DNA of 64,000 bases from Cordylochernes scorpioides (Eukaryota > Arthropoda > Arachnida > Pseudoscorpiones > Chernetidae). The stretch's first letter is position 1. Each line of letters begins with the position of its first letter. The notes under the pieces were generated by a model that was not told where the DNA came from, did not search any database, and saw nothing but the letters and a program-made list of their open reading frames with translations. The stretch lies in contig CP092877.1 in the NCBI GenBank assembly GCA_030710605.1, forward strand, positions 71,259,524 through 71,323,523, written 5' to 3'. A program made the translations under genes and the position numbers. Of this stretch, positions 1-64,000 are shown one piece after another.

Positions 1-850
1 GTGTTTAACTAACTTGTTTATATTATTTTTATAGTCCTTTCTTCATTCGTGTAGTTGAGTCTGTAAGTGCTTGAAAGATATTCAACAATTATGTCAGCCA
101 TCTGTTTGCTCGTTTTAGCTGTTCTATTCATATCGGTTAGAGTATTGGAGGATTGGTGTTGGTTTTGATTGTTTTCAAACACTCTAATCATATTCCAGTG
201 TTGGCTGTCATTTCTTGGATCCATTTTTTCGCAGAATTCTGCCATTTTTCTTGTTTGCATATCCAAATTTCTTGTTATATTTTTTTAATAATATCAATGA
301 GTTCTTTCTGTTTTCTTCTGTTCTATTTGTTTTAAGAAGTTCATTGATATTGTTTCTCTCTCTGCAATCATTGCCTCGATGTTGTGGCCCTTCCAGTAAG
401 GTATCCACAGGTCTTTACGTCTCCTTCTAGGTATCGATGCTTTTGCAGCTTTGGATATGTTCGAAGAGAATTTTTCCAAGTTTTTCTCAAGCGTTCTGAA
501 ATTCAATTCTTCGTTGCACAGTTCTTCAAGCTTTTCTGTGAATTTTTTCAAGTCGGCTTTCCTAAAGTTCCATGTTCTTTTATTCTGTTGGACATTGTCA
601 ATTTTGAAGTTTAGGGTTGTTAAAATTGGTCTGTGGTCACTGATTTAACCTCTCAGGTTTTTCCATTGTGTTGTGGGTGAGATGTTGAAATTTATCGCTG
701 TGATGTCTATTGCGGATTCTGTGCCTGTGGACTTGGATAGATAGGTGTTCTCTCCGTTATTTAATGGTGTAAAAATCGCCGAGTATGTTTGTGATATCCG
801 AAGACCCTTCACTTAATGTCTCTATTGTGGGTACCCATACAAAATTCAAA
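1..850 (-). mobile_element. Non-LTR retrotransposon fragment: APE endonuclease C-terminus and pre-RT linker
   Basis: The minus strand encodes the end of an apurinic-type (EEP) endonuclease and the linker before a reverse transcriptase. Reading leftwards from about 840 there is VWVPTIETLSEG, then ILGDF (772-786, the conserved GDFN-type motif). After a frame shift comes GTESAIDITAINF, then SDHRPI at 624-641, the catalytic SDH motif of this family. The linker at 294-551 contains NFRTLEKNLEKF and an RRRRKDLWIPYW stretch, and 18-266 continues with SQHWNMIRVFENN. The reverse transcriptase itself would lie left of the window. At least one frameshift and one stop (just before SDHRPI) show it is dead. 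It ends abruptly at ~850 against a DDE transposase relic. It may be the same family as the LINE at 60.9 kb, but the two do not overlap, so this cannot be tested here. Confidence 0.8.
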
Positions 851-871
851 GATTTCCCGAGATAAAAGTTG

Positions 872-1568
872 GCGATTTTGAGATGCGTCAAGAATTCGCT
901 GCATGGGTTTTCCGGCAAATTGATATTGATGAAAACTGGCTATCGAATGTTCTGTGGACAGATGATGCTCACTTTTCTATAAACGGAGAATTTAACATTC
1001 AAAACAGCCGCATTTGGGCAACAGAAAACCCTAGGAATTTTACAGAAATGCCACTTTATCAGCCCAGAGTTACAGTTTTGTGTGGGTTCACATCTTCTTT
1101 TATTATTGGGCCATTTTCCTTTGAAAAAATCAAAGGAAGAACTTTTAGACCCGTTTTTGTAAAACTGGGAAACGTTAATTTCAACTTTTAGGAGAAAAGG
1201 GTTTTGCATATCGCAGGGCAGACAAGTACTAAACGAAATAACATTCATGAAAGATGGAGGACCTCCTCATATCTCCCGAGGTGCCAAACAATTGCTGAAG
1301 GATACGTTCGGTGAAAATCGTGTGATAAGTCACCACTTTATATACCAGTGGCCTCCAAGATCACCAGACTTGACACCTTGCGATTTATGGTTTGGTCTTG
1401 TGTTTAACGATGTTGGCCTACCACATTGGCCATGTTGAAGGCTTCTATCAGATGGCACGTTTTATCAATTTCAACAGATATGTTATTTAATGTTGTCCAA
1501 TCTGTCATCTATCGTCTGCAGGCGGTGTTTGAGAATGAAGGGCGCCACATTGAGCAAGGATTGTGACC
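872..1568 (+). pseudogene. Decayed Tc1/mariner-superfamily DDE transposase, C-terminal half
   Basis: Two reading frames (883-1191, then 1247-1438) followed by a short frame ending at a TGA at 1563-1565 give the C-terminal half of a transposase of the type common in arthropod genomes. Visible landmarks are NVLWTDDAHFSINGEFN (first catalytic Asp region), RIWATENPR, then MKDGGPPHISRGAKQLL (second catalytic Asp), WPPRSPDLTPCDLW (third catalytic residue region) and the terminal FENEGRHIEQ. At least two frameshifts separate these blocks, and the N-terminal DNA-binding half is absent. Neither terminal inverted repeat is visible around it. It abuts the LINE fragment on its left. The family assignment rests on motif order. 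Activity is excluded by the breaks. Confidence 0.8.
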
Positions 1569-2640
1569 TAATACAAGAGAGAAGGAAAGTTACCTAATGT
1601 GTTATATAAGCTGCCATGTATTATATTATCTAACTATATTTTGCAGCTCTTTGTGTTGGGTTATGGGGATAATAAATGCTGTCCTCACATCTTGACTCTT
1701 TTTTTTTTGTGAACAGTAATTTTTTGTTTGTCATTTGCTCACATATTATGTCGTGCAGACCAAAGTGTTATAACTTCTCGAATAACACTGGTACACACAA
1801 TTTTTCCCCTTATGTTTAGTTTTTAGCTTTTCGCTCATTAGAAGAAGTAGCATAAGGAATATTTTCTGTACACCAATAACTTTAGAAATTTTGTGAAAAA
1901 AAAAATACAAAATGATTTTACTACCACGTTTTTCAACGCAAAAGGTCGATTTAAAAATTATTTTTATTTGAGGGGAAACATTTTTTAAAATTGTGTACAG
2001 TATAATAAACAATGATAACATTTGACAAGCCCATAGGATATTTGGAATAAAGTACGACAAATATATTTTGTCACTCTCCCCTCTATATTTCATTTGTGGG
2101 ATCATGACAAATATCCAGTTAAATAGTCAAGGGTCGCCAATCAGTCAAGAAACTACACATTTCTTATAGCAAGAAATCCTATTAATAGTGCCATCATAAT
2201 TTTTTGTACTATATTAACATTTCAGAAAATTGTGTATTGATATCAGCAGTGCTTTTCAAACATTCAATCTATTTCACAAAACTCCATCTAAAATAGAAAT
2301 ATTTTTGCTACATGTTTTAATTTGCATTTACCTATTTTACATATCTCTGATTGTATTTGAAAATCGTTAACCAATTCTTCATACTTTTGGCGAAGTGGTG
2401 TTTTATTAATTTGTTATTTGATATTATTAGGGTTCTTTCCTGGTATTCAAAAAGGAAAAATACGTGTCGATCAGTTATATTTTTCAATTTATCAAACAAT
2501 TTGGTCGCTGAATATCTGATTCTGGTAGAGCGCCATCTGGCGAATAAAATTGTAACTAAAATCAATTTCGAATTTTTCATTATTTGCCATAAAAAATCCC
2601 ATTGCATCCTGAATACAATGGTGTTTACCGCATTGCTCTA
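1569..2640. other. AT-rich stretch without recognised gene
   Basis: Nothing beyond the 3' side of the transposase relic and AT-rich sequence is recognisable. It carries one GCGCCATCT motif near 2531, shared with several repeat families in the window, and no ORF with family character. Confidence 0.5.
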
Positions 2641-2661
2641 GCGCAAATATTCGCGGAGTTA

Positions 2662-3024
2662 TTAATTTTTAAAATAGTGCGGGACTTTTGGATCACCCTG
2701 TATTTTATCGTCTTCACTAGTAACTCTCGTAGCTTGAGCATATGATCTATTATAAAATTGACTTGAAGGAAATATTTTCTTTATTGATTCGTCCAGATTT
2801 CCAAGTCTATCACAGATAGAGCCATTGATTACAGCGATATCTCCCATTGTATCCATCAATATATTCAATTGCTTTAGCAAACCCTGAACAATTGTAAGAT
2901 CATTTTGATTTATGCTTTTATTTGTAGATGAGTACTTAGATTTTAATGTGTCAGCAATTTGTTCCGAGATGATCTTATGCTGAATCCTACATTCCTCAGT
3001 ACGTTTTTCAATTTTATCGACCAT
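2662..3024 (-). pseudogene. ORF of 120 codons, probably LINE ORF1 fragment truncated by a transposon end
   Basis: From the first ATG at 3024 the minus strand encodes a hydrophilic, Lys/Glu/Asn-rich polypeptide with heptad-like stretches (IEKRTEECRIQHKIISEQIA; LKQLNILMDTMGDIAVING) and the segment FYNRSYAQATR. This character suits the coiled-coil part of a LINE ORF1, but I do not recognise a specific family. The last residues, QGDPKVPHYFKN, are not native. They are the translation of a Tc1/mariner-type terminal repeat (CAGGGTGATCC, 2690-2700 on the minus strand) followed by the target TA at 2701-2702. The ORF was therefore probably cut by a transposon insertion. The rest of that transposon, to the left, is not recognised. 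Confidence 0.4.
2670..2700 (-). repeat. Terminal inverted repeat of a Tc1/mariner element (one end only)
   Basis: The minus strand reads TA then CAGGGTGATCCAAAAGTCCC, the arrangement of a Tc1/mariner end at a TA target. I found no matching opposite end between 850 and 2650, so the partner end has been lost or diverged. Confidence 0.5.
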
Positions 3025-3099
3025 ATTGTTCAAACAGGTGGCAAGCGGTCGCGCCGCGCCGTCTGCTGATATGCAAATCAGCTGTATATAAAATGTTTA

Positions 3100-3950
3100 A
3101 GTGTACTTAAGAGTTGGTTAATATATGTATAGTAATTATAAGTAAGGTATAAAAGATTTTAAATTTCAAAAACAACTCTAAAAACAAATTTGAAGTAATA
3201 TTTACCGGAATTCGCGGAGCGCTGCAAAAACACGTCCGCCCGACGTGACAATATGCAATTTCATAAGTGGACATCACTAAAAACTTTCGTTACAATGCAT
3301 CAATTTCAACCAAATTTTCAACATTTATGTAAAACGAGATGGAGCAGGTTTTGCTTAACATCAAAATATATTTCCTAACATTAACATGCGTAACTTCGCT
3401 GTTATCGATTAAATACAAAAAAAAAATCAACAGAGTTAATTTTATTTATATATAAATACAAAATTAAATTTCAACAGAGTTAATATTTTTACATACTAGC
3501 TAATAATCTCAATCTAAAAAATATTCAAAACAAGCAATTTTAAGATAACACCATATGTAAAACAGTCGTCCAAGAAAACAACAACGATATTACATCTTTC
3601 TCACATATTCACACACAATCTTGATTAATAATTAAAACTAATCTTTAACATTGTTTATTATACTTCAACTTTTATTTCTACGTTTGTTTTTAAATACCCA
3701 ATTGTTTTATCATGTTTCTAATTTCGCCTAACAAATATACAAATTTATAGTGACCAACATATGCAAATTTTATCTTTGTTTTTTATTTAACTTGATATCG
3801 TAAACATAACATCCATTGTAAGCATTTTTCTGTTCACCTTCCGTGGTTTCTCTTTTCTCTGATAGTTTTTAGGTGTAGTATATTTTCTTATTACTAGACT
3901 ACAAACATTCCCTCGAGAAAAACCTGGGCGAAGCCGGGTACATCCGCTAG
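3100..3950 (+). mobile_element. Helitron-like 3' terminus with AT-rich non-autonomous body
   Basis: The 3' end has a GC hairpin CCTGGGCGAAGCCGGG (3923-3938) about 10 nt before CTAG, followed by T: the Helitron 3' signature. The body upstream is AT-rich, with an internal direct repeat containing CAGAGTTAAT at ~3430 and ~3473. The left boundary is not determinable and the start given is approximate. Related hairpin ends occur at 7275, 8615, 46272 and 53040. Confidence 0.55.
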
Positions 3951-4084
3951 TATAAAGATATAAAGAAAATCGTCGTTTTTGTCTCTCTGAAAAAAAGGAT
4001 CAGGATAGTCATAGAAATATATCAAAATGTAAATATAGAAATGATTTTAAATACAAAAAAAAAAGACATATCCAGACAGCTCAT

Positions 4085-4465
4085 ATGAGCCGCTATCTAG
4101 TGGAACAAATATCAATAAACGTTGATTTAGGTTTTTCCGTAATACTTGACCAACCCATTTCTTGTTTAATCGGGAAAAAGCTAACCACGTACACGTTTCG
4201 GGCTGTTGGCCCTCGTTCAGTGTGGTGCAGGTTATACTTCAACGAACAAAAATTTGGTCCAAGAGGTTTCCCGAGAAATTTTTGATCGTTGAGGTATAGC
4301 CTGCACCACACTGAAGAGTGCCAATAGCCCGAAAGGCGTACGTGGTTAGCTTTTCCCGATTTATAAATGTTGACTTTTCTTGATTTATCAAGAAATGGAT
4401 TGGCCAAATATTGCGGAACAAGCCTAAATCGACGTTTAATAGATATTTCTCCACTAGATGGCACT
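4085..4465. mobile_element. Foldback MITE, ~380 bp imperfect palindrome
   Basis: The left arm (from CTATCTAGTGGAACAAATAT) is complementary to the right arm (ending AGATATTTCTCCACTAGATG). The arms share GCTAACCACGTACACGTTTC versus GCGTACGTGGTTAGC and continue to a centre near 4275 (CCGAGAAATTTTTGATCG). No transposase is present and the minus-strand ORFs are by-products. The arm ends carry a CTCF-like CCACTAGATGGCAC. A block reading CGGGCTGTTGGCCCTCG resembles part of the repeat at 48.2 kb. Confidence 0.7.
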
Positions 4466-4499
4466 TTTCCATCTGAAATTCTCATGCGAGCGGTCAGGA

Positions 4500-6300
4500 A
4501 ATGCTTTTTATGTTTGTGTTTTTAATATCACCACTTGACATTTTTCTATTTTTTCTTACTTTTTTCGCTAAAAATGATTTCAATTGATTACTATAAAATT
4601 GTTTTACTTCATTAACAATCTCCTTCGGCAATAAAAGTAGAATATACATACAACTTGTGTTAAAAGATTTGCCGATACATATTTCAAGTATACATGGCAT
4701 AGTCTACATGTTGATTTTAAGAGGATTATCACACCTGTACTTCATATGTTCAAAGATCAACTTTGTGTGCTTACAGGAGAACCCAGTTTTGTTACTTCCA
4801 CTCACTGTGGAGGTTGAACTTGTGTCAATCGGGTCAATTAATTTATTAGATGAAAAGAAACTGGTGAATGTGGAGGGATTCAATCCCGAGTCGTGATTGT
4901 CGACAGTTTCTATCAGTGACAGACGGATCAATGGTGCGGGTGACGCCAAGCTAACGAGATGTCGTAAATATCCGTCCATGAATGTTGGATGCTGCTGTAA
5001 ACTGCACGGACGTCGCCCTTGTAATCAATTTGTCGCGCCCAACATCCCTGATTTATTCAGGTCGGAGAAGTTGTTTCCCCACGCTTCTTGTTTATGAATG
5101 AGATGAACAAATCAAGCCGTTAAAATGGTGATTTAATCTTTAATTGATTACCGTCATTAGATACACCTTTGAATGCTGCTGATTCTATAGTTATGATTAA
5201 GTAATGCAATGGAGTTAGAATAAAACCAACTAGTCAAACTGTTGGAAGGGTTGATTACTGATTAGCCAGGCCATGCCAAATATCTTACATTTTGTCGAAT
5301 TTGTCTTATATACACATATAAAATCGTTTTTTCTTAATTAAGGCAAAATATGTCTGCGTTTACTGAGACTTACTAAAGTATCGGTGGTACATTTCAAGTT
5401 AACTTTAAGCTATTTAACGAAGTTTCTTTTTTTTATCTCCCTACACACATTTTGAACTAATAAATAGAATTTAGTTTAAAGGACACCGTGACTGGCGGTG
5501 AGATTATGTGGTAGTCTGGAGGTATTTCTTATAGCAAGATGCTCTCTCGGTAGGATTGTTTCAACATATGGCCGCGTTGTTTAGACAAGTTTCCTTGTGT
5601 TGCTAGCTACTTTACTTTTCTGTGAAGAGAGATACTATATGACGTTAGAGCTAGATAAGTCTCTTCCTCACCCAGGCTATCTTAGTTTGTATGTTGTGTC
5701 AGGAAGCGAGGTTCAAATCGAATATTACATATATTTGTTATTATTTATAATTAAGTATGCACAATGGGAAACCTCTCTCTAACCTTTTCAAGTTAGCAAT
5801 CGAACTTACGCTTAGTAATTCGAACATTTCCCGCCAAATTTGAAAGTTTCGTCTGTTATCGCTAAACTTCATATGATTCCGAATTGTTGACAAAAATGTG
5901 CAGCAACAACTTGTGATATCAAGAAGGTGTCGTCGGGGGAAGCAGTTTCTTGCTAAAACTTTATTAAGACTGTTGTCAAGTTTTCGGGCCTTACAGGAGA
6001 ACAATATAAAAACAAGCTGTTTATTATCTATCTTGTTCTCTCTATCTCTCTACTGTAGAAGGGGCTTAAGCCCGGAATTTTGACGATAGCTTTGATAAAC
6101 TGATCCCTAGCCGGCTTAGGTTTGCACCTTGTGTGATTCGATCAAGGGGAATAATTAATAAAATGCTGTTACCATGTTCCAGCACAAATTCAAATTTTTG
6201 GATCTTTAAATAAAGAAAGACTCATAATTGATTGAAGAATAAAATCCGAATAACCTATTTATTCTATTGCTGTCTATATTTTCTCCTATAACGTTTTTTT
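4500..6300. other. Intergenic, no recognised gene
   Basis: No ORF shows family character or codon structure. Short ORFs at 4657-4896, 4704-4979 and 4897-5097 overlap on opposite strands and look like chance frames. Confidence 0.5.
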
Positions 6301-6304
6301 TTTT

Positions 6305-6602
6305 TTGCTTATCCCTACTACACGTGGTACAGGCCATGATAATCATGGTGGGTAGTTAGCGATTGCTTTTACTGTAAGCGCACCACATGTCTACACATGT
6401 GAAAAGCAGTTCGACTTTGCACTTACAAATGCCAGAGCCCCGTTTGGTTACTTGCACTCGCTGGTGGGGTTGGACTTTTGCAAGAATCGGGAGCCATTAG
6501 AGCATTTTTTTTTTAAACAGAAAAAAAGTGTCCAATGCGGGAATCGAACCCGGGTCCTAGTGGTCGAAAACCAAACGGTTTAACCAGCCTTCCACCGACC
6601 CC
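6305..6602 (-). mobile_element. tRNA-derived SINE, complete head and body
   Basis: The head is tRNA-like on the minus strand. An A-box-like TGGTTAAACCG lies at ~6577-6588 and a B box GGTTCGATTCC at ~6539-6549, with a T-arm that pairs (CGGG/CCCG). The acceptor stem does not close, so it is not a functional tRNA. Downstream on the minus strand comes a body with AGTCCAACCCCACCAGC, then TCTGGCATTTGTAAGTGCAA, a TGTGTAGACATGTGGTG palindrome and ACCATGATTATCATGG. The same body blocks recur near 10.95, 12.0, 18.3, 31.9, 47.6 and 49.6 kb, which defines a family. Length is about 300 bp. Confidence 0.75.
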
Positions 6603-6704
6603 CCCTCGTACGTATTGTATATTAGCGCCATAGTTTGATTTGAAACATTTATTGTTTTAGCCCTATTTCTTGAAATAGTGTAATACAAATATTGGTAGAG
6701 GGAC

Positions 6705-6905
6705 ATCACACACAGCGGTTTCGCCAGCAATCTCCAGATCGCTCTCTACTCTAATCGGATTATCTACCATCGCCCGCTACAAAAGCCGAGATCAGCCGAA
6801 TACGATAATATCAAGTTGAGGAGATTAAACTGGCGAAACCGCAAGGGAGGACACCACCACTGATGAGCCAGGCCCTCTCAATAATTTTCTCATTGCAATA
6901 GATAA
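6705..6905. repeat. Dispersed repeat of the GGTTTCGCC/CACCACTGATGAGCC family, foldback copy
   Basis: CAGCGGTTTCGCCAG at the left faces CTGGCGAAACCGC at the right, followed by CACCACTGATGAGCCAGG and the AT-rich TTCTCATTGCAAT block typical of the family. About fifteen copies or fragments occur in the window. No coding sequence. Confidence 0.65.
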
Positions 6906-7234
6906 ATCATTAACTACTTTAATGATCACTTTATTTAACTTTTTAACAATCACTTTATTTGCATAACGGAAAGCTTAAAAGGATAAAATTATATTTTATA
7001 TATATAGAGGAGACTATATATAAAAGTCAAAGTATATAAATATATGTACTTAATATTTGATATATCTTGATGAAATTCTACCACCATATAGAGAGTTAAG
7101 TGTAGAGGGTGTCACTATCATAATATCGACACCAGAATATGGAAATTAGTTATATAATGGACAAAGAGTTACATATGTTCATTAATAAAATATTTAAATA
7201 ATAGAGAATATTCATTTTTATTACCATTTCAAAA

Positions 7235-7308
7235 GCTACAATATTGATTGGGCAAACACTCACTCTTTTCAACAGAACCCGGGCGAAGCCGAACCTTTCG
7301 GCAAGTAG
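7235..7308 (+). mobile_element. Helitron-like 3' end, degenerate
   Basis: GGGCAAACACTCACTC is followed by ACCCGGGCGAAGCCG and a degenerate terminus (GGCAAGTAG where CTAG is expected). The same order of blocks is seen on the opposite strand at 46.3 kb. Confidence 0.4.
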
Positions 7309-7736
7309 AAAAAGGAAATTAAATGAGATTTATGTATATGTAATTTGTTACATAAAGTGTGTCAACATAATGCTATCCTTTTTATCGCCCTATTCTGCTT
7401 TTAGCGCTCTTTATTTAATCTAAAATTGTATTGTTTATGATTTCCCGTATATAACGGAGAACCTCGTTATAACGAAATTTGGCAGAACATAACTTTAGGC
7501 CTCACCTCATCGTTTAACTAGCTGACTGGAAATTAGCTGTTTGTGTTTGACAATATGGGAGGGAGGAAAATGTAATGTTTATTCCGCCCCCATCCATGTG
7601 AAAAAAAAGTTCTGATTGATTGGCTAGTGAGTAGTAAACAACGTGAGAAGGACACTAGGGCTATAATCAAATTGAAGTTTTAATATGCATAGAAAACATA
7701 AATATGACAGAATTGTTTACATTATGAAAAAAAAAA

Positions 7737-7881
7737 GGCATCTCCTTATCGTGCAACTGAAAGTTGCTGATGGCTCGCGCCATCTATCGGGATAATTAAA
7801 AATCAACGAGAATAGTTGATATTTATTCCGATAGATGGCGCGAGCCAACAGCAACTTTCAGTTGCACGATAAGGAGATGCC
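7737..7881. mobile_element. 145-bp near-perfect palindromic MITE
   Basis: It begins GGCATCTCCTTATCGTGCAA and ends with the reverse complement. The arms extend through the CGCGCCATCTATCGG block to an AT-rich centre (AATCAACGAGAATAGTT). Both sides continue with a conserved flank (TTTATGCACCTTA ... TTTGTACTATTTTTTCA) that is shared with copies at 21.6 and 58.2 kb, so the mobile unit may be larger than the palindrome. Confidence 0.8.
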
Positions 7882-8289
7882 TTTTTTCATAATTTATGCA
7901 CCTTAACCCATTACAATATCACATTTGTACTATTTTTTCACAGATTGTTTACTATTAGAAAAGTGGCGGTGATCTTCAAAAAATATTCGAAATCTCTATA
8001 TGTTTACTTGTATATGCTAACAAATAATATTTTTTAAATGCTGAATTTTTAAATAAAATTGAATATATATGTAATTTGGAATATCAGATACGATTTTGAT
8101 TGCTTCTACATTTCTCGATTCACTTCCCACCACCATTAAAATAATTCAAGTTTCGCCCCACAGATGGCGGTAGGTGCAAGGCTCTACAAAAATCACGGCT
8201 ATTTTTTTAAAAAGATTTCTTTTTTTTTTTTTTTTTCAGTATAAATATAAATATAATATTCTGCTGTTCGGAGGAAATATATATATATA

Positions 8290-8640
8290 TATCGATATTG
8301 TAATGTTGTCTGGCAATACTCCTCTCACAGATAACTCTCTGGCACTGCTACAATAAAGATAAAAGACGTTTAACCCTTGTTTATTATCTTTTTATTACTT
8401 TCTCATAAATAAATGTATTTAACTTGCCAGCGATATATCATCCAAGTATACAAATGAGAAAATATGCTTTTGTTTGTTTGTTTGTTTCGATAGTGAGAGC
8501 ACGAAAAGTTGCATATTTTTCAATTTCACTGTATTTGCATATTTAATAAATTTTAAAGGAACTCTCAAATCTCACATACCCTATTTTTGATAATTATAAA
8601 TATAATTTAGTCGAATTGACCCGGCTTCGCCCGGGCACTA
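8290..8640. other. AT-rich intergenic with Helitron-type hairpin on the minus strand
   Basis: No gene seen. On the minus strand, 8618-8640 reads GCCCGGGCGAAGCCGGGTCA followed by ATTCGACTAA, a possible degenerate Helitron 3' end. Confidence 0.35.
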
Positions 8641-8660
8641 TTCAGGAACATTTCACCCAT

Positions 8661-8748
8661 GTGTTATATAAAATACCGAGATACAGAGAAGATTAGCATG
8701 GCCCTTGGGCCAAGGATGACACGCAAAATCGTGAAGCGTTCTATTTTT
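8661..8748 (+). pseudogene. U6 snRNA pseudogene, 5'-degenerate
   Basis: From 8681 the sequence follows the universally conserved U6 core: ATACAGAGAAGATTAGCATG (including the ACAGAGA box that pairs with the 5' splice site), then AAGGATGACACGCAAAATCG and TGAAGCGTTC, closing with a T run as expected of a Pol III terminator. In the internal stem-loop, GGCCCTTGGGCCAAGG differs from the usual GGCCCCTGCGCAAGG, and one substitution makes AAATTCG into AAAATCG. The first ~45 nt (5' stem-loop and GTGCTT start) are not recognisable; only a weak TATATAAAATACC match remains. I infer a retrotransposed or decayed copy, not an active gene. Confidence 0.85.
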
Positions 8749-8749
8749 A

Positions 8750-9285
8750 TATTAGGGCGCCTATAAAATCACTTGAATATAATTTTAGTTTCAGAAATAC
8801 ATATATTGTGAATCACATTTTCACATATTTATTATCCCTATATATACTAGAGCTGCTCTAGTATTAAAAAGCCCAACTACACACAAAAAATTGTTTTATA
8901 TGTGTTAAACTATCTCTTCGGCTACCTTCCTGTGAAATGTCCTAATGATTGATTCAGCATTTTGGCGAAGAAGTGTAAAAGACAACCATTTAGTATTTCT
9001 TTCATTTACATATACATATGGGAGAATGAAGGATAAAAATATATATTACATTCACTCACAATGAAATGTTTGTACTAAGATGGAAGCATACTACAAACGC
9101 CAAACTATGCAAACATGTAAGATAGAGTCAAATATGTAAATGAATCCAGTTGGTGCGAATGCGCATGACTGAACACTCGGAAGCGGCGCATCAAGTTTTC
9201 AGTCCCGGCTATCATATAGGCTCTCAATTGAAGCAACCAGAACTTAATCTCGTTATACTGGATGTTTAGAATAGATGGTAAACAC
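8750..9285. other. Intergenic, nothing recognised
   Basis: AT-rich sequence with one ATGTAAAT motif near 9135. No ORF with family character. Confidence 0.5.
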
Positions 9286-9289
9286 ATCA

Positions 9290-10145
9290 GAAAACATTGT
9301 TTCCCGTTGACTGAGTTTCAGAGAGGGCGCCATCATCATAGGTCTGATGGTTGGACAAATCGTCGTGTGGCACGATTTCACGATCTAACAGAAGCAGTGG
9401 AGACAAGATGATATCCGACTCAGGAAGCACTAGAGTTACAGCGGATAAAGAAAATTGCGATCCCATAGTGACCACCATACAGACCGATGTTGCGGCGGAA
9501 ATGTGTTCAAGAACCATACCAAGCCACCTTGTGGATCGAACCTGCGATCTCAGCAACATTTTCATGTCCTACCATTAAAATCTCAACACAGTAGTTTACA
9601 GTGGTTTAAGCATATTCATCTCAGAAAGCAAACACGAACATTGGTGTTTAGTAATGAATGCCACTGAGGCTAGATGACCATCGTATCTGCAGACCCCCAG
9701 GATTCGGCACACGCTAGTTGTCAAACACCGCACTTTACGAACCGCAGGCATCCTTTCATATAGGTTGCAATCACCTACGGTAGCAAGACAGCTCTTGTTT
9801 TACAGCGCTATGTGGATGACGTCCGACGTGTTATTTCTCCCTCCCTGTCTGAAATTTCTGAGGCAATTTTCCAGTAAGATAATGCCAGGTGTCACATACT
9901 GCAAAGTCCAACTGAATATTTAGACTTTTCGATGGTTCGTCCGGACATGTTCCTCTTTGAGCATGTGCAGTACCATCTTAAACACCAGTGGCCGCAATAC
10001 CACAATATTTCGAATTTGGAAGCCTTCATCCTGAAAATGTGGACCACCCGTCTTCCACAGGACAAGGTCAGACATCGCTTTGATCCACTACCTGGCCGGG
10101 ATACATCGCAGCAAAAGGCGGTCCAACACACACGCTGGAGATAGA
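9290..10145 (+). pseudogene. Decayed Tc1-type transposase, all domains present in pieces
   Basis: The order of blocks is that of a Tc1 transposase of the type abundant in arthropods. A paired-like HTH remnant (AIIIGLMVGQ, 9325-9360) is followed by QKQWRQDD and ADKENCDPIVTTIQTDVAAEM, then RTIPSHLVDR (9510-9545). Further on come TYGSKTALVLQRYVDD (9774-9822, strand and second catalytic region), a DNARCH box near 9880 and FEHVQYHLKHQWP with ILKMWTTRLPQDKVRH (9960-10085) from the C-terminus. Many frame changes and stops separate them, and the middle (first catalytic Asp) is not readable. Terminal repeats are not visible. The element is old and inactive. Confidence 0.75.
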
Positions 10146-10149
10146 TTAT

Positions 10150-11235
10150 AACAGGGGTGCTTCAAAAAGGTCAACCTGTACTTGTTGTGGATCTTTGATA
10201 GTCTGCTTGTTTCAATTGTATGAGAGCTAATGCACAACATTTATATTTCATTCTTTGTGCGCAGAGATCACTGTCCGCGCGTTGGTGTATATTTTTATTT
10301 AATTATTTTATAATATTTCGATTATAAAGACTCCTTGTTAATCGATATATAGGGGGTAATAAATAAATGTATCCGATATACTTTCCTTTAATATATAAAT
10401 GTCTTTATGTGCAGTAAAATACGCGAAGATAAGGGCTGTAAAATGGTGACGACAACGATGAATCTAGAAGTGCCTGTTGAGAGATGTCATCTATAGGAAT
10501 AAACACCATCTAAACAGGCAATAATCTGTTTTATATTCGGAAATAAAGATAAAAGCGACGTTTATTTAATAGATAGATCTGATATTGATAGGAGTATAGT
10601 CATTTTCCCACGTCCACATTGATATTTTATTATTTGAAAATAACAGTGTTGTCAACAAGACGTGCCAATATGTAAATAAATGTGGTAAACTCGTGTAAGT
10701 TTGTCGAGAGTTATGAGATCAACTGTTGAGAATGTGGTTTACGGTTAGTTCAACGTGTCGTAAACTTACCTTTAGTAGATATCTACAGCGGCGAGGTTTG
10801 CTCCGTATGGAGGCAGATACCTGTGGAACAAACGACCAATAAGTCACATGTGTAAGTTCCAATGTTTATCTAAGGTAGGTCTGATACTTTCGACAACTAC
10901 GATCTGGGTTCAAAGTTGAGGCATTTTTTCTAAAAACATTGAATTGTCTCAATAGCCCCACTAAAAGTCCAATTCTACCAGTAAATGTAAGCAACCAAAA
11001 TGGACTCTGGCATCTTTTAAATGCAAAATTGAACTGCAATCAGCATGTGTAAGACATGTGGTGACCTGTTGTGTAAGCAGTTGCAAAGTTACTTCTTGTA
11101 TGCGTACAACACTCTAAAAAACCGTTGGCACGTTTCCAACTAATCGTCTTGAGAGAAATTAGCTACGTTAAAGGCAAGTACGGGAATTTAAGAAATTCGA
11201 AAAGGAAAAATTGAGGCTCAAACCTTCAATAGGGG
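10150..11235. other. Intergenic with a SINE-body fragment
   Basis: The blocks CAATAGCCCCACTAAAAGTCC, TGTAAGCAACCAAAATGG and ACATGTGGTG (10950-11065) align in order with the body of the tRNA-derived SINE. Otherwise no gene is seen. Confidence 0.4.
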
Positions 11236-11239
11236 GACT

Positions 11240-11525
11240 GTCACCTCCATGCGGTGCCCCCTGATAGCCAACCAACGACAGCAGCTCTTTTTACCCATAA
11301 TGGAGGCTTATGGATTAAGACCGCTCCTCTTCCAGGATGATGTAAAGATCTTCCCTCAATCCACCATCTGTAGGACCAAAGAGGCCTCACAAGAGCACCT
11401 CTTGGAATGCATGGGAGCCTCAAGACAGGACCTATATTCCAACCCTACCAAGATTGTGAATTTGATCTATGAATATAGTCTCCATGACCTTGTATAATTA
11501 TACAATGGGATAACAAAAAAAAAAA
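11240..11525 (+). pseudogene. LINE 3' end: reverse-transcriptase C-terminal zinc-knuckle region and A-rich tail
   Basis: The frame 11249-11497 ends with CRTKEASQEHLLECMGASR, a C-X-...-EHxLxEC pattern typical of the cysteine/histidine motif at the C-terminus of many LINE ORF2 proteins, then NLIYEYSLHDLV and a stop. The stop is followed after ~20 bp by an A run (11514-11525), as expected of a LINE tail. The first Cys of the usual CxxC pair has been lost. No upstream RT domain is present, so this is a 5'-truncated copy. The clade is not determined. Confidence 0.6.
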
Positions 11526-11678
11526 CAGAGTTACAAGCTCTAGAGACTTGAAGGAATTGAGGTTTTGAATAACCTTGTTGTCCAATTGAGAGAGAGGTTT
11601 AACTTTATTCCTCCCTAGGGTTCCGCAGGTCCAAAGTTCCACCACCGTCCATCACACTATAGAAGGGAGAATGTCAGG

Positions 11679-11681
<3 letters not shown>

Positions 11682-11709
<28 letters not shown>
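11682..11709. repeat. (TG)n microsatellite
   Basis: About 13 TG units. Confidence 0.95.
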
Positions 11710-11984
11710 ATCCCGTTGATCCACATTATAATTCTAAGTGACTCGCTTCATAGTAGCCTGGCTTGCACTCATATTTTTATTTTATAAGGCATTTCAGCCA
11801 GCAATATGTTTTTTTTTGTCAATATTTCGACAAAAGATCCTGGCCTCTTCAAGATAAAATATTTTACAAGGTATTGATAATGCGTTCAAGTCTGTATGGG
11901 AAACTTAGTTAAAAAAAAACAATAATAGAGAAAGAGAGACATTGCTTCTGCTGTAATTACCCATGTAGAATCCATTCAATTTTG

Positions 11985-12240
11985 CACTTAAGAGTTGTGT
12001 GAGCACCGTTTGCTTACTTGGCACTGACTGATGGGGTTGAACTTATGCAATAACCTGAAATTGTCCATCTCTAGAGCCAAAGGTAAAATGCAATTCGGGT
12101 CTTGGAAACATGCCCAATTCAACCAGAGCGAGTGTAACATTTTGCAAGTGTAAGTGCGTGCACAATGTGGTGCACACAGCATTGTTCACTATAACCGTCA
12201 TGGTTCTGGAAATCAGCATTGTGCTAATCCCCATATTGTG
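11985..12240 (-). mobile_element. SINE-body copy, partial
   Basis: CTTACTTGGCACTGACTGATG and GGGGTTGAACTTATGCAATA correspond in order to the body of the SINE at 6.3 kb (same orientation). They are followed by rearranged material (TGGTGCACACAGCATTG; GGAAATCAGCATTGTGC). The tRNA head is not visible. Confidence 0.5.
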
Positions 12241-12418
12241 ACCGTCAGTAAAGGGTTGAATAGGTCTTACTTAGATAGGAGCGCCATCTTTTAACTTCTA
12301 CGGGAACATGTTCCTAAACACTTTTTTTTAACCAGATCGAGGAGTATTTATTCACAGTCCTGAAAGACTGAATATTTTAGAACGATTAATAAAATTAGTT
12401 GGCTAAACAGTTCCCTAT

Positions 12419-12600
12419 ATCAAAATTCAAAACCATTTTAAAGGCGTAAGATTCTTTTTGAAATTAAACAATTTCTACTGCCCTTACTGCAATGGAAAAA
12501 TTAAAGGGAGGGCCTGGCTCATCAGTGGTGAACCCTCCCAGCGGTTTCGCCAGTTTAATCTACCATACCGCTGTTATATTGCATTTTTGGAACTTCCTTT
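12419..12600. repeat. GGTTCACCAC-family dispersed repeat, full-looking copy
   Basis: ATCAAAATTCAAAACCATTT leads through TTTCTACTGCCCTTACTGCA, GGGAGGGCCTGGCTCATCAG, GGTGAACCCTCCCAGCGG and TTTCGCCAGTTTAATCTACC. GGGAGGG and CCCTCCC form a stem. The first ~80 bp is repeated directly at 12785-12870. Confidence 0.75.
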
Positions 12601-12784
12601 TATAGTGATACTGATGGTAGACTCTTGAAATGGGTATTTTAGAAGAACTATGGACATAAGCTTTGAGGACAGTAGAATTACATACATTTATAAATATATA
12701 ATATGCTTCGAGCAATCGCTCTTCCGTAAATATCAAATTGTGTCTTTTATTAGAACATTTATAATATGATGCACTTGCGCGCCA

Positions 12785-12870
12785 TCTGTTATCAAAATTC
12801 AAAACCATTTTAAAGGCGTAAGATTCTTTTTGAAATTAAACAATTTCTATTGCCCTTACTGCAATGCCCT
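12785..12870. repeat. Partial direct repeat of the preceding GGTTCACCAC-family copy
   Basis: GCGCCATCTGTTATCAAAATTC continues identically to the copy at 12419 through TTACTGCAATG, then diverges. The ~185 bp between the two suggests two insertions or a nested one. Confidence 0.7.
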
Positions 12871-14210
12871 ATATGTACCCGCATTAACTTTTTACCCTGG
12901 AGACGCTACCTTTCGGAAGACTATCTACCGCTAGAGCAGAAAAACAAGATGATAGTTACTCTCTCACCACTAGAATAGATTTGAAAACTAGTAAATAACT
13001 TTAAATGGTGAAATAAGAAGAGAAGAAAGAAGACACACATACAAATTATTGATATAAAATAAAAGGAAATAAAAGGGAGGGGGGAACTGTGACTAGAGCA
13101 CGCTGCAAGAAGGAATTGCTTAATATCTGGAGTTTTAGAAGAAAGTAGAAGCTTATGCAAATGTTAAATAATATCACGAATGGTAAATTGTGAGTAAAAG
13201 GTGTGTCTAATAGCCGAACAGAATGAGACTATTGTCTACAGGACCGGCAGCGTACATTCAGTTAGTTATAGGATACATTGATAAAAGAGGCAGTTAAGTC
13301 GAGGAAGCGCCAACCAGCCGACTTGCCGAAATACCAAAAGTTAATAAGAAAGCGCAGGCAATTTAAACGAGATTTACAAGCGCCGCGGTTAAAGGAAACT
13401 ACCACGAGTCAAACAACGCCGACAAACACCACTTTGCCGTTAATAAAGTAAGAAATATAAAAGGGAGGAGAAGAAAAGAAAGCGCTGAAGAGAGAGAGAG
13501 CAGGATCCTATCAGATTCTGGGAAGAGTAAAGAACCAAAATAGAGCTGTCAGTTCGAGTGGGTCCCATCAGTCGTGGTGTGAAGCGGAGCCAATTACAGG
13601 AAGGACTTCCGTCGGGGTAATCAAACAAAACGGGTGCCCTGTAATCCTTCGACGGGTGGGCTGCACCGCCGTGTAATAAGGCGGGCGGCGATGGGGTCCT
13701 AATCAGACTGCGTGGAATGCCGGTAAACACCCTTGGGCCATCTTGACTTGATTGCTCCCTCTTTGTTTGCTCCACCTCTGTCTGTCTGGGTCCATTCGAG
13801 AGACTCGGTAGGGAAGGACAGGTAACGTCGTCGTCATCTTGGTAACCAACAACCATGACACCCGGATTCGAAACCAACATTGAAGAACTTTTTAAAAAGA
13901 GCCAATACATTTCTCCAAGGAGACTCTGAATCTTACACACCTCCACCAGTGATTACAAGTATCTAAACGTGGCATCTTGTAGTAAGTACAAACTGTCACT
14001 ATACCTGTTGACGTGAGGTGAGCTAGCAGTATACGAAGTACCATCCACCATGATCCACCATGTTAACTTGGGATTAAAATAGTCTTAGCCTCCTCAAATT
14101 TCAAATTAAAAAAGTTCAGTTAGACCCTAATCAGACTGGAAGGGATATCAATTGACTCGTTGGAAATAATCTTATCGACATCAATCAATGGTTAAGGAAT
14201 GGAAAAATTA
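12870..14210. other. Low-repeat segment with a GC-rich core, no assigned gene
   Basis: 13300-13830 is clearly richer in GC and CpG than its surroundings and matches none of the repeat families seen here. The minus strand holds an open frame of 168 codons (13440-13946) with a Pro/Ser/Thr-rich middle (RSLIRTPSPPALLHGGAAHP) and no recognisable domain or signal peptide. It may be chance, an exon, or a conserved non-coding element. I do not call a gene. Confidence 0.3.
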
Positions 14211-14215
14211 CGAAA

Positions 14216-14411
14216 CGCAGGATTCGAACCTGGTTCTCATAAATACAAAACTTTGATGTTACACTACCTCAAAAGCTAACCACAGATATTCTAAGCTGAC
14301 TCGCAGGACTACAAAGTCTTTCGTGTTACACTTGCTCCACCATTCACTCAAGATCTACGCCACCGAGATTCTACCTAGTTCGCAAGAATACAAACCTTGC
14401 ATTTTACATTA
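14216..14411 (-). repeat. Three degenerate tRNA-like units in tandem
   Basis: On the minus strand the rightmost intact unit has an A-box-like GGTAGTGTAACATC and a B box GGTTCGAATCC (14220-14230), with a pairing T stem (CCAGG/CCTGG). Two further A-box-to-anticodon halves follow (AAGTGTAACACGAAAGACTT; TAATGTAAAATGCAAGGTTT), spaced about 75-85 bp apart, both lacking a B box. They appear to be SINE heads or a decayed tRNA-like multimer. Confidence 0.5.
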
Positions 14412-14419
14412 GCCCATCA

Positions 14420-15155
14420 AGACCTTTCTAGATGGGAAGTTCATTGCCAAACCTACCTGCGACCAACACTCGAAGAGAAAGATACAAGGCATCTCCCTAG
14501 AAGCATTACTCAATATTTATCTTATTTGAGAAATTAAATAGAAAAATGGAAATAGGAAATGTAATGGCAAAAAGAAGACACAGTGAACCACCTTTATGAT
14601 AGGCAATCACAAGACCTTCTACTCAACGGATATATTCCTTCCGTAAACTAAATATTTCTTTTTATATGCAAATAAATCATTTATATATCTCTCCTTGTTT
14701 TTATAGTTATGTAAATAAAATGTGAAGATGATATGTAAATACTGTCACCCATCTTTGGCCATTAGTGGCTCTTGTATCTTGATGGAAGTAAATAAGGTGT
14801 CATAAATACGGATTTTTTCACAGATACTTGAAACGCTTATAGAAATGCAAATGTGTGCAGAATTGCCTTTAAGATCTATGGGTCGTGCATATTATAAAAC
14901 ATTCAGAATTGAATCTCCCAGAAGAGACCGTCCCAAAAATATGGATACCTTTGGTATCTCTTATAGCATTTCATTCATCGTAGGTTGGATTAGGTCACGT
15001 CGAGTCCTTTTTGGATTTCCATCAGTAGTCACTCGGGAGATGGTCACTCTTGATAACATTTGATTGTAGATATACAGAGAGCAACAGTAAAATTGTGCAC
15101 TACGTGGGCAGCTAAGCTAAACACTCAAGCCATACATGTGCGTTTTATATGATTT
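14420..15155. other. Intergenic, nothing recognised
   Basis: Several ATGCAAAT/ATGTAAAT motifs (14667, 14711, 14735, 14845). The ORF 14845-15063 has no recognisable features. Confidence 0.4.
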
Positions 15156-15160
15156 TAATT

Positions 15161-15305
15161 AAGGTAATACGACCAAATCCAAATAAATTAAGTGTGTGAT
15201 GTTTCGGTAACAGCGTTTTTATCATCATCACAGACATTTATTCTTTTGTCTGATGATGTGGTAAGAACGCTGTTAATTTATTTGGATTTTGCCTTATTAT
15301 ACCTT
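15161..15305. mobile_element. MITE with AAGGTAATA...-TTATACCTTG ends (family at 22.2 kb)
   Basis: Ends AAGGTAATACGACCAAATCC and GGATTTTGCCTTATTATACC are inverted. The inner repeats GGTAACAGCG and ACGCTGTTA, and ATCATCA and TGATGAT, continue the palindrome. A second, better preserved copy lies at 22201-22378, and single ends occur at 18145, 31676 and 48430. Confidence 0.7.
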
Positions 15306-15859
15306 GTAGTTCTAATATATAATCCAAATTGTGCCCTTTCGTGATTTTAGTCATTTTTAAAAATATATATATCTCAAATGTCGCCATTTCTTGTGAAAAT
15401 CTTGTTATGAAAACACCAGGTAAGCGAGTTAGGTTCACTTTGGAGTTATTTTATCCAAGAAGTGCTTGGAGAGCCAAGACGTCCTATTCACATGAAGGTA
15501 TTGTGAAAAATGGGTGGTTGGAAAAATTCCGACATGAAAAACCTTATCGAAAACTTAATGATGATTTTGATACATCTTTTCTGAAGTTACCTACTGCAAA
15601 AGTTCTCTAGTAGAAAGTATGTCTACGCGTGGATTACTATCTCAAAATTAAGTATATCGACGATCAACATGAATCTCCAATATAACTGAATTGTACAAGA
15701 TAGGAAGGAAGAATAATCCCAAGCGGACGAGAAACTACTATAAATAAGGTCTACGACTTACAAGGTAAGACTTAGCGAGACCAAAATATCACAAAGGATA
15801 ATAAGACCCGTGAAATTGGCGATCTAGACACGGTACGTGAGCTCGTGTGTGTGAAGATG

Positions 15860-16205
15860 GAATATAAAAACTAGCGAGACACTACGCAATACTGCAAAGA
15901 CACACTGCGTAAGAGCGCTAGGACAGAGAACGTAAGATTGTCGGAGACATAAGTCTTCCAAGACAGCAGACACACACAGTAAGACCACCGAGACACAGTG
16001 CGTAGGCCGTCAAGGCAAAATAAGTAAGATTGCCAAGACACACTACGCAAGAGCACCTAGACAAACTGCGTAAGACCGCCGAGACAGACTGCGTAAGACC
16101 GTCAAAACACAGCGCGTAAGTCTACTGAGACACAGTACCGCCGAGACACTACGCAAGACCGACGAGACAGACTAGGTAAGCCTACAAAAACAAGGGGTAA
16201 GATTG
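15860..16205. repeat. Degenerate 23-bp minisatellite
   Basis: Consecutive units such as GCGTAAGACCGCCGAGACAG plus three bases repeat every 23 bp between ~16065 and 16140. Looser units extend to ~15860 on the left and ~16205 on the right. Roughly 14 copies, highly diverged. Confidence 0.7.
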
Positions 16206-16209
16206 ACCA

Positions 16210-17690
16210 AACCCACCACCGTGGGAGAAGTCTGGGGCATTAGACCTCCTAGATATAGAAAGAAGAGCTACAAGACCAACGCCCGCAGATCTAATTGCCA
16301 CCGACAACGGGGTTATTTTTACGGCGCGGCTTCTGGGAACTGGGCGTCTCCCACATGTGCCCCAGCAGCCACTTAGCAAACACTTCCTCCACGGCAGTGT
16401 TGTTACCTTGTAGTGGTGGTCACGCTTTATTTCACTTTTAAAATATTTAATTGAAAGTGTAGGCAATTGTTCATTTCATTGGGATACTCTATTCTCGTCA
16501 GAGACTGCAGGTATTGTGAAGATAGATTATAGATCACATATTTGCACTGTCCTTGACAAAATTCTGAATTAATTTCGTGCACTTCTTCACCAGAGGTTTA
16601 AATAGAAGTATAGAAACAAACATGTGCTTCAGCTGCACTTATTGTTGCTCCCAATCGACGGAGATGCCCCAACACCGAGAAACATTAATCCTATCCCTTC
16701 AGTTACATCACGTACCCTGGAATCGATGTTCACGAAGAATGAATATCCATTAGTACTCAACCATGTCTTAGTAGATTAAAGTCGTTGATCGCGAAAAGCA
16801 TATCCCACATCATGCACTAAGTAGGAGGAAACATCGATGCCACCAATTCTCGTTTTCATTGACATGAATTGTTTCCTCATTTAAAACATGCATCTTGAAA
16901 TTAAAAATATATATTTCTCCTACTATATCAGGAGAATGTGTTATGCACTTTCATCAAAACAAGTTGCAAACCCCAAATAATGCATTTACATACTCTTTCT
17001 ACATACATATAGGCAAATGAGAGTATATGTAAATATGTAATATCTCCCACATTAGAGGGGAGGTATTCAGATACTATTCTTATCTTTTGGATGCTTCAAT
17101 TGGTCTTAACCACGGAATGCATTTTTGTCTCGCTAGGACAAACCTATAAACTTCATATAGTAGGCCAAATCATTGCAAAGAATTCCGTTGTATAGTAGAT
17201 CCGCCAATATGGTCTAAAAATGTGTTTACTTCTGGTCTATACTAGAGGTGGTCTTTTATTACGGTTGGGCAAATCATTATTGATTTTACAACGGTAATCG
17301 TTCAAAGATGTGGTTGCTTATCAGGAGGATAGCTCTTGGAAGATGATACTGGCTGACTAAATCTTTTGGTGGAAACTTGTGGTCTCATGTCAAACATGGC
17401 ATGGCAAACACTGGCTGGCATTCCAGGGGTGGGTGGGTGGGTGTTGTTATCTGGACGTAAGGGGAGACGATGTCCCCTCCACAGATAACGTCCCGATTTA
17501 TGGAGACGATGATAAGTCCGCTTTCGTCACTTTCTTTAATCTCTCGCTCCTGGACCACATCAAGGGGACTTTCCTCTCCAGTCAAACTCTAGCCCATACG
17601 TTTCTCTTCTGTCAGCCCTTTCTGACGGTTCTTTTTGGCTCAGTTTGTACATCAAGTAGGCTAAAACTTCGTTATAAATTCAGGGTTCTC
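16210..17690. other. Intergenic, no assigned gene
   Basis: ORFs on opposite strands at 16182-16466 and 17379-17693 lack family features. A local motif cluster at 16980-17045 contains ATTTACAT, GCAAAT and two ATGTAAAT-like sites. Confidence 0.4.
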
Positions 17691-17694
17691 TGAC

Positions 17695-17765
17695 AAAAAA
17701 GGGCCACTATATATGTATCGGCCTAGCTCATCAGTAGTGAATCCTCCCCGTAGTTTCACCCCTTT
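17695..17765. repeat. GGTTCACCAC-family fragment
   Basis: GGCCTAGCTCATCAGTAGTG followed by AATCCTCCCCGTAGTTTCAC matches the family core. Confidence 0.6.
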
Positions 17766-18027
17766 AATGTACCAGACCAAAATTCCCCCTAAATTTCTGG
17801 CTTTTTAGAACAAATGGGGGTCATCCTGAACTGACCAGCTCCATAGCCCGGAACTATGGTCTCAATGTGGGCGTGCTAAGTTATTCAAAGCTGACATTGT
17901 CACACACTCGAGTCTGTTAGTTTGCAGAAGCGGTCGATAGTTAACTCAAAGGGGGACATATATATTCTGACTGGAGAGTTGATTTTAATTTTTAATTATA
18001 AGTTGAGATCCCAATACACTAGTTATA

Positions 18028-18450
18028 TCAGTCTGGTAGATTAAAGTGGCTAAACAGCCGGTAGGATTCACGAGCTGATGATTCCAATATTTTCTTCTTC
18101 CGTTAAAAATAGTTAGGTGAAATTTGGAGTATAGATTAGTAACACAAGGTAATAAGACCAAATCCAAATAAATAAATACTAGATATATCGAAGTTAGAAA
18201 ACGTGCAATTTCATTGCCCAATGAAGTTAGAGATAAAATATTCCTACTTGATAAAATTAGTTGTTTCACCGACTTGCACAAGTCAAACCCCAACAGCGAG
18301 TCCAAATAATAGTATTGTGCACCTTGGAGGTGAAAAGTCGAACTGCTTTCGCACGTGTGTACTTACAACATAAGCCGTCGCAACCCCTATCCACCATGAT
18401 TGCCATTGTCCGTATCATGTGTAATTGGGATGAAAAATAATATGCTTTTT
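18028..18450. repeat. Cluster of three repeat fragments
   Basis: 18028-18105 is a diverged GGTTCACCAC-family core (GTAGATTAAAGTGGCTAAAC). 18145-18175 is an end of the AAGGTAATA MITE. 18310-18445 carries SINE-body blocks (GAAAAGTCGAACTGCTTTCG; TCCACCATGATTGCC). Confidence 0.5.
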
Positions 18451-19640
18451 TTTTAACATTCCTGCACTTAATGAATCCACAATTCGCTAATATGGAGGTT
18501 GTTCCCGAGTTTTGATGAGTCAGGTTTGGACATCAGAATCAAATTCTTGTTTGGGTCTCATAAAAGAGAGTTGAAAAGATGTTGGATAGGCTCATATCAG
18601 ATAATGTGAGTGGGGTTTGTCATGGAGTAGGTCGCCGGCAGCTGAGCGGAATCAATTTAGAATGAATACACCTCATCCATCCGTATTCGATACCCTCCCT
18701 TTTCTACAGGGAACAATGCTCCTCTGAAGAGATTGATCACTGCGGATTGTTGTTTGGCTCCGAGTTCTAGCAACTTTCAGGTCAACCTTTCAAAATGGTT
18801 CATTCCATTTTCTCTCACCTATTCACACACATTTTTCTTGATCTAAAGAGTTAAATGTCTGACCAAGGTCAGTTCCTGTTGTTGAGTTTAGAAGATTAAA
18901 TCCACACATTCTGCCCTATTCTTTTTCTCGAAATCCTAAAACGGAACGGAAGATAAATGTTTGAAGGACCTGAGTGATGACCCTTCTAGAAGCTTTCCAG
19001 TTCTCAATCTACTATTGCTTTTAACCCTCAACTTATCTAGAAGGCTTAAACTCTGGTGGCGTCTAGTGAAAGTATGAAGAAAGACCGTTTAAAGTTTATA
19101 CATATTCTGGCTTTGATTTGTCAGCTTTGAGAACCAGTCTAGACGACATTATTAAACGTAGCCATAGTTTATTTCCAGTTTTAGATGTTCAGTTAATTCT
19201 GTTAATTTCTCATCCCATTTGAATTTATAATTTTAATATTAAAAATCGATGTGTACAAAAGTAGGACGTCGCTGATTTGTATAACTTTTTTACTCCTGGC
19301 GCGCGCAACAGAAAAATGTATATTTAAATAAACCCTAACACACACTGCCATTTTCTCTCTAACACTTTATAAGTAAAACGCAGCCAATATTTCTATGTTA
19401 AATAGGAGATTCACTCGCATACTCTTACCAGACTGATTTGGAGAGAAATCTACAAAATGTGCGCCTTAGGGAGCTACCACTTGTGCCAAATGTCACTTCC
19501 CTACGTATGTGTATTTTAAAGATGACTAATGATGCCACATTTTTCAAACATATAGGTCTATTTTCTATCACACACTAGTGAAAATAATATTCCAAGATTG
19601 TTTTATCCTTTGAGCTGGAGAGCCGCGCTTAAATCCAAAT
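18450..19640. other. Intergenic, nothing recognised
   Basis: No ORF, RNA gene or repeat family was recognised here. Confidence 0.4.
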
Positions 19641-19642
19641 TA

Positions 19643-19856
19643 CACTCATGGAGTGTACTTAAGGAAGTGGAAAGTTCTATAATGTCGCAGGTCGTCTATT
19701 GTTGTTATTTTTTTAAGGAGACAGAGGCAATTTTATTCACACTTAGTTATCTCATGTGTCTTCAATAAAGGTCACTGTAATATATTTCAGAGTTATTGTC
19801 TGAATCCTGATATACATGCTAAAAGGTGTAACTTCCTTAAGTTTTGTCCATGAGTG
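19643..19856. mobile_element. 214-bp Tc1/mariner-type MITE
   Basis: Ends are CACTCATGG...CCATGAGTG, each bounded by TA. The inner terminal repeat (ACTTAAGGAAG / CTTCCTTAAGTTTTGTCC) extends to about 28 bp. The interior is AT-rich and non-coding, with CTTCAATAAAGGTCACTG. The copy at 43774-43987 is also exactly 214 bp. Other copies or fragments lie at 23.1, 44.7, 45.0, 46.9 and 53.8 kb. Confidence 0.85.
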
Positions 19857-20014
19857 TATATAAAATGTACCCAACCCTTTAAAGCCTATAGTTTCATAAA
19901 ACACACTCGACCAGGGGTCAGCAAACTTTTGAGTCGGAAGAGTCAAAAATTACAATTTACAAAATTTCAAATTTTTTAAAGAGCCACAAATATTTTTCTT
20001 GCCAACAAAAAATA

Positions 20015-21165
20015 CGAGGGGCATCCAATAAATAAGTTTCCCTATTTTTTAACAAATAAACAACATTATTTACAATTATGCAGTTATTTTATTTACATTA
20101 TACAACTCATAGACTACTTCTCTACATAATCACCATTTCTGTCCGAACATTTTTGGTACTGTTGTAGCAATTTTTTGATACCACTGTTGTACCAAGCCGT
20201 GTCCTGTCTTCGTAGCCAGTGGTTCGCCTCCGCCTGCACTTCGTCATCATTCGCAAAGTGCTTGCCTCCAAGGTGCAACTTGAGTACTGGAAAAAGATGA
20301 AAGTCGCTTGGGGCAAGTTCCGGAGAATAAGTTGGATGTGTGAAAATTTCCCATTTGAAGTTTTCCAGCAACGTTTGGGTCGTTCGAGCTGCGTGAGGGC
20401 GAGCATTGTCATGGACGAGTAACACTTTCCGAGACCAAGGTCCAGGATGTTTCCGTTTTATTGCAGTTCTGAGTTTAGTGAAGACTTCGCAGTACCTCGC
20501 AGAGTTAACCGTAGTGTTTGGGGACAGGTAGTCAACCAAGAAAACATCCTTACAGTTCCAAAAGACGATAGCCATAACTTTGCCTGCAGAGATTGTGAAC
20601 TTCGCCTTTTTTGGTACACCTTCCTCAGGCTTCTTCCACACCATGCTTTGTCGTTTTGTTTCTGGAGTTGATTGATGCACCCAGCTTTCATCTCCAGTGA
20701 CAATAGGGGAAAACAGTTGATCTCCATCTCTTCGATGCATTTCCAGGAAAGCTCGGGCTGCCTTCATCCGTTGTTGCTTGTGATTTTCCGAGAGCAAACG
20801 GGGGAACCATATTGCGCAGGCTTTGCCGTCCTTCCAAGAACCATGAACGCCATCGGCGAACCATTTGGATGCTCATACATCCTTCACCATACACTGACAC
20901 TAAATTGCGATGAATATTGACCGCAGTTTCATTTTTGGCCGTGAAAAAACTAATTACAAAACGGAGTTCGCAAGTGGACACGTTCACCAGTGGTAGCTCC
21001 ATGGAAACTGAAGCGCTACGGACTTTCGCGTAGGAGTAGCGTGATTTTGAAGGTCACGCGCTTCCAACACATCCTAGTGACCATTTCTTACACTACTAAC
21101 TAATTTTTACAACGTTTCGTTCGCAGAAAAAAAAATAGGGAAACTTATTTATTGGATGGCCCTCG
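20015..21165 (-). mobile_element. Mariner element, internally deleted, with degraded transposase
   Basis: TA-flanked inverted ends share CATCCAATAAATAAGTTTCC at the left and its complement at the right. The minus strand encodes a mariner transposase. The N-terminal HTH part is 20688-21002 (IHRNLVSVYGEGCMSIQMVR, then SWFLEGRQSL). The catalytic part is 20114-20797, with TGDESWVHQSTPETKRQS, HDNARPH (about 20392-20412) and YSPELAPSDFHLF. There are 34 residues between the last two aspartates, the DD34D signature. The stretch normally lying between GRQS and SENHKQQRMKAARAF is missing, and the frame changes there. This internal deletion explains the 1151-bp length against ~1300 for the family. It cannot make a full transposase, though its ends look usable. 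Confidence 0.9.
20114..20797 (-). CDS. Mariner transposase catalytic domain, N-terminally truncated reading frame
   Basis: This is the 227-codon open part of the mariner at 20015-21165. All three catalytic aspartates are present: in TGDESW, HDNARPH and LAPSDFH. It continues to a plausible C-terminus (WYNSGIKKLLQQYQKCSD) and a stop at the element's inner boundary. Annotated ATG 20797 is only the first Met in the frame. The true start would lie in the shifted N-terminal frame (21002), so the protein lacks DNA-binding domains. It could bind metal, but transposition is not expected. SETMAR-like host fusions carry the same domain, but no SET domain is found nearby. Confidence 0.75.
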   Translation of the reverse strand: MLSENHKQQRMKAARAFLEMHRRDGDQLFSPIVTGDESWVHQSTPETKRQSMVWKKPEEGVPKKAKFTISAGKVMAIVFWNCKDVFLVDYLSPNTTVNSARYCEVFTKLRTAIKRKHPGPWSRKVLLVHDNARPHAARTTQTLLENFKWEIFTHPTYSPELAPSDFHLFPVLKLHLGGKHFANDDEVQAEANHWLRRQDTAWYNSGIKKLLQQYQKCSDRNGDYVEK

Positions 21166-21615
21166 TAGTACTCGTATAAATAATATTTACATATGGAACT
21201 ATATAAAGCGCCGTAGCTTCACATCAAAAGAGTCAGAGTTTGCCGACCCCTGCACTAGGCCAAGATAGACTATATAATTTTGAATGAAACCAGGCAATAA
21301 ATGCGGAATATTAAATTGGCACTCGGAGGGTCCATACCGCTGTTTTAATTTCTTGTGTTTGGAGTAAAAATTAAGATTGTGAAAATATAGCAGAGATTCA
21401 TTCTCCCTCTTCAACCATATGGCGTTATGTATGATATTTATTCCATTATAAAATTATTATCATACATCAAATATTATCAAATATCCTTTCATCAAGCTAT
21501 TTGTCTTCTCATTTAAGAACTGCTCCTCGTTGAAAAGATTACCGTTTTTCTTTTTAACTGTGCGGAGTGGGGATTAATGAGAGATTAACTGTGCAAATAT
21601 GAAGATTTAGAAAAA

Positions 21616-21851
21616 GGCATCTCCTTATCGTGCAACTGAAAGTTGCTTATGGCTTGCACCATCTATCGGAATAAATATCAACTATTCTCGTTGATTTTTA
21701 ATTATTCCAGAATTGGCCAAAAACCCACTCTTGATTAATCAAGGGTATGGCCAATTCTGGAATAATTAAAAATCAACGAGAATAGTTGATATTTATTCCG
21801 ATAGATGGCGCAGGCCATAAGCAACTTTCAGTTGCACGATAAGGAGATGCC
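21616..21851. mobile_element. Palindromic MITE (family of 7.7 kb) with a second palindrome inside
   Basis: The outer arms match the 7737 copy (GGCATCTCCTTATCGTGCAA and complement). The centre carries an additional inverted unit, CCAGAATTGGCCAAAAACCC with its complement around ATTAATCAAGGGTATGG. The right flank TTTATGCACCTTATCCCAGT matches the 7.9 and 58.2 kb copies. Confidence 0.75.
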
Positions 21852-22200
21852 ATTTCAAAATTTATGCACCTTATCCCAGTACAATATCACATTTGTACTA
21901 TTTTTTCAAATATGAAGAGATAAAAGCTAATAAGTTTCTTTATTGAAAAGGTATAAGAATGTCGAGCTTTCAGACAATAACTTATTTCAACAGGCTTTAA
22001 TATGGATACGTATTCGTACGAAAACTTGCCAAGCTTCTACCTTTTCAACAAAGAAACTTATCTCCGTTAACTTTGGTCTCTTCTTAGCAATGATATATCC
22101 AGCGATTCCTCCTATTGTAATTCTTGTTTACTCTTCGCGAATGAAGAAAAGTTAGATGCTGATGAAAGGAAAAAGGTACAACACCTGAATTATAGATTTG

Positions 22201-22378
22201 AACTACAAGGTAATATGACAAAATACAAATAAATTAATGGTGTGTTCGGTAACAGCGTTGTTACCATCATCAGACAAAAGAATAAAATGATTCGGTATAA
22301 TATAATTTGGTAACAACGCTGTTACCGAAAGTCACACACTATCAATTTATTTAGATTTGGTCTTATTACGTTGTAGTT
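22201..22378. mobile_element. 178-bp MITE with AACTACAAGGTAATA ends
   Basis: Ends AACTACAAGGTAATA and TTACGTTGTAGTT are inverted. Inner arms TCGGTAACAGCGTTGTTACC and GGTAACAACGCTGTTACCGA are almost perfectly complementary. Same family as 15161-15305. Confidence 0.8.
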
Positions 22379-22379
22379 A

Positions 22380-24600
22380 GAACAGCCCAGCATCCTGTCC
22401 AGGAGAAAACTACTCACAAAACGTTGTGGGCGTATTGCAAACAAGATCTTGTTTGTTTTCCAAGTTGCGCGAGTAAAAGCAAGACTTCCACAGCGTAGAG
22501 ATACTTTCTCTGACTATCGCGAGAGGAGAGAGTAACGCCAAATCAATAGTTTAAACACATCTATTAAAATGAAAAGAAGCCATAAAAAACGAGGGTTCTG
22601 CCCTCTTTTGATTATTATGTGCATTTCAAATGTGGACCTTTTTCTTTCAAAAAAAAAAAAGATAGAAGAGCATAAAACTTCTTGGCGGGCTGCCAGGATG
22701 GGCTTTGTGATGGTAAGAGCATGCGCCACCGCCGGCCTACATCTAGGGCTTATATATATGTATAATCATGGCAGTTTCACATATATTGGTTCTGTTCTCC
22801 CGGCAATCTACACATCAAATACTCAGTGGTGTGTTTTGATTGGTGATCCAAGCTCTCGTTTACGGTGACTGTTGTGTGCAACCCGACAAAAGCATTTAAG
22901 TCTTTTTTTTTTTCTAAAAAATCACGATGTTATGGACCACCTGTTCATTTAAAAGTCCAACCCCATTAATGTGAAACGGGACTTTTTAAGTACAATAAGT
23001 TGAACAATTTATTCCCATGTGTATATACATGTATATGTGGTATACTTACAGTATAGTTGAACCTCAGTGATTGTCACGGCCTTGGGAGAGATAAGTGTTA
23101 CAATATAACATCGATTGATGGACAAAACTTAAAGAAGTTGTACCTTTTAGCATGTATATCGGGATTCAGACAATAACTATGAAAGATATTACAGTGACCT
23201 TTATTAAAGACACAGTTCCTGAAGATGATGTCCCCATAGTTTCTTTTAAAACATTTCATTAAGAAAATCTCTTAAATTGCGCTCACTATATCAGCCGAAC
23301 AGCCAGATAGAGCGGTGTGAAGATTAAACAGCCAAAACCACTGATGAGCCAGGCACTTTCTATGGCTTCTTCTCATTACAAGAAGAACTGTAGAAAAAGG
23401 TAACGTTAAAATCTCATCTTTTAACCAACAGCTGGTAGGCTGACTGACATGATCGTGTTCTAAGACAGGCATTATGTGCGCGGTGGTACAGACCACAACA
23501 ACCTTCCTTGGGTCCCCAGACTTCCTCCAAACTGCTGCTCTAAAATACGAGGGAGAATCTCGGAGAAACGGAAATTCCCAGAAAGCAAAACTCTTCCCGT
23601 CCGTCTCGAAGGGAAACTTCCGGCCAAGTAATTTGTTTTAAATTAACAAACCAGATTTTTGTACTCCGAATAGGTTGCGTTCTGTGGCGTTGGCTTTACA
23701 CTAAAACACTTTCCATCCAGGTAGAGGTTGAAAAAAAACATTCTCTGTAATAAGTTAGAAAGAACGACTTCAAAGATATACAAAATCACTCTCCCATTCA
23801 TCACTATACTGCATATACATATTCGACGATAAAATATATTAAGAAGCCTAAGAGGGAGTTCCAAAAATGTTAAAAACTTATTCGATAGATGACATTTTGA
23901 TATATTTAATTTGCTTCTATATTGTGTGTGGGTGCTTAGGAAAAAAATCCAATAGTTTGAGGGAAAAAAAGATAAACCAATATATTCGAAAAGATGGAAA
24001 TCTGGAAGCATTTATTTGCATAATCAGAAGATGCTGTTGTTTTTAATCATTGACTTTTTAATGAAGACGAATTACATTTGTTGCTTTAAAAAAAATCATA
24101 TTACTCGAGAAAGGAAGCCTCAAACAACTGATTAGTAACAGTGAGTCTAGGTGAATCTTGATTCCCAGCAGTAAATGTGTAAATACAGGGAGAGGACCAA
24201 TCATGGACAGAGAGGAGCGAGTAGAAGAAATAAGGAAGGGCCGGGGTAAGGTGGCGGTGGTCATCAAATGATGCAATTTGAATGAGAACGGTGACCTTTG
24301 TGGGCCAATACCGCCGTCTAAGACCTACCAATTATTGATTTGTCATTTTTTAGCCTTGATTGTTGATGACAGAGCTTCCAATTGCTGTAATCATGACAAT
24401 TAGGAACTCCTTTTCCCATCATATAGTTCCTTCATTTCCCATCTAACCCCATCTTGTGGTTTCTCTCTTTTCTTTCTTATATTGTGCCTTTTAAGTTGAA
24501 TTTTTCCTCTATTAAAATGTTTTAGATTTTATAAATTCAATTAACGAATATCATACTATGTATATTTTTCGAGTATAAAACAATAAAAATGTATAAAACA
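22380..24600. other. Intergenic with small repeat fragments
   Basis: 22940-22985 has a SINE-body block (AAAAGTCCAACCCCATTAAT). 23117-23216 is one end of the 214-bp MITE (GGACAAAACTTAAAGAAGTT). 23300-23360 is a GGTTCACCAC-family remnant. No gene is recognised: the ORF 23643-24011 is hydrophobic and featureless. Confidence 0.45.
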
Positions 24601-24604
24601 AACT

Positions 24605-24740
24605 TTATATTGTCCTTACTGCGATGGAAAAATAGGGAAGGCGTTGAAGCGGTCCGTTGGATTAAATTGGCGAAATCGGTTCACCACTCTGATATCCCTC
24701 CCATTATATTTTGATCGCAGTAAGGATAGGGAAAAGTTTG
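24605..24740. repeat. GGTTCACCAC-family copy, folded
   Basis: CCTTACTGCGATGGAAAAAT at the left and CGCAGTAAGGATAGG at the right flank the core ATTAAATTGGCGAAATCGGT and TTCACCACTCTG. Confidence 0.65.
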
Positions 24741-24894
24741 TTTCATTTGAAAAAAAAATTGTGCTCAATGCTCTTATTTTTTTATTTATATTTCTGTTGT
24801 CCTCTCAAGGCCTATAGTTTCCTTTAATTCGTTAACTAATAATCCTTCTCTAAGTATATATATACCGGCTATATAAGCAGAATATAGCCTAATA

Positions 24895-25015
24895 CAATAG
24901 CGGTCTGGTAGATTAAACTGACGAAGCCGCTGAGAAGGTTCACCACTGTTGAACCAGGTCCTCCCAATATTTTCTACCGCAGTAAGTGCAGTAGGAAGTT
25001 GTTTTATTTGGAAAA
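24895..25015. repeat. GGTTCACCAC-family copy
   Basis: GGTAGATTAAACTGACGAAG, AGGTTCACCACTGTTG, then CGCAGTAAGTGCAGTAGG and a poly(A)-like run. Confidence 0.7.
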
Positions 25016-25019
25016 AAAA

Positions 25020-27240
25020 AGGGAAAATTCGATTTAAAAAGTTTCTTTTATTGAAATAGAAAGAAACCTTTTGCGAAAAGTTGTATTTCTTCCCCTTACT
25101 GCTAATGTACAACGTTTATTTTTTAAATATTTGCGTAATTTTATATCCTTTGTGGATATAGACGTACATAACAATAAAAATTAATTATCTAGATATAACC
25201 AATGAATGAGAACGGTTTTGAACGGCCATTTAGTGTTTCAGTAGTGTAAATTTTATTATTTAACAGCAGTTGTGAGGATATAATATATTTATGATGGCTG
25301 GCAGCATTATTTTTCTCTCGGAGCTTCCTTTTTATGACTGGATAGTCTTTTGAGATGGTATCGTAGGGTCTTCTCTCGCAATTGCCCATGAATCGGTCTT
25401 CCTCTCTCTCTTCTTGATCTTCCTTCCATACACCCCCCTATAAAAACCTTTATATATTCCGAGTGTCAGACAAGATGTACAAATATGCGTGCTGATTCTC
25501 CTCATCTCAATCGTCTCCATTAGACCAAGGCCAAATTCGTCCGTAATAATTTTAGGACATCTTCAATGTCTATCAATCCATGGTATTCTCACCATTCGGC
25601 CCCAGAACCATACCTCGAAAAACATTTACCATTTCTGTCTTTCTTTGGGGATCTAATGATACAAAAAAAAAGTTCACCAAAAGGCACGCGGAAGATTCAA
25701 AGTGTTTTGTAAGACTTTTCCATGGACTTTTACGATAGTATTGTATCTTATAAGATAGGGGGTTTATATAAAGTATTTACATTTGCATATAGGCATATAA
25801 TCCAAAGAAATGGTTGTACTGCATAAACATGTTAACAAACTCCCCATCTAATTGTACCCCACATATGTATATAATTATAAAATATTACCTCAGGATGTAC
25901 TGTAGCAGCCTCATACTTGGCGTGTCTTGGGTGTTCTGTACACCGTGTTTGTCAACAACAGCGGGAGGAGATAATTAAGATATTTTCAATTGTAATACAA
26001 ATTATTTAACGACAATTTTACATTATTTTGGGATATATATTTGTAGATTTTTCAATATAAAAAATTGTTGGACAGCTCGAGTGAGCTGCTATATTGAGAC
26101 AAAGCTACTTCCATTGATATATTAAGATGATAAAAATAGAAGAAAAATATGTATAGAGTTTCTATAAAGCGTGCATCATTTCATTCGCTGAATGAAATAT
26201 TCTGACTGATCAAAACCGATTGTCCAGAAATTTTTCATAATTTTGTTTTTAGATTTTGTATTGGAAAAACATCCGTTATCCAATGTAACCTTGCCATTTA
26301 AAGAGAAAATACCCTGTTGGGTTTGAACGCCAAAAAAGGCTTGCAATACTTAGCTCAAGACTAAGAATATAATCGAACTGGATAGCCGTGTGTGAGTATC
26401 TTGATGTGCTAATTATACTTTATTATTTACACAAAGGTCGCCTCTCTGTCAAAATAGACGCCAAAACTAGGCTCCATATATTGACTGTTTGTGCATACTA
26501 ACAGACTATAGTCGGTGCCAAGGCCACAATACCAGCTTTGGCAAATTGAGAAGCGCCCACCTGGAAACCACTAATTTGTCAGTCCAGGGCTGGCTTTGAT
26601 TCCATGAGATTCACAAGGGATCATATGTAATCTTAATAATTTTCCAAAGAGATGTTTATCTGGTAAAGTGGCTAGGTCAATTCTATGTCCAAAATATAGA
26701 TAGACATTAATATTATATGATTATATTTTAAAAGTTACATATAGATATTTAAATGGTTTTCTCAATATTTATATAATTTTGTGCGGAAAAGAAAATTTTT
26801 CCAATTAGAAAATGCATCAAAACAATTTGAAAGAGAGAAATACTCTTTTTTTTTTTGCACATGAATATATTACTTTTGAAAAACTGCAATTATTAGTATT
26901 ATTTATTATTATTATTATATTTTTGCAATCCATTTCCTTTTAATTCAAGATCTAAATAGCGTATATGTGTAAATAGATATTGATTTGCACATAGGCTGCC
27001 AATGTTATATCTTCTATGTGCTATGAGAGAGATATAGAAAAAAAAAAGAAGAGGAGGGGGTCGGCTAACCCGACAACAGGACGTCGTGCGGCCCTAATTG
27101 GAATTGATCAGGCTGGGCGCTCTTCTATGCAAATAATGATCGATAAAAATGTTTCGAATTCTTGACCTCCTTTCTGCTCCACCGGCTGACTTTCTCGCTC
27201 CCCGGCCGTGGTTGGATGACAGTTGGCTATGTAATACATT
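25020..27240. other. Intergenic with one dispersed repeat
   Basis: 26437-26720 is a diverged copy of the repeat at 48.06-48.43 kb; shared blocks include CCAGCTTTGGCAAA and GAAGCGCCCACCT. It provides the empty site for the U2 fragment there. 27060-27200 is a GC-richer unique patch containing an ATGCAAAT site. No coding exon is recognised. Confidence 0.45.
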
Positions 27241-27248
27241 GGAATGTT

Positions 27249-27423
27249 CGTAATAAACGAAGGAACGATTTGTAAAGAGTTTCTTTTTATTGCTTTAAAC
27301 GGCAAGCTTATGGTAGTGCTTTATCAGGCCAATGAATTCGCAAAACCGTGCAATGTATACATGTTTTAAAACAATATAAATTAACACTTGTAAATATCCG
27401 GTAGCTACGAGAAGTAGACTAGA
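27249..27423. repeat. Direct repeat unit, copy 1
   Basis: AACGAAGGAACGATTTGTAA through TAAATATCCGGTAG. It is about 88% identical by eye to 28149-28314, about 900 bp downstream in the same orientation. Confidence 0.85.
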
Positions 27424-28148
27424 ATATTGAACCTCGGGTGAAACCAGCTCGAGATTGGAAAATAATAGAATCAACTCTGATATAAACTGGGGAATAATAT
27501 AATCAAAATAATTACAGAACCTTGTAAATTGTGTAACTGATTGTTTAGTTTAATTCAAAACGGGTATTTGCTCACTTAATTTCGGACAGCAGTGGATTTT
27601 ATTTTTTCAAATAGCACTTTGTAAATATGAAAATATGTAATATAATTTTTAAAATTTATTTATTTTTTTGTTTTAAAGTGGTGTTTTTAAAAAATTGTAA
27701 TGGGAAATTCTGGAAATTAGAATAAATATCAAAACTTTAGAGTTTTATTTTATTCGTATTTTAACACTATATTTTCAATCTTATAGAGAGATTTAAAAAG
27801 AGCGCTAATCTACAATAATTGGCGCTCTCTTTTTATATTTGTTTTAAAAAACAATATAATTTGTGACGCTAAACCGACAAGACATTTTGTACATAGCTAT
27901 CCTTCAACAAATGCATGGGATTAAAGCTACAAGAAGAGACTTTATATGTATATACAATTCATCGGGGATTATCGTGTGTCCTATGCAATTTTTCTTTAAA
28001 AAGATAAAAAATTGTATTAATTCTTGCTATTGGGGTTGGCAAAAGAGGTACACGGTATTGAAAAAAAAAGAGACATTTTCCTAATTTGAAATATTCTCTC
28101 AACCGTCTTATTATTTTATATATTTAGACTTTAAAAAAAAAATTTGCG

Positions 28149-28314
28149 TAGTAAACGAAGGAACGATTTGTAAAAAGTTTCTTTTTATTGCTTTAAACGG
28201 CAAGCTTACGGTAGCACTTTATCAGACCAATGGATTCGTAAAATCGTGCAATGTATTCACGTTTTAAAACAATATAAATTAACACTTGTAAATATCCGGT
28301 AGGAAGTAGACTAG
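28149..28314. repeat. Direct repeat unit, copy 2
   Basis: It pairs with 27249-27423. The ~725 bp between the units is AT-rich and non-coding, so this could be a degraded element with terminal direct repeats (LTR- or Penelope-type) or two solo insertions. No TG...CA ends are evident. Confidence 0.8.
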
Positions 28315-30780
28315 TCAGACAGTAGACTGTCTTTCACCATTGTATGGTGCAGAACTTCTCATGAAACTTGTTACAATTGAATAAATTGATGACAAAAACG
28401 TTTTTGTTAGCTGAAGAAGGGCTTACCCGAAAGCTTCATTTAATTATGTAAATAAAAAGTGTTGCGCGGCGTCTTCTGCTATTCTGTAAATGGGGCGATG
28501 TTCCACGCCTCGATTCTCTGCTTTACAAAATGACACAGCTTGTACTTTACTCTATATGTAATAGCGGTTATTGAATGTAATGTAATCAGCACCCTTAGGA
28601 AAAGTGCCAACCATAATAGATGGTGGGAAACCGTAATTTTAGGCGCTCACATTATATATACATGTGTACGTATGCAAATAAAAGAGCGTAGTATGTCTTG
28701 AAAAATGAAACATCTTCATTGATTAACTCTGTGCATATATATTAATGAAATGACGCAAAGACCAAGTAAAGCAATTTTGAAAAAAGACAAGTAGCACTAT
28801 GTGTGAGATATATAATCATATAAATATATTTAAAATATATTTTTAAAAAAGATAGGTGCTCTTTTTTACTCATAGTTTTCATGCTCCCACAAAATTGTAA
28901 TGCACAATTTATATAAAGAAAAGGTTGTGCTATCCATTTTAAGAGTATTGCACAAAAGATGATTTACTCTTAAAATACTGATTCTGTAAATCTGTAGAAC
29001 ATGAACTGTGGGCGAATGGGAGGTTTTTCTTTCTTTCTTCTTTGTTTTGTTCCGTCCTTATGACGTGTAACTGGCGAAACCGTTGAGTAAAGTTTTTAAG
29101 ACCCTTATAGTTGTTTTAAAAAATATAAAATATTTGGAATATTCTATATAACATACGTATATGACATTTTCCACACACACATTTAATTTTATTAATAATT
29201 ATTATTTTTTTTACTCAAAAATTTTAAAGATCTCATTTCTTTTTTTCTATAAATATTCATAAGAAAAGAAAAAAATGTATGTTATAAATATACGATGTTA
29301 ACAAATGCTAAATATTATAGAATAAACTTAAATTAACGTTTAGTTAATATTCACTTCGCTAGATGGCGCTGAGTGGCCTGAGCAGTCAGGATATTTATTT
29401 ATTTTACTATATATAACCTCTTTCACCTCTTTTTCTTATTTTCTTTTATACACATTTTTTCGCAATAGGTTTCATAATATCTGAAAATAAAAACAATTTC
29501 GATGGAATGGCAAAATCGTCTTCAATTGAGAAAAGAGAAACCTGTAAAGCATTACTTAACAACTACGGCGTAACATGTGTGTCGTTATATCACCAAAGAA
29601 GATTATTTACCGCAAAGATATATCGCAACACTTCTCTCTGTAGAATTCTAAAAAGTTATTTGAATCTAAAACCGAAAAATAAAGGGCCAAAGTTCATGCT
29701 TTATTGCAAAACACACCCATGAAAGGAAAACAAAATACAAAAATCTCTATAAGAATTATTTATCTTGTTTAAAAAAATAGATTAAAAGATTGTTATAATA
29801 GATCAAGTTTGTGTTTACCTCAATGAATGTAGCCGCCTACGAGCGATTTGTTATGTTATTAACCATTTTAAGACTGAGTGCTCCAAAGTAAGGGGAATAT
29901 GTTCGAAAGGTTTCATGGTTGCAGCTGATTTTTGCTCAAAAGGGAAAGCTATTCTCATAGAGATATGCTTGAGCGCCAATTTTCAAAGAAGATAGCCCTA
30001 ATTTGTAAGGAAGTTAGAATTAAGGAGTATGGATGAATCCATAGAAATCGGCCCTGAGCCATACCCTGGAGCAACCCTGAATTACATCATCAATTTCATA
30101 AACAAATGGATTCTGCCATTCCATATTCTGTAATCTTTGAAAAATCACCTGATACAACTCCTATGGACTATTGTACATTTACCTACTGGAACAAAACCTA
30201 AGAAAAGATAGACCGACTACATTGGAAGGCCTCTGGAAAAGTTTATTGCAGGCTTGGAAAGATATCTATTGTGTGTGATAAAAGTCATGGAAATATCGGT
30301 CTATTGTTCCATAGTTTAGGAAATCTCTCTCTTTCTCATATCGATAATAAATTTAATAATATAATTTAAAAAAATACTCAAATGGCGTTTCAAAGCCATT
30401 ATTTTTTAAAAGGAATTACCCTCTGTTTATAGACTGGCTTTAAAATCAATATTCTTGCAATGTTTAATCCATGTTCTTGCATGGATGACACGTGCGAAGA
30501 ATTTTCTAAAGTTGTGGAAAGTGCTTTCAACTTATCTTGCTGCATCAATTACCCAGCTACAAAACCGAGGTGGAGATGCCAACACTTGCTACTATCCAAT
30601 ATATGTCATAATTTGTATATAATTGTATGCTCCCCGACCCACTATGCATGTACAAATGTATGATTTTCAAAGATTTAATAAAAGAATAAGGTAACTGGAG
30701 GAAAGAAAGTAACAAAAGATATAGGAAATAGGCCTAAAGCTGGCACGACTATTCTGGGCACCCCTGTGTCAATATTGCAG
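28315..30780. other. Intergenic, no assigned gene
   Basis: 28411-28433 reads CTGAAGAAGGGCTTACCCGA plus AAG (see findings). 29354 carries a CTAGATGGCGCT motif. The ORFs at 29507-29722 and 30460-30663 have no family features. Confidence 0.4.
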
Positions 30781-30790
30781 GGGCAGAGAC

Positions 30791-31012
30791 CGGACGTCTC
30801 TAGTGACCGCAGAAGTTATATTAGTCGCGAAGCACTCAATACTTCCTGACAAAGCAGGACGTATCTGGTATCCACAGAAGTTATATTAGTATAGAGACAC
30901 CCCATACTTCCGACCCAAGACCGGACGTATTTTGATAACGCGGAAGTAAATAAAATCGAAATAGCAACCGACACTTCCTATCAGGCAGGCCATATCTTTC
31001 ACCAAAGAGAAC
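30791..31012. repeat. Three to four degenerate ~66-bp tandem units
   Basis: Units begin GGACGTCTC/GGACGTATC/GGACGTATT (30792, 30859, 30914 region) and each holds GCAGAAGTTATATTAGT-like and CAATACTTCC-like blocks. The array ends directly before the first CCAAT box. Confidence 0.6.
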
Positions 31013-31018
31013 CGCGGG

Positions 31019-31087
31019 CCAATCAGAAGACAGCACCTTAAGTAGGTCAACCAATAGGAAAAGATCATGTGACATCTCTCGACCAAT
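31019..31087 (+). promoter_or_regulatory. Three CCAAT boxes at exact 32-bp spacing (NF-Y-type module)
   Basis: CCAATCAG at 31019, CCAATAGG at 31051 and CCAATCAG at 31083 lie in the same orientation, each start 32 bp after the last. The 32-bp intervals share no other similarity, so they are not a tandem repeat. NF-Y promoters are known for multiple CCAAT boxes about three helical turns apart. Three more CCAAT pentamers follow at 31276, 31373 and 31439. No TATA box is obvious downstream. The module lies 1.7 kb upstream of the exon candidate at 32732. The link between them is inferred. Confidence 0.55.
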
Positions 31088-32370
31088 CAGAGAGAAACTG
31101 AGTCTTGGTGTTAAATCGAAAAGCAAGAATGGTCAGTAACGTTTTCGCTCTCATAGGAACAACACCTAGAGTTGTTCACTGGCTCTCGCCGAGTTCGGAC
31201 AGTTGCTCCTGGGCTTCCAACAAGGTATCATCTACTCTAGAGATCTCTCTCTCTCTCCGCTCATTTCATCTAAATCCAATCATCGCCATGTGATCAACTA
31301 ATTAATAAGTCAAATCGCTCAGCTCTTCTCAAGCTTTCTTCCCTCCAACCCAGTTGCCTTTTATTTTCAAACCCAATCACGTGTCCTGATTATTCCTAAC
31401 TGTATGCTTAAACTTCCACTCAAACGACTGCGCTTCAACCAATCCTCACCATTCAAATCGAACAACAAGAAACCCCGCAACGATATTGTCACAGAACGGT
31501 TAAGTCGACAGGATTCTACAACAGTGTAATACATCAAATATTGCAGTGTAATAACTCTTGGATCGCATATTACATATATATATATATATATATCAATTGA
31601 TGGGAAGGTAACCTCCACATTGTGAGATATCCGGTACTATACCAGCTTTAGGTGAACGCAGCTTACTACTATGTCAATAAGACCAAATATCATGCTTAGG
31701 TGGGCGCAGTGTTCTAGCAAATTTTGATAAAAACGATCCACATTTTTCTTGCTCTGGTTTTTTATAGGACCATTTTGGAAAATTTTCAGCTATAATAAAA
31801 ACCTCTCTGATAAATTGCTTCAATGTCATCCCGATGCTTGCAAAAGTCCAACCTCATGCAGTGAAGGCACCCTGTAAGTGCAAAAGTAGAACTGATTCTA
31901 CCCGCTGTATACATATGGTACAATTACAGTAAAAGCAGTTGCAAATCTCTATCTACCATGATTATATCATGGCTGCACCATGTGTTCTTGGGATATGTAA
32001 ACAAAAAAAACTGCGCCTTTTTTGTTAGTCCAGCGCCCTACTGTTATTGCTTGAAATAATCTCTTTCAACATAAAGCACTCCTACACATCCATATTTGCA
32101 TATTTACTGTTGCTCCGAGGAACATTGGGTGGGAGGTCACACGCAATCTATCTTGCTACACTTTGAACAGAAGCGACTCCGTACGTGGGAGCGTAGAAAA
32201 AAACGGTTAGAAAAAAAAGAGGCGTTTGAAACCAGTTTAATTTATTTTAGATCCGGGTATGCGCGCTTGCCTCTTTAAAAAACTGCGCATTTTATTATTA
32301 TACAAAATATTGCATTGTATTTGCATTGAAAATATCGTTGATAAAAACATAGTTTCGCTATGCAATATGA
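31088..32370. other. Spacer between CCAAT module and CpG island, with SINE fragment
   Basis: 31105-31293 is an ORF starting shortly after the third CCAAT box (begins MVLNRKARMVSN). It lacks a recognised domain; a GTATCA after CAACAAG at 31224 is only a poor donor. An (AT)n run lies at 31572-31592. 31845-32000 holds SINE-body blocks (TGCAAAAGTCCAACCTC; TGTAAGTGCAAAAG). Confidence 0.4.
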
Positions 32371-32379
32371 ATCTACATA

Positions 32380-33035
32380 GATGCAAACAACAACAAAAGA
32401 AGGCGAAGATTGTCCCCTAAAGGTTGTGAGAGAGAAAGCGACGACGGCCCAGACAGACAGAAGGGAGAGCTGGCAGCAACCAATCAAAGCCCAGGTAAAA
32501 ATGACCAAAGAAAAAGTTATAGAGAGCAGCAGCGGCAGGAATTCCTCGGTGTGTGTGGCACAGCTTTCCTGGGAACGGGTAGGGACAGGCGAGCGAGCGG
32601 TGTCACCCAAAGGGGTTTCGGGGAAAGGGTGTGGGGCTACCACCCAGGAAGGGACCACCGTGGTACGGAAGGCTGCGCGGACCAATAGAGAGGCGGAGGG
32701 CGCTCGCGCTTGCGCAGTCGTCGCGAGGAGCATGCGGTGCGCGGTGCTGGTGGCAGCCTGGCTCGCGCTGGCGGGGTCTGCCCCACAGGTGAAGTTCCGC
32801 GCGGTCCTGGTGGCGTTGCAGCCCCCCGTGGCAAACTTCACTCTCCAGGCTGTCATGCGAGGGGGTGTGCCCCCAGATCCTAGGGTCCTTTTGCCCCCCA
32901 CCCAAGGCCCTGCGCTAATCCTAGGGAGGCCCTACATCGTGCAGGCCCGCCCTGGATCGCGTCCAGGGATCCTGGAAGCTTTAACATGGCCTCGGCCAGC
33001 GCGTCGCAAGCCGGGGGGAAAGGATGGTGGTGAGT
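32380..33035 (+). promoter_or_regulatory. CpG-rich island over a candidate promoter and first exon
   Basis: Against an AT-rich background this block is GC-rich and full of CpG (for example GCGAGCGAGCGG; GCGCTCGCGCTTGCGCAGTC). It begins with purine-rich sequence, carries a CCAAT box (AACCAATCAAAG, ~32480) and no TATA box, and ends at a strong 5' splice site. This is the composition of a housekeeping-type promoter with its first exon, and the only such place in the window. Whether transcription starts here cannot be seen from sequence alone. Confidence 0.55.
32732..33029 (+). CDS. Candidate first coding exon of a secreted protein
   Basis: ATG 32732 opens a typical signal peptide: MRC, a hydrophobic core (AVLVAAWLALAG) and likely cleavage after AGSA (residue ~17). 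About 82 residues follow, Pro/Gly-rich, with one N-glycosylation sequon (NFT at ~37-39) and the segment ALILGRPYIVQARPGS. The exon would stop at 33029 (phase 1), immediately before GTGAGT, a consensus donor; the frame would otherwise run to a stop at 33079. GC and CpG content change sharply right after the donor, as expected at an exon-intron border. Only one Cys (in the signal peptide) is present. The pattern of short strands ending in GRxYIV recalls N-terminal modules of some secreted signalling or matrix proteins, but I do not recognise the family. No downstream exon is identifiable. The frame is also open upstream to 32381, so an earlier start is possible; the signal peptide favours 32732. 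Confidence 0.5.
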
Positions 33036-34455
33036 TTTGCATGCTTCTATATTTTTGTCAACACACCACTTTGTTATGATCAGGTTGAATCCTAGATTTC
33101 GATCGTGCACTCGCCCTTCTCTTTGTTCTTCTCATAACTTAATCCTTAAAATCACGGTCCTACACTTTTGTCCAGACTATTTTCTGCTAAGCGACCACAA
33201 CACCCATTCTATTCGATACGCCACCAGATGAATGGGCCTCTCTCGCAGTGTAGAGAAATAAGTAAACACAACTTTAAATCACTCCAAGTCTAGTACTCTC
33301 CACTTGTACCAAGTCTCTTTTGCTCTATCTTTGTATAACAAACACAAGCAGACATGATATGCAGCAAATAACTATAATCGCATCCACACAGACGCACATA
33401 AATAGTAATACTTGCAAAACTTCACATTTCCCCTAATGTCATGCTTCACTACTGGCGTAGGATGACAATAGCCCTGCTATAAGATTAGATACCCTTATAT
33501 CTGGCTCGTACACCTACTATATATATATTGACTTAATTATTGATTTAATAATTGCCTTAATTGGTAGAGAGAGAAATAATTGGAAGATAAATAAGAAGAG
33601 CTAGGCACACAAACTCTCTTGACTTCGTTGTTTTCAATATTTCAACAACAACCTCTATTTGCTTTCAACGGAAAAACAACAACAACATAAACCATTTATC
33701 TAAAGTTCACTATACCCCCTTTGTAAATGCATTGTGAATTTTGAGTTATTACTATAAGTGACTTCAGCTATGGGATATTGCGAAGATAGATATCGCTGTG
33801 CTTCCCCAAAAGAATTACATAAATATGAGGTAAATATGTTTATCAGCGATAAAACCACTAAAGTGGCCTTCTCGTGGACATCGCCTTCAATGTAAACTAC
33901 ACAGAGTCGTTCCAAACTGATCTTGGAACGGAAATATGAACACCAAATACACACGAATCGATTCAAGGTAGATCTATTTGCACATTTGTGTGCCATACTA
34001 ATAACTTATTAAAGGTTTTGACCTGTTATGTAATTATTTGATTAACCCTGGTTCACATAGAGCCACACGTAGGGATGGAGCCGAAACTATCCGGTTATCT
34101 GTTTAGTTTCATGTTCAATGCCAATGTAGATAGATACTTGGAAAGGCGTGGTACTGTACGAGGCGCGGCGGCGCCCCCATCGAGCAAAGAAAGCCGTCTG
34201 TCTATATCATTGGTCCCTCCGGGTCCCTTTCCCAAAATAACGCCCAGGGTCGTCTGCCGGGCAGGGGATTTAGCTGCTTGCTCGCCGCGCAGCTGGATCC
34301 ATGGATTCCTTCTTTTATTCGCTTGTTGAGAATTGGGGCGAAAAACGCTATACCTCGGTTTTAAACCTATCATTACTCAACGCAAAGGGCCTTAACCTCC
34401 CCTTCTTTGTAAAAAAACAACAATATATTTGTTCAATTATGCGTACACACATACT
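33036..34455. other. Putative intron or intergenic DNA
   Basis: No exon with flanking AG/GT and family character was found. 34140-34310 is a second GC-richer patch (GAGGCGCGGCGGCGCCCCC) without a coding frame I trust. Confidence 0.4.
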
Positions 34456-34460
34456 TTATA

Positions 34461-34648
34461 TAAGGTTGTCCCAAAAGTTCGTGTTTTTTTTAAACGTTGT
34501 TTTTCTTATTACTTGGCGAATACTATTATTAAGGCGAATACATAATACAATTACTTTATACATAATACAAAGACATTATACATAACGGCGAACAATATTG
34601 GTATTTCAATTTTTTTGCAAGTGTTTACGAACTTTTGGGACAACCTTG
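34461..34648. mobile_element. 188-bp mariner-type MITE
   Basis: AAGGTTGTCCCAAAAGTTCG at the left and its complement ACGAACTTTTGGGACAACCT at the right are bounded by TA. The interior holds short tandem units of TTATACATAATACAA type and no coding sequence. Confidence 0.85.
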
Positions 34649-34649
34649 T

Positions 34650-37300
34650 AGATTTTTCATTATTTTGCTTGAAAAATACATATTTATAGAAAGTAAATAT
34701 ACTATTTTTTTAAATTTATTATTTTTAACGCATCTCTTAAAGTGCCTACTAGAAAATTTGCGTCTTTCAAATATATAATGTTAATTATTAAAAGTATTTG
34801 AATATGCAATTATATACATATGTACGCAATGGTATTTTATAAAGTATTTCTTCAATGATATAGTTTGAACTGTTGTAAACAAACACATACACAAAATGTG
34901 CTGCATGCAAAAATACTTTTTTTTTTCAATTGTTTTTTTTTTATATAGAAATAAAATGTAAATTCGAAGAGGTCATGCACACTATAATTTATCAAAATGC
35001 ACAAACAAAATATGTCATTTACTTAATGACATACTTTGATTGTACATTTTGGTAAATCAAGTTTTATAATTTTTTCAATTATATATTTTCAATTAATTTA
35101 TAAGTTAATTATAAATTCAAATTTTTTATAATATAATTATATATTTTCAATTTTTAACTATTCAATTTTTAAGTAAAAATAAATAAATAAACACATTTAT
35201 AAAACTTGATTATTTATATTAATTCATAAAAGAGTTGACAGGTTATGTGTAAACTGTATGGCCATTTATTTAAAATGTCAGACATTTCTAAAGTTGGATA
35301 TAGAATTTCGAGCCATCAATTACAAAAGATTCCAATATAAAGTGTGACCTAGGATGGATAATGCAAAAATTCTATCATATTGCTTTATTCAGCAGTATTA
35401 TCTTATAGATCGACCTCTCTTTATAAAATGCTAAATAGTTAAGATAAATATATAAAAAATGAAAGTCTAATATATTTTAAGTTGTAAACATTTTGAAATA
35501 AATGCAATTACGTGTTTTTTTACCGGCTATCATATCAATGTCACACATAATACTTTACATCATTTTTTATCGGAAATATAATTATTTGCAAATATTCAAT
35601 TACCTATAATTAACAACGAATTCATATTTAAAAATAATAAAGGTAATGAATATTATTTATAAGCTATTGGCACATACATAATATGCGACAGCTATATGTT
35701 ATAAGAATTTATATCTTAAGTTCAAAATTATTTAACTTGAAAACTATACACAATGTTCGCTTTATCAAAATAACTTTTAATGATTAATATGTTTTATCAA
35801 AATCAGGGTTATATATTTTTTTGTTTAAAAAAATGTGTTTAAAGTTTTTAAATGTTGTAAAGTAGCTAGTGTGAGAGAGCTTTTTGAACACACGGGAAGG
35901 CGGGGAGTGATATAGATGTAAAAAAAAAATGGAGGGGGGGGGGGGGGGGGAGTTGAGAGAAAAGATAAATGATTTATTAATGATGGGGCGAAAAATTATT
36001 TTAAAATTACCTCACTATAATTAGCTAAATTAAACAATAATAAGCGCAAATGTTTAAAAAATCCAAATCCTTTGTTTATATAATGAGAAGAGAAAGTATT
36101 TGAATCCAATACATACGTTTTTTAAAAAGTATCTTCAAAAAATGTTTTATATATTCGTTTCTCAATAAGTTCCTTTTTAAATTTTATATTATTTTTAAAA
36201 TATATATGAATATGATGTATAAAATATAAGAATCAGCAAAATATTCTGTCAAACAGGAATTAAAATTTAATTCAGACGACCCTACTTTCCATCAGTCAAA
36301 TATATATAAATATACTTTTTAGGTGAGTGATTTATATAAAACACATTTCACTTTTTTTTTATATGTGGATTTAATTTTTTTTTTAATATTAAAATATTTT
36401 AGAGCTTTATACACTATATAGTTTAAATGTTATATATGTTTCAAATTTATTTTTGTGTTTGGAAAATGTTAGCTTATTCTTATTTTCATTTATACAATAC
36501 CGCTTGTGTGCGTGCATATTTTTCTTTTAGAGTAAATTATATTTCGTTTCATATTTTAAGTTAGTTATTTTAATGTAGTGAAATATTTAAACGTTTCAAA
36601 AAATATGAAACATGCACTAAGTATAAATATTTATAAAACATATTTAATTGAAAATAAACTTTAGAAAAAAATAGCTTATTGGACACACTCTTCTAATTTA
36701 TTCTATGCCGACATTTATTTGATTTAATATAAATGCCTTATATGAACACATTCTTTCATGCAGCCAATTTTATTTTTGATAATAATCATGTGAAATTCAC
36801 CGAATCTCAAATATTACCAAAATATTTTAGGTAATTACATATCTTGCTTATTTTATAATATTTGATATAAGTCTGAAAAAAAAATTTGAAAATAAATTAT
36901 ATATATACAAATTTTGCACTTTTAGGACAACACACACACACAGTTCATACTTTAATAACAACTTGTTACACATTTTAATATCAACTTTTTAAACTCTAAT
37001 AACATTTTCATTTTTAATTTATATTTTGCGATTTTTTATTGGAAATTTTAATAGTATAATAGTATACTAGTTTTTAAATTTTAAATTGAACACTTTCAAT
37101 GATTTAATCAAGTAAAAAGATCATTTATATTTTTGAGGCTTCTATCAAGAGTAAAGTTAATAAAATTTATATGACGACGTTGATTATTTCCCATATGCTC
37201 GCTACAAGATGCTTCCCAGCTTAAACTTAAATCGATTTTATAACTTTAAAAAATATATATTCATTATGTTAAATGAAAACACCAAACAAGTCATCAAACA
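34650..37300. other. AT-rich desert
   Basis: Very AT-rich, with no recognised gene or repeat family. A G run of ~19 lies at 35933-35951. Confidence 0.6.
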
Positions 37301-37311
37301 GGTCTAGATAT

Positions 37312-37599
37312 CGTTTTTAAAATAGAGCAATCAATAAATAAATCTTTAATTAAAAAGGCATATATTGGATCAAAAAATAATTTATTTTACCAATATTTCA
37401 GTTGGCTGAACGCCAACCTTTATCAAGGTGTTAAAACATATTAGTCTATGTCAACAACATAATGACGTTATGTGGCGTTGAGTTTGTTGTTGACATAGAT
37501 TAATATGTTATAATACCTTGATAAAGGTTGGCGTTCAGACAACTGAAATATTGGTAAAATAATGATTTTTTTGATCCAATATATGCCTTTTTAATTAAA
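37312..37599. mobile_element. Inverted dimer of a ~110-bp module with 11-bp target duplication
   Basis: Arms CTTTAATTAAAAAGGCATAT ... ACCTTTATCAAGGTGTT and the exact reverse order on the right meet around a central spacer (AACATAATGACGTTATG). GGTCTAGATAT occurs on both sides (37301-37311 and 37600-37610), an 11-bp target duplication. A monomer of the same module is inserted at 58833-58940. Confidence 0.8.
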
Positions 37600-37610
37600 G
37601 GTCTAGATAT

Positions 37611-38940
37611 ACTTTCTCTTTCGTAAGTAAGACGAGCAAATGTTCTAGTTAAAATATTTTCATTAAAAATTAAATTGTGTTTCTCGAATTGTTTTTATAG
37701 TATTAGCTCGTATATTGAATGAATACCGAATCAATCGCACATTAGATCTTCGCCATGCGGGGAATAAATTCGAGATCATCTAAATCGAAATGCTAATTTT
37801 TGTGAAGTTTTCATTCACTCTGTAAAAAAAATCTATTTTAAATGCCAGTTATAGAAAACTGCTGAAACTGGTAAGAAGCATGTAGAGGATATTTTGGAAA
37901 CATTCAAAAGGGGAAAATTAACTTTAGAGAAGTATCAATATAATTTATTTTGCTTGATTAAAATGGATATAAAAATCAATAAAAGATAGACACAATTGAA
38001 TTAGAATAAAAGTGTATCTTTTAAATCTGAAAGGTATAGTGTAAAATTATTAAAATATCAAATAAGATCGCAAAATGTGAATGTTGTTATTAACGTGTAA
38101 AGTCTAGAATGCTATCTTAAAGGTACAAAATTATAATGAATTTATTTTTATAAAATCCTATCCCATTTACAACCGTTATGTTGTTATTTTGTAGTTTATT
38201 TAACATACTACAAATTAAGATAATATCTTATTTTGTTATTTTTACCAAAATTACAAACATGTTAATTAGAGAATATCAAAACTAACAAAATGTAAACATT
38301 AGGGCTATACACTTTCCTTTGTTCTGTACTACCAGGGTTACTGAAACACATTTATTTTAACATATGTAAATTTTAATTAGTAAATATTTGTTTCTATTTT
38401 AAGCAAAATAAATAAACTATGGCTATATATAAACATCTACATCCATAAAATGTATAAATTAAAAATTTATTAAGCTCATATTTAAGCTCAGAGAGGATTT
38501 ATTTAAAATATTCAGAAATTATATAAATATATAAACCCTTTTAACCTCTCTAGAAGGATCCTTGGCAGCCTACAAATAATTAATCAGTCTGTCGACGCTA
38601 TCCATCACCATTGGCAGCGTTGCTGAAGAATTTGGCAAAATAAATATTTCGCTAGGATCGTTTGCTATTAATATCCCGCCACATATGTAGTCGTCTGTTC
38701 TTATTTTGGTGCCCGCGGGAGAGCCAATAACTTGCCGCCTCTATTTCCGCGCCATTTGCTTTCATTCGAATCATTTTTGTTTATTTGTTTGGTTGCCAAA
38801 GTTGATCTTGGCCTTCATAAAGACGTCAATCTTTCTGGGCAATTTATTTCACTTTACGTGTTTTATATAATATTACGTGTTTTATAACACCCCTAATCTG
38901 GCTTCCTTAGAAAATGCACAGAGTATATAATAAAACCAAT
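37611..38940. other. AT-rich, with a unique GC-richer island at 38560-38830
   Basis: The island has blocks such as CATTGGCAGCGTTGCTGAAG and CGCGGGAGAGCCAATAACTTG. It contains no ORF and belongs to none of the repeat families here. It is a candidate conserved non-coding element. Confidence 0.35.
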
Positions 38941-38962
38941 ACAATAGTAGAGCAGTCTGGAG

Positions 38963-40911
38963 ATTAATTTGGCGAAACTGCTTTCAGGGTTCACCACTAA
39001 TGAGTCAAGCCCTCTCATTCAATAACTTTTACCATTTAAGTAAGGTCTGTAGATATAATATTTGGTGTTATTATTAAAAAAGAAATACACATTGCCAAAA
39101 TTTTAATTGTTACAAATTTTAATGATAGATGGCAATTGAATTTATAAATATATTAAAAAGTATATACACGTTTTTCCAAAATATTTGAAATATTTTAAAA
39201 AGTTTTTAAATATATTATGCAGAGGATAATAAAACAATACTATGAGAATACATAAGCTATCTTTAGGGCATACGTTGTCTTTCAATAGGCCTATCTATGA
39301 AAATGGATAAATTTCTCTTGTTTTTATAGATAGACCTTTGGAAGGGAATATCACGTATATCCAAAAGCTTAACCTGTGTGCAATAAATGCATCTTTAATC
39401 TTTTATCGTTTTTTTATTATTTTTTTAATTTTAACGATTGTATATACCTTTTTCTAATAAATATATTGCGTGTTTCTTTGAGAGAAACAAATTTCCAAAT
39501 AACACTGCTAAAACCTCCCCAAAGAGACACTTTCAAAGAGTGACTTTATTTAACCTAATCTACCTCGAGAAGAGAACAAATTAATAAAAAAACCTTATTA
39601 ATATTATCATAGATAAATTAATATTAAATAACTAATCATAGATATATCCTTATATCAAGAAATGACCAGAAGTATTAATGTTTTTTTTTTTTTTTGGGGG
39701 GGGGGGGGGGGGGGATATCTCATTGGAAGCTTTAATGTATACTTGAATATTTTCAACTATTTTTATAAGCTATGTTTAAAATGACTAAATACCTCTAACA
39801 ATTCCCTTTATTTTAAGAGTTAAAAAATATTATATATATATATATAGTAAAAATTTCAATAATCAATCGGAGTTTTTATAAGATTAAAAAAGGAATATGT
39901 GTGTTCTTCCAAAATAAATATTTAAATGCTAAGAGAATGTTCGTAAATTTTCGTTGAAAAATGTTTTTAAAGTAGGCTGATTATATACTATAATTTTAAC
40001 GAAAGTTTCTATTTTGTTTTTTTTTTTTCCAAAATTAAAAGCAACACTCGTTTTGTTCATTGTAATAAAACGACCCTTTTACAAATACCTTAGTTACAAC
40101 GGGGGGATATGTAAAAAAGGCGAAGAAGTGAGGGATGTTTTAATTCCTGGAGGCAAAATAAAAGTTTGGTATATGCAACTATAAAATTAAATTTTACACA
40201 AATAAATTTACTGGCAATGCGTTTCTTTTTTTAAATCTCTACAGACCTTACTGCAATGATATGATTTAATGAATGAGAGGGCTTGGCTCATCAGTAGTGA
40301 ACCCTCTGTAGAGATTTAAAAAAAAGAAACGCATTGCCAGTAAATTTATTTGTGTAAAATTTTAACGATAGAGGGCAATAAAATTAATTTACTAATATTT
40401 AATAAAATTAAATGTTTGTAAATATATTAGTAATTCTTCTTTTTTTTTATGTGTATATATGTATTTGGAAAATTGGTGTTTTAAAGAAGAGATTTATTTC
40501 AATTTTAATACTATTTATGCAATTTAATAATTCCTTGCCAAAATTATGAAGCGTTAATAATAGAATGTCAAGAAAGAGGAAATTAACTGCAAAGGAACAG
40601 AAACATATTTGCATATATGTTACATATACCTTTGCATACTCTCTCTAGCAGAATTAGTAAATTTGAAGCAAATACGTCATCCCTGGGCGGACAAATCAAC
40701 TACAGTATACACAGCGTATGTAAATAAGAGGTGTCACTATCTCGGCTGATAACTCTTGCCCGAGGTCGAACTGGGTGTGGGAAGTCTTTTACCACCTCCC
40801 GGGGTAGTTGCCCGACTTTTCAGAGACGTTAGAGTAGAATTGTAGATTTGCATAGATTCTAGTGTCGATAATTAGAATTCAAAAGAGCAAGAAACCAGGG
40901 CAAGTCTTCTG
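38963..40911 (+). repeat. Copy A of a long duplication (partner 59641-64000)
   Basis: From GAGATTAATTTGGCGAAACT to GGGCAAGTCTTCTG the order and sequence match 59641-64000, apart from insertions and scattered small differences. Removing the 222-bp MITE insertion leaves 1727 bp. It begins within a GGTTCACCAC-family copy (38942-39075). It contains poly-T(15)/poly-G(19) at 39681-39714, against T(10)/G(12) in copy B. Confidence 0.95.
40193..40414. mobile_element. Foldback MITE of the GGTTCACCAC family, with target duplication
   Basis: Absent from copy B, which has the empty site at ~60871. ATAAAATTAAAT occurs on both sides (40181-40192; 40403-40414). Long arms (TTTACTGGCAATGCG ... TTTAAATCTCTACAG and complement) enclose the family core GGCTTGGCTCATCAGTAGTG. 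Confidence 0.85.
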
Positions 40912-41130
40912 CTGAGATCTAAATAGAAGGAACGGTTAGAAAATCGATGGATTCCATCAAAGAACCAGCCATAGCCAAGTTATGTGGAGATCCGCTTGAT
41001 ATTTCAATGTGCAAATATAATATTGGAATATGGTACTATAGGTGCCTTTCCCACCAACCTATAGCAATGCTATCAAGTAAGAACCTCTATTTCGATAATT
41101 CAATGATCCCTAAGGCTTATAACTCCGTTT

Positions 41131-43353
41131 TTCTATGTCATGTCTGTAATAACAGATCAAACAGGACATGTCTAGCACCCAGTAGATCTGTTACAGACAG
41201 ACAGAGAGAAGAACTAGATGGAGGAGAGAACGTCTAGACCACGCGGTCGATGGTTCTATGTCATGTCTGTAATAACAGATCAAACAGGACATGTCTAGCC
41301 CACAGTAGATCTGTTACAGACAGACAGGGAGAAGAGAGAACTAGATGGAGGAGAGAACGTCTAGACCACGCGGTCGATGGTTCTATGACATGTCTGTAAT
41401 AACAGATCAAACAGGACATGTCTAGCCCACAGTAGATCTGTTACAGACAGACAGGGAGAAGAACTAGATGGAGGAGAGAACGTCTAGAACACGCGGTCGA
41501 TGATTCTATGACATGTCTGTAATAACAGATCAAACAGGACATGTCTAGCCCACAGTAGATCTGTTACAGACAGACAGGGAGAAGAACTAGATGGAGGAGA
41601 GAACGTCTAGAACACGCGGTCGATGGTTCTATGTCATGTCTGTAATAACAGATCAAACAGGACATGTCTAGCACACAGTAGATCTGTTACAGACAGACAG
41701 GGAGAAGAACTAGATGGAGGAGAGAACGTCTAGACCACGCGGTCGATGGTTCTATGTCATGTCTGTAATAACAGATCAAACAGGACATGTCTAGCCCACA
41801 GTAGATCTGTTACAGCCAGACAGGGAGAAGAACTAGATGGAGGAGAGAACGTCTAGAACACGCGGTCGATGGTTCTATGTCATGTCTGTAATAACAGATC
41901 AAACAGGACATGTCTAGCACACAGTAGATCTGTTACAGACAGACAGAGAGAAGAACTAGATGGAGGAGAGAACGTCTAGACCACGCGGTCGATGGTTCTA
42001 TGTCATGTCTGTAATAACAGATCAAACAGGACATGTCTAGCCCACAGTAGATCTGTTACAGACAGACAGGGAGAAGAACTAGATGGAAGAGAGAACGTCT
42101 AGACCACGCGGTCGATGGTTCTATGTCATGTCTGTAATAACAGATCAAACAGGACATGTCTAGCCCACAGTAGATCTGTTACAGACAGACAGAGAGAAGA
42201 ACTAGATGGAGGAGAGAACGTCTAGACCACGCGGTCGATGGTTCTATGACATGTCTGTAATAACAGATCAAACAGGACATGTCTAGCCCACAGTAGATCT
42301 GTTACAGACAGACAGGGAGAAGAACTAGATGGAGGAGAGAACGTCTAGAACACGCGGTCGATGGTTCTATGTCATGTCTGTAATAACAGATCAAACAGGA
42401 CATGTCTAGCCCACAGTAGATCTGTTACAGACAGACAGAGAGAAGAACTAGATGGAGGAGAGAACGTCTAGAACACGCGGTCGATGGTTCTATGACATGT
42501 CTGTAATAACAGATCAAACAGGACATGTCTAGCCCACAGTAGATCTGTTACAGACAGACAGGGAGAAGAACTAGATGGAGGAGAGAACGTCTAGACCACG
42601 CGGTCGATGGTTCTATGTCATGTCTGTAATAACAGATCAAACAGGACATGTCTAGCACACAGTAGATCTGTTACAGACAGACAGGGAGAAGAACTAGATG
42701 GAGGAGAGAACGTCTAGACCACGCGGTCGATGGTTCTATGTCATGTCTGTAATAACAGATCAAACAGGACATGTCTAGCCCACAGTAGATCTGTTACAGA
42801 CAGACAGGGAGAAGAACTAGATGGAGGAGAGAACGTCTAGACCACGCGGTCGATGGTTCTATGTCATGTCTGTAATAACAGATCAAACAGGACATGTCTA
42901 GCCCACAGTAGATCTGTTACAGACAGACAGGGAGAAGAACTAGATGGAGGAGAGAACGTCTAGAACACGCGGTCGATTGTTCTATGTCATGTCTGTAATA
43001 ACAGATCAAACAGGACATGTCTAGCCCACAGTAGATCTGTTACAGACAGACAGGGAGAAGAACTAGATGGAGGAGAGAACGTTTAGAACACGCGGTCGAT
43101 GGTTCTATGACATGTCTGTAATAACAGATCAAACAGGACATGTCTAGCACACAGTAGATCTGTTACAGACAGACAGGGAGAAGAACTAGATGGAGGAGAG
43201 AACGTCTAGACCACGCGGTCGATGGTTCTATGTCATGTCTGTAATAACAGATCAAACAGGACATGTCTAGCACACAGTAGATCTGTTACAGACAGACAGA
43301 GAGAAGAACTAGATGGAGGAGAGAACGTCTAGACCACGCGGTCGATGGTTCTA
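41131..43353. repeat. Satellite array, 18 copies of a ~123-bp unit
   Basis: Units read TTCTATGTCATGTCTGTAAT ... GGACATGTCTAGC ... AGATCTGTTACAGACAGACA ... GAGAACGTCTAGACCACGCG. Copies are nearly identical and vary at a few recurrent positions (GTCATG/GACATG, AGCCCAC/AGCACAC, CAGGGAG/CAGAGAG, GACCACG/GAACACG). Copy 2 has an extra ~5 bp. Each unit has an internal inverted repeat (GTCTGTAATAACAGATC versus GATCTGTTACAGAC). The array ends with TTCTAAAAG at 43353. The short ORF running into the first unit (40947-41237) is not considered real. Confidence 0.97.
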
Positions 43354-43773
43354 AAAGTTTTCTTGACCGTCGCGGCGCCAAGTCTGTCATCGCTTCTTTC
43401 GCCAGCCTCCTCCCTCTGTCTCTCTCTCTCGGTGGCTTATGCAAATTGGTCAAAATGTTATAGCTATGTAAATATAAAAAGTATATATGTATTTTTTTCC
43501 AAATTTATATTTTTTAATTGATGTTTAATTATACTTCTTTGGGGAGTTCAATCATCACTAGGATAATTGAGCTGATGAAGTTTTTAAACATCTATCTTTT
43601 GCTTTCTTTTTCAAGTCATCATCAGAAGTAGGAATGTGATAAAGAGATGGTAACCACTGGTGTAGACACATTATAATGACTAGATAGCCCACAGTTATTA
43701 CGAATGATACTGAAAATTTATTAAAGAATTAAAAATCAATCTCTTCTTACGCCTCTAAAGTTTTCCATATATA

Positions 43774-43987
43774 CACTCATGGACAAAAACATAAGGAAAT
43801 AGAAAATCTTTGATATCGCCGGTCGCTTTTTTTTTTTTGTAAGAAACAGAGACAATTTTATTCACACTTGGCTAACTCGTGTGCCTTCAATAAAGATTAC
43901 TGTTTATCAAATATCTTTCAGAGTAATTGTCTCAATCCTGATATACATGTTCAAAGGTACATCTTCCTTAAGTTTTGTCCATGAATG
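43774..43987. mobile_element. 214-bp Tc1/mariner-type MITE, second full copy
   Basis: TA-flanked CACTCATGGACAAAA ... TTTTGTCCATGAATG, the same length and interior order (AATTTTATTCACACTTGG; CTTCAATAAAGATTACTG) as the copy at 19643. Confidence 0.85.
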
Positions 43988-43989
43988 TA

Positions 43990-44670
43990 CAAGAAGATCA
44001 ATTGTCAGGTGATGCAAATATATTTTTAAAAGGTGAATATCAATATTACTTCTAATTACAACCTTGAAAAAAACTTTGTTTCCTTTTAAAGTACAAATAA
44101 AATGACGATTTTTAATTAAAATTTGAAAAATAGCAACAAAAGAGATCGAAGCTGTGATATTTTATTCAAGACCTTGATATGTGGAACCACTAAGCCAAAA
44201 GCTTGCCCCTTATCCTATCTTGTTTATTTATTTATTACCAGTTAAGACACGCTATATCCGATCTGGATAATTGCGCGTTAAACTATTTACAATAATTCAT
44301 ATGTAGTAGAATAGGTAACAGAATTATCAAAAAAGAAAATAAACAATTGAGAAAAAGAGCATTGAATAAACATATACATTAAACAAATAAGCAACAACTT
44401 AAGTAGATAGAAGAAACCACAAGGTAGTTATTTACAGTATGTTAAGCAATGATGGAAGTTGATTTAATGAAGTTATCTGTAATAATTAGTATCGTGGAGA
44501 GAGAAAGTTGATCAAGTTGAGTTATTTACAATGAGTTATATTCTAAAGTAACTTATTAATTATTTACATTGATGTAAATCAAGTCGCATAGTAGTTCCTC
44601 AAGCTGCATGAAGCTGTCTATTTAATCCGATCTTGGTGTTTGGGTCAGTCTGTGAATATAGTGAGAATAT
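43990..44670. other. AT-rich intergenic
   Basis: No gene seen. A loosely repetitive part (44400-44590) has recurring AGTTATTTACA-like blocks. Confidence 0.4.
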
Positions 44671-44672
44671 GA

Positions 44673-45395
44673 GATACACTCATGGACAAAAGGAAGTTGT
44701 ACCTTACAGTGGTGAACTTACTGGAAAAACCGCTGTGAGGGTTCACCACCGATGCCCTCTCTCTTTCACTTTTTTAATACAGAGAAATATATATCTATAG
44801 AGCCTTTAATTATATATATCTAAAAAAGTAACGTTAAAATATTTCTATTTTTCACGGGAGTGGTATATTGACGGATCTTCACTGTCTGCAATCTCTTCTC
44901 CTCCGAGAACATGGCGAAGAGTTGAATGGCATCAAAAAAATATATATATACTGTGGTGTACTTAATTAATGGTGAGGTACACTCATGACAGAACTTAAGG
45001 AAGTTGTATCTTTTATATCGGAATTCAGACAATAACTCTGAAAGATATTACAGTGACCTTTATTGAAGACACAAGAGATAACCAAGTGTGAACAAAGACT
45101 TTCCATCTCCTTATGTTTTGTCCATGAGTATATTTAAATGGAGGTTCTTAGATAACACAAGCGCAGCACCATTAGGGAACAAGGTAGTGTCAGAGCTTGT
45201 TGATATAGTCAATAGGTCTCCAGTACGTGTTTACATTAAACATTTATATTACGATGCACTACCGCACCATCTGTTATGAAAATTAGCAACTATTTAAGAC
45301 GTTAGGAGGCTTCACCACTGATGAGCCAGGCCCTCCCATTATTTTTCCATTGCAGTAAGAGCAGTAGAAATTGTTTAATTTCAAAAACACGCGTC
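44673..45395. repeat. Cluster: 214-bp MITE end, GGTTCACCAC cores, internally deleted MITE
   Basis: 44673-44708 is a MITE end directly joined to a GGTTCACCAC core (44715-44760: GAAAAACCGCTGTGAGGG). 44980-45128 is the 214-bp MITE in reverse orientation shortened to 149 bp. 45255-45395 is another GGTTCACCAC copy (GCACCATCTGTTATG to GCAGTAAGAGCAGTAG). Confidence 0.65.
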
Positions 45396-45399
45396 TAAA

Positions 45400-46645
45400 A
45401 TAGTTTCTAATTTTCATTAAAAATTGTATATTCAGAACGTAAACATGAGTCCAGAGAACACTACATCAGTACTGTGTCCATGTTATAAACGGCCAAACCT
45501 GTATTCTCTTCCCGACATTTTGGATCTACAGCTATACCTCCTTTACCGAGAGGTTCTACTGTATTTGGGAAAACCAAAAAAGTAAAATATATTGCAATGA
45601 CTAAGATTTAACTCTTCTAGTTAAAATAGCAAAATAAAACGGAGATTGAAGAGGCGTATCTTGTGGGAAGTTTTATTTTGCTATATTAGAATGAGATATT
45701 AAGGATTTTTGAAATGTCAATTTATGTATAATAGATATATTTCATGATAACCATGGTGTGGGTAGGGATTTATAACTGCCTATAATGTAACCCCATGTAT
45801 GGGATCAGTTCTGCACCAACAAGAGGACACCGGTGAGATAGAGCCATGGCGGAGGTAGTATGCCAATAACAAAGTGAAGACACACCGCACCTATAAAAAA
45901 AACGACTAAACAAGAAGCGCCACAAAAACACATCCTGGCGAAGACTCCTGAGGTCCGTCACGTGAATGACCTATCACTCTCCCGTTATTCAGCACGAAAT
46001 TCGGTCAAATTTGAATTTACAAGTCTTCTTGACTGGATCAAATATCATTGAAACACACACACAAAGCTTTATTAACACCACCGGTCTTATACAGATTCAC
46101 CACAGGAAGAAATAAAAATATCATTGAAACCCAACGTATTGTTGATAAAGATTATAGCTATACCTGACTTTGTGTTTCCTATCGAAATATTCCTCTTTTC
46201 GGTGGAACATTCGAGTTTTCTACAATATCAGTTTAGATCGTTTGGAAATTTTTAGGAAAATATGTAAATACTCCATGCGAATGACCCGGGTTCTATCAGA
46301 GTGAATGTTTGCCCGATAACTTTTGCTTTAATTAATATAATTTATTATTATATTACTGTGTGTGTAGTTATGATATGAATATTTTAATAAATTATCAATC
46401 TCTCTCACCCCCAAAAATATGCAAATTAGTTTGTTATTGATCTAATTTGCATAGCATTTTGATAACCATGATAGCATGACTGATTCATAGTTTTGGTAAA
46501 GAGAAAGGTAACAAAGAGAGGTTCATTGAGTCTTTTATCTCTATAAATATGTTGTGTGTTGATGGGCATAAACGGTCGTCTATAAAAAATTCGATTTTGC
46601 ATTCAGAATTTGATTTTGTTTTTCAATCCGTAGCTTAAGTGGAGC
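45400..46645. other. Intergenic with SINE and Helitron fragments
   Basis: 45750-45800 has SINE-body blocks (GATAACCATGGTGTGGGTAG). 46272-46320 on the minus strand reads GGGCAAACATTCACTC then ACCCGGGTCATTCG, a decayed Helitron 3' end. Two ATGCAAAT sites lie at 46420-46450. Confidence 0.4.
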
Positions 46646-46649
46646 TTTA

Positions 46650-46825
46650 AAGAAGATATCTGGTAGATTAAATTGGCGAAACCGCCGGGAGGGTTCACCA
46701 CTGATGAGCCAAGCCCTCCCAATATTTTTTCATCGCAGTAAGGACAGTAGAAATTTGATTTATGTGTAAAAGAAACATTCGCGTCTTAATGTCTTCATTT
46801 GCTGTATGTAGATGGCGTGTTATTG
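46650..46825. repeat. GGTTCACCAC-family copy
   Basis: GGTAGATTAAATTGGCGAAA, GGGAGGGTTCACCACTGATG, CATCGCAGTAAGGACAGTAG and the terminal GTAGATGGCGTG block. Confidence 0.8.
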
Positions 46826-46888
46826 GTTTATATTAAGTGGTATTCTTAACACGAGTAGCATTCCAGTATAGCGCAGGTTGCTGTTTAG

Positions 46889-47031
46889 AAGGAGACAGAG
46901 TCAATTTTGTTCACACTTGGTTATCTCGTGTTGTCCTCAATAAAGGTCACTGTAATATCTTTCAGATTTATTGTCTGAATCCAGATATACATTCTGAAAG
47001 GTACGAATTCCTTAAGTTTTGTCTTTGAGTG
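46889..47031. mobile_element. 214-bp MITE, 5'-incomplete copy
   Basis: GAAGGAGACAGAGTCAATTT to CCTTAAGTTTTGTCTTTGAG with the closing TA. The left terminal repeat is missing. Confidence 0.7.
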
Positions 47032-47297
47032 TATGTCTCTCCATATGTGTAGGATGATTATAAATGATTACAAGAAATATGCGGTACGATGAAAAGCCTG
47101 AATACATACGAAGTTTTTATTCGCTGTTGACTTCTCTGAATACGCACAGGAATCCTGAAAATTTTACCAAATAACCATTTGTTGAAAAAAAAATTTAAAA
47201 CTATATATCCTAAACTCGTATTAAAAATCCGAAAACCAAAACTTTTTAAATTGAATTAAATGAGCTCTTATTTCAATACAAATATTGTGTATCAATG

Positions 47298-47562
47298 TTA
47301 AAGTGAGAACATTAGGCTTCAAGGGATAAGTTTCTTCTTTAAAATTTTATTCACAAAAATCTCTAACTTTCTCGGGCAAGAGGGTCCTTATACAGGAGAA
47401 AATGCGATACAATGTTTAACTTGAATTCACATTTAAATAAAAGTTCCATACATTGTATCCTATTTTCTCCTGTTGAAGTGTTTTCAATCCCGAAAGCTAG
47501 AGAGATCTGAATTATTTTTTTTTTAAGAAACGAATCCCCGCAAGCCTAATGTTTTCACTTTA
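47298..47562. mobile_element. Foldback MITE, ~265 bp
   Basis: TTAAAGTGAGAACATTAGGC at the left is complementary to GCCTAATGTTTTCACTTTAA at the right. ACAGGAGAAAATGCGATACA faces TGTATCCTATTTTCTCCTGT. Confidence 0.8.
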
Positions 47563-47599
47563 ATAAGTGAGTTCTATGGATCCCCTTAGTCTTAGACTT

Positions 47600-47990
47600 A
47601 AGCTTAGAGCTTTCTCTATCCCAAGTACACATAGGTACACATCATGATAAACATGATGGTGTATAGAGGGATTGTGACTACTTGTACTGTAAGCTCACCA
47701 CAAGTCTACACCTGTAGACAATTTAAACAATTTTATTGATTCTTTCAATCAAATTTTACAAAGAAGAAAAAATAAAAGAGTAAAAGGGCATATAAAGTGT
47801 AGGGGGATATATATACAAATGTCTTCAGCAAGGAAGGCTTCCCCACCTTGAGAGAGTCCTCCTCCACCTTCTACACCTGTAGAAGCAGCTCTACCTTTGC
47901 ATTTACAAGGTGACTCGGTCCTGTTTTGTTACTTGCAGTTACTGATGGGGCTGGACATGTGCAAGAACCGGGGCTCATTCTGTGAATCAT
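47600..47990 (-). mobile_element. SINE copy split by a 152-bp insertion
   Basis: SINE-body blocks (ACACATCATGATAAACATGA; CTGTAAGCTCACCACAAG; then ACTTGCAGTTACTGATGGGG and GGACATGTGCAAGAACCGGG) run in the order of the 6.3-kb copy. They are interrupted at TCTACACCTGTAG, which appears on both sides (47705-47717 and 47870-47882). Confidence 0.7.
47718..47869 (-). mobile_element. 152-bp retro-insertion with 13-bp target duplication
   Basis: It lies between two copies of TCTACACCTGTAG inside a SINE. On the minus strand it ends ...AATCAATAAAATTG, an AATAAA-bearing tail, which suggests a 5'-truncated LINE or processed RNA. The source is not identified. Confidence 0.6.
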
Positions 47991-48059
47991 TTTATAATTT
48001 AAACAACAAAAGATACAATTAGTAGGTTATATAGATTGAATTTTTGCCGGAAAGATAAA

Positions 48060-48430
48060 GGTCACTTTTCCCGTCAAAATAGACGTCAAAGCTATACGCC
48101 ATCTATTGACCGTCTCCGTAAATTTAGCGGCTTTAGGTCGGTTACAAAGCCACAACACCAGCTTTGGCAAACTAAGAAGCGCCCACCTAGAAACCATGGT
48201 TTCGGGCTAATGGCCCTCGTCAGTCTAGGGTGGACTTTAATTCCATGAGATAAACACAAAGGATCTAAGGGAATCTTCACAATCCGCCAAAGAGGTGTTT
48301 AGCTTGCAAAGTGGCCAAGACAAATCTATGGCCAAAATATTACACTACACTTTGATTTTAGCCAAAAGGCCGAGAAGCGATATGGCCAAAATATAGATGA
48401 ATATAGAAGGTTATAGATCAGAATTACTAT
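48060..48430. repeat. Dispersed repeat copy (partner 26437-26720)
   Basis: Shared blocks in order: CAAAATAGACG, CCAGCTTTGGCAAA, GAAGCGCCCACCT, ATTCCATGAGAT, AAAGTGGC, CCAAAATATAGAT. This copy is interrupted by the U2 fragment. Confidence 0.75.
48341..48381 (-). pseudogene. U2 snRNA 5' fragment (41 nt), retrotransposed
   Basis: The minus strand reads ATCGCTTCTCGGCCTTTTGG followed by CTAAAATCAAAGTGTAGT. This is the conserved 5' end of U2 starting exactly at nucleotide 1, with one substitution in the region that reads GATCAA in U2. It stops at about nucleotide 40, just after the branch-point recognition sequence GTGTAGT. ATGGCCAAAATAT flanks it on both sides (48328-48340; 48382-48394), a 13-bp target duplication. 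Confidence 0.92.
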
Positions 48431-48431
48431 G

Positions 48432-49485
48432 TAACGAGACCAAATAGGGAATTTAAACGCGTAGTTTACCTTTTTGGATTTGATGTTGTCTCTTATGAAT
48501 TAAAAACATAAACAAAACGTGTTTAATGGCCGCGTGTTCCGCGACCACCTGTAAGAACAGTAGCTGCGACGTGGCGCCGTGGTTAAATACATAACGTCGG
48601 AAGGATGTAAACAGGTGTGCGGCCGTAAAGGAAGACGCGGACTCTGGACTTCCTAGATGCCGCGCTACAATACCTCGTTCCCGTTGTGTAGAGGGCTCGG
48701 CTCTTCATTCTGGATCAAATATCGCCGCTAGATGGTGCTCTAATATCTTCACCAAGCTTGTAGTCCACGGTCAATATCCACCTGTTACTATCGAAACACA
48801 CGTGATTCAGTTGTGAATAAAGTAAGTTTATAAATAGGAAGCCTAACTTTTAATTCAAATCGAAACTAAAACTTAATTTAAATCTGAAGCAAAAACTTTA
48901 TTCACACACCTAAATCAGACACCAAAACTTAATGTATTAAAACAATAAGGATGAGTAAAAGCAATAAAAATACAGTCTATATATAAGTTAATAAGAGAAA
49001 CTTATATTGTGAAAGGATTTAACTTTTCTATATAATATATATTTAGGTTAAAAAACAAACAGCGCCCTATACAGCGACAACATTGTATTGACGGGAGGAA
49101 TTAAAAAAAAAAAACTGGTCAAGAAAAATATATTTTTTAAAGAGGTGATATTGAAGTGTGCACGTCATGGCTTCTCGCACAAGAGTACAGTATATGTAAA
49201 TAAGTACATATCTCTATCGATGTTTCATTGTTAATATAGCAGGTGATTCCTTGTAGTTCTATCTCTCTTCTTATTTCTTATCTCCACTCAATCATATCAG
49301 GGTATCAAACTTGTAGAGCTGGAGATGTATTTCTATCTATGTAAATAAGTATATACACGTGCGAGGGGGTTGTCCCAGTTCAAAACTTCAACTGTCGATA
49401 TAGATTTACTTCATACTAAGAAATCAATAATGATCATTGTCATTTTATCTTATTTGTATATACGACTAATTGTATAGACTTTTAT
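48432..49485. other. Intergenic with a CpG-richer patch at 48530-48720
   Basis: The patch (GGCCGCGTGTTCCGCGACCAC; GACGTGGCGCCGTGG) fits no repeat family here and has no convincing ORF. It is followed by a CTAGATGGTGCT motif at 48728. Confidence 0.35.
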
Positions 49486-49489
49486 TTAT

Positions 49490-49720
49490 TTGATTAGCTC
49501 ACCCAGTAGCTCGATACTTAGAGATCCGAGTTCGAAACTGCATAGAGATATTTTTGTTTCAATGGACTCTTATACATGTCCAACCCCACCGCCTGCACGT
49601 AACCAAATAAGGCTCTGCCACCTCCTGTAAGCTGTTTCTAAAAGACGTAGTTATGTGGTTTACCTACAGTATAAACCATCATGACCCAATGGCCTGTGCT
49701 AGAGTGTGATATCTTAGTAT
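49490..49720 (+). mobile_element. tRNA-derived SINE, plus-strand copy
   Basis: The head contains TAGCTCACCCAGTAGCTCGA and a B box CCGAGTTCGAAACTGC (49528-49543). The body follows with ATGTCCAACCCCACCGCC, CACGTAACCAAATAAGGCTC and TACAGTATAAACCATCATGA. Confidence 0.65.
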
Positions 49721-49721
49721 A

Positions 49722-51710
49722 AATAAAAACATTAATCTGTGTAAATTCTATAGGGAAGCTTTCGATCAGCGCTATTTCTCATCGTGCAATTAGAGAGGAG
49801 ATGCCAAATTGTGGATGTTTTGATGGAGTTATCGTCCCGATACCGCATCTCTATCGGTTGCGCAGCCTCGAGTAACGCACGGTTTCCAGCGGTGTGCACT
49901 GGACACACGGGGTTTACATTTGGCCATAAGCGTACACAAGACTGTTCGTTTACACTAAACCATAGGAGTACACGGGATCCGTGTATACTGGCCCAGAATT
50001 GTACACAGAACTGTCTATTTACAGCGGAGTCATGATTATTATTATTATCTCCTAGCTTTAAAATTTGTCGATATAGGTGAAATTTTGATTTGCATAACAA
50101 GCATTGTGAAGTCGTTCCATCTCCGAAAGCAACATTCACTCTACATGTCAGCCAAGCAAATGCTTCACTGCGATAATTGTCATAAGAAATATTTATCTTC
50201 TGTCCTGTCCCAATTTGCATAGTTTCAACGGCCAGCGTTTCCCCGGCTGCGCATCCCCAACCTAGGCAGATTTAGGGGGAGTCTTTCTTTTAAATATCGT
50301 TAGCAGCAGGGGGCGTGAGCTATCAATATGGAAATAGAGAAATAAAAAGTTGCATACCAATTTATTCTGACGTTCCCATTGGTTTGATTTGTTTCGTTTT
50401 GGTCAGAGAACAAATCCATTATTTTTCACCACTCAGAAAAAAAATCGTTTTCATGAATCCCTTTTTTCCCTGCTGTTTCAGAACTATGCCATGTTGAACG
50501 GCATGATCTGACATTGCGGTCCTTATCTTGTTCGCAGAGTTAAACGACACTTGGGGAATTCCTTCGCAAACATTTTTTTAAAAGTAAAAGTTGCATATAC
50601 CTTCCCTCACTCCCCTAAACACCACGATTTGACCTAGATGTGTCTGGGAAAATCGAATTCTCTATTTTTGATGTAAATAAAAGCCTCCTTTATATAAAAT
50701 AAATAAAATTTATATCGGCAAGATATTGCACTTCCCAAATATATTTTTTCTCGTCTGTTCGTTAATTGTAGAAAGTCCATCTATAGAATCCCAAAAGAAA
50801 TTACATTCAATAATTCCACTTTGACTAGACAAAGTGCGTTACATGTATTGTTTACCTAATTGTGGGTGGGTGTGTTGAAGAGATTTCCAAATTTAAATCC
50901 CAGTTGTGAACACACGTGTATCACACCAAATGTTTGAAAAGTTGCATAGCGCCCCCAATTTGCACACTTCCCGGCGGAATCCAATAATTTAGGCGCCGTT
51001 TAGAGCAACCTGAGGCTGTTTATTTGCCCAGTCTTGCCGCCGGTGGCTTTAGCCGCTCCTGGAGACTTCCTCGCTGGCTTTCTCGTGATTAAAAAAAAGT
51101 TTCTTTTTTCCTGCACGAATTATTGGAGAACGTTTGTTTAATTCAAATGTAATGTTAAACTGGAGCCTTTCACCTATGCAACGGGACATTTAAAGAATAA
51201 TTAAACCTTAAAATTTATCTCGATAGAATACAAATCAAACCATTCTCATGCCGCTAAAATTTACCATTGTACAGAATAAATATATCAATAAATTTTGTCA
51301 GATATTTATAATATAAAGAATTTTAAAAAGCCCAATCGTCAATTGATTCATAAATAGACAATACTACGTCATAGACTAGTAATGCGAAGCTTTATTAAAA
51401 ATCTAAAAATTAAAAAGCTTTCGACAGTTTGCACATTTTTAGATATTTAACCAAAGTTACGCATTGTTATCCTCTATGACACATATTGTCTAAATTCTGT
51501 TTTGTTGTTAGCATCCTTCAAGTGGTGACATTATGGTGACAAATATTCTACAATTTGATCTGTTAGTGACTCGTAGATCAACTAGTGATCTTCCGCTATG
51601 TTTCTTGAATTAAAATATCTCTCGTAATTTTCATTTTTTTTTCATTAATTCCTAAATGAAATGCTGATATAAAAGTGTGAAAAAAAATTGCCTCTCTGAC
51701 TCCTTCAAGA
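49722..51710. other. Intergenic, no assigned gene
   Basis: 49732-50220 is an open minus-strand frame of 162 codons in a GC-richer patch, with a partly repetitive Trp/Cys/Val-rich middle and no recognisable domain. I do not call it a gene. 50940-51080 is another GC-richer unique patch. Confidence 0.35.
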
Positions 51711-51718
51711 AATATATA

Positions 51719-53026
51719 CAAGGTATGTCCCATAAGTTCCCGGACTGGGTCCATAAAAAAAAAAGGTGAGATTTTTTTTAAAATTTTTTATTAAAACTTT
51801 TCAAAGTAATCCCCCCTTGCTTCAACGCACCAGCGCCATCGTTTCTCTTAATTGTCGAAACAGTTTTTATAAGCCTCTTTTGGAATGCTCTTCAATGCTA
51901 ACGGCGATTTTTCTATTATGTCATCCCTGGTGTCAAAATGTCTTCCTTTTAGAACTGCTTTAAATTTGGGGAACAGGAAAAAGTCATTTGGTGCGATGTC
52001 TGGGAAATAGGGTGGTTGAAGTAGGATTTGTGTCCCGTTTTTCGCCAAAAAGCTAGTCATCAAGTGCACTGTGTGAGGGCGAACATTGTCACGGTGTAGG
52101 ATCCAGCCACCATTAGTCCATTTTTCTGGCCTTTTTTTCGAATCGCTTCCCTTAGACGGCGAAGAATGCCCAAATACATTTCCTTAATAACTGTTTGGCC
52201 TGCAGGAAGATACTCGTGATGAACAATGCCCTTGTTATCCGAAAAAGCGACCAGCAACACCTTGTTTCTGGATTTTTTGGGTCTAGGCTCACCCTAACCT
52301 CTCCACTCGGCAGATTGAGGTTTGGTTTCAGGGTCATAGCCATAGACCCATGTCTCGTCGCCTGTGATTATCTTGTCTGTCCATTCTGGATCCGTTCTTG
52401 TCATTTCCATCATGTCCTCACAGGTTGCAAGCCGACACAGTTTTTGCTCATTGGTGAGGAATCTTGGGATGAATTTTGCAGGAGTCTTTTTGGGCTTCAA
52501 ATCTTCGGTTACGATCCTTCCAATCGTTGTTTTAGAGATGCCTGTATCTTTCTCTAGCTCCAGCAAAGTGGTTCGAGGATTTTCTTTTATCAAATCGGTG
52601 ATTTTTTGCACATTTTCATCAGTCCTTTGAAATTTTGGGCGTCCTTGACGAGGATCATCTTCAATGGAAATTCTGCCAGCTTTAAATCTAGAATGCCATT
52701 CAAAAACAGTTGTTCTCTTTGGGGCGTCATTGGGGAATGCTTTATTAAGCATTTCAAAAGTTTCGGTTATTGATATTTGAAGTTTCACACAAAATTCTAT
52801 GCAAATCCTCTGCTTCAATTTTTGTTCCATCGTAAAATCGCCGCAGCGCTAGGTGTGACCTTTAAATAAATTAGAATAACCTTGGCGCGCGCGCAAGTAC
52901 CGCCTCGATATTGATACCACCGTGTAGCCAGATATTCTTTCTATAATAAACAGTCAAATTCATTTATATTTTTTATTTATTTTTTTTTTTATGGACCCAG
53001 TCCGGGAACTTATGGGACATACCTTG
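51719..53026 (-). mobile_element. Mariner element, full length (1308 bp)
   Basis: TA-flanked ends share CAAGGTATGTCCCATAAGTT ... GGACTGGGTCCAT and the exact complement. Length and layout match an intact mariner. The transposase is on the minus strand and spans 52830 to 51848 with breaks. Confidence 0.95.
51848..52830 (-). pseudogene. Mariner transposase, complete in extent but frameshifted
   Basis: The start ATG at 52830 lies just inside the right terminal repeat. The first frame (52294-52830) carries the N-terminal HTH (FCVKLQISITETFEMLNKAF), the linker RISIEDDPRQGRP, the second HTH (TLLELEKDTGISKTTIGRIV), LTNEQK and ITGDETWVYGYDPETK with the first catalytic Asp. A stop follows EWRG. The next frame (52060-52260) has LLVAFSDNKGIVHHEYLP and the region of the second Asp. 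The third (51848-52069) has PPYFPDIAPNDFFLFPKFK with the third Asp. Total extent is ~327 codons, close to the usual ~345. At least two frame breaks make it inactive. It is not a SETMAR gene: no SET-domain sequence is present. Confidence 0.9.
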
Positions 53027-53290
53027 TATATTATATATACTAGCCGAATGACCCGGGTAACGCCCGTGTTTTACCCGATTGAATGTTTTTATTCAAATAC
53101 TATTTGTTACAATTATAAATTGGCGCCTTAAATAAATGCATATATTAGTTAATAACTATAGCCTATGTGCTTTATCTGTCTATGTACTGTTGGCTTCCGT
53201 AGGCGTCTCTTACTGGGTAAAATAAAGAGAGGATTCCATTTAGTTATTAACTAATATATGCATTTATTTAAGGAGCGACCCGCTCCAACA
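53027..53290 (-). mobile_element. Helitron-like 3' terminus followed by an inverted repeat
   Basis: On the minus strand, CACGGGCGTTACCCGGGTCA then TTCGGCTAG ends at 53040 and is followed by T. This is a hairpin plus CTAG, lying 13 bp from the mariner's end. Further right, ATAAATGCATATATTAGTTA (53133) and its complement (ending ~53272) form a 140-bp inverted pair. Confidence 0.5.
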
Positions 53291-55200
53291 CAATAGTTAC
53301 AAAAACAACAAAGCGAGTGGGGGGGGGGGGCAAAGGTGGCGTGATCGTAGCCAACCAATAGGAGAGCGCCATTCCAAAAAAAAAGCAAACGGTGACAGAG
53401 ATGAAAAAGAATTGATGACGCTCGTAACTGTATATAGAATATAAAGAAATTTCTGTTGTTTTTGATCATCTTGAGGATAATACTATGTTAACGCAGTCGT
53501 GGTTAAGAATCTTGAAAGAATAATAATAAAAATAGTTTTGATCAGATATTGCTTTAATTGAACTTATGGAATATATAAAAAAAAAACATAATTTGATTAA
53601 AGTACATCCTGGCTTAAGGCGAGTAGAACAAAGAAAAACAAAAGATTATTTACATAATGTACAAAATATTTGAGCCGGCCATCGGGAAACAACAACAATG
53701 AGTTTTTATAGGGGAAGCGTGACCTCTGGCGGTCTATTTAACAGAATATTTGAATCTATGAAATATAATTTTAAATAAAATAATATTTTAATATAACATA
53801 TATATAGACGAATGGCGATATCAAAGATTTTCTACTTCCTTAAGTTTTGTTTATGAGTGTATATTGGTAGATTATAGTGAGTTATTGGTTTTAATGTTTC
53901 TGGAGTGTGTATGTATGGAGATCAGCTGGTTTCTCCTGTTCAGATGGCATTACCATCTTGCCATTGTATCTGACATTACTGTTCTGTTTGGAGTCAGGTT
54001 CCTGATTTATTGACTGGGTCTTAGCCCGATCTGGCTCCAAGGTTTGAAGTTTATGAAAGAAATGTTTCATTCTCTATAAACCGCTTCAGTTCTGGTGTCA
54101 ACAACTGAGGAATGAAGGAAACCGTTTGGACCCGTGGGTCGTGTCAGTTTCAGGGCGAGACAAATTCTCTGTATGTCTAATTATAAACTGAGGGAGGGAA
54201 TCTCACCTCTCTGAGATTACGATGAAGCTTTTTTTACCCCCCACTTTAAAAATTGCTGTAAAAAAAAAATTAAAACACTGGAACTCTCTTCGTTAGGGTT
54301 CTGAATATTGTTATTTTATGGTAAAATAAGTACTATGAGATTTGTGTAATGTGTGAATATAGAATGACTGAAGGTCTTTTTTTTTTCTTTTTTTTTTTTT
54401 TGTATAAGACTGTGGTGTGTGTTTAGGATGTTTTATTGATTTAGGGTTCTAGATATGACATCCCAGCGTTAAATGCTATCTCCATGGTTAAAAGATAGTC
54501 CATTGAAATAAGCTCATTGTTGGAATTTTTTGTTGCGATTGGGTGCTTCCAGAATCAGATTTTCATCGTCTGGATTATATTTGAAAAATACATAACCAAA
54601 GTATCTCGTCTATTAATGTAACTCTGAGGTGTTGCATAGCTGTGAGATCCATTTATTTTATTTTGTCATCAATACCTCCGAGGCTATTGGCGATTGGTTA
54701 CAGTCTATCGGGGAAACACCGATAACTGTTGATATATATGTCTATATACATATAGAAAGTAAATATGCACATAAGGTGGTATTTCTAACAAATTCTAATG
54801 GGATAATGTCTGAAATTTGCTTTAAATTTTATATAAAAATATTCTAATTCGAAGAGCAATCCTCTGAAAAAACCGCGGAATCAGCCGCCATTACTAAACT
54901 TTTTTTTTGCGGGCAGACGTGGGCGGAAGTCCAGTCAGACAAAGCGCAGCCGAGTTCCGGTGGCACACAAAAAGTTGCAGACGACCACCAACCTCTGGCT
55001 CCCTATGTAAAAACACATGCAGGTAAAAAAGCAAGGTTTTACATGTGGAAGTCTTCAACGAACTCTGTCGGTAGTTATGCAAATACATCCAGCAGATTGC
55101 CTTCTTACCGCCATCTAGTGTGTGATTCGAGTGATTTAATACAAAAATAATATTTCAGGTATAGGCTTTAGCAATGTATAGAATTTCTTCATTTTGTTCT
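53290..55200. other. Intergenic with small fragments
   Basis: 53313-53330 is a G run. 53355 has a CCAATAGG box. 53815-53861 is one end of the 214-bp MITE. 54840-55000 is GC-richer and unique. 55100 carries CGCCATCTAGTG. No gene is recognised. Confidence 0.4.
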
Positions 55201-55208
55201 TCACACGC

Positions 55209-55966
55209 AGGAGTGTAGTGTAGGGTACGGGAGTGTAGTGTAGGGTACGGGAGTGTAGTGTAGGGTACGGGAGTGGAGTGTAGGGTACGGGAGTGGAGTG
55301 TAGATACGGGAGTGTAGTGTAGGGTACGGGAGTGTAGTGTAGGTACGGGAGTGTAGTGTAGGGTACGGGAGTGTAGTGTAGGGTACGGGAGTGTAGTGTA
55401 GGTACGGGAGTGGAGTGTAGGGTACGGGAGTGGAGTGTAGGGTACGGGAGTGTAGTGTAGGGTACGGGAGTGTAGTGTAGGGTACGGGAGTGTAGTGTAG
55501 GTACGGGAGTGTAGTGTAGGGTACGGGAGTGTAGTGTAGGGTACGGGAGTGTAGTGTAGGGTACGGGAGTGGAGTGTAGGTACGGGAGTGTAGTGTAGGG
55601 TACGGCAGTGTAGTGTAGGGTACGGCAGTGTAGTGTAGGGTACGGGAGTGTAGTGTAGGGTACGGGAGTGTAGTGTAGGTACGGGAGTGTAGTGTAGGTA
55701 CGGGAGTGTAGCGTAGGGTACGGGAGTGTAGTGTAGGGTATGGGAGTGTAGTGAAGGGTACGGGAGTGTAAGTTTAGGCCGCGGGAGTGTAGTGTAGGGT
55801 ACGGGAGTGTAGTGTAGGTACGGGAGTGTAGTGTAGGGTACGGGAGTGTAGTGTAGGGTACAGGAGTGTAATGTAGGCCGCGGGAATGTAGTGTAGGGCG
55901 CGGGAGTGTAGTGTAGGGTACGGGAGTGTAGTGTAGGGTACGGGAGTGTAGTGTAGGTACGGGAGC
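55209..55966. repeat. Minisatellite 1: ~20-bp unit, G/T-rich on plus strand
   Basis: The unit is GGGTACGGGAGTGTAGTGTA (20 bp), with an 18-bp variant lacking two G's. About 38 copies, some with GGAGTG or GGCAGTG substitutions and a few diverged units near 55770-55900. It gives long minus-strand open frames (TLHSRTLHYTPVPYTT type) only because the unit lacks stops in all frames. Confidence 0.97.
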
Positions 55967-56089
55967 CAGACTTGGCGCGCGGCCACCGTATAGATCCGGC
56001 GGGAGAGGGACAATGCTCCTCGAGTCCATCCAGCATCGATTTTGGCGGATGTCTTTTTGATTGCTTCGTGTCTGCCCAGGGTCTCCTAT

Positions 56090-57150
56090 ATACACACGTG
56101 TCTCCACACGCACGTGACTCCAGACATTCACACACGTGTCTCCACACACACCGGACTCCAGACATTCACATACGTCACTCCACACACACCGGACTCCAGA
56201 CATTCACACACGTATCTCCACACACACCGGACTCCAGACATTCACATACGTCACTCCACACACACCGGACTCCAGACATTCACATACGTCACTCCACACA
56301 CACCGGACTCCAGACATTCACACACGTATCTCCACACACACCGGACTCCAGACATTCACATACGTCACTCCACACACACCGGACTCCAGACATTCACATA
56401 CGTCACTCCACACACACCGGACTCCAGACATTCACACACGTATCTCCACACACACCGGACTCCAGACATTCACACACGTATCTCCACACACACCGGACTC
56501 CAGACATTCACACACGTATCTCCACACACACCGGACTCCAGACATTCACATACGTCACTCCACACACACCGGACTCCAGACATTCACATACGTCACTCCA
56601 CACACACCGGACTCCAGACATTCACATACGTCACTCCACACACACCGGACTCCAGACATTCACACACGTATCTCCACACACACCGGACTCCAGACATTCA
56701 CACACGTGTCTCCACACACACCGGACTCCAGACATTCACACACGTGTCTCCACACACACCGGACTCCAGACATTCACATACGTCACTCCACACACACCGG
56801 ACTCCAGACATTCACACACGTATCTCCACACACATTGGACTCCAGACATTCACACACGTATCTCCACACACGTGTCTCCACAAACGTGCCTCCAGACATT
56901 CACACACCTGACTCCACACGAGCGTCTCCAGACATAAACACACGTGCCTTCAGACATTCACATATCTGACTCCACACGAATTGTCTCCAAGATAAACACA
57001 CGTGTCTTCAGACATGAACACACGTGTCTCCAGTCACACACGACTCCGCACAATCACACGCGTATCTTCAGACATGAAGACACGTTTCTATAGATACACG
57101 TGACTCCGCACATTCAAAAATGTGTCTCCAGACATAAACACACGTGTATT
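56090..57150. repeat. Minisatellite 2: 40-bp unit, C/A-rich on plus strand
   Basis: Two alternating 40-bp units differ in CACACACGTATCTCCACACA versus CACATACGTCACTCCACACA, both followed by CACCGGACTCCAGACATT. About 20 regular copies to ~56900, then decaying copies to ~57150. The three overlapping open frames of 277-321 codons are repeat artefacts. Confidence 0.97.
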
Positions 57151-57159
57151 CAGACAAAA

Positions 57160-57530
57160 TCAAACCTATATTTTGACCCACAAATGTTCCTAGAACACAC
57201 ATGGCTATTGTTACGCCTAAATGTGCTCGGACACATATACACATGACGCTTAGCACATGTGTTCCAGTCAGTGTGTGTGCAAATAAAATGTTGAAATAAG
57301 AGAGCAATAGAAACTTTAAAACCCAATTTCCATAATGTATGCGGCACCTTTTAAACTTCACACTGTTCTTTAGGCTCTCTTTTGGTTTATCTTTACCGTG
57401 ACATCATCGAATCGTGTATTTGCCGTTCGGATTGAAGGAGGGTATTCTAACTCCCTCAAGAGACTTACGTACTTATGCAAATTTTATATAGTACAAATTT
57501 TACTTTGGTCACGCTGGAAAATAAAAGCAT
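57160..57530. other. Intergenic, nothing recognised
   Basis: No gene, RNA or repeat family recognised. One ATGCAAAT site at 57475. Confidence 0.4.
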
Positions 57531-57535
57531 CTTCT

Positions 57536-57777
57536 GATCGTGAAACTGAGCGTTGCTGATGGCTTGCGCCATCTCTTGGAATAAATATCAACTAATCGGT
57601 TTTTTGTTGTTAATTATTTCAGCCTGAAATGTTATTGGATTTTCTTGATTATTTATATTTGTCCAATACTCTGGGTTCATTTAAAAAATGAACGATTAAT
57701 GAATATTTAATCCGACAGATGTGTGTGTGTGTGGTGCAAACCATCAGCAACTTTAAGTTGCACGTTCAGGAGATGCT
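57536..57777. mobile_element. Palindromic MITE (7.7-kb family), diverged
   Basis: GCATCTTCTGATCGTGAAAC and the complement AAGTTGCACGTTCAGGAGATG at the ends, with GCGCCATCTCTTGGAATAAA inside. A (TG)n insertion lies at 57720-57733. Confidence 0.7.
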
Positions 57778-57849
57778 TTTTTTTTTTCTTCATATATACA
57801 ATCGTGTTCCAAAAAAAAAGGAGTACCTCTCCCTTTAATTATACATTAG

Positions 57850-58395
57850 TACAATGTATTATGTTTATCTTCTTGTAAAAAAAACTTGACATATCCACAA
57901 GCCGCTCTCCTGTACTGATAAAGGCCATAGCTCGAAACCGCGGTATACAGGTTGTTGGCTTTTTGTCTGTATTTGCTATAACTGGTGTTGTAGCTCATTC
58001 TTTATCTTCACTAGTAATTTATTTAACTAGGGTGATGTATAGTGCCAACGTTCTGAAGCATATTTAAAGGGAGAGGTGATTCTTTTGGTACAATAAATAT
58101 TATCCACTCCTGCAACTTTATCTTTTATACATCCATAACACTAAACACCACACAAATATTTATCATTAATGTGAAAAAATAGTACAAATGTGATATTATA
58201 CTGGGATAAGGTGCATAAATTATGAAAAAGGAATCTTCTTATCGTGCAACTGAGAGATTGAAACTGATTTTTATTTCAAAGTCTATATAAGATTATATAA
58301 GATTAAATACAGAATAAATATAAATATGAATAAATATGATTATATAATGATAAATATACTGAAAGTTGCTTTCATAATTTATCATTAAACTTCTG
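57850..58395. repeat. Half copy of the 7.7-kb MITE family, with flank
   Basis: 58172-58256 reads AAATAGTACAAATGTGATAT, GGATAAGGTGCATAAATT, then GAATCTTCTTATCGTGCAAC, the reverse of the 7.9-kb flank. Only one arm is present. The remainder is AT-rich without genes. Confidence 0.6.
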
Positions 58396-58623
58396 GTAGG
58401 TAGACAGCACCTTGGTCCAGCTGGTCCATTCACTGAGGATTTTCGTGGGGAAAATAATACATTGGTTTCTCCTTGTCACAGGCCTGGTTAGTACTTGGGA
58501 GGGTGACAACTTTGCTGTAGGTTATTCTGTACGTGGAGTACATATAGTTAGTTTGGTGTTTTCTGCTTCAATATACCGAATACATAATAGTAAGTTTCGA
58601 ATAAAAGAAACATAACGCATAAA

Positions 58624-58698
58624 AGTCGGTAGACGAGTGGGTAACACTCTCCATTCCCGACAGCCATTAACCAGGATTGAAACCCGCGTTAACATTTT
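58624..58698 (+). repeat. tRNA-like sequence, probably a SINE head
   Basis: AGACGAGTGGGTAACACTC resembles an A box with D arm, and CCAGGATTGAAACCCGCG resembles a B box with T arm, at tRNA-like spacing. The acceptor stem is not closed. Confidence 0.5.
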
Positions 58699-58790
58699 GT
58701 TTAATATGTGAATAACCTTCATATATTATTCACTGTTTCAATTATCATAAACTAGGTTGCTCTTGTTGAGCGGTACCTAATATAGTGATT

Positions 58791-59224
58791 TTGAATAAAA
58801 GAAACTAGATTTGTGAGTAAATAGTTTATTTATTTAATTAAAAAGGCATATATTGGATCAAAATATCATTTATTTTACCAAAATTTCAGTTGGCCGAACG
58901 CCAACCTTTATCAAGGTGTTAGAACAGATTGATGTGTGTCTTTATTTATGTTTCTTTATTATGAAGTGTTGCAAGCTCTCGAGCAAATTTTGATTTTCAA
59001 CATGCAAATCCGAAACCAAATGAAAAGACATCGGATCACAGACTATATTACAGTTTAATATAAATATTTATACTTAACCGTAATATAGTCTGTCCCATGC
59101 TCTGATAACATATCTCTTCATTTGGTTTTGGATTTGCATGTTGAAGAGCAAAATTTTCTCTAAAGCTTGCAACACCACATAATAAAGAAGCTATTTACCC
59201 ACAAAGCTAGTTTCTCTTATTCGA
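58791..59224. mobile_element. Foldback MITE, with a module inserted in its left arm
   Basis: GAATAAAAGAAACTAGATTT and the right-hand AAGCTAGTTTCTCTTATTC are complementary. Inner arms CAACATGCAAATCCGAAACC and GGTTTTGGATTTGCATGTTG continue it. The left arm is split by the insertion at 58833-58940. Confidence 0.8.
58833..58940 (+). mobile_element. 108-bp monomer of the 37.3-kb module with 8-bp target duplication
   Basis: TTAATTAAAAAGGCATATAT through AACGCCAACCTTTATCAAGG matches the left arm of 37312-37599. TTTATTTA flanks it (58825-58832; 58941-58948). The opposite arm of the host foldback lacks it. Confidence 0.8.
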
Positions 59225-59344
59225 ATACTTCTGGGTGACAATCCCTCACATAATAGAAAGTTTATTCATTTTCAGAATCTGTTTTCAACCTCAAGGTGAA
59301 GTGAGATAATGTAGTTTTACGGCTTACTACCCAAAATTCGAAAC

Positions 59345-59540
59345 TATTATAGACGTGTATGATTCTTTTAAAAATTAAACAATTTCTACTGCCCTTACTG
59401 CAATGGAAAAATTAATGGGAGGGCCTGGCTCATCAGTGGTGAACCCTCCCAGCGGTTTCGCCAGTTTAATCTACCACTGGGAAGGTTCACCACTGTTGAG
59501 CCAGGCCCTCCCATTAATTTTTCCATTGTAAGTAAGGGCA
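59345..59540. repeat. GGTTCACCAC-family foldback copy running into the gap
   Basis: TTTCTACTGCCCTTACTGCA, GGGAGGGCCTGGCTCATCAG, GCCAGTTTAATCTACCACTG, then the same blocks inverted (GAGCCAGGCCCTCCCATTAA) up to the N run. Confidence 0.85.
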
Positions 59541-59640
59541 NNNNNNNNNNNNNNNNNNNNNNNNNNNNNNNNNNNNNNNNNNNNNNNNNNNNNNNNNNNN
59601 NNNNNNNNNNNNNNNNNNNNNNNNNNNNNNNNNNNNNNNN
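59541..59640. other. Assembly gap, exactly 100 N
   Basis: Exactly 100 N is the usual placeholder for a gap of unknown size. Copy B of the duplication starts at the very next base. Confidence 1.
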
Positions 59641-60895
59641 GAGATTAATTTGGCGAAACTGCTTTCAGGGTTCACCATTGATGAGTCAAGCTCTCTCATT
59701 CAATAACTTTTTTCCATTGCAGTAAGGTCTGTAGATATAATATTTGATGTTATTATTAAAAAAGAAATACACATTGCCAAAATTTTAATTGTTACAAATT
59801 TTAATGATAGATGGCAATTGAATTTATAAATATATTAAAAAGTTTTTAACGTTTTTCCAAAAATTTTGAAATATTTTAAAAAGTTTTAATATATATTATG
59901 TTAAGGAATATAAAACAATACTATGAGAATACATAAGCTATCTTTAGGGCATACGTTGTCTTTCAATAGGCCTATCTATGAAAATGGATAAATTTCTCTT
60001 GTTTTTATAGATAGACCTTTGGAAGGGAACATCACGTATATCCAAAAGCTTAACCTGTGTGCAATAAATGCATCTTTAATCTTTTATCGTTTTTTTTATT
60101 ATTTTTTTAATTTTAACGATTGTATATACCTTTTTTCTAATAAATATATTGCGTGTTTCTTTGAGAGAAACAAATTTCCAAATAACACGGCTAAAACCAC
60201 CCCAAAGAGACACTTTCAAAGAGTGACTTTATTTAACCTAATCTACCTCGAGAAGAGAACAAATTAATAAAAAAACTTATTAATATTATCATAGATAAAT
60301 TAATATTAAATAACTAATCATAGATATATCCTTATATCAAGAAATGACCAGAAGTATTAATGTTTTTTTTTTGGGGGGGGGGGGATATCTCATTGGAAGC
60401 TCTAATGTATACTTGAATATCTTCAACTGTTTTTATAAGCTATGTTTAAAATGACCAAATACCACTAACAATTCCCTTCATTTTAAGAATTAAAAAATAT
60501 GATATATATATATAGTAAAAAATTCAAGAATCATTCGGAGTTTTTATAAGATTAAAAAAGGAATATGTGTGTTCTTCCAAAATAAATATTTAAATGCTAA
60601 GAGAATGTGCGTAAATTTTCGTTGAAAAATGTTTTTAAAGTAGGCTGATTATATATTTGCCTATAATTTTAACGAAAGTTTCTATTTTGTTTTGTTTTTA
60701 TTTTTTTCCAAAATTAAAAGCAACACTCGTTTTGTTCATTGTAATAAAACGACCCTTTTACAAACACCTTAGTTACAACGGGGGGATATGTAAAAAAGGC
60801 GAAGAAGTGAGGAATGTTTTAATTCCTGGAAGCTAAATAAAAGTTTGGTATATGCAACTATAAAATTAAATGTCTGTAAATATATTAGTAATTCT

Positions 60896-62459
60896 AATAC
60901 TTCGAAACAAATCATCTAACCCTGAACGAATCAAAATCCAAGATAATGGTTTTCCGAAATGGTGGCCGCCCTGCAAAATCGGACAAATGGTTCTGGGGAG
61001 ACCAACTGTTGACAGTGACATCGAAATATCTCTATCTTGGCTATCCCCTCACAACAACAATCTCGTTTAGTCAAGTGGCTTCATACTTTAAAGGCAAAGC
61101 GCTTGCAGCTACCGGCGAAGTATGGAAAATTATGGAGAAATCCAGGTTGAATTCATTTGGTTCATCAATGAAACTATTAGACTCGATTATCCTGTCAACT
61201 CTGCTGTATTCTGCTCCAATTTGGGCAAACGAAAAGTACAAAATCTTGGACCAAATTCAGAATAACTATGTCCGACGACTATTGAACTTGCCGAGTAACA
61301 CACCAGGCTACATACTACGCATGGAAACCGGACGCTTCTCACTAGGAGTCACAGCAACCAAACTAATTCTAAAGTTCTGGTTAAGAATATTAAAAATGGA
61401 AAAATCCAGATTGCCCGCAATCTGTCTAGCCCAATTATGGGAAACATCCACTCTAACGAATACCTTTATAGGTTTTACTGAAAATTTAATGAATATCCTA
61501 AACTCAACTGGATTCATGTGGTTAAAGAATTGTTCAGACCCCAATATTCTACAGAAAGCAATACCTCAAATTATCAGAATCACTATAGAACAGTCTATCC
61601 AAACCGATCAATCAAGAATAACCAATTCGAAGCTGCACACACACTACAAATATTTACATAAAACATTCGCAGCAGAGAACTATCTACTAAGTGAACTCCC
61701 ACTGCCGACTAAACGCCTCATTGCGCAATTGAGAATTCTATTTGTTTTATATCGAGAAGACCATATAAAATATCTAAGGACAGAAGACTTGTATTGCCAA
61801 CTATGCAAAAATAGAACCGAAAATGAATTAGAACATTATATATTTGAATGCAAGCCTCTTGACACGGAAAGAAAAATACTCTTTTCTAAGATAGGCCATA
61901 CACACTTCACATTATATTCTTTATTATCCAACTTTATAGACAATAGTTCAGTAGCTCTGAATCTATATAACTTCCATAAAAATGCTGAAAAAAAGAAAGA
62001 CTTAACCGAACATCCAAACATACCAAAAAATTCTGTTTGATGAGAAGAACAGAACCAACATCCAATTATTTGTTTAGGCAGATACGATAAGTTAACCCCC
62101 ACATTGATAAAACGGTGTTTACCTTACAACCCTGAACACTCGGATTTTCCTGGAAAATCTCTTGAAGATTTCTTGAAAAAGCCATGGTCCACTTGTGCTA
62201 TGTGAGCAGAAGAACTTAAATTGACTTGTTCCATATGTAAATACCTGTTTTCTTTCCTCTTTTCGCTCTCCACTTCTCCCATCCATATTTCCAAAAATTT
62301 TTAATTTTTTTTTTTAATTCTTCTTATTTCTTTATTCTTTCTTATAATCTGTATATATTTACCATATGTATATATTCTTTCACCATTTTTATTTCCCACT
62401 TTCTCCGTTTTGTAACCCCAAGGAGAATCCTCTGTAAGACCTGTGTGTCTTAATAAAGG

Positions 62460-62491
<32 letters not shown>
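60896..62491 (+). mobile_element. 5'-truncated LINE with (TG)n tail and 14-bp target duplication
   Basis: ATATTAGTAATTCT occurs at 60882-60895 and 62492-62505. The 3' end has AATAAAGGCTTTTG and then about 13 TG units (62464-62490). The insert is 1596 bp, cut at its 5' end within the reverse transcriptase. Confidence 0.95.
60898..62040 (+). CDS. LINE ORF2 C-terminal part: end of reverse transcriptase and zinc-knuckle domain
   Basis: The frame is open from the truncation point to TGA 62040 (about 380 codons) with no internal stop. The first Met is at 60946, but coding continues upstream (HLTLNESKSKIMVFRNGG), the segment that follows the catalytic YxDD box in APE-type LINEs. Next come KYLYLGYPLTTTISF and AATGEVWKIM (RT thumb region), SIILSTLLYSAPIWAN, IQNNYVRRLLNLPSNTPGYI, and a C-terminal Cys/His knuckle CQLCKNRTENELEHYIFEC. 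The YxDD box and the endonuclease are missing, so no activity is expected. The intact frame indicates a recent insertion. The clade is not certain. Confidence 0.9.
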   Translation, partial: YFETNHLTLNESKSKIMVFRNGGRPAKSDKWFWGDQLLTVTSKYLYLGYPLTTTISFSQVASYFKGKALAATGEVWKIMEKSRLNSFGSSMKLLDSIILSTLLYSAPIWANEKYKILDQIQNNYVRRLLNLPSNTPGYILRMETGRFSLGVTATKLILKFWLRILKMEKSRLPAICLAQLWETSTLTNTFIGFTENLMNILNSTGFMWLKNCSDPNILQKAIPQIIRITIEQSIQTDQSRITNSKLHTHYKYLHKTFAAENYLLSELPLPTKRLIAQLRILFVLYREDHIKYLRTEDLYCQLCKNRTENELEHYIFECKPLDTERKILFSKIGHTHFTLYSLLSNFIDNSSVALNLYNFHKNAEKKKDLTEHPNIPKNSV

Positions 62492-62523
62492 ATATTAGTA
62501 ATTCTTCTTTTTTTTTATGTGTA

Positions 62524-63543
62524 CAGTGTACTCCGCTTATAACGAAGTCGCATTATCCATGACAATCACTTTGTTATATCCGAAGTTTGTTATATCCGCA
62601 GTTGGAAAAAAAATGGTTTGTACCAATAATTTTATTTACTATTCAACTCAAAAGAGCAACACAAAGATCAATAACAACCTCATCAGGTGTTTTTGGAGAA
62701 GTAGTTTGTGATTTTCTTTTGACATTTAGAAGTCAGTAACAAGTGCTGAACACTCTTTTCGATGTTGTCCAAGTCTGACAGATGCCTATGAAGAGACTTG
62801 GACTCATCCTGACATTGAAGAAACAATCGCAGAGTTTGAATGCTCTCCAAGACCTCTTTTGGATGCGGAATGTGGACAATTGGGTCTACTTCTTCATCAA
62901 CTTGGTCCGTTTCTTCTTCTTCTTTTGCTTGAAGAATGCTCTCGACAATTTCTACATCGGATAACATGGCATTTGTAACGACGTCATTGTCAGCGTCAGC
63001 ATAAGAATCGAAATCCATCTCTAACGGTATTTTTAAAACTTCTTTCATGCGATCGAAGAGGCTTTGTTGCTCCCACATTTGTGTTGCAGGCTGTGGTGTA
63101 TCCAATGGAGAACTGACATCGGACTTAATAATTCCACTATGATGCCAACAGTTGGAAATTGTCGCTGGAAGCACATCATTCCATGCTAAAGATATAATAT
63201 CCTACAGATATATATATTATGATGTACTAGAGCGCCATCTGTTATCAAATTATAAAATTATAAAAAGAATATTACGCCTCTAAAATAGTTTTATAATATA
63301 TATATTATGCATAATATATTAGTCAATTATAATGGTAAATGAGAAAACTTCGTTATAAACGGATAAAATAAAAATTTATACATGCAAATCACTTCGTTAT
63401 AAGCGAAAATTCTTTATATCCGACTTCGCAATATCCAGAGTTCTTTTAATGGTTTAAGCCCTTCTTTTCTTTCGTGCAGACAATTTCATTCGCTATATGC
63501 GGAATTTCGCTATAACCGACTTTGTTATAAGCGGAGTACACTG
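62524..63543 (-). mobile_element. Tigger/pogo-type element, 1020 bp, internally deleted
   Basis: TA-flanked ends CAGTGTACTCCGCTTATAAC and the complement GTTATAAGCGGAGTACACTG. Related TTATATCCGAAG-type sub-terminal repeats (GACTTCGCAATATCC) lie inside. Copy A has the empty TA site at ~40455. A terminal piece of the GGTTCACCAC family (GCGCCATCTGTTATC) lies at 63231, inside the element. Confidence 0.93.
62683..63174 (-). pseudogene. Tigger-type transposase, C-terminal 163 codons
   Basis: The frame starts LPATISNCWHHSGI, the typical segment near the end of the DDE region in pogo/Tigger/jerky-type proteins. It continues with an acidic tail (AKEEEETDQVDEEVDPIVH) and ends QKKITNYFSKNT with a stop. 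The N-terminal CENP-B-like DNA-binding domain and the catalytic aspartates are missing: the sequence right of 63174 is a different AT-rich insert up to the terminal repeat. It is thus an internally deleted, non-autonomous copy. Confidence 0.8.
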
Positions 63544-64000
63544 TATATATGTATGTGGAAGTTGGTGTTTTAAAGAAGAGATTTATTTTAATTTTAATAC
63601 TATTTATGCAATTTAATAATTCCTTGCCAAAATTATGAAGCGTTAATAATAGAATGTCAAGAAAGAGGAAATTAACTGCAAAGGAACAGAAACATATTTG
63701 CATATATGTTACATATACCTTTGCATACTCTCTCTAGCAGAATTAGTAAATTTGAAGCAAATACGTCATCCCTGGGCGGACAAATCAACTACAGTATACA
63801 TAGAGTATGTAAATAAGAGGTGTCACTATCTCGGCTGATAACTCTTGCCCGAGGTCGAACTGGGTGTGGGAAGTCTTTTACCACCTCCCGGGGTAGATGC
63901 CCGACTGTTCAGAGACGTTAGAGTAGAATTGTAGATTTGCATAGATTCTAGTGTCGATAATTAGAATTCAAAAGAGCAAGAAACCAGGGCAAGTCTTCTG

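What the first reader, a model, noticed from the sequence alone, without database searches (positions are those of the whole stretch)
38963..64000. Two copies of the same 1.73-kb locus 20 kb apart, one abutting a 100-N gap
38963-40911 and 59641-64000 agree in order and nearly in sequence. Net length after removing the three insertions is 1727 versus 1728 bp. Copy B begins at the first base after an unsized gap, and both copies run towards the satellite side. It is either a real recent duplication or, equally likely, the other haplotype placed in tandem by the assembler. In the second case the LINE, Tigger and MITE insertions would be segregating polymorphisms.
Basis: partly seen in the sequence, partly recalled or inferred. 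Interest (0 to 1): 0.75.

Follow-up and report, generated by a model that had tools for sequence, protein, structure and literature searches.

The report
Unmerged alternative haplotypes stacked by assembler
The apparent duplication is most likely an assembly error: three versions of one stretch of chromosome, with their own jumping-gene insertions, were laid end to end across unsized gaps instead of being merged.

Summary
The pairing is real but cut short by the window edge. With about 130 kb more downstream and 20 kb upstream, copy A is 38960-59540, ending at the last base before the 100-N gap. Copy B starts at the first base after it, on a 54.6-kb contig that ends at a second 100-N gap, after which a third version (C) starts. 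A fifth contig, after two more gaps, begins at exactly the base that follows A's last base in homologous coordinates. So contigs 1 and 5 are one sequence (alpha), opened to take contigs 2-4; contigs 2 and 4 (beta) appear to be opened likewise for contig 3 (gamma). The layout alpha|beta|gamma|beta|alpha is a scaffold artefact, not a tandem duplication. The versions differ by 4-5% substitutions and by clean transposon insertions. Close near-copies occur elsewhere too, direct and inverted; one pair on C4 also starts at a 100-N gap. Without reads, allele versus nearby paralogue stays open. Low biological interest; a useful warning about this assembly.

The parts
38960..59540 (+). copy A: the end of contig 1 (version alpha, left part); colinear with contig 2 from that contig's first base
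   Evidence: ends at the last base before the gap
59541..59640 (.). 100-N scaffold gap, first of four seen (others at window coordinates 114247-114346, 167351-167450 and 179732-179831, outside the window)
59641..64000 (+). copy B: the first 4.36 kb of contig 2 (version beta), which continues past the window to 114246
40193..40413 (.). MITE-like insertion in A (221 bp including the second copy of a 12-bp AT-rich target-site duplication), absent from B
60896..62491 (+). LINE-like insertion in B with a (TG)n tail, flanked by a 13-14 bp target-site duplication; empty site in A
   Evidence: its 380-aa ORF has no Pfam match at 0.01
62524..63543 (.). Tigger-like insertion in B (inverted ends CAGTGTACTCCGCTTATAACGAAG..., TA duplication); empty site in A
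   Evidence: its 172-aa ORF has no Pfam match at 0.01
41131..43353 (+). 123-bp satellite, 18.0 copies in A; about 3 copies in B at 64220-64595; no other place matched in the genome search
46058..46115 (.). short insertion in A (about 73-76 bp with an 18-bp duplicated flank), absent from B and C
51719..53026 (-). mariner-like element in A (TA duplication, identical 46-bp inverted ends, Mos1-type HTH in its ORF); empty sites in B and C

Best explanation
This is a false (haplotypic) duplication. One locus was assembled into three divergent versions: alpha (contig 1 up to 59540, continued by contig 5 from 179832), beta (contig 2, 59641-114246, continued by contig 4, 167451-179731) and gamma (contig 3, 114347-167350). 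They were too different (4-5% substitutions plus kilobase transposon insertions and minisatellite length changes) to be merged. Scaffolding then cut alpha and beta and placed the versions end to end with 100-N gaps, as alpha1|beta1|gamma|beta2|alpha2. The window shows the first of these joins. Shown: the three versions, their ends at the gaps, and the seamless fit of alpha1 to alpha2. Shown less sharply: the fit of beta1 to beta2, which differs from gamma by tandem repeat units. Inferred: that the versions are alleles (from a pooled or polyploid sample, or with one true paralogue among them), that divergence was what prevented merging, and that a Hi-C-type scaffolder made the cuts.
For: Contig-end overlaps: A ends 0 bp from contig 1's end and B starts 0 bp from contig 2's start; B's homology to C runs to contig 2's last base, 114246 = C 165054; A's homology to C starts at contig 3's first base, 114347. 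Contig 5 starts at B 79241 where contig 1 stopped at B 79240; the joined flanks align to B and C with nothing lost or gained at the join. Contig 2's end plus contig 4's start fit C apart from tandem-repeat units. Contig 4's last 1656 bp match C15:71497885-71499532 at 98% over their full length, so beta lies inside alpha if no further gap intervenes. Copy number, each with 40 candidates scored: a probe at 53820-55150 has 3 long matches (A, B, C); a probe near contig 2's end has long matches at B, C and D only; the 1351 bp left of A have 1 full-length match. Divergence: AB 4.80% of 13519, BC 4.94% of 21437, AC 4.49% of 11325; B-D 3.99% of 18320, C-D 5.04% of 8854. Clean empty sites, including that of a 5158-bp LTR element in C, with identical 327-bp LTRs, absent from B. 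Elsewhere: the C4 inverted pair starts at the first base after a 100-N gap (2.23% of 13103); the C18 pair is 99.9% identical over 3967 bp; 6 of 8 close-hit sites checked have duplicated flanks, and 9 of the 37 transposon hits of one probe lie in these; 20 adjacent pairs within 200 kb among 115 transposon hits against about 0.32 expected.
Against: Three versions exceed the two that a single diploid can carry. Divergence of 4-5% is high for alleles, and in 500-bp windows it ranges from 0.4% to 24%, the worst windows probably being misaligned repeats. Identity is often under the 95% used for such overlaps in Kelley and Salzberg. 2 of the 8 close-hit sites checked had no duplicated flanks, and at a third (C4 near 78 Mb) only 1048 of 1501 bases are covered while two control pairs cover 694 and 711. 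The excess may partly be real clustering of transposons. Only C15 and C4 were checked for gaps at the homology boundary. No reads, depth or k-mers could be examined.
Confidence: 0.86

Rival explanations
1. A true local segmental duplication: alpha, beta and gamma are paralogues (units of 50 kb or more) somewhere near one another, and only their order and the cuts in the scaffold are wrong.
For: Three distinct versions at about equal distance, more than one diploid holds; the block is rich in minisatellites, which favour unequal exchange.
Against: No junction from the end of one unit to the start of the next appears in the stretches fetched; the sequence left of A has no second full-length match; at both probed positions there are three long matches among the scored candidates; similar pairs occur at other loci on several chromosomes and in both orientations.
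Confidence: 0.11
2. A real tandem array in the order shown (A then B then C), with large unassembled stretches hidden in the 100-N gaps.
For: Direct orientation and adjacency of the copies.
Against: Contigs 1 and 5 abut base to base in homologous coordinates although three contigs lie between them. For independent contig ends in a 20-kb block that coincidence is roughly one in ten thousand or less (inference).
Confidence: 0.02
3. Chance similarity or a dispersed repeat family shared by the two places.
For: The first 100-200 bp of the block and the MITE do belong to dispersed repeat families.
Against: The rest is colinear over 20 kb; the non-repeat probe has three long matches among the scored candidates of the 2.62-Gb genome.
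Confidence: 0.01

Closest known systems
Duplicated overlapping contigs and duplicated contained contigs (Kelley and Salzberg 2010, PMC2864568; passages and section 14 seen)
   Same: Homologous ends of adjacent contigs overlapping to within 300 bp of both ends (here 0-8 bp); alternative versions contained in or overlapping a longer contig and placed next to it.
   Different: Identity here is about 76-98% per aligned block, most blocks below their 95%; three versions instead of two; alpha and beta appear cut and nested; mate-pair test not possible.
False heterotype duplication (Ko et al. 2022, PMC9516828; passages seen)
   Same: Copies on one scaffold separated by an assembly gap; divergent versions of one region.
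   Different: Read depth, read-pair discordance and k-mer multiplicity could not be tested.
Undercollapsed heterozygosity in Hi-C scaffolds of Aedes aegypti from about 80 pooled siblings (PMC6421076; passages seen)
   Same: [quoted passage not shown] misjoined contigs split.
   Different: There the alternative haplotypes were merged afterwards; whether this sample was pooled, or scaffolded by Hi-C, is unknown.

Membership tests
Overlapping-contig false duplication (DOC, Kelley and Salzberg) | copies on separate contigs placed adjacently, or with one false contained contig between | tested here: met
   A and B on contigs 1 and 2, B and C on contigs 2 and 3, split by 100-N gaps
[quoted passage not shown]
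   A-B: 0 and 0 bp; B-C: 0 bp at contig 2's end and 8 bp from contig 3's start
Overlapping-contig false duplication (DOC, Kelley and Salzberg) | identity over 95% | tested here: not met
   90-97% with indels in the main A-B blocks; substitutions alone 4.5-5%
Overlapping-contig false duplication (DOC, Kelley and Salzberg) | mate pairs fit better after merging | not testable with these tools
   no reads
False heterotype duplication (Ko et al.) | assembly gap between the duplicated pair on one scaffold | tested here: met
   also on C4
False heterotype duplication (Ko et al.) | half read depth on each copy | not testable with these tools
   no reads
False heterotype duplication (Ko et al.) | haploid-specific (one-copy) k-mers | not testable with these tools
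   no reads
True tandem segmental duplication | a sequenced junction between the end of one unit and the start of the next | tested here: inconclusive
   none in the stretches fetched; each change from one version to another lies at a 100-N gap; 143877-155876 and 205877-240009 were not read

The most novel reading that the evidence does not exclude
The source really carries three or more versions of this locus: either a recent triplication of a minisatellite-rich block of 50 kb or more under ongoing transposon attack, or a polyploid or extremely diverse (4-5%) organism whose haplotypes differ by recent mariner, LTR and LINE insertions.
Probability: 0.12. Interest if true: 0.35.

Novelty: not a real feature. 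Interest (0 to 1): 0.15.

Why it matters
As biology it is ordinary. As a caution it matters: in this 2.62-Gb assembly, nearby duplicates turned up at several other sampled loci, in direct and inverted orientation. Counts of local duplications, gene or repeat copies and satellite loci from it are therefore suspect until alternative versions are purged. The same fact turns the copies into a small catalogue of recent transposon insertions with their empty sites.

Tried and rejected
A real tandem array was the first alternative once copies C and D appeared; it was dropped when contig 5 proved to continue contig 1 base to base. A gene-driven duplication was looked for only in part: Pfam on 8 selected window ORFs matched 2, both mariner-type transposases. 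The ORFs of 110 aa or more in 59641-143876 were read by eye, not searched: most look like minisatellite frames or transposon frames, and several short ones stay unexplained. The copy-number probe for C4 fell on a dispersed mariner and says nothing about copy number there. COX1 was sought to place the organism; one partial match with in-frame stops came back, probably a nuclear fragment, and the species stays unknown. ARAGORN (bacterial code) found no tRNA in the window; Rfam found one U6. Papers: PMC2864568 (passages and section 14), PMC9516828 (passages), PMC7203741 (passages), PMC6421076 (passages); the others were seen in search listings only. The usual gap sizes of particular scaffolders are recalled and were not used as evidence; the names LINE, Tigger, MITE and the reading of the LTR element's class rest on structure and recall.

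In one search I counted the hits of three of the five probes whose repeat hits were listed (not), 37, 39 and 39 hits outside the window's own copies, one start coordinate per hit. In one search the weaker hits within or next to the same mariner copies were left out; the C18 clusters were kept. In one search the 10 pairs come from 8 sites picked by eye because their hits lay close together, so 6 of 8 is not a genome-wide rate. The A-B divergence leaves out the block 40452-41508, which the chaining dropped because of the satellite.

Full report
A 38960-40192 matches B 59641-60871 at 94.5% and A 40452-40911 matches B 63542-64000 at 98.3%, same order and strand. Its net lengths are right to a few bases (1731 and 1728 bp by my count).

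The window is G000:C15:71259524-71323523 in a genome of 2.62 Gb and 24 contigs. With neighbouring stretches fetched (about 130 kb downstream and 20 kb upstream), copy A is the whole of 38960-59540 and ends at the last base before the gap, matching B 59641-79240, which starts at the first base after it. The 123-bp satellite lies inside the block: 18.0 copies in A, about 3 in B. A 246-bp probe from it gave 18 matches, 16 in A and 2 in B, and none elsewhere in that search.

Four 100-N gaps cut the region into five contigs: 1 (to 59540), 2 (59641-114246), 3 (114347-167350), 4 (167451-179731) and 5 (from 179832). Contig 3 is a third version, C: A 45381 onwards matches it from its first base, and B 66658-91172 matches C 114355-143876, the limit of the stretch then held. 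B's last base, 114246, matches C 165054. The stretch 143877-155876 was not fetched.

The decisive result is the layout. Contig 5 begins at the base homologous to B 79241, and contig 1 ended at B 79240. With the two flanks set side by side, the alignment to B and C passes the junction with no base lost or gained. Contigs 1 and 5 are therefore one sequence, alpha, opened to receive contigs 2-4. Contig 2's end and contig 4's start in turn fit C, apart from units of a tandem repeat, so they probably form a second version, beta, opened to receive contig 3, gamma. Contig 4's last 1656 bp match C15:71497885-71499532 at 98%, inside contig 5 if no further gap lies in 205877-240009, which was not read.

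Copy number agrees, with the limit that only 40 candidates per search were scored. A 1331-bp probe from A has three long matches, A, B and C. A 2701-bp probe near contig 2's end has long matches at B, C and a place further on, D. The 1351 bp just left of A have one full-length match. No unit-to-unit junction was seen in any stretch fetched.

Substitution divergence is AB 4.80% (13519 aligned bases), BC 4.94% (21437), AC 4.49% (11325), BD 3.99% (18320) and CD 5.04% (8854). In the three-way alignment of 11309 counted columns, 239, 350 and 343 sites set A, B and C apart, and the nearest pair changes along the block. Windows over repeats are poorly aligned and inflate the extremes.

The versions differ by clean insertions with empty sites: a MITE-like element in A and not in B; a mariner in A and in neither B nor C; a LINE-like element with a (TG)n tail and a Tigger-like element in B and not in A; a 5158-bp LTR element (5-bp duplication AATAT, identical 327-bp LTRs) in C at 128650-133807 and not in B. 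Alpha cannot be read at that last site, because contig 5 lacks B 80627-81641. The mariner ORF has a Mos1-type HTH; the LINE-like and Tigger-like ORFs had no Pfam match at 0.01, so those names rest on structure.

Is this special to the locus? On C4, found only because it shares a repeat, an inverted pair (106364815-106379027 and 106405900-106387498) has its second copy starting at the first base after a 100-N gap, with 2.23% substitutions over 13103 bases. On C18 two stretches 88 kb apart are 99.9% identical over 3967 bp; no gap was looked for there. Of 8 sites picked because transposon hits lay close together, 6 have duplicated flanks, with best blocks 95.8-99.3% identical, including one triple on C15 near 51 Mb and one inverted pair on C7; 2 (both on C2) do not. 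The weakest of the six is C4 near 78 Mb, 1048 of 1501 bases. Six control pairs from distant sites shared 48-711 of 1501 bases. Of the 37 repeat hits, 9 lie in flank-verified duplicates. Among 115 repeat hits of three probes, 20 adjacent pairs lie within 200 kb, where random placement gives about 0.32; that count may include real transposon clustering.

Together these favour a false duplication of the overlapping or contained-contig kind (PMC2864568; PMC9516828; PMC7203741). The unusual point is three versions. [quoted passage not shown] One true paralogue among the three is the alternative. Without reads I cannot decide between them. The identity criterion of Kelley and Salzberg (over 95%) is not met throughout, and depth and k-mer criteria could not be tested. 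The filing is therefore 'works like a false haplotypic duplication', with layout criteria met and read criteria open.

Noticed in passing
window 51719-53026: Mariner-like element with identical 46-bp inverted ends, present in A and absent from B and C: a recent insertion.
   Followed up: yes
window coordinates 128650-133807 (downstream of the window): LTR retrotransposon of 5158 bp with identical 327-bp LTRs and a 5-bp duplication, in version C and not in B: recent insertion, described only.
   Followed up: partly
window 8647-8750, + strand: U6 snRNA match, 69 bits against a gathering score of 44; outside the duplicated block.
   Followed up: no
G000:C4:106364815-106405900 (L027, L030-L033): Inverted pair of near-copies separated by a 100-N gap, the second starting at the first base after it.
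   Followed up: yes
G000:C15:50986100-51145300 (L041-L043): Another local triple: three 1.5-kb stretches 67-158 kb apart, 95.8-97.2% identical pairwise.
   Followed up: partly
window 55210-57156, and 82151-100212 downstream of the window: The block holds several different minisatellites (units of about 20, 38 and 60 bp in the window; more downstream) whose lengths differ among the versions.
   Followed up: partly
L056 (G000:C3:89667005-89667340): The one COX1 match found in the assembly (9 candidates scored) is partial, with in-frame stops; the mitochondrial genome may not be among the 24 contigs.
   Followed up: no
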